From positions 1 to 35,656 of the forward strand of contig JABDAI010000004.1 in assembly GCA_013289195.1 (NCBI GenBank): a DNA stretch of 35,656 nt. Direction: 5' to 3'. This DNA is from Verrucomicrobiota bacterium. Its GTDB lineage: Bacteria > Verrucomicrobiota > Verrucomicrobiae > Opitutales > CG1-02-43-26. Positions 1 through 35,656 of this stretch are shown here, in pieces. The position numbers and the translations under genes were made by a program. The notes under the pieces were generated by a model, which was not told where the DNA came from, did not search any database, and saw only the letters and a program-made list of their open reading frames with translations. Each line of letters begins with the position of its first letter. Position 1 is the stretch's first letter.

Positions 1-100
1 AAATATTGTTATCATTTTCATTGCAAATTAAAATGTCATTTCCGTCTCCTGATTTAATATTCTTAATGTATTTAGCATTTAAAAAATTTATTACTTTTTT
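1..100 (-). other. Possible -1 frameshift extension of the S8 protease, running off the window
   Basis: On the minus strand the heptamer AAAAAAG (plus-strand 94-100) directly precedes the protease stop. A one-base backward slip would continue in a frame without stops to position 1, about 30 codons. The encoded residues include SGDGNDILI, which fits the Ca-binding RTX nonapeptide pattern GGxGxDxLx, and the protease's own last residues contain the similar string ISGNSESIIL. This could be a programmed extension or a decayed gene end. An open frame of this length also occurs by chance in AT-rich DNA. Confidence 0.35.
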
Positions 101-1968
101 AATATAATAGATTCACTATTACCAGAAATAGCGATAATGACATTTTCCTGAATAGTAACAGTGTTAATTGTGTTGATAGAAGGTTCTATTGTAATCTGAT
201 GAAAGTGAGGATGAAAATGCTCAAGATTGGGAGTAAAAAAAATTTCTTTTGCTTGGTTATAGTCACCGGTTAATTCTATGCTTGCAGAGATGAGTTTTGG
301 TGCAACTGCTTTATTTCCGTGGTTAAACAAATGTATTTGCCATTCACCCTGGCAAGTTTCTCCTCTAAAATTTTCGCTACCAAATATCCATTTTAATTTT
401 AATCCGAGTCCATTCAATGGTTCTATTAATTCTCCAGTTCGAGGGTTAACACCAGGACGATACATTAATAGTGAGCTTGTTCCTAAAGGACTAAACAAAA
501 TAATACTAGTTTGACTTGGAGAATAAGGGAGCACAATTTCTATGTAAATGCGCACATACTCCACTTGTATTGTAGAAAGAATTTCAAAACCCCATTTATA
601 AATGCCTTTAGAATCCAATTCATCTAGGTCAATGAAAGAAGCCTTACTTTGATATTTTTGATAATTAGAAAGAGAATCAAATACAGGGGCAAGCCTTGCA
701 GCTGCTAATGCATTGACGATTCCAAAGCTAAGCTCAGGGCTATATTGGGCTCCTTGACCATTGATATGTTTTGCATTATTAACGCTTGCATCTTTTAGCT
801 TTTCTTTTGGAAATATTGAGGAAATAGCCAATATTTCTTTTATATCTCTCCAACTAAGTTCGCTATTTGCTTCTAGCATCAATGCGATAATAGAGGTCAC
901 GACTGGAGCAGCAAATGAAACTCCATGACCAAAGCTTACTCCTGTAATGTTTACAGCTTGCAAGAGAGGAAAATGCGTACAAGGAGCTGCAACTAATATT
1001 AAAGCTGAATGACAGGCAAATTTTTTTTCATAACCGGGCATATTGTATCCTCCTACCACAATTGAGTAAGGATTGTGTTTTCTGATGTCAAAGTTAGGAT
1101 CTAATCCTAAATCATATTCGTTTCCTGCTGCAAAAACGAAAATGGTACCAAGCCCATTTCTACCCAAAGTGGCTGCTGTTTTAATATCCATTAGCATTTC
1201 ATGAAAAAATTTAGGAAGCAGAGTATAATCAAATGCGAGTTTCATTTGAGCCCAACTATTGTTAATAATATCGTAGTTAACAGCCCACTTAAAATTATGA
1301 GAACTCGTATCGGATAGTAAAAATGGAATACTTTCAACTCTGGCATTATGCGCTATTCCAATGATTCCAATAGTATTGGGTATAGCGGATATTATGCCTG
1401 CTACAGCTAAAGCATGCTGGCTGCTACTTTGTGAATCACATTTTAGACTTTCCTTACCCCTCACAATCGTTAAATCGGGATGTTGCAAAATACAATCATC
1501 GTCATACACTGCAATTTTAACCCCTTTTCCAGTGTAGTCTTTCCATACAGGTAAAACTTTTATCGGAAACAGATACCATTGGTACAGAAAATATTCATCC
1601 AATGGATCTTCATAGTTTAATATATGAGTAATTAAAGATAAATTGGACACTATTTTATCTAAATCAGTAACACACAATGTAAAAGAATTTATTAAAGTAT
1701 ACTGAATATATTTTATAAAAACTAGATAATTATTTATAAATCTACATTCTCCTCCATTGATTTCTTTAATTTCAATGCTATAGTAATTAATTGTAAATAT
1801 TGTTTTTATATATTGCGCCAAATCGCTTTGCTTTATAATATAAGTTTTTTTATTTTTTGCAAATCTTCCAATACGATGGATACTATTCATGAAAGGCTTC
1901 AGTTCGCTGTTCTCTCGACTTGGCATTTTGATTTTGACAAAAGAACCATTGTAAACAAAAGCAGCCAT
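91..1968 (-). CDS. Subtilisin/kexin-like S8 serine protease with C-terminal P domain
   Basis: A 625-residue peptidase of the subtilase (S8) family. The catalytic triad is readable: Asp156 in IAVYDDD, His185 in QHALAVAG (in place of HGTHVAG) and Ser351 in GVSFAAP. The oxyanion Asn283 lies in AAGNEYD. Residues about 445-575 resemble the P/Homo B domain of proprotein convertases, with a stretch like YSPSQTSIILFSPLGT and a GEWQIHLFN strand. That pairing is typical of kexin-like enzymes, which cleave after basic residues; the specificity here is inferred. The first 130 residues look like a pro-region or unknown domain. I see no signal peptide, so secretion would need a leaderless route. The ATG at 1968 has no Shine-Dalgarno. 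The last codons are TTA AAA AAG TAA, a canonical -1 slip site followed by stop, and the -1 frame stays open to the window edge. The next minus-strand gene upstream is the small secreted protein. Confidence 0.88.
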   Translation of the reverse strand: MAAFVYNGSFVKIKMPSRENSELKPFMNSIHRIGRFAKNKKTYIIKQSDLAQYIKTIFTINYYSIEIKEINGGECRFINNYLVFIKYIQYTLINSFTLCVTDLDKIVSNLSLITHILNYEDPLDEYFLYQWYLFPIKVLPVWKDYTGKGVKIAVYDDDCILQHPDLTIVRGKESLKCDSQSSSQHALAVAGIISAIPNTIGIIGIAHNARVESIPFLLSDTSSHNFKWAVNYDIINNSWAQMKLAFDYTLLPKFFHEMLMDIKTAATLGRNGLGTIFVFAAGNEYDLGLDPNFDIRKHNPYSIVVGGYNMPGYEKKFACHSALILVAAPCTHFPLLQAVNITGVSFGHGVSFAAPVVTSIIALMLEANSELSWRDIKEILAISSIFPKEKLKDASVNNAKHINGQGAQYSPELSFGIVNALAAARLAPVFDSLSNYQKYQSKASFIDLDELDSKGIYKWGFEILSTIQVEYVRIYIEIVLPYSPSQTSIILFSPLGTSSLLMYRPGVNPRTGELIEPLNGLGLKLKWIFGSENFRGETCQGEWQIHLFNHGNKAVAPKLISASIELTGDYNQAKEIFFTPNLEHFHPHFHQITIEPSINTINTVTIQENVIIAISGNSESIILKK

Positions 1969-2075
1969 TTTCCTGATTTATATAAGTTCGATTTTAATAA
2001 CCTTTTTAAGGGTATCTCAATCCGTTATCAGGGTTTTGTGAGCATTCACAATTTTGTCTTTCCGGGCCGCTTAGT

Positions 2076-2537
2076 CTATTTTTGAGATTTTCTTTCTTTG
2101 TAAGAATCGTATTCGCTTTTTGCAAAATTAATAAACTCCATCACTTGATTTCCTACTTCGTCCAAAATAACATCTTTTGCAATTTCCACACAATCATTTA
2201 CAATTTTGTCCATATTAATATGTTCTCTCACTGCATTCACAATAGGTTCCCCCAATTCACTTATAATCTGGTCTAAGATTGTAAAATCATCCCATTCATT
2301 GATTGCTGTTATTAATGGACCATAATTTTCTAAGACCCCAGACTGAATTACATCAAAATCAGCTTCATTGACATCACTGACTTCACTAAAATCATTAATA
2401 TTAATGCGATTAGGATGCGCAGAATAACTTTGATGATTTACTCTAGTATCTTTAGTATATGCCATTCCTGCCATAATGCAAAGAGAAGACATTATCGTAA
2501 TTAGAATTTTAATTGTATGTTTTAAAAATAATTTCAT
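2076..2537 (-). CDS. Small secreted protein of unknown function
   Basis: A 153-residue protein I do not recognise. The N-terminus has a lysine followed by a long hydrophobic run (about residues 8-26) ending in MAGMAYT, a convincing Sec signal peptide. The mature part is acidic and helical, has repeated Asp/Asn/Glu residues, and ends in a charged tail, SEYDSYKERKSQK. A degenerate sequence with the same YDxxKER tail lies just upstream at 2614-2766, so this is probably the surviving member of a local duplication. It lies 107 bases upstream of the S8 protease on the same strand, so it could be co-transcribed with it. The ATG at 2537 is preceded only by A/T-rich sequence. Confidence 0.7.
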   Translation of the reverse strand: MKLFLKHTIKILITIMSSLCIMAGMAYTKDTRVNHQSYSAHPNRININDFSEVSDVNEADFDVIQSGVLENYGPLITAINEWDDFTILDQIISELGEPIVNAVREHINMDKIVNDCVEIAKDVILDEVGNQVMEFINFAKSEYDSYKERKSQK

Positions 2538-2613
2538 AAAAAATGTAACTAATTGTTAAATACCATTATTATTAATAATTTTTTATGATTTCAAGCTTTT
2601 TTAAAAAGTGATT

Positions 2614-2766
2614 TCAACACCCCCTTGTAGCGAGGTCAAAATCCCTTACCTGCTGCTCTTGCCTTGCCCTTTCAACTTTTTCACGTTCAACGCGTTCCGT
2701 ATGTTCTTGCGAGCTTCTTTCCTTGTGAGCATCGTATTCAGTCAATGGCAACCGAAAAATGGATTA
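2614..2766 (-). pseudogene. Decayed fragment related to the tail of the neighbouring secreted protein
   Basis: The 366-base gap between the secreted protein and astA is not featureless. Read on the minus strand it contains EYDAHKERSSQ followed by a charged, coiled-coil-like stretch with HTERVEREKVERARQEQQ, ending in TGA at 2614-2616. EYDAHKERSSQ matches the tail EYDSYKERKSQ of the adjacent gene. An in-frame TAA at 2764-2766 interrupts the frame and there is no convincing start, so it is best read as a remnant of a duplicated gene. The rest of the gap (2538-2613 and 2767-2903) shows only A/T-rich sequence and a small hairpin. Confidence 0.5.
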
Positions 2767-2878
2767 TTGCCGAGAAGTTGGCAATCGCAGAAACTCTCGT
2801 ATATCCTGTGCTTTAAAAAATGATCAAACTGTACACTGGGATCTATGAATATTATCTTCTTTAGATTGGAAACTAACA

Positions 2879-2896
2879 AGAATCTGGCAAGATTCT
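2879..2896 (-). terminator. Possible hairpin terminator after the astA-like gene
   Basis: AGAATCT and AGATTCT form a 7-bp stem with a 4-base loop, just downstream of the astA-like stop. On the minus strand TGTTAGTTTCC follows, only partly T-rich. The position fits the end of the ileS-to-astA run, but the stem is short and GC-poor. Confidence 0.3.
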
Positions 2897-2903
2897 AGCT
2901 TCT

Positions 2904-3929
2904 CTATTTAGCAAAACTAATAACATCGCCTATTTTTATTTTAAGGACTTCCGCTACATCACTATCAATTTGAACTTTTCCGTTACTAGAAATTACAGTA
3001 CCGATGCAGGCTCTAAAATCCAAAAGATCATTTGCAATTAAATATTCTTGACCTTTTGTTTTGTTGGAAGGTTCGATAAAGCCATCAACTTTAACCGACT
3101 TCATGTTTTGAATAATTTTTATTTCATTTCTTTTAGCGATGAGATACGGTCCAGCATCAAAGATATCTACCCATTCACTTTTTTTAAATCCTCTCTTTTC
3201 TAATATATGCAAAGCTGGTTTGGTATCACTAGCTACTTCACCAATTACCATTTGTGTTTCCTTCGGTAAAAGAGCTGTGTATATTGGATGCTTGGGCATT
3301 AAAGCCCTAATAAAAGCTTTGTGTCCAAAAGACTTCATGGTATCAGCAGTCGCAAGGCTGGTACTAAAAAAGAATTTGCCAATAGTTTCCCAAAAAGGAG
3401 AATTGCCTTTTTCATCCCGTACTCCTTTTAAATCTGCAACTATTTGTGTTGCAAATCTTTGCTGAAAGGCATTAATAAAAAAGTACCGCCCCAAGGAAAG
3501 CAAGGAGCCCAAACCTTGTTTTCGAAATTCATTGCGTAAATACAAACTACAAAGTTCAGAAGGTCCTTTTTTTATTTTTTGAAAATGTAAAACATCTACA
3601 TACTTCGATATTTTTAACGGTAAATAGCAAAAAGCCTCCTTTTGAATTTTATACGCAAAAAAAAAGTTCTGTCCCCCTACCCTTGCGTTAAGTCCTGAAG
3701 TTCCGATTATTTTACGATTTACAATATCTTCTAAAACAAAAAGATAATATTCTCGGGAGGGATGGGTAACATTTTTTTTGAAGGACCGCACTGAGAGTTC
3801 AATTCTCGATTTTAATAACTTTTTTACATTGGGTAGACTTGCTAAAGCACTAGTCATTTGTTCAGTTAACGCCTTTAATTGATCTAAATCCTTGAGTGTA
3901 ACTGGTCTTAAAACATAAGATGGGGTCAT
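2904..3929 (-). CDS. astA: Arginine N-succinyltransferase (AstA) family protein
   Basis: A 341-residue protein of the AstA/AOST family, about the usual length. AstA proper transfers succinyl from succinyl-CoA to the alpha-amino group of arginine, the first step of the AST catabolic pathway. Family-like features are the opening YVLRPVTLKDLDQL, then ELSVRSFKKN, the acetyltransferase-like core LCSLYLRNEFRKQGLGSLLS, the segment FWETIGKFFFS and the late LLDFRACIGTV. The start overlaps the aminotransferase stop by 4 bases (ATGA), a sign of translational coupling. No astB, astD or astE is visible here, so the true acyl acceptor may differ from arginine. The family assignment is firm and the substrate is inferred. 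Confidence 0.82.
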   Translation of the reverse strand: MTPSYVLRPVTLKDLDQLKALTEQMTSALASLPNVKKLLKSRIELSVRSFKKNVTHPSREYYLFVLEDIVNRKIIGTSGLNARVGGQNFFFAYKIQKEAFCYLPLKISKYVDVLHFQKIKKGPSELCSLYLRNEFRKQGLGSLLSLGRYFFINAFQQRFATQIVADLKGVRDEKGNSPFWETIGKFFFSTSLATADTMKSFGHKAFIRALMPKHPIYTALLPKETQMVIGEVASDTKPALHILEKRGFKKSEWVDIFDAGPYLIAKRNEIKIIQNMKSVKVDGFIEPSNKTKGQEYLIANDLLDFRACIGTVISSNGKVQIDSDVAEVLKIKIGDVISFAK

Positions 3930-5305
3930 AGTAATAAAGTTTTTTCAATTATTTTACAAACTTCGATGATATGTTTATTTTCGATGACACCTATGGGAAT
4001 TAAGAAGCGCACGCGTGCGGGATTCTTGCCTGCAATATGACTGATAACACCGTTTTCAAAAAGCTTTAGAATAAAAGCCTTGGTTTTTTCTGCGTTTCCA
4101 TCAAATACGGTTATACCAATCATAATGCCTTCGCCAAAGGGACCTCGGATCAATTTGGGGTGCTTTTCGCACAGTTTTTTCAATTCACCGACAAAAATTT
4201 TATGGAACTTAGCAATTTTTCCTTTAGGTCCAAAAAACTTTCCATTTAGAAAGCTATCTAGTATAACCTCACCAACAGCTATAGCGGTTGTGCTAGAAGT
4301 AAAAGTTTGGCTAAGTAAACCGGGTTTGGGATTAAAGTCTTTAGAGAATAAAGTGGCACATACTTGCGTAACCTTACCTACCCAAACGACGTCTATATAA
4401 CGATCCAAACCATAATATTGGAAGGCAAAGGGTTCTTCGGTGCGCCCAAAGGTTTGAACTTCATCTACCAAAACAGCAATATTACTCTCTTTACAAATTT
4501 CCATCAATTCGCTATGAAATTCAGCAGATCCTCGGTAATAGCCATATTCTCCGAGTATCAATTCGAAAAACATGGCCACATGCTGAGAGGGATATCGATC
4601 TATATATTCTCTGAGAACTGCTTTTGCTTCCTTAATACTTTGTGTGGGATTTTTGGGATCAAAAAAAGGAACATAGTCCACGGGAAAAGTCAGAGGAATA
4701 CCGGAACGGAAATCTGCCTTATCAGTAACTTGAGAGAGAAAAATCGTTCTTCCCGCAAAACAATGCTTAAAAGCCAAAACACGCGTTGCAGGAAATTTGC
4801 TTTGAAATGCTACTTTTAAAGCATTTTCTCCAGCCATAGCACCCGTACTTGTTAAAAAACAATGTTCTAAGTTTGCACCTTTTGCGTTCGCTAAAGTGAG
4901 TAATTTTTTTGAAAAATTTAAGCCCTGGATCGTTTGTTGAAGATGACCTTGCATGACTGTATCTGAGAGGGCTGCTTCGATTGCAGTTCTGGTCAAATCC
5001 GGATGAGAATGACCAAAATGATACACGCCAATTCCATTTATAAAATCATACTTAACACTTCCATCGGCTAATTCTACAAACGGGCCATTTCCAATACCCG
5101 ATCCTATATAAGGAAAAAACAATTTTCCGCCTCTTATAACAGCGAGTTCTTGAACTAATTTATCATAGTCGCAAACTAGCGAGGATTTTGGGGGTTGAAC
5201 TTTTGTGATATTCGACTGATGTTTTATAAGGGCATTAATCAATAAATCTTTTGCTTTTACTACATCAGGGTCATTAAAAAACTCATCTGCTATTAGAGTT
5301 GCCAT
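3926..5305 (-). CDS. Class III PLP-dependent aminotransferase
   Basis: A 459-residue class III (ornithine/GABA/lysine-type) aminotransferase. Visible landmarks are the cofactor-phosphate segment TSTGAMAGENALK (about 153-165), the acidic pair Asp281-Glu282 in DEVQTFGRTE that contacts the PLP ring nitrogen, and the Schiff-base lysine, most likely Lys311 in WVGKVTQ, 30 residues later as usual. The GHSHPDL segment near residue 98 is also typical. The gene overlaps the M20 hydrolase upstream by 23 bases and astA downstream by 4, so the three form one translational unit. AstC (succinylornithine aminotransferase) belongs to this class, which fits the AstA neighbour. The substrate cannot be read from sequence; the family also includes lysine 6-aminotransferase and GABA aminotransferase. 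Confidence 0.88.
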   Translation of the reverse strand: MATLIADEFFNDPDVVKAKDLLINALIKHQSNITKVQPPKSSLVCDYDKLVQELAVIRGGKLFFPYIGSGIGNGPFVELADGSVKYDFINGIGVYHFGHSHPDLTRTAIEAALSDTVMQGHLQQTIQGLNFSKKLLTLANAKGANLEHCFLTSTGAMAGENALKVAFQSKFPATRVLAFKHCFAGRTIFLSQVTDKADFRSGIPLTFPVDYVPFFDPKNPTQSIKEAKAVLREYIDRYPSQHVAMFFELILGEYGYYRGSAEFHSELMEICKESNIAVLVDEVQTFGRTEEPFAFQYYGLDRYIDVVWVGKVTQVCATLFSKDFNPKPGLLSQTFTSSTTAIAVGEVILDSFLNGKFFGPKGKIAKFHKIFVGELKKLCEKHPKLIRGPFGEGIMIGITVFDGNAEKTKAFILKLFENGVISHIAGKNPARVRFLIPIGVIENKHIIEVCKIIEKTLLL

Positions 5306-6482
5306 TATAAGGTAGGGTTATTTCACGAGAAGCGAGCTTCATGAGGAATAAAAGCGTAAGCTGAGCCCGTCTAGCCAAACTCTCTAATACTATATATTCT
5401 TCACTACTATGTATATTATCACCTTCTGCACCCAAATTGTCAATATTGATTAAACCTGCTGCAGCAAGATTATTACCATCAGATGCTCCCCCTGAATCTT
5501 TCCATCCGAGCTCGAGTCCAAGAGCCTTTCCGCATTTTTCAAACTCTTTATATAAAGCATCCGTTCGAACACAGGGCATTTTGGGTGGACGCATGAAAGT
5601 ACTTGTAAATTCAATTTGTACTTTTTGGGATTTATTTATTTCTTGAGTTAATTCTGCAAAACGATTTTCAATGAGTGCCTTATCTTCATAAGTTCTATAA
5701 CGAACAGCAATTTTTGCATGGGCTAAGTCGGGAACAATGTTTACTACCCCACCCCCTTCAACAGATCCTACATTAAACACACACCCTGGGAGTTCTCGAT
5801 TGAGTTCATTTACTTTTATAAGAAAGTGGCTAAGACCAATGATGGCATTATCCTCAGCTGTAAAGTTGCGTCCGGCATGACCCGCCTTTCCTTTTGCCTT
5901 TACTGTAAATAAAGCTGTTCCTTTTCGGGAACGTACAAGAGATCCATCAGGCAGACTGGGTTCAAAAATTAATCCTACATCATTTCTTTTAGCCGCTTCC
6001 TCCAATAAAGGTGCTGAATAGATCGATCCTATTTCTTCATCAGATACTATCAAAATTTCCCAACCAATGTTATTTGCCCAAGGGGTTTGCTCAAAAATTT
6101 TTAAAACTTCATATAAAATTACTAATCCACCCTTCATATCCGTTACGCCTGGTCCTTGCAAAATATTCTTATTTAAAAGTTTACAATTTTGAAAAGGACT
6201 TTGTTCTCCAAATACCGTATCCATATGACCATTGAAGAGAATGCGCAAAGGCGCATTTGCGCGGCATACCCTATGCAAAACAGGTACTGAAAATGGCCCC
6301 GTATGGATGATTTTTGATTCTCCCGGTAATGATGAAAATGATTCTAAAAGAGTGGTTACCATGGTACTGAGACCCTTGTAATTGTAGGAACCCGAATTAA
6401 TAGAAGACCATTTCATCAAAAGATCGACCATCATTTGTTGATCTTTTGAAACAAGATTTAAGTAATGAGTATAATCACTCAT
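5283..6482 (-). CDS. M20-family zinc metallohydrolase (ArgE/DapE-like)
   Basis: A 399-residue hydrolase of the M20 family, which removes acyl or peptidyl groups from amino acids (ArgE, DapE, CPG2). Metal and catalytic residues are visible: His86 and Asp88 in GHMDTV, the bridging Asp115 in VTDMKGG, the catalytic pair Glu149-Glu150 in SDEEIGS, and a late His in NIHSSEEYI. The dimerisation domain lies in the middle (RKGTALFTVKAKGKAGHAGR). It is the first gene of the three-gene unit with the aminotransferase and AstA. A deacylase, a transaminase and an acyltransferase together suggest a pathway through N-acylated amino acids. This enzyme could replace the M14-type AstE, but that is inference. Confidence 0.87.
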   Translation of the reverse strand: MSDYTHYLNLVSKDQQMMVDLLMKWSSINSGSYNYKGLSTMVTTLLESFSSLPGESKIIHTGPFSVPVLHRVCRANAPLRILFNGHMDTVFGEQSPFQNCKLLNKNILQGPGVTDMKGGLVILYEVLKIFEQTPWANNIGWEILIVSDEEIGSIYSAPLLEEAAKRNDVGLIFEPSLPDGSLVRSRKGTALFTVKAKGKAGHAGRNFTAEDNAIIGLSHFLIKVNELNRELPGCVFNVGSVEGGGVVNIVPDLAHAKIAVRYRTYEDKALIENRFAELTQEINKSQKVQIEFTSTFMRPPKMPCVRTDALYKEFEKCGKALGLELGWKDSGGASDGNNLAAAGLINIDNLGAEGDNIHSSEEYIVLESLARRAQLTLLFLMKLASREITLPYNGNSNSR

Positions 6483-6522
6483 AGGCTTCTTTGCATCTTT
6501 TTCTCATTTTTGGAAGAGCGTT

Positions 6523-7020
6523 TTAAGCTTTATTAGCCTTTTTAAAAGAATCTAAAATAATAAGCACAATATAAAGCACAACTGCTATACAAATAGCAGA
6601 ATCAGCAATGTTAAAAGCTGGCCATCTGTAACCAGGCAAATGAATATCTATAAAGTCAATCACATATCCACGATAGAAACGGTCTATTAAATTACCTATA
6701 ATCCCTCCCAGCAATAATCCCATGACGTATTGCATTAAAGAACGCTCCAACTCCAAATACTTACGAAAGAAAAACAATGAACTAATGACAAGCAGCGCCA
6801 AAATACCTAACCATAAACTGCCTCCTGAAAAACTTCCCCACGCTGCACCTGTATTATGTATGTGAACTAAGTAAAAGAAATTTTTAATAACAGGTATGGG
6901 CTCGGGAAAGATGTAAGTTCCTGGCTCTATTTTAATTGAAACCCAATATTTGGTTAATTGATCTAAAATCACAATAACTAAGGCAGTTGCAACTAAACGA
7001 ATGTATTTGAACTTTTGCAC
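6523..7020 (-). CDS. lspA: Lipoprotein signal peptidase II
   Basis: A 165-residue inner-membrane aspartyl peptidase that cleaves the signal peptide from prolipoproteins after lipidation. Four hydrophobic segments are seen (about 9-27, 68-86, 95-113 and 138-158). The conserved boxes are present: DQLTKYW, HIHNTGAAWG, GNLIDRFYRGYVIDFI and FNIADSAI; the Asp residues of VIDFI and NIADSA are the catalytic pair. The best start is GTG at 7020, which gives the normal N-terminus before the first membrane helix. The gene follows the TraR/DksA-like gene by 12 bases, an arrangement also known in chlamydiae. Confidence 0.95.
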   Translation of the reverse strand: MQKFKYIRLVATALVIVILDQLTKYWVSIKIEPGTYIFPEPIPVIKNFFYLVHIHNTGAAWGSFSGGSLWLGILALLVISSLFFFRKYLELERSLMQYVMGLLLGGIIGNLIDRFYRGYVIDFIDIHLPGYRWPAFNIADSAICIAVVLYIVLIILDSFKKANKA

Positions 7021-7032
7021 TGATCGATTATT

Positions 7033-8103
7033 TTATTCTTCAAAATCTTCTGTAAATTTTTCAGTCTCTTCAATCGGAGCATCGGGGAAGACACTTCCTC
7101 GCTCTTTATTCAAACGCTGCGTAGCTTCCAACTGTTTTTGTCCTTCCAAGGAATACCGAGTAAAAGGAACTGCCTTGAGTCTTTCTTTTCCAATAGGCAC
7201 CCCTGTAATTTCACAAATTCCATAAGTTCCATTAATGATTCGTTGAACCGCTTCTTCAATTTCAAAGAGAGCGTCTTGCTCAGAAGAAAGAAGACTCAAC
7301 GCAAAATCTCTATCGAAGGTATCTGTTCCTGCGTCAGCCATATGTTGGCCATAACCTGAAAGATCTCCAGAATCTTCCTTGCTGGAACGTTTCAAAGTAT
7401 CTTGGGAATGCAGCGCAAGTCCATCAAGGACACGCTCGCGCAATGCAACCAATGCCTTATATTGCTTAAGTAAATCCTTGGGCACTTTTGCTTCCTCTTG
7501 ATTTACGGGCTGTTTATTTTCTTTGGGATTAAATCCTAAAATATCCGCCAAGGATGCCGCTCCTAAGACTCTTGCAGGCTCGGGTGGAAAATCCTTAAAG
7601 TCTTTCTTCCCCAGCTGCTGAGTCACTTTACGAATGGGAACTTTCTTCACAACCTTTTGTGGAGGTTTCACAGTTAATTTGCTCACTGATTGACCTTCTA
7701 AGGGTTTCTTTTTTAGAATATCCTGGACGTCTTCCAAAGAAAAAACGATCGGCGTTGTTTTCCTAGAACGTATTTTAAAAATACTGGGTGTAGAAACTTT
7801 TTTCTTTCTTGCTGCTATGAGAAGTTTCTCCTTTTCGGCCGCAGAAATTTTTCCACTTTTTCCGGCTTTTGTTACCTCAACTTTCGTTTTTCCTTTTTCT
7901 ATTCCTAATGGTTTTTTTGGCTTTGTTGTTGGTTTTGTTTTTGAAATCAATGGTTGTTTTTTAACAGCAGAAGTCTTTGCAACGGTAGGTTTAGGCTTAA
8001 ATTCAGGTTTGGAAGCTGTTTTAATAGATTTTGCAGTTTTTGTTTTTTTTACAGTTTTGGCAGTAATAGGTTTAACAATTTTCTTTTTCTGGCTCATGTG
8101 CAT
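7033..8103 (-). CDS. TraR/DksA-family protein with long basic N-terminal tail and degenerate zinc finger
   Basis: A 356-residue protein. The C-terminal third (about 210-340) matches the TraR/DksA family, whose members bind the RNA polymerase secondary channel and modulate initiation. It has the helical segment ERVLDGLALHSQDTL, the acidic ADAGTDTFDRDFALSLLSS and the finger-like NGTYGICEITGVPIGKERL. Only one of the four usual zinc-binding cysteines remains: CEIT replaces CxxC and YSLEG replaces CxxC. The first 130 residues are rich in Lys, Thr, Ala and Pro, like histone H1 tails, and are probably disordered and DNA- or RNA-binding. A short motif, SLADILGFNP, lies before the family domain. The gene sits between ileS and lspA with gaps of 21 and 12 bases. 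Start taken at the first ATG; an ATG two codons later is equally possible. Confidence 0.82.
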   Translation of the reverse strand: MHMSQKKKIVKPITAKTVKKTKTAKSIKTASKPEFKPKPTVAKTSAVKKQPLISKTKPTTKPKKPLGIEKGKTKVEVTKAGKSGKISAAEKEKLLIAARKKKVSTPSIFKIRSRKTTPIVFSLEDVQDILKKKPLEGQSVSKLTVKPPQKVVKKVPIRKVTQQLGKKDFKDFPPEPARVLGAASLADILGFNPKENKQPVNQEEAKVPKDLLKQYKALVALRERVLDGLALHSQDTLKRSSKEDSGDLSGYGQHMADAGTDTFDRDFALSLLSSEQDALFEIEEAVQRIINGTYGICEITGVPIGKERLKAVPFTRYSLEGQKQLEATQRLNKERGSVFPDAPIEETEKFTEDFEE

Positions 8104-8124
8104 TTTAGGTTTATATAAGGTTGG

Positions 8125-10917
8125 TTAGGATGGGTATTTTTCAAGTAATGCTACTTTGCATCGGGGTGAAACTTCTCCAAAATTTTCTACAAATACGAGT
8201 TCAGGGACCCAACGCCAACATCTGGGACAGCGGTATCCTTCAGCCATTTTTATCTCAACATCGAGCTTGGCTTCAATCGTTTCTTGGAGTTTAACTTGGG
8301 ATACTATAAACAATTGGGGTAAAAGAGATTCGTACTTTTTAAGCAACTGAAATACAGGATCTTGCATACTTCCAAAAAGGACTACTTGTGCATCCAAAGA
8401 TTGCCCAAGCATTTTATTTTGGCGCGCTTCTTCCAGTTTTTCATTTACTTTATCCCTTACTTTAAAAATTTTTTCAACATCTTCAAGAACAGAATCATTT
8501 TCCCATGAAAAATTTGCTTTTGGCCAATCTTCCAGATGTAATGACTCCGCATTAGGATGAAGAAATTTATAAGCTTCATCAGCAGTAAAGGTCAAAATAG
8601 GTGCTAAAAGACGCACTAAAACTTCAAAGATATAATAAATTGCAGTTTGGGAAGAACGTCTTTCGTGTGCACTCGGTGCTAAAGTATAGAGGCGATCCTT
8701 CAAAATATCGTGATAGGTTGCAGAAAGTATCGCGGAACAAAATCGGTTCAAGCTCTGATAGGCTTTATGAAATTGGAACGTTTCATAAGATTCCGTTACT
8801 GAAGTAATTAATTTCGCAGTGTGATGTAAGACCCATTTATCGATTAGAGTCATCGATTCAATAGGCACAGCATTTTTTTCCAAATCAAAATCGTAGAGAT
8901 TGCCCAACTGAAATCTTAAAGTATTGCGAATAGTTCTATAGGCATTAACCACTTGCTGCAAAATATCATCAGAAATGGGTATATCGCCCCGAAAATCTTC
9001 GGAATTAATCCATAATCTAATAATATCGGCACCATATTTATTCACATAACCTTCTGCTGTTTGAGGTTTACCCGATGTATCACTTTTAGAAATTTTTGTT
9101 TTATCTTCTTTAACTACAAAACCATGGGTAATCACTTCCCGATACGGAGCCCCTCCACTTGCTACAACTCCCGTCCAAAGCGATGACTGGAACCATCCAC
9201 GATGCTGGTCACTTCCCTCGAAGTAAAGATCTGCTGGCCAATCCAATTCGGGATTTGTCCTTAAAACTGCTTGATTACTCGAGCCAGAATCAATCCAAAC
9301 ATCTAGTGTATCCCCACCTTTTATAAGATCTTCTCCTTCAAATTCTTTTGGTAAACTTATCCCTTCTAAAATTTCTTTAGCGGATTGTGAAAACCAAAAA
9401 TCTGATCCTTTTTCTTCAATTTTATTGGCAATCGCTCTAATGACTTCTTCATCTAAAAGGGGTTTTCCCTCTTTATTATAAAATACTGGAATTGGCACTC
9501 CCCATACACGTTGGCGGCTGATGCACCAATCGGGGCGATATTCAACAGCTCCAGTCATTCGTAACTGTCCCCATTCTGGAAGCCATTTTACCGTCTTTAT
9601 AGCTTCTAATGCTTTTTTCCGCGTATTATTTAGATCTAGGCCGATGAACCATTGATCCATTGCGCGGGTAATTACAGGGGTTTTAGACCGCCAACAAAAT
9701 GGATACTGATGTTTATATTTTTCCTGAAAAACTAAAGTATTGGTTTCCTTTAAAATTTTTAGAACTTCTTCATTCGCAGGGCATCTTCCTTCGCTTTCAA
9801 AAACTGTAACCCCTACCAAGCGCGAGGGTATTTTTCCATCATTTATATAAAATCCCTTATCATCGATTGGAGAATAAATATCTAACTTATAGTTTAGTCC
9901 AATGAAATAATCATCGATACCATGTCCGGGCGCAATATGAACGCAGCCCGTTCCGGTTTCAGTCGTTACGAAATCGGCAAGTATCACTGGGCTCTCTCTA
10001 TCGATAAAAGGATGATGCGCTTTTAGCCCTTCTAGGGACTTTCCTTCATGCAGTTTGTGTCGCTTAGCGCCCTCTAGTTTACATGTTTTAATGAACTTAT
10101 CAGCTAATTCTTCCGCAACGAAGAAAGTTTGATCTTGGTAATAAATTTCGACATATTGAAGCTTTGGATTGACAGCAATTGCCATATTTGAAGGCAGCGT
10201 CCAAGGAGTAGTCGTCCAAACCACGATATTTAAAGGATAAGAAAACCCAAGCGCTTGCGCATCGGGAACAGGAAATTTCACATAAACTGAAGGACTTACG
10301 TGATCTTGATATTCAATTTCCGCTTCGGCTAAGGCAGTTGCACAGGGAACAGACCAATAGACAGGCTTTTTACCTCTATAAACGAGTCCTTGTTCAACAA
10401 AATCAGCAAACGTACGAAGAATTTGCGCTTCATACTCAGGGTCCATGGTCTTATATTCATTTTCCCAATCTGCTAATATACCCAAGCGCTTAAATTGGGC
10501 ACTTTGAATTTTAATATAGTCATTAGAAAACTTCGCACAAGCCTTTCGCAGAGCAAGATTATTGCGTTCTTTTTTTTTCTCTTGTAACTCTTTTATTACC
10601 TTATGCTCAATAGGCAAACCATGACAATCCCAACCAGGAATGTATGGGGTTCTAAATCCTTTCATCGATTTGTAACGTAAAATCGTATCTTTAAGAATCT
10701 TATTTAAAGCAGTACCAATGTGAACATCCCCATTAGTGAAAGGAGGGCCATCATGCATAATATATGCAGGACTGTTTTTGTGTTTATCGAGTATTTTTCT
10801 ATAGAGTCCACTTTCTTCTCTTTTTTTGAATTCAGAAGCTTCCCGTTCAACGAGATTCGCCCTCATTGGGAAATCGGTTTCAGGGAGATTAAGTGTGTCC
10901 TTTAATGCTATAGCCAT
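8125..10917 (-). CDS. ileS: Isoleucyl-tRNA synthetase
   Basis: A 930-residue class I synthetase that charges tRNA-Ile. The HIGH-type box is HIGT at 66-69, preceded by PPFTNGDV, and the KMSKS box is KISKS at 608-612. GWDCHGLPIE, WTTTPWTLPSN (editing domain entry) and DVWIDSGSS are all present, and the length is normal for the bacterial type. The C-terminal zinc motif is partly changed: CPRCW is intact but the second half reads SPRC instead of CxRC, so one cysteine is replaced by serine. It is the first gene of a minus-strand run that continues through TraR/DksA-like, lspA and the AstA unit. A promoter candidate lies 24-51 bases upstream of the ATG. No T-box leader fits in that space. Confidence 0.97.
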   Translation of the reverse strand: MAIALKDTLNLPETDFPMRANLVEREASEFKKREESGLYRKILDKHKNSPAYIMHDGPPFTNGDVHIGTALNKILKDTILRYKSMKGFRTPYIPGWDCHGLPIEHKVIKELQEKKKERNNLALRKACAKFSNDYIKIQSAQFKRLGILADWENEYKTMDPEYEAQILRTFADFVEQGLVYRGKKPVYWSVPCATALAEAEIEYQDHVSPSVYVKFPVPDAQALGFSYPLNIVVWTTTPWTLPSNMAIAVNPKLQYVEIYYQDQTFFVAEELADKFIKTCKLEGAKRHKLHEGKSLEGLKAHHPFIDRESPVILADFVTTETGTGCVHIAPGHGIDDYFIGLNYKLDIYSPIDDKGFYINDGKIPSRLVGVTVFESEGRCPANEEVLKILKETNTLVFQEKYKHQYPFCWRSKTPVITRAMDQWFIGLDLNNTRKKALEAIKTVKWLPEWGQLRMTGAVEYRPDWCISRQRVWGVPIPVFYNKEGKPLLDEEVIRAIANKIEEKGSDFWFSQSAKEILEGISLPKEFEGEDLIKGGDTLDVWIDSGSSNQAVLRTNPELDWPADLYFEGSDQHRGWFQSSLWTGVVASGGAPYREVITHGFVVKEDKTKISKSDTSGKPQTAEGYVNKYGADIIRLWINSEDFRGDIPISDDILQQVVNAYRTIRNTLRFQLGNLYDFDLEKNAVPIESMTLIDKWVLHHTAKLITSVTESYETFQFHKAYQSLNRFCSAILSATYHDILKDRLYTLAPSAHERRSSQTAIYYIFEVLVRLLAPILTFTADEAYKFLHPNAESLHLEDWPKANFSWENDSVLEDVEKIFKVRDKVNEKLEEARQNKMLGQSLDAQVVLFGSMQDPVFQLLKKYESLLPQLFIVSQVKLQETIEAKLDVEIKMAEGYRCPRCWRWVPELVFVENFGEVSPRCKVALLEKYPS

Positions 10918-10940
10918 AGAATACTGTACTAAAGCAATTT

Positions 10941-10968
10941 ATTATCTTTCTTGCAATGAGAAAGTCAA
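10941..10968 (-). promoter_or_regulatory. Sigma-70-type promoter candidate for ileS
   Basis: On the minus strand TTGACT (plus 10963-10968) and GATAAT (plus 10941-10946) are separated by 16 bases, each one mismatch from consensus. The implied start would leave a leader of only about 15-20 bases before the ileS ATG, consistent with the lack of a Shine-Dalgarno. Confidence 0.55.
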
Positions 10969-11067
10969 GGCATAAACATTATATTTTAAAGCAAATTATT
11001 CCAAACAGATCCTAGTTTTTGTGGAGCAAAAAAAGTTCAAATAAAACTCTTGTAGATAAGAACAAAT

Positions 11068-12141
11068 TTATTTGAACCAATCGCTTACTATTTTTGTTAA
11101 TTTTTCCCAACTAGAGCGGATCCAATTAGTGAAAAATCCAGCTGATTCAGTCGCTACTGGATTTAATGTTAGGTTTGGACATTCAAACCAGGGAATATCG
11201 AGATCGACGGATGATCCTTTCGAACTTGTGATATCGAGAGTTTTAAGTTCAGGCAGTACACCTATTTCTATTTGAGTTTCAATATTAGGAAGATCAATAG
11301 TTCCAATACGAATTGATTCAAGTTTGTATAATTCTCCGAATGACATATAGCATTTTTTCGGAGCTTGGACTTTATCAGCATCAGCTTTAATAGAATCACA
11401 TTTAAAAGATTTAAGGTTTCTAAAATCGTTCATCCAACCCAACCTAAATGGACCCTCTTGTACTAGAAGAGTGTCTATCTCGAGATGTTCCAGATTCGGA
11501 AAACCTGGTGGGTATATTGAAGTAGGATAGGTACCAATTGATAAAGTCTTAAGATTTGTTAGTTGCTTTAAGAACGTTCCGATTTTTTCATTATATGTTG
11601 CACAATGGATCTTTACTATTTGATCGAGTCTCACCTTTGCTTCTACCCTTAATGTTTGACCGGTAAGGGCATTGAGGGTAACAAAATCTTCATCAGTATC
11701 AATGCGAATGTTTAAGAGGATGTTTGTTGGAAAGTTTTTGTATTTAATGATGAGTTTAGAAAGAATTGTGGAAGAGCAACTTAACTCTGTTATCTCAAAC
11801 AAAAGCTCTGGATTTGAATCTATTAGCTTGGTGAAATCTTCAAGATTTTCTTTGGTTATTGGGGCCCCTTTTAACAAAAACATTGGTTTGGCAGGTATTT
11901 GATTTGCTGCTGTCGGTATATCTGTAGCTTGTTTAACCTCTTTGTGCACTTCTGATACAGGTGCTTCAGCTTTAGGAGTTAAAAGCTTTTTCTCCGGGAC
12001 ATCAATCTTAATTGACTTGGCATCTTTCGCACGTGGTGGGATCTGGATCTGTGGAACAGACTGTCCTTCCTCGCTCGAAACTGTCGCAGAAGCTTTACCA
12101 CTTACTCTCTTTCGCTCACTGGGTGGGGGTATATAGAACAT
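11068..12141 (-). CDS. LRR-like repeat protein of unknown function, shortest family member
   Basis: A 357-residue protein. Residues 1-95 are Pro/Lys/Ser-rich and probably disordered (it opens MFYIPPPSERKR). A helical segment follows (about 95-190), then a short solenoid (about 190-330) with units such as LTNLKTLSIGTYP, FPNLEHLEIDTL, LYKLESIRIGTIDLP and LPELKTLDITSS. The same LxxLxIG core occurs in the larger proteins at 21074 and 32139, so I place them in one family. It ends with an aromatic, basic helix (WIRSSWEKLTKIVSDWF). There is no signal peptide or membrane segment. Codon use is more A/T-rich than in the neighbouring ileS. Protein binding is the usual role of such solenoids; a host target is speculation. 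Confidence 0.7.
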   Translation of the reverse strand: MFYIPPPSERKRVSGKASATVSSEEGQSVPQIQIPPRAKDAKSIKIDVPEKKLLTPKAEAPVSEVHKEVKQATDIPTAANQIPAKPMFLLKGAPITKENLEDFTKLIDSNPELLFEITELSCSSTILSKLIIKYKNFPTNILLNIRIDTDEDFVTLNALTGQTLRVEAKVRLDQIVKIHCATYNEKIGTFLKQLTNLKTLSIGTYPTSIYPPGFPNLEHLEIDTLLVQEGPFRLGWMNDFRNLKSFKCDSIKADADKVQAPKKCYMSFGELYKLESIRIGTIDLPNIETQIEIGVLPELKTLDITSSKGSSVDLDIPWFECPNLTLNPVATESAGFFTNWIRSSWEKLTKIVSDWFK

Positions 12142-12281
12142 ACATATATATTAAACTACTTTGAAAAACTTTGCAAATTTTGAACTTTTTTTGTTCATTT
12201 AATATATTAGACTATTTGGCATAAAAATACTTGAATCTCTGAAATTTCATGTCCCCAAAATTCAAGTCTTTTTAATCTTTC

Positions 12282-12300
12282 CAGCCTTTTTAAAAGGCTT
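12282..12300 (-). terminator. Weak hairpin between two minus-strand genes
   Basis: AGCCTT and AAGGCT flank a T/A loop, giving a 6-bp stem just downstream of the stop of the membrane protein at 12322. No clear T-tract follows on the minus strand, so a terminator role is tentative. Confidence 0.25.
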
Positions 12301-12321
12301 CAAATCTTTAATTTTAATATC

Positions 12322-13092
12322 TCAAAATATTTTTTCGCATTTTTTGACCTGGGGTTCCAGCAAATGTCTCATAAGAGTAGAATAATAATAAATATCTTCG
12401 TCTGTATAACCAGACTTTTCCAGTTGAGCGCCTGTAAGATTCATAATAAATCCTCGCATAGCACCGGCCAATATTATTCCAGGTAGTAATGGAATAAGTT
12501 TATTAAATTCATCCTTAGAAACAAATAATATGCATGCAACAATACTTCTAATAATATTAGTTATCACATCCATTAATAGTTTTGAATAAATACGAGGAAA
12601 ACTAATAGTAAATACATAACTTAAAAAAGGTACTATGATAGCTAATTTAACTCCATAACTTAATCCATTCTTGTTAAATCCATTCAATATAAGAGATGAA
12701 ATAATCATCTTTATTGCTAACGACAAATATCTATTGTCAATTAATGGATCAATAATATGGTTCAATAGAAAAATTGACAAGAAATAAGTTTTCGAGAATT
12801 CATTAATTTTTTCTGCAGATTGATCATAGTTCGAATTTAATTCGCCATTAAAATTTGATATCAACTCTCTTAATCTTAAATAACTATTTGACAATGCATC
12901 CGTCACATCATATTTAAATAAACAACTATTAAAGAAATCTGTAAATGAATAAGGGCCCATTCTAGGAACAAATCCATCTTTCATGTGTAATGTGTGTAAT
13001 AATTTTCCCTCAGGAAAAACTTTTGAACAAATAATAGAATTAGTATAATATATACCTCTAGCTCCTAATCCATTGAAAGTAGTATTTTTCAT
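12322..13092 (-). CDS. Four-helix membrane protein of unknown function
   Basis: A 256-residue protein I do not recognise. The first 110 residues are soluble-looking. Four hydrophobic helices follow at about 122-139, 147-164, 172-191 and 199-217, then a short charged tail (EKSGYTDEDIYYYSTLM). The ATG at 13092 is preceded by A-rich sequence with no Shine-Dalgarno. It lies 49 bases downstream of the gene at 13142 on the same strand, so the two may be co-transcribed. Very low GC and no recognisable family suggest accessory or fast-evolving origin. A membrane-protein remnant lies 0.8 kb further upstream, but I could not align the two by eye. Confidence 0.6.
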   Translation of the reverse strand: MKNTTFNGLGARGIYYTNSIICSKVFPEGKLLHTLHMKDGFVPRMGPYSFTDFFNSCLFKYDVTDALSNSYLRLRELISNFNGELNSNYDQSAEKINEFSKTYFLSIFLLNHIIDPLIDNRYLSLAIKMIISSLILNGFNKNGLSYGVKLAIIVPFLSYVFTISFPRIYSKLLMDVITNIIRSIVACILFVSKDEFNKLIPLLPGIILAGAMRGFIMNLTGAQLEKSGYTDEDIYYYSTLMRHLLEPQVKKCEKIF

Positions 13093-13141
13093 TTTGTTTA
13101 TTTTTTAGAGTAATCTTATTTATGCTAAAAGCAATACAATT

Positions 13142-13813
13142 TTAATTTCCCTCGCTCAAGTTTACATGACATATCTCTCCTAGGATTTTTCTTTGTATAG
13201 GATTATTTTTTGAATTTTCAGATTCTGCATCGTTAAAATCTGAGAAATTATAAGCATTTTTTGCAACTTCTACAATAGTTTTACACACATCAAGTTTGTT
13301 ATTTACTATAAAATTAAGAATTACAGTCAGCATTTCATTACTTGTAAATAAGATTATTATATTTTCTTTCAATATCTCAATAGACTTTTCATTTAAACGA
13401 TTGTACTGTCGCTTCATAAATGTTTCTAAAAAATTTAAAACACTCAAAATTTTATCTTTAAATTGCAAGCGGTCAGCTAATTGCAAAAGCTCCTGACGGT
13501 TTTGAATAGTGGGAGATTCATACAAATCGTCGTCTTCTAAGAGGTCACCCTCTTGGTAGAGAGGTGGAACGATTTTTGGTTGTAAAGAAAACCAAATTTT
13601 TGTCGCACAACGCAACATCTCGCATTCTGCTGCTAACAATCTTTCTTTAAGAGACTTTTTTGTACCGTTTTCATCTATGCAGTTATCACAGACGCGACGC
13701 AATGCGTTACATGTTGTTGCAATTGCTACGACTGATATATAATCTTTCACATCATAAAAGTGAGATATTAAATATTTATCAGTATCAAGACTTAATGTTA
13801 TTGTATTATTCAT
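13142..13813 (-). CDS. Unknown protein with F-box-like N-terminus
   Basis: A 223-residue, mostly helical protein without signal peptide or membrane segment. Residues about 14-42 (YLISHFYDVKDYISVVAI, then TTCNALRRVC) follow the spacing of an F-box: a hydrophobic helix, a D at the turn, then a second helix with Cys-x-x-Leu/Arg. F-boxes recruit eukaryotic SCF ubiquitin ligases and are known in effectors of Legionella and chlamydia-like bacteria. The match here is by eye and weak. The rest is helical with several Cys, possibly a repeat or adaptor region. It is followed 49 bases later by the membrane protein gene. Confidence 0.5.
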   Translation of the reverse strand: MNNTITLSLDTDKYLISHFYDVKDYISVVAIATTCNALRRVCDNCIDENGTKKSLKERLLAAECEMLRCATKIWFSLQPKIVPPLYQEGDLLEDDDLYESPTIQNRQELLQLADRLQFKDKILSVLNFLETFMKRQYNRLNEKSIEILKENIIILFTSNEMLTVILNFIVNNKLDVCKTIVEVAKNAYNFSDFNDAESENSKNNPIQRKILGEICHVNLSEGN

Positions 13814-13929
13814 TATTTTTTATTTCATTTAATTCAACATATGATTTAATATTTTAATAATATAATACAAAAAACCTATTGTGTAAACTAAAAAATTTAC
13901 CAATTAAAAATCCTGCAGATTAAGTAAAC

Positions 13930-14409
13930 TTAACAAGAGCCCGTAACTAATAAATTAGAGATTAGAACTAATGATTTTAATATACAACCTATTAGAATTC
14001 CTAATTCAACGCCGCCTGGATTTATTGTGTGTACAGCCCACACTGACATATCTATGAGGAATAGCGGCCCCGCTAATGCCCAATAGCCGGGCTCAGGTAA
14101 TCTCCTTTATTCATACACTCCTGCTAGAAGTGCTGCTGTTGCCAATAATATCGTTTTAATATATGTTGCAAAAGGGGTACCAGCAGCAATATTTCCTTTG
14201 AACAACAACGGCCTAAAAATATACCATAAAATGCTAGCTCAGTCCAAGTACCCATTATTGAAGCTAATGTGTATAATAATATTGCCTCTTTCTGAAGAGC
14301 AAATACTTGGTTTATTTTATTAACTAATAATGTTAAACATCCTACAATTACTGACGTTCCGTATATCGCTAGATCACGTTCAGAATAGTGTTGTACCGTG
14401 GAATGTCAA
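13930..14409 (-). pseudogene. Frameshifted remnant of a multi-helix membrane protein
   Basis: The roughly 650-base gap between 13814 and 14461 holds a broken gene. On the minus strand a coding-like frame reads HYSERDLAIYGTSVIVGCLT, then LLYTLASIMGTWTELAFYGI. After a frameshift near 14220 it continues NIAAGTPFATYIKTILLATA, meets a TAA after LLAGVYE, and resumes with PGYWALAGPLFLIDMSVWAV and LGILIGCILKSLVLI, stopping at 13930. The hydrophobic periodicity fits four or five membrane helices. No start codon fits the 5' end, where an in-frame TGA precedes the first segment. Family unknown. Confidence 0.6.
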
Positions 14410-14461
14410 TACTACATTTATATGCGAGATCGTTGTTTCTCTAAATTAAACCACTTGAAAA

Positions 14462-15424
14462 TCATACAGTTTGCACAAGTACATTTGACTTAAGTCCTCC
14501 TAAGTAATCGGAAAAGACGTCTGTTTCTGCAGTATTTCGTAGAGCCTGTTGGACCATCCCCATTTTAGCGTCTAAGTTATCGACCATAGAGACAAATACA
14601 GCTTCGGGAGTTGCAGCCATTATGGCAGCGCCCCACTCGAGTTCCCCTTGATGGCTCAAAATGATATGTTCCAAGCGCTCAAGTAATTCTGGAGCGAGTT
14701 TCGATTGCATTGCCGCCTTACGGGTTATTCGATAACCCAAAACGACATGGCCTTGCAGAATCCCAGTTTTTGTGCGTTTTATAGTCATGCCATTTTCGTA
14801 TTCGATTGTCTTTCCTACATCATGGAGTATCATGCCGGCTATTGCCAAATCTCTATTCACCTGCGGATATAATGGCAATAAGACATATCCTGCACGAGTC
14901 ACATGTACTGTGTGTTCTAAAAGTCCACTTCTGTAGGCGTGGTGCATAGAAACTGCAGCAGGGCTTATTTTAAAAACTTCTCCAATATCTTCCATCACTT
15001 GCAGGACGGTTGTCCTGAGTTCTTTATGGCCAATTGCATTAATATAGCCTTGGAGCTCATCCCAAAGTTCTTCGATGGTTTCGGGAGAAGATTCTACAAG
15101 ATTTTCCAAGATATTTTCATTTGCGAGCTCTTCTTTCGAAAGCACTGCAGCTTGGATTAATTTAGGACTAAATCTTCCTTGATAATGATCGCTTAATCCC
15201 TGGATTCGGACGAGACTGCCTTCAGGTGTATTCTTAAAGAACATAAAGGAAGGGGTATCGCTAAAACAGGTCATCGCAAATGCGCCTGTTTTATCACCCA
15301 ATTCTACCATTAAAAACTCAGATCCATTTCGTGCAGTACGAGAATTGGACTTTTTATAGACTAAAAGACTTTCAAATTCTTGAGTCGCTCCTTCTGGAAT
15401 ACTTTTTAATTCTTTTACATTCAT
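14462..15424 (-). CDS. yhaM: OB-fold/HD-domain 3'-5' exoribonuclease, YhaM-like
   Basis: About 320 residues. The N-terminal part (1-95) looks like an OB-fold nucleic-acid-binding domain, with FLMVELGDKTGAFAMTCF and a SLVRIQGLSDHYQGRF strand. The C-terminal part is an HD metal-dependent phosphohydrolase: His161-His162 in MHHAYRSGLLEHT, His201-Asp202 in ILHDVGK, and a later ILSHQGELEWG. This order is that of YhaM/CBF1-type 3'-5' exoribonucleases, which trim single-stranded RNA or DNA. I chose ATG 15424 (MNVKELKSI) over a longer frame that would overlap the mgtE stop; the spacing is then 16 bases. It is the last gene of the fliO-to-yhaM run. Confidence 0.82.
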   Translation of the reverse strand: MNVKELKSIPEGATQEFESLLVYKKSNSRTARNGSEFLMVELGDKTGAFAMTCFSDTPSFMFFKNTPEGSLVRIQGLSDHYQGRFSPKLIQAAVLSKEELANENILENLVESSPETIEELWDELQGYINAIGHKELRTTVLQVMEDIGEVFKISPAAVSMHHAYRSGLLEHTVHVTRAGYVLLPLYPQVNRDLAIAGMILHDVGKTIEYENGMTIKRTKTGILQGHVVLGYRITRKAAMQSKLAPELLERLEHIILSHQGELEWGAAIMAATPEAVFVSMVDNLDAKMGMVQQALRNTAETDVFSDYLGGLKSNVLVQTV

Positions 15425-15440
15425 AATTAATTCAATCAGT

Positions 15441-16811
15441 TTAAAACAAAAGCCATGTTCCAAGTCCTAGGAAGATTAAAAAACCGCAAACATCTGTTAA
15501 GCCGGTTAAAAAAATCGAAGAACTTTGAGCAGGATCACATCCAATTCTCTTAAGCATTAAAGGAATAAATGCTCCTGCTACACCTCCTAAACCCATATTC
15601 AATATCATTGCCAGAAAAACGACACTGGCTATTTTGAGTTCATTCGTCCAAACCCATACTGCTAAAGAGGCCACTACCCCAATTAATATGCCATTGATAA
15701 TTCCCTTCGCAGCCTCTTTAATACAGATACGTAAGCTATCAAAGCTTTCGACATTTCCTATTGCTATACTTCGAATAGCAACAGCTAAGGTTTGCGCTCC
15801 GGTATTGCCGGCTAAACTTGCAATCGCAGGCATAAAGACGGCGAGCAAGGTCAAATGTTTTATTTCTTCTTGAAAAAGGGATATGACTGTGGCTCCCATA
15901 ACTGCAGTAAGCAAATTGACTAAAAGCCAGGGACTCCGCTTACGAATGCTAAAGGACAGTTTATCATGAATAGTTTCATCTGCCCCGGCTCCTACGAGTT
16001 TCTGAAAGTCTTCGGTGGCTTCATCCTGGATGATGTCCATAGCGTCATCGTGTTCTACAATTCCCAAAAGTCTTCCTTCATCATCGACAACAGGAAGATC
16101 GTACAAATTAAGCTCACCCATCTTAAGAGCAACTTTTTCCCTATCTTCTGAAGTCTTACATAAGCCCTTCAGGCTTGTATTCATGATATTAATAACCTTA
16201 TCCTTTGCATCAGCGAGAATCAAATCTCGCATTGAAAGTGTTCCTTTTAATTTTCCATCAGAATCAATTGCATAGATATACGATACTTCATGTACTTTGT
16301 TTTTGAGGCGACGAAGCTCTTGAATGGCCTGATCTACTGTCATATTTTCATTTACAGCAACAAAATTAGGCGTCATGACACCTCCTGCGGTGTCTGGAGC
16401 ATATTTCAGAAGTGCCTTAACTATTGTTGCTTGTTCCGGTCCCAATTTTTCTAGCAAACGAACTCGGTCGCGCTCACTAAGCTCACTTAGAAGATCGGCT
16501 GCATCATCAGGATCAAATTCTTTCAATATACGCAGCGCACGCCACTCTCTCATCGCAGCAACTACCTCTGCAGAAGTTTCTACATCCATTTCGGCAAGTA
16601 TCGCTGATGCATCGATATCAGGAACTTTTCTGAGGATAGCTCGGCAATCCTCAACGCTCAATCGATTGAGAAAAGAAGCTATTGTATGGGCGGGAGTAGC
16701 TCTGAGCTTACCAGCGTCGATATTTTCTATGCCTTTTGACAGGAGTTCAAGTAACTCGCCTGCAGAATATACTTCTGATTGATTACTATTAGACTGTACA
16801 GTTTTAGGCAT
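15441..16811 (-). CDS. mgtE: Magnesium transporter MgtE
   Basis: A 456-residue channel-like Mg2+ transporter of the inner membrane. The order is standard: a helical MgtE N domain (about 10-135, with DPDDAADLLSELSERDR), two CBS domains (about 140-265) that sense cytoplasmic Mg2+, and a five-helix membrane domain (about 285-456). The pore signature region is visible in FMPAIASLAGNTGAQTLAV and the Pro/Gly-rich MILNMGLGGVAGAFIPL. It lies 32 bases after the isochorismatase-like gene and 16 before the yhaM-like gene, within one probable operon. Confidence 0.95.
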   Translation of the reverse strand: MPKTVQSNSNQSEVYSAGELLELLSKGIENIDAGKLRATPAHTIASFLNRLSVEDCRAILRKVPDIDASAILAEMDVETSAEVVAAMREWRALRILKEFDPDDAADLLSELSERDRVRLLEKLGPEQATIVKALLKYAPDTAGGVMTPNFVAVNENMTVDQAIQELRRLKNKVHEVSYIYAIDSDGKLKGTLSMRDLILADAKDKVINIMNTSLKGLCKTSEDREKVALKMGELNLYDLPVVDDEGRLLGIVEHDDAMDIIQDEATEDFQKLVGAGADETIHDKLSFSIRKRSPWLLVNLLTAVMGATVISLFQEEIKHLTLLAVFMPAIASLAGNTGAQTLAVAIRSIAIGNVESFDSLRICIKEAAKGIINGILIGVVASLAVWVWTNELKIASVVFLAMILNMGLGGVAGAFIPLMLKRIGCDPAQSSSIFLTGLTDVCGFLIFLGLGTWLLF

Positions 16812-16843
16812 CTGCCATAAGCTTGCACAGATTTCAATAGAAG

Positions 16844-17386
16844 TCAGCTATATTTTTTAACAATATCGATAAATGCCTTACAATCAGGATGTTCAAATGT
16901 TTGCATTAAACTATAAAAAACAGTTTCCGATGGCAATCTGTGGCATTTTGAATTCTGTAGATAGGCTACAATAGCTCGGGAATCCTCTTCTCTTCGTCCT
17001 CCGACGCAATCACTTAGCATAGTCACATCAAAATCAAACCGCAATGCATCTGTAATTGTCTGATAGACACATATACTGGTTTCAAGCCCTGCTATTAAAA
17101 GATGTTCAATGCCTTCATCCCTAAGATAGTCTAAAAATCCTTCTGCACCAAAAGCTGAAAAAGCTTTTTTGGAAAAACACTTTCCCTGGTTTAAACCGGC
17201 ATCTAAAAGACTCTTATTCGTGCCTTTTAATTTTTCAGGGTTTTGTTCTGTATAGATAAGTTTTATTCCTAGTAGATTAGCACTTTCAATAGCAAATTGA
17301 CAGCGCTTCAATAATTCTTGTGACCTACCAATAGCTTTAAGAAAACTATCTTGTACATCCAAAACAACCAATGCTATACCTTCCAT
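16844..17386 (-). CDS. Isochorismatase-family cysteine hydrolase
   Basis: A 180-residue hydrolase of the isochorismatase-like superfamily (nicotinamidases, ureidohydrolases, isochorismatases). The catalytic triad is visible: Asp10 in LDVQDSF, a Lys at 73 or 74 in FSKKAFSAF, and Cys106 in GLETSICVYQT. The length matches the single-domain group of uncertain substrate often called YcaC- or hydrolase-like. It follows trhO by only 3 bases, so it is co-transcribed. The GAGGAAG inside the end of trhO is the only Shine-Dalgarno-like string I found before a start in this window; since it encodes trhO residues, it may be coincidence. Confidence 0.85.
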   Translation of the reverse strand: MEGIALVVLDVQDSFLKAIGRSQELLKRCQFAIESANLLGIKLIYTEQNPEKLKGTNKSLLDAGLNQGKCFSKKAFSAFGAEGFLDYLRDEGIEHLLIAGLETSICVYQTITDALRFDFDVTMLSDCVGGRREEDSRAIVAYLQNSKCHRLPSETVFYSLMQTFEHPDCKAFIDIVKKYS

Positions 17387-17389
17387 AAT

Positions 17390-18364
17390 TTATGCTTCCT
17401 CATTTAATTTAATTAAAACCTTTTCTTTAGGATTAACGCCCAAATGCTCTGTTCCCCTTTTTTTAGCAAGATCTATCTGTAATTGTCTTTGAGCACTGCG
17501 CTTTTTCCTTTCGGGACTTCGTTCTTTATGGCAAAGTGGACAACTGACACCCGGTACATAGTATTCGGAGTCCTTCATCACTTCGGTAATCGGATGACGG
17601 CATCCATGACATTGATCATAGCTGCCCTCTTTCAATCCATGCGTCACAGCCACCCGGTCATCAAAAACGAAACATTCTCCTTCCCACAAAGATTCTTCTT
17701 CCGAAATTTCCTCAAGATATTTTAAAATCCCTCCTTTTAAATGATAAACATTCTCAAAACCTAAATTCAACATATAAGCACTGGCTTTCTCACAGCGAAT
17801 TCCTCCAGTACAGTACATCGCAATTTTCTTATGTTTTTTGGGATCAAAATTCTGAGTGACATAATCGGGAAATTCACGAAAGTTCGTCGTTTGAGGGTCA
17901 ATGACCCCATTCGTTCCTTTAAACTTCCCTATACTCACTTCATAGTCATTCCTCGTATCAATCGTAAGTACTTCTGGATCTGCGAGTAATGCATTCCATT
18001 CTCTTGGAGCTACATATGTTCCTTTTCTCTTGTTAGGATCAACTCCGTCTATACCCAGAGTAACGATTTCCTTTTTCAATTTAACCTTCATTCGAATGAA
18101 AGGCATAGTGTTTGCCAAGGACTCTTTATGTTCTAGATCTACAAAACGGTTATCACGCCGCAAATAAGAGAGAATTTCATCGATCTGTCTACGTCCGCCA
18201 GCAATTGTCCCATTTATTCCCTCATGAGCTAAAAATAATGTTCCTTTAATTCCAAATCGTTTACATTCCTTTAAAATAGATCCTTGAAGCTCCTTGTAAT
18301 CTGGCAACGATACAAATTTATATAATGCTGCTACTACAAATTCTTCCTCGTCATTATTAATCAT
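17390..18364 (-). CDS. trhO: tRNA uridine(34) hydroxylase TrhO (rhodanese family)
   Basis: A 324-residue protein of the YceA/TrhO family, which makes 5-hydroxyuridine at the wobble position of tRNAs using prephenate-independent oxygen chemistry. The N-terminal domain has the family string [12 protein letters not shown] (about 45-56). The central rhodanese domain carries Cys185 in [12 protein letters not shown], with a second Cys at 191. The C-terminal part is cysteine-rich ([13 protein letters not shown]) and probably binds a metal, followed by a basic tail. The length is usual for the long form. It lies 20 bases after the fliO-like gene. Confidence 0.9.
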
Positions 18365-18384
18365 GGCACGAAATCTTGTTTAAC

Positions 18385-18843
18385 TTAAACCTTTCTGTGA
18401 GTATTCTCCATTTTTGAAGAGACGTCTTCTGAAGATTCCAAGAAACAAAGTTGATTGATCATATTAGGTCCTACTCCAAGCAGTATTTTCTGCTTACCAT
18501 ATTCGACTACTACAAGAAATTGCTTACTGCCCAATACATGCGTTTCTCGAACTTTTAATTGATTCCCTTGACTGCGAATGCCTCGCATAAATTTTCCTTG
18601 CTTAAAGAAATACACGAAAACAAATCCTACTGCTGCTAAAATGATTAAATACATCACTATCCTGGATATCAAACTCCCGGAAAGATCCGTACTTGAAGAG
18701 TCCGCACTTGCAGTCTTCACACTTTCATTCTTAGGAGTTACAACTTCCATGCTTTTGTTCTCTTCTCCACTTAATGCATTCCCTTTTATACAAAGTACAG
18801 AAACAATAATCCATAAGCTCAAAACCTTTATAATTCTTTTCAT
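18385..18843 (-). CDS. fliO: FliO-like bitopic membrane protein
   Basis: About 152 residues from ATG 18843; a longer frame upstream from TTG is not needed. The start MKRIIKVLSLWIIVSVLC is a signal peptide or first membrane segment. A Ser/Thr-rich linker, a membrane helix (RIVMYLIILAAVGFVFVYFF) and a cytoplasmic part follow, the last with KVRETHVLGSKQFLVVVEYG and KILLGVGP. That last part is the FliO signature: a small beta domain with a pattern like LGSKQxLxVVExG. FliO helps assemble the FliP/Q/R export gate of flagella. No other flagellar gene is in this window, so the function may be lost, provided by distant genes or different. It opens the run of five minus-strand genes. Confidence 0.72.
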   Translation of the reverse strand: MKRIIKVLSLWIIVSVLCIKGNALSGEENKSMEVVTPKNESVKTASADSSSTDLSGSLISRIVMYLIILAAVGFVFVYFFKQGKFMRGIRSQGNQLKVRETHVLGSKQFLVVVEYGKQKILLGVGPNMINQLCFLESSEDVSSKMENTHRKV

Positions 18844-18877
18844 TGATGTAAATTTTTTAATCCCGAAACTGAGCTTT

Positions 18878-18905
18878 ATAATACCATTTCCTATATTCAA
18901 ACCAA
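18878..18905 (-). promoter_or_regulatory. Weak promoter candidate for the fliO-trhO-mgtE run
   Basis: On the minus strand TTGGTT (plus 18900-18905) and TATTAT (plus 18878-18883) are 16 bases apart. The -10 has one mismatch and the -35 is poor. It lies 35 bases before the fliO-like ATG at 18843 and opposes the divergent gene at 19015. Confidence 0.3.
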
Positions 18906-19014
18906 GTATAATTTTGGTTATGCAACATTTTTCTGTAAAATTTATAAGGCTCGATTGAAGCAATAATGCTAATTAATTGAAAAAAACGAAAACTAATGTT
19001 AATTTTTAATTATA

Positions 19015-19680
19015 ATGAATAAAATAAGCAATTATACTGTCATTTTTATACTTTTTCTTTCACTAAGTGTGATAGAGGCCGCCATCCTAATGCCTTCATT
19101 AAAGGAAAATAACAAAGTTATCCTTAAACTCGAAAAGGACGAAGTTGCTATTTTTAGTTACGGATCTCTCATGCAGATAGAAGAACTACATGATCAATCC
19201 TACAATGGACCTTTTATCCAAGCGGACCTCGCAAATTTTAAGCGTACTTGGTCCGCAAGATATCCCACCAACTGGAGGCATCAACATCTTAAGTTCAAGG
19301 ATAAGGAGAATGAGTATTTTTTTCCTAAAAGTATTACTTATCTCAATATTGAACCTTGCAAAGATTGTAAGGTCAATGGGATGATATTCGTTTGCTCAAA
19401 AAAAGATCTCGAATATTATGATAAAAGAGAAGCCCCTTATAATCGGGTCAAAATAAACGATAAACTTCTTAATATATCAATTATCGGTGGAGATACTTAT
19501 GTATATACGGCTAAACCAAAACAGTATTTTCCAACCAATAAAAACACCTCTCCCCGAGATACAGTGATACTGCAATCCTATGTAGATATTATAGAAGAAG
19601 CCTTGAATATTCTCGGAAAAGAATTTACAAAGGAATACAATAATTCTACACAACCTCTACCTACGCATTTGGTTTTTTAA
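19015..19680 (+). CDS. Exported gamma-glutamylcyclotransferase-like protein
   Basis: A 221-residue protein. Residues 7-23 are hydrophobic (YTVIFILFLSLSVIEAA), a signal peptide or anchor. The rest resembles the GGCT/AIG2-like fold: IFSYGSLM at 47-53 is the substrate-binding YGSLM motif, and Glu139 in YDKREAPYNRV sits where the family's catalytic glutamate is expected. GGCT-like enzymes release 5-oxoproline from gamma-glutamyl amides or amino acids. They are normally cytosolic, so an export signal is unusual and could point to an effector or a periplasmic role in peptide breakdown. A Cys pair (EPCKDCK) fits an oxidising compartment. It is transcribed divergently from the fliO-like gene, with no Shine-Dalgarno. 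Confidence 0.72.
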   Translation: MNKISNYTVIFILFLSLSVIEAAILMPSLKENNKVILKLEKDEVAIFSYGSLMQIEELHDQSYNGPFIQADLANFKRTWSARYPTNWRHQHLKFKDKENEYFFPKSITYLNIEPCKDCKVNGMIFVCSKKDLEYYDKREAPYNRVKINDKLLNISIIGGDTYVYTAKPKQYFPTNKNTSPRDTVILQSYVDIIEEALNILGKEFTKEYNNSTQPLPTHLVF

Positions 19681-19719
19681 TTCACTCCTTCTACTCTTAC
19701 TATCGTTCACGTAGGTGCA

Positions 19720-19735
19720 TAAACTTTAAAGTTTA
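19720..19735. repeat. Perfect 16-base palindrome
   Basis: TAAACTTTAAAGTTTA lies between two convergent units, the GGCT-like gene and the LRR-like pseudogene. It could form a weak bidirectional stem, or be chance in A/T-rich DNA. Confidence 0.25.
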
Positions 19736-19746
19736 CAAATAGACGG

Positions 19747-20183
19747 TTATTGACTCGATCCCAAGCTATCAATCTTCGCTTTGAGTTCAGGATCTTGAAT
19801 TTCTTGATATGAAATCTTTATTCCTTCAGGTAATTTTTCGGGCAGTTTAATCTTAGCACCTAACAGAATAACTCCAAATGAAAGTTGAGTTAAGTTCTTC
19901 ATTTCCGAGGGCAATGCTATCGTAGCCAGATTAGAAACAAATTTTGTACGTCAACATCCGCCACATAGGAGAAAATAGATCCAATAAATTTACGAACTCC
20001 TCCACGATCATCCTTTAATTGATCGATATCTTGCTCGACAAGAGCCAAATCTATTCTTTCAGATGTTCTTCTGCCCGGTGCAATTCTCGGAGTGGCCTCT
20101 CGGACAAATTGTTTAGTTTTTCCAGAAGTTTCGCCAGTTTCTGAGGCAGTTGGTTGTGGTCGATTTGGTGTTATGCTTTTCAT
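19747..20183 (-). pseudogene. Internally deleted, frameshifted LRR-like family pseudogene
   Basis: The N-terminal 88 codons (from ATG 20183) carry DIDQLKDDRGGVRKFIGSIF and SYVADVDV, which align with TIDQLKDNRGFFRNFMGSIC and SYIPYIDG of the intact protein at 21074. About 230 bases further on, in a different frame, the minus strand reads LPSEMKNLTQLSFGVILLGA, then IKISYQEIQDPELKAKI, ending in TAA at 19747-19749. This matches the last two repeats and the tail of the same protein (LPSELNNLTRLSCLSI, IKISYRITAIDDPKLKKI). The gene has therefore lost roughly its central 400 codons and shifted frame. The flanks (19681-19746 and 20184-20338) show only A/T-rich DNA. Confidence 0.8.
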
Positions 20184-20338
20184 AAACCTTATGATATTCC
20201 AATTATATTAAAAATTCAATAACATTAATATAGAATTTATTCAGTATAATTAAAATTTAAATTTTTTAATAAAAATTCTCGACATAAAAAAAATCTTAAT
20301 ATATTTTTATTATAAAAACAATAAAATAATAAATAAAA

Positions 20339-20944
20339 ATGATAACTAATAAAAGAGAATATAGAATAATATTTGAAGAATCGGATTTACCTATTTTGAA
20401 TAATGTGATAAAAGCGAAACCAATAAGTAAAAAAATTTACAATTATGAAGTAATGTTAAATACGGGACTTTCAAAACGCCTAAGTTCGATCAAATTTAAA
20501 GAATTTTTATTTTATAAACAAGACGGCGAAATTGATAAAAAAACCATCATGAAAGTTGCTAAAAGCATTTTTGCAAATGTTTGTTTAAGGTATTATCACG
20601 TAGCCCATTCCAATGACTCAAATAGTCTTATTTCTCCTGAAAAAAATTCCTATATACTTGATATAGAAATGGATGCTTTGCTATTGGCTTGTCAAGAACT
20701 CTTCTTACATGAACAAAGTTCACTTTTGAAGAAAATTCAGACAATTAGTGTCCCTTCAGGAGAACTAAAAACGTTTATCTTCAAACGTAAAAAATCTGAA
20801 AACTTGCTAAGTAGCTACTTCGCTTCAGCCGTTTCAAATAAAAACAAACTTTACCAAGCAATACCATTATTGGAAAACTATCTCAATTCAAGAGAAACGT
20901 GCAATAATATCATAAAACAACAAATGTTACGAGAAATACCATAG
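20339..20944 (+). CDS. Unknown 201-residue protein
   Basis: I do not recognise this protein. It is Lys/Ser/Asn-rich, largely helical by pattern, without signal peptide or membrane helix. Visible segments are a beta-like start (REYRIIFEESDLPIL), a central acidic helix (YILDIEMDALLLACQELFLH) and a C-terminal helix (LYQAIPLLENYLNSRE). The codon pattern looks real: no internal stops over 200 codons in very A/T-rich DNA. It lies between the LRR pseudogene (opposite strand) and the intact LRR-like gene 130 bases downstream on the same strand. A chaperone or partner role is possible, with no direct support. Confidence 0.5.
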   Translation: MITNKREYRIIFEESDLPILNNVIKAKPISKKIYNYEVMLNTGLSKRLSSIKFKEFLFYKQDGEIDKKTIMKVAKSIFANVCLRYYHVAHSNDSNSLISPEKNSYILDIEMDALLLACQELFLHEQSSLLKKIQTISVPSGELKTFIFKRKKSENLLSSYFASAVSNKNKLYQAIPLLENYLNSRETCNNIIKQQMLREIP

Positions 20945-21073
20945 ATAATAATCTCTGATAAAAGTTAATGGTTACAGTTTTGTAATATATTCAATTGATA
21001 AACACTTCGGTGCAACATTTTTATTGATCATTAATTTTAATAAACATATTTTATCCAATTTAAATTAACATAT

Positions 21074-22687
21074 ATGCAAAAAATAAAACCAACGAACACC
21101 AAAAAAACTTTTGTCCAAGACAAAGCTTCTGAACTCGAAATTTTGAAAGAAAAAATACTTTCTAAAAAAATAGAGGAAAAGACTACACCTTCTCAAAGAA
21201 GAACAGATCGAGCTATTGAAGCACAAAACATTGACCCCCTTCAGACTATTGATCAATTAAAGGATAATCGTGGATTTTTCCGTAATTTTATGGGATCTAT
21301 TTGCTCCTATATACCCTATATTGATGGACTGGAGCTCAGTTATAATATTAAGGACGTTATAAAACTATTCGAACAATACAAAAAATATGGTATAACCATC
21401 CCTAGGGATATTTTAAATAATTTTGAAAAAGGTATATATGTTACAGAAACTCAAGCTGCAGAGTTAAAACAATTAACTGCTATTGCAGAACAAGCATCAA
21501 AAAGAAAAGACTTTGGACCATTTAATAATCGTGAAATTGTCGTCCATATTATAGAACAGGGTTTGTTACAGCCTACGCCTAAAGAACGGTTACATTTCCT
21601 ATCGTCAAATATGACTTTGAGAAGTTTATTGGATAAGCCAGCAGAAGATCGGTTACGAGTAGTTCTAACAGGTACTGATATTGGGGATCCTAAAAATCCG
21701 AAGTTTGAATATGCAAAAAATAACAATTTTAAATTAAAAATTGAACTTAAGTGCATATCTGAGATCCAGAATATGATAGATTTTATGAAGGATCCTGACA
21801 ATGCGAATTTACTTACCAATCTAGAAGTTTTCAACTTCGATTTTCCTCTTGAAACACAGATGCATGCCGCAAATTGGAATATTGAGCAACACTGGGATCT
21901 AGAACGATGCGCACAAGAATTATTGAATCTATTGGAATCTAAATGTCCAAATCTAATATCATTTTCTTGTCAAGATATTGATATCAATATGGAATTACCA
22001 ATGACTAACTTAATATCCCTTTCTTGTGGGCCTATTGGACGGTATTGTTCTTTAACATTCCCTTATAAAATGAATAACTTAATATTTTTGTCTTTTGGAG
22101 ATCTTGGTGCACAGGCTACCATAGAACTACCTTCAGAACTGAAGAACTTAAAATATTTATACTTTGGGTCACTTTATACAGGTGCGACATTAAAACTGCC
22201 CTCAAAAATGGAGAGTTTAGAACATTTGTCTTTTGTAACACTTGCGAGAGGCTGTAATTTAACACTCCCCTCAAAAATGGATAACTTACAACATTTGTCT
22301 TTTGAGAATATTCATTCGAATATTTCCGTAATTTTTCCCTTAGAACTGAATAACTTAAAATATCTGTCTTTTAAGTTGCTTTGTGAAGATGTTACCGTAC
22401 AAATGCCCTCAAAAATGGAAAATTTAGAAGATTTGTCTTTAGGAAATATTTGTAAAGGTATTACTTTCAAACTGCCTTCCGAACTCAATAACTTAACCCG
22501 ACTTTCTTGTTTATCTATTATGAAAGGTGCTATTTTCACAATGCCCGAAGTACTTCCTAATCTAATTAAAATTTCATACAGAATCACAGCAATAGACGAT
22601 CCGAAACTCAAAAAAATATTCGAAAATTTGAAAGCAAATCTTCCATCGAATAAATCGAAGACCTTGTCATTAGCCGCTACCGTCTAA
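21074..22687 (+). CDS. LRR-like repeat protein, family member with about ten repeats
   Basis: A 537-residue protein. A basic, helical N-terminus (1-80) ends in DQLKDNRGFFRNFMGS. A helical region follows (80-285). A solenoid of about 23-residue units spans about 290-510, for example LPSELKNLKYLYFGSLYTGA and LPSKMESLEHLSFVTLARGC. The unit can be written LPxxLxNLxxLSxGxLxxGATL. This resembles leucine-rich repeats but lacks the conserved Asn of LxxLxLxxNxL. The tail is short and polar. There is no signal peptide. The neighbour at 19747 is a deleted copy, and further members are at 11068 and 32139. Such solenoids bind proteins; the partner is unknown. Confidence 0.78.
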   Translation: MQKIKPTNTKKTFVQDKASELEILKEKILSKKIEEKTTPSQRRTDRAIEAQNIDPLQTIDQLKDNRGFFRNFMGSICSYIPYIDGLELSYNIKDVIKLFEQYKKYGITIPRDILNNFEKGIYVTETQAAELKQLTAIAEQASKRKDFGPFNNREIVVHIIEQGLLQPTPKERLHFLSSNMTLRSLLDKPAEDRLRVVLTGTDIGDPKNPKFEYAKNNNFKLKIELKCISEIQNMIDFMKDPDNANLLTNLEVFNFDFPLETQMHAANWNIEQHWDLERCAQELLNLLESKCPNLISFSCQDIDINMELPMTNLISLSCGPIGRYCSLTFPYKMNNLIFLSFGDLGAQATIELPSELKNLKYLYFGSLYTGATLKLPSKMESLEHLSFVTLARGCNLTLPSKMDNLQHLSFENIHSNISVIFPLELNNLKYLSFKLLCEDVTVQMPSKMENLEDLSLGNICKGITFKLPSELNNLTRLSCLSIMKGAIFTMPEVLPNLIKISYRITAIDDPKLKKIFENLKANLPSNKSKTLSLAATV

Positions 22688-22772
22688 TATTGTCTGTATT
22701 TCCATAATTATCCACAAAAACCTTCTTTCTCTTTAAAAAACAAAAAATCTTCGTCCTAAATTGCAATGGCTG

Positions 22773-22802
22773 TTGACATCAAACCCCAATATACGTTAAT
22801 CT
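22773..22802 (+). promoter_or_regulatory. Promoter candidate for the nusA operon
   Basis: A perfect TTGACA (22773-22778) is followed after 18 bases by TAATCT (22797-22802), a weak -10 that keeps the key TA and final T. The implied start would give a leader of about 40 bases before the nusA ATG at 22851. Confidence 0.45.
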
Positions 22803-22850
22803 TACCGTCTAACTAAATTTTATTCACACTTTTTTTAATAATTTTTGCCT

Positions 22851-24098
22851 ATGAGCAACGAAATCCTATCCGTCCTACAGTACATGGAAAAGGAAAAAGG
22901 GATCCCTCGCCAGGATATGATCTCTGCAATTTCCGCTGCAATCGTTGCAGCAGCACAAAAAGGTTTTGATGCCCATCACAATCTCAAGGTTGATATCGAT
23001 CCCAAAACAGGATCCTTAAAAGCTTGGAATATTCTTGGCGTCGTAGACTCTGTCTCCGATCCTGCTCAAGAAATTCACATCGAAAAAGCCCGAGAGATTA
23101 ACCCCAATGTCCAAATTGGCGACTTTATTGAAAAAGAAATTGATCCTTCTCATTTAGGAAGAATCGCAGCTCAAGCCGCTAAACAAGCTATTAGCCAACG
23201 TATTCGGCAATTTGAAAAAGATCGCCTCTACGACGATTTTAAGTCTTCCATCGGGGACATCGTTTCCGGCGTCGTTCGTCGCCGCGATCGCAATGATCTT
23301 TATATCGATCTAGGAAAAACTGAAGCCATTCTCCCTGCTAAAGAACGCATACCGGGTGAAGAATACATGCCTGGCGACCGAATTCGTTGCCTTCTTTTAA
23401 CTATTGAATCCACTTCCCGTGGACCTGAGCTTATCTTGAGCCGCAGCCATCCTGCCTTTGTAAAACGCCTTTTTGAGCTCGAAGTTTCAGAAATCGCTGA
23501 TGGCACTGTTACCATTGAGGCTATCGCCCGTGAAGCTGGTTATCGCACAAAAATAGCCGTTCAAACTCATGATAACAAAGTAGATCCCGTAGGCGCCTGT
23601 GTAGGATCCCGAGGGGCTCGCGTAAAGCTCATTGTGCGTGAATTGGGTGGTGAAAAGGTTGATATCATTCGGTATTTCACTGATCCGCAAAAAATGCTCG
23701 AAGAAGCTATGCGGCCAGCCATCCCAAAAAATGTCAAAGTTGATTCCTTAAATCACCGTATTTCCTTCGAAGTTAACGACGCAGACCTCTCTATCGCTAT
23801 CGGCAGAAAAGGCCAAAATGCTAAATTAACTTCAAAGCTCCTCGGCTGGGCTCTTGACATTGGCAAAGAATCCCACGGAGACACAGTACAATTCGAAGAG
23901 CGCAAGCAACGTGCCGTTGAAGGCATCCACCAAATTCCCGGAATTTCAGATGCTCACGCCCAAATGCTCGTTAATAACGGCATTAATTCCATCGAAGCAT
24001 TTGAAGGAGTCACCATTTCCGATCTTATAGACCTTGGCTTTTCAGAAGATGAGGCCCAAAACATCATTAACAAAGTCAAAGCCTTTCATAATCACTAA
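22851..24098 (+). CDS. nusA: Transcription termination/antitermination factor NusA
   Basis: About 415 residues. NusA binds RNA polymerase and nascent RNA and modulates pausing, termination and rRNA antitermination. Order: N-terminal polymerase-binding domain (1-130), S1 domain (about 132-200, with [20 protein letters not shown]), KH1 around 240-275 ([15 protein letters not shown]), KH2 around 305-340 ([16 protein letters not shown]) and a helix-hairpin-helix-like C-terminal unit (about 355-412, [17 protein letters not shown]). I place the start at ATG 22851 (MSNEIL) rather than the TTG two codons earlier. Codons are clearly more GC-rich than in the accessory genes. rimP, usually upstream, is absent. 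Confidence 0.96.
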
Positions 24099-24129
24099 GT
24101 GAAATTTTGTAACCATTAAGAACTCATAC

Positions 24130-26490
24130 ATGAGTGTACGCATTTATCAACTTTCGAAAGAATTCAATATAAGTAACAAGGAGCTTATCGAACTTCTAAG
24201 ACAAAAAGGTCTGGATGTCACTAGCCCCTCAAATACTATTCCCAATATTTACGCTGAATCTTTCCGCGAAGAATTCAAAGCAAAACACCCAAACCCAACC
24301 AAAACTCCGGCTGAAGAAGCCGCATCTGCTACCACCACTCCAACAGAAAAAGCGGCTGAAAAAGAAAAAAAAGCCGAAGCCGAACCCGCACCTATTTCTG
24401 AAAAACAGAGGTTTGTAAAATCAGCCCAAGACATCGAACGGGAAAAACAAGCTGTTCTAGAAAAAAAACAAACGAGTTCCATCATCAGCAAACCTTCTCA
24501 TCCTACTTCCCCACCTCCTCCTCCGCCTTCTTCCCATGCCCAAACTAAAACTCCGCCTAAAATTCCTTCGATTGCAGGTCATGCACCGAGGATTCCCCAA
24601 GTCACCATGCCTCCACGGGAATCTGCAACACCCAATTTATCAAAAATAGAGGCCACTTCAAAAACGACACCAACAACTGCCATCCCCCAGAGCCTCACGC
24701 TTTTACGTTCCAAACCTACAATTATTGTACGCGACTTTGCAGTTCTCATTGGCTTAAAGCCTTTTAGACTTATTTCCGAACTTATGGAAATGGGCATTTT
24801 TGCATCAATGAATCAAACGATTGATGAACAAGTTGCCATCCGTATTGCCAAGAAACATGGATTTGAACTCGAAATACAGCATCGCGGCGAACCTCAACCA
24901 CAGCCCGTTCAACAGCAGGTCGTAAAAAAAGTTGAAGCAGCGCCAGTTCCTGTAGACGAAACTCAATTCCTCAAACCCCGTCCTCCCATAGTCTGTGTTC
25001 TGGGTCACGTCGATCACGGCAAAACGACACTCCTTGATGCTATTCGTAAAACCAACGTCGTCACTGGTGAAGCAGGCGGCATTACACAACACATCGGTGC
25101 CTATCAAGTAACCCATAATGGTCACAAAATCACATTTATAGATACGCCTGGACATGCTGCCTTTTCAAAAATGCGCCAGCGCGGTGCTGATCTTACAGAT
25201 ATTGCAGTCCTGGTCGTCGCTGCTGATGATGGATTTAAACCTCAAACCGATGAGGCCCTGAAATTTGCTCAAAAAGCCAATGTTCCAATCGTCGTAGCTA
25301 TCAATAAAATGGATGCTCCCGGAGCTAATATCGACCGTGTAAAGCAGCAGCTTCAAGAACGCGGCATTGCGCCCGAAGATTGGGGAGGTCAAACATTATG
25401 TACTCCTATTTCAGCCTTAAAAGGTACTAATATCGATACCCTCCTTGAACTAATCCTTCTACAAGCGGAAATCGATGAATTTAAAGCCAATCCCGACTGT
25501 CCTGCTCAGGGCGTTATTGTAGAATCTCAAATTGAAGTAGGTCGTGGCCCTACTGCTTCTGCGATTATTCAAAAAGGAACCTTGAAAATTGGTGATAATC
25601 TCATTTGTGGAAGTGTCTACTGTAAAGTTCGTGCCCTTATGGATGATAAAGGTGAACGCTTAAAATCTGCTCTACCTTCAACTCCAGTAAAAATTCTCGG
25701 TTGGACTGATGTTCCAGAAGCGGGTATCATTTTCAATACGGTTAAAACTGAAAAGGAAGCAAAACAACAAGCCGAAGCATTTGCTCACCAATCTAAACTC
25801 GATTCCTTAACTCCTGTTAAACAGGAAAAAATGAATTTACAAAATCTCCTTGATGCCATCGCCGGTTCTAAGGAGAAAATTCTCAAAGTCATTATTAAAG
25901 CCGATGTTCACGGCTCAGCTGAAGCTTTATCCAGTTCCTTGGACGCTATTAAATCAGACAAAATAAAACTCGAAATTCTTTATAGCGACGTAGGTCTCAT
26001 CAACAATAATGATATCAAAAATGCCAGTGCCTCTGAAGCTGTCATTGTTGCTTTTAATACTAAATTTGAATCTGGTACTGCCGCTCAAGCCAAACATGCT
26101 GGAATTCAAGTCATTCAGCATAATATTATTTATGAACTGATTGATCGTATAAAAGATTTCATGACCGAAATGCTTGAACCAGAACTCAAGGAAAACAAGC
26201 TCGGTGCTGCTGAAATTCGACAAGTTTTTGCAGTCGCTAAAGGGGTTGTTGCTGGTTGTATGGTTACAGAAGGCAAACTCCTTCGTGATGCATTAGCCCG
26301 TGTCCTACGCGGCAAGAAGTCCGAACCTATTTATCAAGGGAAGATTGTTACTTTAAAACGCTTTAAAGAAGATGCCAATGAAGTACGCGCGGGCTATGAA
26401 TGTGGCGTTCAAATTGGCGGATTTGACGAATACTTACCCGGCGACATCTTGGAGTGCTTTGAAATTCAAAAAATTCGTCCTTCTCTTTAA
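24130..26490 (+). CDS. infB: Translation initiation factor IF-2
   Basis: A 786-residue GTPase that brings initiator fMet-tRNA to the 30S subunit and drives subunit joining. The N-terminal domain opens [21 protein letters not shown] long Ala/Glu/Pro/Lys-rich linker follows (about 55-200, with a run of prolines), then a second IF2_N-like region (about 195-250). The G domain starts at about 283, with G1 GHVDHGKT at 292-299, G3 DTPGHAAF and G4 NKMD. Domains II to IV follow to the end. It lies 31 bases after nusA; ylxR, often between them, is missing. The ATG has no Shine-Dalgarno. Confidence 0.97.
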
Positions 26491-26507
26491 TCCAGTTAAA
26501 AATCTTA

Positions 26508-26876
26508 ATGAGTCAACGGATAACAAGAGTCAATGAATTAGTTAAACGTGTAATTAGCCAAATAATTCACACTCAATATCGCGATGAAACCGTCTATATC
26601 ACGATTACAGATGTAAGTACAGCTCCTGATTTGAGAACTGCTCGTATTTTTTATTCCGTTCTTGGTGACCCTATCAAAGGCCGAGAAGCTGGACAGTTTT
26701 TCGCCAGACATAAAACTGAAATCAAACGTCAACTCGGTAAAGCAGTCACTCTTAAATACCTTCCACATCTTGAATTCGTTTTAGATCCTTCTGTCGAGCG
26801 GGGTATTAAACTCATCAATTTTATGAATGAATTAGAACCTCTTGATGATGATGACCAAGAAATTCCAGCGCATTAG
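26508..26876 (+). CDS. rbfA: Ribosome-binding factor A
   Basis: A 122-residue single-domain (KH-like) factor for 16S rRNA 5'-end maturation and 30S assembly. Typical elements are RITRVNELVKRVISQIIHTQ at the start, VSTAPDLRTARIFYSVLG and a late LPHLEFVLDPSVERGIK. Length is normal. It lies 17 bases after infB and 6 before the DHH phosphoesterase gene. Confidence 0.94.
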   Translation: MSQRITRVNELVKRVISQIIHTQYRDETVYITITDVSTAPDLRTARIFYSVLGDPIKGREAGQFFARHKTEIKRQLGKAVTLKYLPHLEFVLDPSVERGIKLINFMNELEPLDDDDQEIPAH

Positions 26877-26882
26877 ACCTTT

Positions 26883-27875
26883 ATGTATTATCAAAAATAC
26901 GCCCAACAATTTTCCAATTACCTAACACAACTAGTGGGTAAAAAGGTAGCCGTTATAGGACATTTAAGACCCGACGGCGATTGTATTGGCTCTCAAATTG
27001 CCCTTGTTCGCATACTGAATAGTTTAGGAATAAACGCCATTGCCCTAAACAAAGATAAAGTTCCTGAATCCCTACAATTTTTCGTTAAGGACACCCCTTT
27101 CGCGCATGCGAACTTCATTGATTACAAAGATTACATTCCCATTACTGTGGACGCTTCAGATACCACTCGCATCGGCGATGAATTAAAAAACCTTTTCCCC
27201 AATATTAAATTAAACATCGACCATCATCTTTCTAACATCAATTTTGCCGAAACCAATATTGTCGACTCCCACGTCGCCGCAACTAGCGAACTCCTTGCTG
27301 GAATCTTTTTGGACCTTAATATTAAAATAGATCCCATCACAGCAGAAGCGCTCTACCTGGGAATAGCAACCGATACAGGCCAATTTCGTTATGGAATGAC
27401 TAATGCACAAGTTTTCTCAATCTGTACCCAACTCATAAATTTAGGTGCCTCCCCTCCTTTGACTGCCCATCAACTCTATGAACGCGAATCTTTTGGCCGC
27501 ATTTTGCTTCTAAAAGAATTCCTTGGAACTTTAAAACTCGAATTGGGTGGCAAACTATGCATTGGCACCATTAACGAAGCCATGTTCAAAGCCACAGGAA
27601 CTAACAAAGAACATACTGAATCGCTTGTGGATTATCCGCGATCTATCGATACTGTCATCGTTGCAGCTGTTCTAGAAGAACGCCCGGACAACGTTATAAA
27701 AGGCAGTCTCCGAGCTAAAAACGATGCCGTTCGTGTCGATCTCCTTGCTCAACACTTTTCTGGCGGGGGCCATGCTTCAGCAGCCGGATTTAGTTTTCAA
27801 ATGAATCTTCAAGAATTTTATCCTTTATTCATTCAAACAGTTAAAAGCCACTTATCTAATTTAAACCTTTTGTAG
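26883..27875 (+). CDS. nrnA: DHH/DHHA1 phosphoesterase, NrnA-like (nanoRNase/pAp phosphatase)
   Basis: A 330-residue DHH-family enzyme. Motif I is [12 protein letters not shown] (His27, Asp31, Asp33), motif III is IDHHLSN (Asp113, His114, His115), and the C-terminal DHHA1 substrate motif is GGGHASAAG (starting at 294). NrnA degrades 2- to 5-mer RNA and dephosphorylates pAp. Its place between rbfA and truB is common in Firmicutes, Thermotogae and Verrucomicrobiota and supports a role linked to RNA turnover. It starts 6 bases after rbfA. Confidence 0.9.
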
Positions 27876-27885
27876 AATTTTTATA

Positions 27886-28617
27886 ATGTCTCTCACTACC
27901 ACTAAATCCCTTCTAGACGGAATTCTCCTTATCGATAAACCAGCAGGTTGTACTTCGCATGATGTTGTAGACCGAGTTCGTAGAAAATTAAAGATGAAAC
28001 GTATCGGGCATGCCGGCACTTTAGATCCCTTAGCCACAGGACTTCTAATAATTCTTGTGGGGAAATCCACTAAAGCCTCGCAGTATTTGATTAGTCTGGA
28101 TAAAGAATATGAAGCTACCATGCTTCTAGGACAAACCACTGATAGCCAAGATGCCGATGGCCAAATCATAACCACTCAAGAAGTCCCTAATTTTTCACGA
28201 GAGCAAATCGAATCTGCCTTAAATACTTTTTTAGGAGATCAATTTCAACTCCCTCCCATGTTCTCCGCCAAAAAAATAAACGGAGTTCCCCTTTACAAAC
28301 TTGCTCGAAAAGGTGAGGAAGTAGAACGTCAACCACGATTTATTCATATTTCTGAAATCGAACTTACTGACTTCTCTCTCCCAAAAATTTCATTCTCAAC
28401 TACCTGCAGTAAAGGAACTTATGTCAGAACCATTGCTCATGATATCGGACAAAAACTCTCCTGCGGAGCTCATCTGATACAACTTCGCCGCACTGCCACC
28501 GATAAATTCAAAGTAGAAAACGCTCTTTCACTAGAAACTTTAGAAGAAATGCCTATTGCTGATATTCGTAAATATCTTATTCCTACTCATAAAGCCATAC
28601 CTTCTTTAATAAAATAA
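27886..28617 (+). CDS. truB: tRNA pseudouridine(55) synthase TruB
   Basis: A 243-residue enzyme that isomerises U55 in the T-loop of tRNAs. The catalytic Asp47 is in [14 protein letters not shown], and the N-terminal [18 protein letters not shown] box is clear. [13 protein letters not shown] and [10 protein letters not shown] are also typical. It is at the short end for TruB, with only a rudimentary C-terminal region and no full PUA domain. It starts 10 bases after nrnA and is the last gene of the operon. ribF, its frequent follower in related genomes, is not here. Confidence 0.96.
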
Positions 28618-28650
28618 ATAGATAAAATAAAGATAGATAGATAAAAAATC
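28612..28650 (+). repeat. Short GATA-type simple repeat after truB
   Basis: Several imperfect copies of GATA/GATAAA follow the truB stop. It is low-complexity DNA separating the housekeeping operon from the Fic gene, with no clear hairpin terminator. Confidence 0.4.
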
Positions 28651-28708
28651 CACTATACATATATATTTATAGGTTGACTTTTTTCTTTATTCACTTATCG
28701 TTTTTTCT

Positions 28709-30421
28709 ATGAATATAAGTCAATTATCAGCAGCAATACCTTCTGAAAAAAGAGGTGTAACTTACTTATCTATAGATGAGAATAGCAATGATGTTATTTT
28801 TGTTAGTAAGGACGGTCTTGATTCCCAAAAAAGTAGCATTGCTTTCAAAAGTATCTTACAAAGAATTATTGATCAGGAAACCAATCCTAGGATTAAAAAA
28901 TTAGTTAAATACAAAGAGGAAAAACTTATTGAATCGAACAAGTATTTTAGCCTAATAGATCTTGATAACGTAATGCGTTCGGTTACAACATATAAAGATA
29001 CAAGCTATAGACAAAAAATTGCAAATACAGCTCGCCATGATCCATGGTATAGTCGGCTGATGTTTTTTGGAATTAATCCAGCCGATGATAAATGGTCCTT
29101 AAAATGCTGCGAAATTTTAAAAGATTTTGAAGAAAAAGAAGATGTCGATTTTCTGGATGCGCATGGTTATGGTAGTGGAATAGCGAGTCCAAGAAAGGCC
29201 TTTAGATATATAGCCTCTGTTTGCTTAATTGAAGATGAAAAGAAAATATTAAACACTATCAGTTTAGAAATAAAAAGTGATCCGATTGACTTTTTAAAAG
29301 AATTAAAAAGATTAAAAAAATCTGATTCCTATAATCAGTTCGTTCTAGATAAATTAATAGCTCAAGCTGAAGTCTGGGAAGTGATGCAAAGCATTCCAAA
29401 ATTAAAGAATTTTCCTTTTGAAGATATTTGGCGTTTTTGCATAGATATAGAATTTCAAAAATATGGAGCTTATTTCTTCGAAAATGAGATGGGATTTATA
29501 ACAGCTACTTTGAAGGCATTGTGCTACAGCCTTAAGCTTAACAAAATAAGCTACCTTGACTTCATTGAAATAAACAGAAAATGTGGAGAGAAGGTCTTAA
29601 ATGAAAACGACTTTCATCCTTTATCTACGAGACTTCGAGGTAAAGATTTAATTTCTCTTTTTCAGAGCTATGACATATATGGTTTTTCTACAATGGATAG
29701 TGAAGGCATCCAAGACTTAAAAGAGCGAAGTGAAATGAAGGATACACCTTTCAATTTGGTGCGCGATCGAGTTCATGTGACTATGCGTTGTGAACGGTCT
29801 CATTTACGAGAAATAAAATTTCTTTTTTATCAGTATGACAAAAAAATTTCGCAAGCAAAGAATCCAGGAGAACGCTTAATTGCTCATATATGGCTAGCAA
29901 GGGAGCTTTCGCTTCAACATCATATGATAGATGGAAATGGAAGAACTGCTCAATTGGTCTTTCTTTCACGTTTAGCGAACGATCCAAAGTTACCCATGAT
30001 GTTGCTTGATACTAATCCAAATTTGGATACAAATGGGCCAGTAGCTTATGTGCAGAGAGTATTGCAAGGAATGACACATTTCAATAAGATGTGCGGAGTT
30101 AAGCACATTCCTTTGAGTTTTGAAGAAATCGATGAAATGACCAATATTTCAGAAAAACGTCATTGGAAATATTATCATCCAAGTGAGGAAGAAAAGGAGA
30201 GATTCATTAATGAGCATCCTCTCGATCATTTTACTGAAGACCTTGAAGCGATTTTCCGGGCTGCCGCTAAGACTGAGATACTTATTTTGCCCGATTTCAA
30301 AAAAGGCTCAAAAAATCAAATGCTTATCAAATTATCGGAATGCATTAAATATCTCCGGTCAGAGTTAAAAATATTTATTTTTATTATGCTGTTTATTATT
30401 GGATGGAAACTCTTGGGATAA
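28709..30421 (+). CDS. Fic-domain protein with C-terminal membrane anchor
   Basis: A 570-residue protein. The Fic motif is at 404-412: HHMIDGNGR, fitting HxFxDGNGR with Met in place of Phe. The following Arg of the longer motif is Gln (GRTAQ). Fic enzymes transfer AMP or other phosphate-containing groups to Ser/Thr/Tyr of target proteins, and many are secreted effectors or toxins. A string TMDSEG (328-333), 71 residues upstream, fits the auto-inhibitory pattern [ST]xxxE[GN]; it may be chance. The first 300 residues are helical and unknown. The last 20 residues (LKIFIFIMLFIIGWKLLG) form a single hydrophobic helix, so the protein could be tail-anchored. There is no signal peptide and no antitoxin gene next to it. 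Confidence 0.82.
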   Translation: MNISQLSAAIPSEKRGVTYLSIDENSNDVIFVSKDGLDSQKSSIAFKSILQRIIDQETNPRIKKLVKYKEEKLIESNKYFSLIDLDNVMRSVTTYKDTSYRQKIANTARHDPWYSRLMFFGINPADDKWSLKCCEILKDFEEKEDVDFLDAHGYGSGIASPRKAFRYIASVCLIEDEKKILNTISLEIKSDPIDFLKELKRLKKSDSYNQFVLDKLIAQAEVWEVMQSIPKLKNFPFEDIWRFCIDIEFQKYGAYFFENEMGFITATLKALCYSLKLNKISYLDFIEINRKCGEKVLNENDFHPLSTRLRGKDLISLFQSYDIYGFSTMDSEGIQDLKERSEMKDTPFNLVRDRVHVTMRCERSHLREIKFLFYQYDKKISQAKNPGERLIAHIWLARELSLQHHMIDGNGRTAQLVFLSRLANDPKLPMMLLDTNPNLDTNGPVAYVQRVLQGMTHFNKMCGVKHIPLSFEEIDEMTNISEKRHWKYYHPSEEEKERFINEHPLDHFTEDLEAIFRAAAKTEILILPDFKKGSKNQMLIKLSECIKYLRSELKIFIFIMLFIIGWKLLG

Positions 30422-30687
30422 ATATAATATAAACGACTAAGTCATTTATTTTAAAAGACTTACGATTTAAACAACTGAGGATCTTGTTTTAATTAAAGAT
30501 TATAAATTCGATCTAAAAAAGTTATAATTAAATAAAATTATATAAAATTTATTTCAAATAATTATATATAAAAATAAATTTTATAATTTATTAATTTTAT
30601 TCTTTACAAAACAAAATAACTATAGTAAAAAATAGTTATAGACTGAGAATAGATATAAATTTTAACTAATTTTAACCCCAAAAAACT

Positions 30688-31098
30688 ATGTTAAAAACAC
30701 ATCCCAAGATATCGCTATTCATAATCATTGCATTTTCGGTACTTTTTGTAATTACCTATTGTTTTGCGCAAAATCTTGAAACCGCAATCACTAAAGAAAA
30801 GGCAAATACTAAAAATCCGATCCCCAGTTGTGCCGACTCCATAGAAAAAGGGAAAGCTGTCTATTCTCAATATTGCAAAGGCTGTCATGGTCCTGATGCT
30901 GTTCGTGATAAAAAAACTCCTTGCACAGAAACCTTTTGCCCTGCAAATTTGAGAGATCCAAAGCTTTGGAGAATGGGCGAAGGAGCAGTCTTTTGGACAA
31001 TAAGGGACGGACGAAAGCCCATGCCCTGCTTTGGCGAGCGCCTAAGCGAAGAACAATGCTGGCATATTGTCAATTATCTCCACTCCCTTGGTAGCTGA
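30688..31098 (+). CDS. Exported mono-haem cytochrome c
   Basis: A 136-residue periplasmic electron carrier. A signal peptide is clear (residues 8-27, ending FAQ). The haem-binding motif is Cys63-Lys-Gly-Cys66-His67, and Met102 in GRKPMPCF is the likely sixth ligand. The tail SEEQCWHIVNYLHSLG is the typical final helix of class I cytochromes c (cbb3 subunit III-like). Four further cysteines after the haem motif (CTETFC, PMPC, EEQC) are unusual and might form disulfides. No oxidase or cytochrome maturation genes are near, so its partner is unknown. The 266 bases upstream are very A/T-rich with no clear promoter. Confidence 0.88.
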   Translation: MLKTHPKISLFIIIAFSVLFVITYCFAQNLETAITKEKANTKNPIPSCADSIEKGKAVYSQYCKGCHGPDAVRDKKTPCTETFCPANLRDPKLWRMGEGAVFWTIRDGRKPMPCFGERLSEEQCWHIVNYLHSLGS

Positions 31099-31116
31099 TC
31101 TAATAAGTCTGATTCA

Positions 31117-32034
31117 TATAGTAAATTAACATGAATTAGGGATTTCAAAGAAAGAACAGATAGCATCAAATAATCTGTCCATATTAGTTAATCTACTTTT
31201 CACCCAACGTTTCATGTTTGCCCAAAATTTCTCTATCGGATTCAGATCTGGTGAATAGGCAGGCAAAAAAACCAACTTACACCTTACTGACTCAATCAAT
31301 TCTTTCGTTCTTAATGATTTATGAAATGATGCGTTGCCTAAGATTACTGTCTGCCCGGGCTTGAGTTCTTTAATTAAAAATTTCTCAACCCATTTCATTG
31401 AATAATTCTGCATTGCATGCACCGTGAAACACAAAAGGCGCGATGGCCTTTTTACCTCTTAAGCCCGCTATAATATTCGTTCTTAAGTAATACTTTCCAC
31501 TCTTTGACTTTACTAACTCGCCCTTCTTTCCCCAAGCTCGCTCTTTTACGCTGTTTCTATCCATTCCGCTTTCATCTATGTAAACTCGGTTTTCACATTT
31601 AATCTGCTCCAGATTGTTTAAATATGTGGATCGCTTGTCTTCGTCTGCTTCTATGTAAGTGAACGCTTTTTATAACTAAAACCTAGCTTTTTCAGTCGTC
31701 TCCATATGGCTGCTCCAGTCACCTTAAAGTTTTCTGCAATTTCTCTGAGCGTTTTATTAGGATGTTTTTTTACATACTCCTCTAAAACTTTTTGGTCGAT
31801 CTTTCCTATGCTACCAATCTTCGGCTTTGCTTGTAAGGATCCTTCTTCTTTGTAGCGTTTCCACCACCGGTTCACTGCACTCTTGCTTACTTTAAATAAC
31901 TGTGCGGCCATTCGTTGCGTGTTCCCTTCCTCTATATATCGAATCACTCTTATTCTCAAATCTGTGCTAAAAGCTCTTGTACTCATTCATATCAATTGAT
32001 CATAAAAAATCCCTATATCAGAAAAATAACTATA
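31117..32034 (-). mobile_element. IS630-family insertion sequence, copy 1
   Basis: An element of about 918 bases with imperfect terminal inverted repeats of about 29 bases. The left end begins TATAGT and contains TAGGGATTT (31137-31145). The right end carries the complements, AAATCCCTA (32007-32015) and ACTATA (32029-32034). IS630/Tc1-type elements insert at TA, and the ends here begin with TA. It is transcribed on the minus strand. It sits 18 bases after the cytochrome c stop and matches copy 2 except for one base that I can see (31133 G versus 34769 A). Confidence 0.85.
31126..31986 (-). pseudogene. IS630-type transposase in three frames, copy 1
   Basis: The first frame (31986 to 31651) encodes a helix-turn-helix domain (RMAAQLFKVSKSAVNRWWKR). 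At AAAAAG (plus 31666-31671) a -1 shift joins it to the DDE part (FTYIEADEDKR, then VYIDESG with the first catalytic Asp); such slips are used by some IS elements to make full transposase. A second, +1 change near 31393-31395 (an extra A in GAAATGG) is needed to continue into WVEKFLIKEL and NPIEKFWANMKRW, which holds the catalytic Glu. The second catalytic Asp, expected in LDNASFH, is Gly (ILGNASFH). The protein is therefore doubly damaged and probably inactive. Confidence 0.8.
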
Positions 32035-32138
32035 TAAAACTAAGGTAAATCTGTAATTTTTTATTGCAACTTTATGCAACAAAAACTACATTTTAAAGGT
32101 ACTACAAAAATCAATTTTGAAGTAAAAACTTATTCAAA

Positions 32139-34532
32139 TTATTGAAGGCAACAATCTTCTGATGAATTAGCGGGGTTAGCCGCCTTAGCTGGATGATCTG
32201 CGCTGACTACGACATTAATTAATTCGTTAATTGACTGCAAAATTCTTTGATTATTCGCATTCAATGCCTTAACCTTAGCTTGTTCTTGTGGACCCTCCAT
32301 TAGAGAAAGGTACCATTTATCTTGATATTGACTAGGATCATAAGAAACAGTTTGTACAGAAAATTGTTTGACTGTTTTCATATTAGTGTGACACCCACCC
32401 AAAGTAAGATCTATGATATTACTGAGTGAACGTGGCCATTTTATCGTAGAATCTTCACATATATTCCCTAAAGATAACTTAGTAAGATTATCAAGTACAT
32501 CAGGTAGTATCACAACGCCATTACATTGACTAGTTGTAAGATCCCCAATAGTAAGGCTTTTGAGCTTATTAAGAATCCTCGGCAATTTGAATTCCATTTT
32601 ACAAGCCCATGGACTAAATGAACCACTCCTGTCAATAATTCCATCAAAATAAATATCTCCAATAGCCAATGTTTCAAGGCTATCAAGTGAATCTGGTAAT
32701 TTAAAATGACGGCAAGAAATATTCCCAATAATAAGTGTTCGAAGATTATCGAGCGCATCAGGTAATTTGATATTGATACGATAAGTGACATTTCCAATAG
32801 TCAGTGTTTCAAGGCTATTTAGTGAATTTGGTAAAGTAAGTGGTACGTCGTCCACATGGGCATGGGCACTAGAAATATTTCCAATAATAAGGCTTTTGAG
32901 TTTGTCAAGGACTTTTGGTAATTCAATGCCCCTATAATTCAAATCGACATTTCCAATAGTCAGTGTTTCGAGGCTATCAAGTGAATTTGGTAAAAATAAG
33001 TCTCTGTATTTACAAAAAATATTTCCAATAATAAGGCTTTTGAGCTTGTCAAGAACCTCCGGAAATTTAATGTACTTACACTTGAGATTTCCCATCGTAA
33101 GTGTTTCAAGGCTATCAAATTTGTCTGGTAGAACTAACTGCACCTTATCAATTTCCCCAATAAAAAGGTTCTTAGGTCCATGAAGTGTGTCTAAAAAATT
33201 AATGACTGCCTTCTTTTTCGTCTCCGTAAATATGCTTGTCCAACTAGAATCTGGTAAATTAAGTTGTTTTTTAATACACAGGATAGAAAAGTTTGTAAGT
33301 GCTGGTAAAATAAGATTACAACCACCATTAATAGTCAAAATAGTAAAATCTTTTAAATTTTTAAGCGAATTTGATAAATTAAGCGTTGCACCATTTTTAA
33401 CTTCTTTGATAGAGAGATTTGTAACATTATCAGCTTTAGGAAGATTGAGTATAGTATTATCCTCAACACATTCAACAGAAAGATTCATCAGATTATCAAG
33501 CGAGGCTGGTAAATTGACAGTCGCAGTGCTACTCCAGGTACTTCCAATCGAAAAATCTCTAAGATTAACAAGTGCAACTGGCAACGTAAATGTGCCGTTA
33601 TTTTCAATTTTCCCAATAGAAAGCTTTGCAAGATTTTTTGCGGAATTTGGTAATGTAAGAGTGGCGCCATTTTCAACGCATCCAATCGTGAAATTTTTGA
33701 GATCATTAAATGAATCTGGCAAATTGAAGGTATAACGAGCTTTAACAGACCAAATAGTGAGATTTGTAAGAATATTAAGGGAATCTGATGGATTAAGAGC
33801 AATATCCTCAATATTTCCAATACTCAAACTTGTAAGGCTTGAGAAAAATTTCAGATTTTGTGCAATAGTATTAAATAATAGATTAATGGGAACACTAAGA
33901 GTATTTTTAATCTCAAGTAATTTGAAATCTAGTTCTTTAATTTTATTAATAAACTTAGTGCCGGGTTGATTTGCAAATAGATGCTGTATTTGATTCAATT
34001 CAGTACGGCTAACAATTCGGAGAACAAGCTTTAGTTTATCTTCGGAGAGCGAATTGAGTGTTGATGACGGATTGAGTAAATCAGTAATAGTAATAAAAAC
34101 TTTTATTTCAGTTTTATTATTAGTAGTAAAAGAATATTTTTCTTGTATTGATGGAGGAATGGCTGGATGCAATTGAGAATATTGAAAAGAAATAGCTGCT
34201 TTATCGGTTAAAGCATTACATCCAGTATCTATATTTTTTATGGAAGCAAGCCAACAGGCTTTTGAAACTAATCGAAGTCTAAGGATCAACTCTAGGTCAC
34301 TATTAAATAATATATTCGAAAGGAGATCTATTTGTCGAATATATAATTGACTGAAAATGGGATGAACTGTTTCACGAGTAAATAAATCCTGTGAGAGAAA
34401 GGGCTCCTGTGAAACTGCTTTTAATGCACGCGGAGAATGTGAACCTTTATTCGTAATATCTTGCGTGTTATCTGGTAATGGGACAGACTTGATGGGTGGT
34501 ATGATCGTCTGAGGATAATCTGTTGGTTGCAT
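32139..34532 (-). CDS. Large F-box-like/LRR-like repeat protein between two IS630 copies
   Basis: A 797-residue protein, the largest of the LRR-like family here. Residues about 70-97 (LLSNILFNSDLELILRLR, then LVSKACWLAS) resemble an F-box. From about 235 to 710 there are some 20 units of roughly 20-25 residues, such as LPDSLDSLETLAIGDIYFDG and LPDALDNLRTLIIGNISCRH. Alternate units SLETLTIGNV and KLKSLIIGNI are very similar to each other, a sign of recent internal duplication. The C-terminus (710-797) is helical and ends in CCLQ. There is no signal peptide. F-box plus LRR is a eukaryotic substrate-adaptor layout, so a host ubiquitin role is tempting but unproven. The gene is bracketed by the two IS copies. 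Confidence 0.75.
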   Translation of the reverse strand: MQPTDYPQTIIPPIKSVPLPDNTQDITNKGSHSPRALKAVSQEPFLSQDLFTRETVHPIFSQLYIRQIDLLSNILFNSDLELILRLRLVSKACWLASIKNIDTGCNALTDKAAISFQYSQLHPAIPPSIQEKYSFTTNNKTEIKVFITITDLLNPSSTLNSLSEDKLKLVLRIVSRTELNQIQHLFANQPGTKFINKIKELDFKLLEIKNTLSVPINLLFNTIAQNLKFFSSLTSLSIGNIEDIALNPSDSLNILTNLTIWSVKARYTFNLPDSFNDLKNFTIGCVENGATLTLPNSAKNLAKLSIGKIENNGTFTLPVALVNLRDFSIGSTWSSTATVNLPASLDNLMNLSVECVEDNTILNLPKADNVTNLSIKEVKNGATLNLSNSLKNLKDFTILTINGGCNLILPALTNFSILCIKKQLNLPDSSWTSIFTETKKKAVINFLDTLHGPKNLFIGEIDKVQLVLPDKFDSLETLTMGNLKCKYIKFPEVLDKLKSLIIGNIFCKYRDLFLPNSLDSLETLTIGNVDLNYRGIELPKVLDKLKSLIIGNISSAHAHVDDVPLTLPNSLNSLETLTIGNVTYRINIKLPDALDNLRTLIIGNISCRHFKLPDSLDSLETLAIGDIYFDGIIDRSGSFSPWACKMEFKLPRILNKLKSLTIGDLTTSQCNGVVILPDVLDNLTKLSLGNICEDSTIKWPRSLSNIIDLTLGGCHTNMKTVKQFSVQTVSYDPSQYQDKWYLSLMEGPQEQAKVKALNANNQRILQSINELINVVVSADHPAKAANPANSSEDCCLQ

Positions 34533-34617
34533 ATGTTGTGTTTTTAACGGTCTAAACTAATAGCATATAAACATTATTGATACAAGTCAGTAATTTTGAA
34601 TTTCCGTTCCCTCGGCC

Positions 34618-34648
34618 GGTCTTTAGTTCTCTGAAAGAACTAAAGACC
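34618..34648. terminator. Strong 13-bp stem-loop
   Basis: GGTCTTTAGTTCT and its exact complement AGAACTAAAGACC enclose a 5-base loop. The stem is perfect and lies 86 bases upstream of the LRR gene start, between it and IS copy 2. CTGTATATTTTG follows on the plus strand. It may be a terminator left from a gene disrupted by the IS, or a 5' structure of the LRR transcript. Confidence 0.45.
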
Positions 34649-34752
34649 CTGTATATTTTGCCTAATGTTACACTACGGTACAGAAAATGAGGAAAAATGA
34701 ATAAAGCCTTGAAATCTAACGCTTTCTAGATTTGTCTTTATTTTATGAATTT

Positions 34753-35656
34753 TATAGTAAATTAACATAAATTAGGGATTTCAAAGAAAGAACAGATAGC
34801 ATCAAATAATCTGTCCATATTAGTTAATCTACTTTTCACCCAACGTTTCATGTTTGCCCAAAATTTCTCTATCGGATTCAGATCTGGTGAATAGGCAGGC
34901 AAAAAAACCAACTTACACCTTACTGACTCAATCAATTCTTTCGTTCTTAATGATTTATGAAATGATGCGTTGCCTAAGATTACTGTCTGCCCGGGCTTGA
35001 GTTCTTTAATTAAAAATTTCTCAACCCATTTCATTGAATAATTCTGCATTGCATGCACCGTGAAACACAAAAGGCGCGATGGCCTTTTTACCTCTTAAGC
35101 CCGCTATAATATTCGTTCTTAAGTAATACTTTCCACTCTTTGACTTTACTAACTCGCCCTTCTTTCCCCAAGCTCGCTCTTTTACGCTGTTTCTATCCAT
35201 TCCGCTTTCATCTATGTAAACTCGGTTTTCACATTTAATCTGCTCCAGATTGTTTAAATATGTGGATCGCTTGTCTTCGTCTGCTTCTATGTAAGTGAAC
35301 GCTTTTTATAACTAAAACCTAGCTTTTTCAGTCGTCTCCATATGGCTGCTCCAGTCACCTTAAAGTTTTCTGCAATTTCTCTGAGCGTTTTATTAGGATG
35401 TTTTTTTACATACTCCTCTAAAACTTTTTGGTCGATCTTTCCTATGCTACCAATCTTCGGCTTTGCTTGTAAGGATCCTTCTTCTTTGTAGCGTTTCCAC
35501 CACCGGTTCACTGCACTCTTGCTTACTTTAAATAACTGTGCGGCCATTCGTTGCGTGTTCCCTTCCTCTATATATCGAATCACTCTTATTCTCAAATCTG
35601 TGCTAAAAGCTCTTGTACTCATTCATATCAATTGATCATAAAAAATCCCTATATCA
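34753..35656 (-). mobile_element. IS630-family insertion sequence, copy 2 (cut by window end)
   Basis: The same element as copy 1, in the same orientation, offset by exactly 3636 bases. The left end TATAGT...TAGGGATTT is complete. The last roughly 14 bases of the right end lie beyond the window. The two copies bracket 2.7 kb holding the 797-residue LRR-like gene, a layout like a composite transposon. Target-site duplication cannot be checked at the missing end. Confidence 0.85.
34762..35622 (-). pseudogene. IS630-type transposase in three frames, copy 2
   Basis: It carries the same helix-turn-helix frame, AAAAAG slip site, +1 disruption in GAAATGG and Asp-to-Gly change in ILGNASFH as copy 1. 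The only coding difference I see is the penultimate residue (Leu instead of Ser, IPNLC versus IPNSC). Sharing two separate lesions means the copies descend from an element that was already damaged, unless both lesions are tolerated. Confidence 0.8.

What the first reader, a model, noticed from the sequence alone, without database searches (positions are those of the whole stretch)
11068..34532. Dispersed family of LRR-like proteins built on a divergent 23-residue unit
Three intact genes (11068, 21074, 32139) and one pseudogene (19747) share the unit LPxxLxNLxxLSxGxLxxGATL. It has the LxxLxI core of LRRs but not the usual Asn ladder position; Gly or Gly-Asn takes its place (LSIG, LTIGN). Copy number, internal duplication and decay within 24 kb suggest an expanding, fast-evolving set, as seen for effector or surface-interaction families. 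I know of no named LRR class with this exact consensus, but could not search.
Basis: partly seen in the sequence, partly recalled or inferred. Interest (0 to 1): 0.75.

Follow-up and report, generated by a model that had tools for sequence, protein, structure and literature searches.

The report
F-box–LRR host-targeting proteins in Verrucomicrobiota
A little-known bacterium from a group that includes small-genome relatives carries repeat proteins whose relatives have a eukaryote-style tag for the host's protein-disposal machinery, so they may act inside host cells, using a slightly unusual version of a well-known repeat fold.

Summary
The repeats are real in two of the three genes (21074-22687, 32139-34532) and in the decayed copy (19753-20033). 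The gene at 11068 is at best an irregular LRR-like orphan. The unit is a genuine leucine-rich repeat of 23 residues, modelled as a solenoid with one long and one short strand per turn; position 9, normally Asn, is Ile/Leu/Val. It is not a new fold: P0002 matches Leptospira LRR proteins (E 3.7e-15) and passes Pfam LRR_5. No named class I compared fits the consensus exactly; its LxxLx[IF]G core is nearest to FNIP/FGxxFN repeats, and FNIP proteins top the viral structure search for both models. The new element is an N-terminal F-box: Pfam F-box matches 7 of 19 relatives at the equivalent place, and a profile of ten relatives finds it in P0003 (E 3.5e-7), though Pfam does not. The window belongs with Puniceicoccales (Verrucomicrobiota). 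In 177 genomes of that order 34 hold an injectisome-type SctV (31 of 47 assemblies of at most 1.3 Mb) and three have F-box proteins of other kinds. Best reading: secreted F-box–LRR effectors that bring protist proteins to the host SCF ubiquitin ligase, a new variant of a known kind. Secretion and Skp1 binding are untested.

The parts
32139..34532 (-). P0003, 797 aa: low-confidence N-terminus with F-box-like segment (about residues 56-99), alpha/beta LRR cap (about 114-230), about 20 hand-listed LRR units (233-722), helical C-terminus
34236..34367 (-). F-box-like segment of P0003 (residues 56-99)
   Evidence: profile of 10 relatives with P0003/4/5 left out: E 3.5e-7, 25.9 bits, best control 9.9 bits; Pfam itself finds nothing in P0003
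21074..22687 (+). P0002, 537 aa: helical low-confidence N-terminus, LRR cap, nine strands at exact 23-residue spacing (residues 315-503)
19753..20033 (-). decayed, shortened inverted copy of a P0002-like gene (two fragments in two frames; the middle is missing)
   Evidence: described only, not mended
11068..12141 (-). P0001, 357 aa: orphan with irregular LxxLxIG-like segments; membership not shown
31117..32020 (-). IS630-type element copy beside P0003
   Evidence: 903 of 904 bases identical to 34753-35656; Pfam HTH_Tnp_IS630 in 31651-31986
34753..35656 (-). second IS630-type copy on the other side of P0003, same orientation, HTH and DDE parts in separate frames; runs to the end of the window
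28709..30421 (+). P0026, 570 aa: possible Fic-like enzyme (GNGR motif, weak AnkX match), neighbour and candidate second effector
   Evidence: Pfam finds nothing

Best explanation
P0003 and its relatives are F-box–LRR proteins of a Puniceicoccales-type verrucomicrobium. The LRR solenoid binds a host protein on its concave face. The N-terminal F-box binds host Skp1, so the host SCF ligase ubiquitinates the bound protein. The proteins would be injected by a type III secretion system, with a short shared N-terminal motif as candidate signal. P0002 is a related LRR protein with a different helical N-terminus; relatives P0014 and P0020 pair the LRR with a lipase-like domain. Shown: the LRR fold by sequence and model. 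Supported at family level: the F-box. Inferred: secretion, Skp1 binding, ubiquitination and a protist host.
Against: P0003 itself gives no Pfam F-box match at E up to 10 and lacks the LP start seen in P0013; only one relative passes Pfam's cut-off. A profile of 13 segments finds no PDB chain at E up to 10. AF2 confidence in the F-box part is mostly under 50. The window shows no injectisome gene; its only gene of that kind is a flagellar FliO homologue. The order's own F-box proteins have other repeats and do not match this family's profiles well (unit profile best 8.2 bits, E 0.01; F-box profile none at E up to 0.1). G016 has F-box proteins but no SctV match.
Confidence: 0.6

Rival explanations
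1. They are LRR adhesins or other extracellular binding proteins, as in Leptospira, and the F-box resemblance is a short helical coincidence.
For: Closest sequence matches in the PDB include Leptospira LRR proteins; one of them is reported to bind cadherins (PMC11674859, passages seen). F-box scores are mostly below Pfam's cut-off.
Against: Seven of 19 relatives match F-box at the equivalent place, one well over the cut-off. By eye the N-termini of P0002 and P0003 look hydrophilic and without a signal peptide; no prediction program was run.
Confidence: 0.2
2. They act as LRR-only decoys or scaffolds inside the host (F-box lost or degenerate in P0003), binding host proteins without ubiquitination.
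For: P0005, P0010, P0015 and P0016 give no Pfam F-box match at E up to 0.5 and P0003 none at E up to 10 although they carry the segment; P0012 and P0020 had no such segment in the motif scan and give no F-box match at E up to 10.
Against: The RLVSK-type core is found in 13 of 25 proteins scanned and the profile adds P0017 and P0023, which suggests a maintained function.
Confidence: 0.15
3. Decaying non-functional repeat genes carried along by IS630 elements in a reducing genome.
For: One copy is a pseudogene; two 903/904-identical IS630 copies flank P0003 in the same orientation.
Against: P0002 and P0003 are long intact frames with well-kept units, and P0004 keeps 58% identity over the whole compared region, residues 150-797 of P0003.
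Confidence: 0.05

Closest known systems
Neochlamydia NEX1a F-box–LRR family (Domman et al. 2014, PMC4209131, passages seen)
   Different: Different phylum; sequence homology to NEX1 was not tested here; copy number in this genome unknown
FNIP/FGxxFN LRR proteins of Dictyostelium and giant viruses (PF05725; Crov588/Crov539, PMC9525666)
   Different: 22 not 23 residues; no FN motif; no PF05725 match in P0001-P0003 at E up to 1; short second strand in a different variable segment
Leptospira LRR proteins LIC10831, LIC11098, LSS01692, and SHOC2
   Same: 23-residue LP-containing LRR; among the best sequence and structure matches
   Different: The alignments pair LP with LP, which by my reading puts their leucine core three residues out of step with the strands of the model; Asn ladder absent here
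BspA-type / TpLRR repeats (Pfam LRR_5, PF13306)
   Same: 23 residues; P0002 passes the curated cut-off, 28.9 vs 27.7
   Different: P0003 does not pass (17.7); the AF and C positions of that class are absent (class consensus recalled)

Membership tests
LRR superfamily | Tandem 20-30 residue units with LxxLxL-type core, stacked parallel strands, curved solenoid | tested here: met
   P0002, P0003. P0001: inconclusive
Classical LRR classes (typical, SDS22-like, plant-specific) | Asn (or Thr, Ser, Cys) at core position 9 | tested here: not met
   I, L or V in 25 of 28 hand-listed window units, T once, D once; one unit was listed off register; I 0.60, L 0.13, V 0.11 in 89 units of relatives
FNIP/FGxxFN (PF05725) | 22-residue LxxLxFGxxFN repeat and Pfam match | tested here: not met
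   no PF05725 match at E up to 1 in P0001-P0003; units are 23 residues without FN. Shared: LxxLx[IF]G
IRREKO LRR class | 21 residues, LxxLxLxxNxLxxLDL nested | tested here: not met
   23 residues, no N9, no LDL; consensus from the abstract of PMC2946307. Shared: strands on both faces
Bacterial (YopM-type) LRR class | 20-21 residues with two LP in the variable segment | tested here: not met
   23 residues and one LP; definition from passages of PMC5976695
TpLRR / LRR_5 | Pfam PF13306 over its cut-off | tested here: inconclusive
   P0002 28.9 vs 27.7, P0003 17.7
F-box proteins | F-box domain recognised by curated model | tested here: inconclusive
   P0013 31.0 over 20.5; P0023 20.2; five further relatives E 0.0012-0.031; none for P0003; P0003 found by relatives' profile E 3.5e-7
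F-box proteins | Binds Skp1 | not testable with these tools
   needs a binding assay
Type III effectors | Injectisome in the same genome | not tested
   own genome not held; SctV over cut-off in 34 of 177 genomes of the order
Type III effectors | Secreted into host | not testable with these tools
NEX1a-like F-box–LRR family | Homology beyond shared architecture | not tested
   NEX1 sequences were not fetched

The most novel reading that the evidence does not exclude
A so far undescribed effector family of protist-associated Verrucomicrobiota that took up, separately from Chlamydiae, the F-box–LRR arrangement used by slime moulds and giant viruses. It is built on its own 23-residue LRR subclass (LxxLxIGxIxxxATLxLPxSLxN, strands on both faces, no Asn ladder). 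It shares a short N-terminal signal, roughly N-x-x-S-x-(S/P)-R-A, that also heads a lipase–LRR protein (P0020), so one could find the whole effector set of these uncultured symbionts by that signal.
Probability: 0.33. Interest if true: 0.68.

Novelty: new variant of a known kind. Interest (0 to 1): 0.5.

Why it matters
Bacterial F-box proteins are known from Legionella, plant pathogens, Amoebophilus and Chlamydiae (PMC4209131, passages). If this reading holds, a second PVC phylum, with small genomes and injectisomes in its order, also uses host ubiquitin ligases, with repeats resembling those of giant viruses and social amoebae. It would give a testable handle (F-box plus a shared N-terminal motif) on how uncultured verrucomicrobial symbionts manage their hosts. 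It also adds a repeat consensus that no LRR class compared here covers exactly.

Full report
WHAT IS THERE. The window holds three long frames and one decayed copy as listed. A two-unit profile made only from database relatives finds P0003 (223.8 bits, 17 stretches), P0002 (103.5, 8) and the decayed copy (26.0, E 5e-7). Over 497 frames the best other real frame gets 9.9 bits, the best reversed one 8.8 and the best shuffled one 6.6. P0001 at 11068 gets 3.9 bits, matches no family member convincingly (best 6.4 bits), has no homologue at E up to 1e-3 among 2307 scored candidates, and shows only subthreshold Pfam LRR matches. By eye it has about five LxxLxIG-like segments at irregular spacing, so it may be a distant LRR, but its membership is not shown. 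The decayed copy lies inverted to P0002 (78% over 83 nt), in two frames, with the middle missing.

WHERE IT COMES FROM. The window's own genome is not held. The only NusA relative found by the pattern scan is a Puniceicoccales MAG at 58% identity. IF-2 is 47-61% identical to the listed relatives from that order (176 of 177 genomes have some match; the list was cut). IleRS has 28 matches over 1000 bits (53-59% identity) among 194 genomes sampled from the phylum, and 25 of the 28 carry handles already drawn from that order. So the source is a Verrucomicrobiota bacterium in or near Puniceicoccales, distant from the genomes compared. The finer place is unknown.

THE F-BOX. Thirteen of 25 proteins scanned carry a segment like ILFxCxLxSILxLRLVSKGFxxLAS (regex written after looking; of the window's three proteins only P0003 has it); in P0006 it sits in the middle. 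Of 19 relatives run through Pfam (P0004-P0021 and P0023) seven match F-box PF00646, from 2.1e-7 (P0013) to 0.031, at the equivalent place. Only P0013 passes the cut-off. In the 13 segments alone, nine match PF00646 at E up to 10; two further F-box models match five and one, and three unrelated families one each. P0003 itself does not match Pfam. A profile from ten relatives, with P0003, P0004 and P0005 left out, finds P0003 at E 3.5e-7 (25.9 bits) and also P0017 and P0023; the best control is a reversed frame at 9.9 bits. A PDB search with the 13-segment profile gave nothing. I take the F-box as likely at family level and probable in P0003.

OTHER DOMAINS. P0014 carries Lipase_3 and P0020 a match just under the cut-off (21.8 against 22). 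A short N-terminal motif, roughly N-x-x-S-x-(S/P)-R-A, was tried as three patterns on the first 75 residues of 22 proteins (P0001-P0021, P0023): the loosest matches 15 (shuffle mean 3.1, maximum 9), the two stricter ones 11 each (means 0.36 and 0.54, maxima 3 and 4, 2000 shuffles). The patterns were written after seeing the sequences and some are close kin, so this is a lead only. Both strict patterns include P0012, P0020 and P0023, so it is not confined to proteins with a detected F-box. P0002 has neither strict pattern.

THE SETTING. In 177 genomes of the order, F-box proteins over the cut-off are found in three (G006, G010, G016; 1.3-1.9 Mb) and in 0 of 14 controls. By eye these include F-box with other LRR kinds or with ankyrin repeats, and this family's profiles do not match them well. 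Injectisome-type SctV over the curated cut-off is found in 34 of 177, with scores of 792-932 bits. The other full-length matches score 533-625, as flagellar FlhA would; three partial ones (502-526) cannot be assigned; matches weaker than E 1e-150 were not asked for. Of the 34, 31 are assemblies of at most 1.3 Mb; by the sizes (counted by hand) there are 47 such assemblies in the sample, so 31 of 47 against 3 of 130 larger ones. Completeness is not told, so some small assemblies may be fragments. G006 and G010 have both F-box proteins and SctV; G016 has F-box proteins without a SctV match. Small genomes with injectisomes suggest host-associated life; verrucomicrobial endosymbionts of protists are described (PMC8204192, passages).

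HOW IT WOULD WORK. Injected protein; LRR holds a host target; F-box docks on Skp1; the SCF ligase tags the target. Domman et al. propose the same for Chlamydiae (PMC4209131, passages). Each step after 'F-box–LRR protein' is inferred.

MOBILITY. Two IS630-type copies, 903 of 904 bases alike, flank P0003 in the same orientation, so the gene sits between very recent insertions. The second copy reaches the end of the window, so its full length and any target duplication could not be checked.

LITERATURE. Searches for F-box with Verrucomicrobia, Verrucomicrobiota, FNIP, endosymbiont and effector terms and for Puniceicoccales or Opitutales symbiont terms listed no paper whose title or abstract start describes such a family in Verrucomicrobiota. 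Only the top of each list was seen, and most subscription papers are not held.

CHANGES ON RECHECK. None of these changes the odds.

Noticed in passing
window 28709-30421 (+): 570-aa protein with a GNGR motif resembling the Fic active-site motif (motif recalled) and a weak NCBIfam match to the effector AnkX (E 2.7e-4, elsewhere in the protein); hydrophobic C-terminal tail by eye. Pfam finds nothing.
   Followed up: partly
window 31117-32020 and 34753-35656: Two IS630-type copies, 903/904 identical and in the same orientation, on both sides of the F-box–LRR gene.
   Followed up: partly
window 13142-13813 (-): 223-aa protein with a very weak N-terminal match to Pfam F-box_4 (E 0.04).
   Followed up: no
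P0003-P0023 N-termini: Shared short motif around N-x-x-S-x-(S/P)-R-A in otherwise variable N-termini, 11 of 22 by each of two patterns; candidate export or targeting signal (patterns chosen after looking).
   Followed up: partly
window 12322-13813, 19015-22687, 28709-30421, 32139-34532: These mostly orphan genes have 28-34% G+C, P0001 37.5%, against 38-45% for the translation genes beside them; but some conserved genes (AstA, LspA, FliO) are as low, so this is weak.
   Followed up: no
order of L001, 177 genomes: Injectisome-type SctV is nearly confined to very small assemblies (31 of 34 at most 1.3 Mb), with two large exceptions (G130, G173) and one of 1.9 Mb (G010).
   Followed up: partly
L015, L018 (G010): By eye, two neighbouring frames with an F-box followed by ankyrin-type repeats in a 1.9-Mb assembly of the order.
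   Followed up: no
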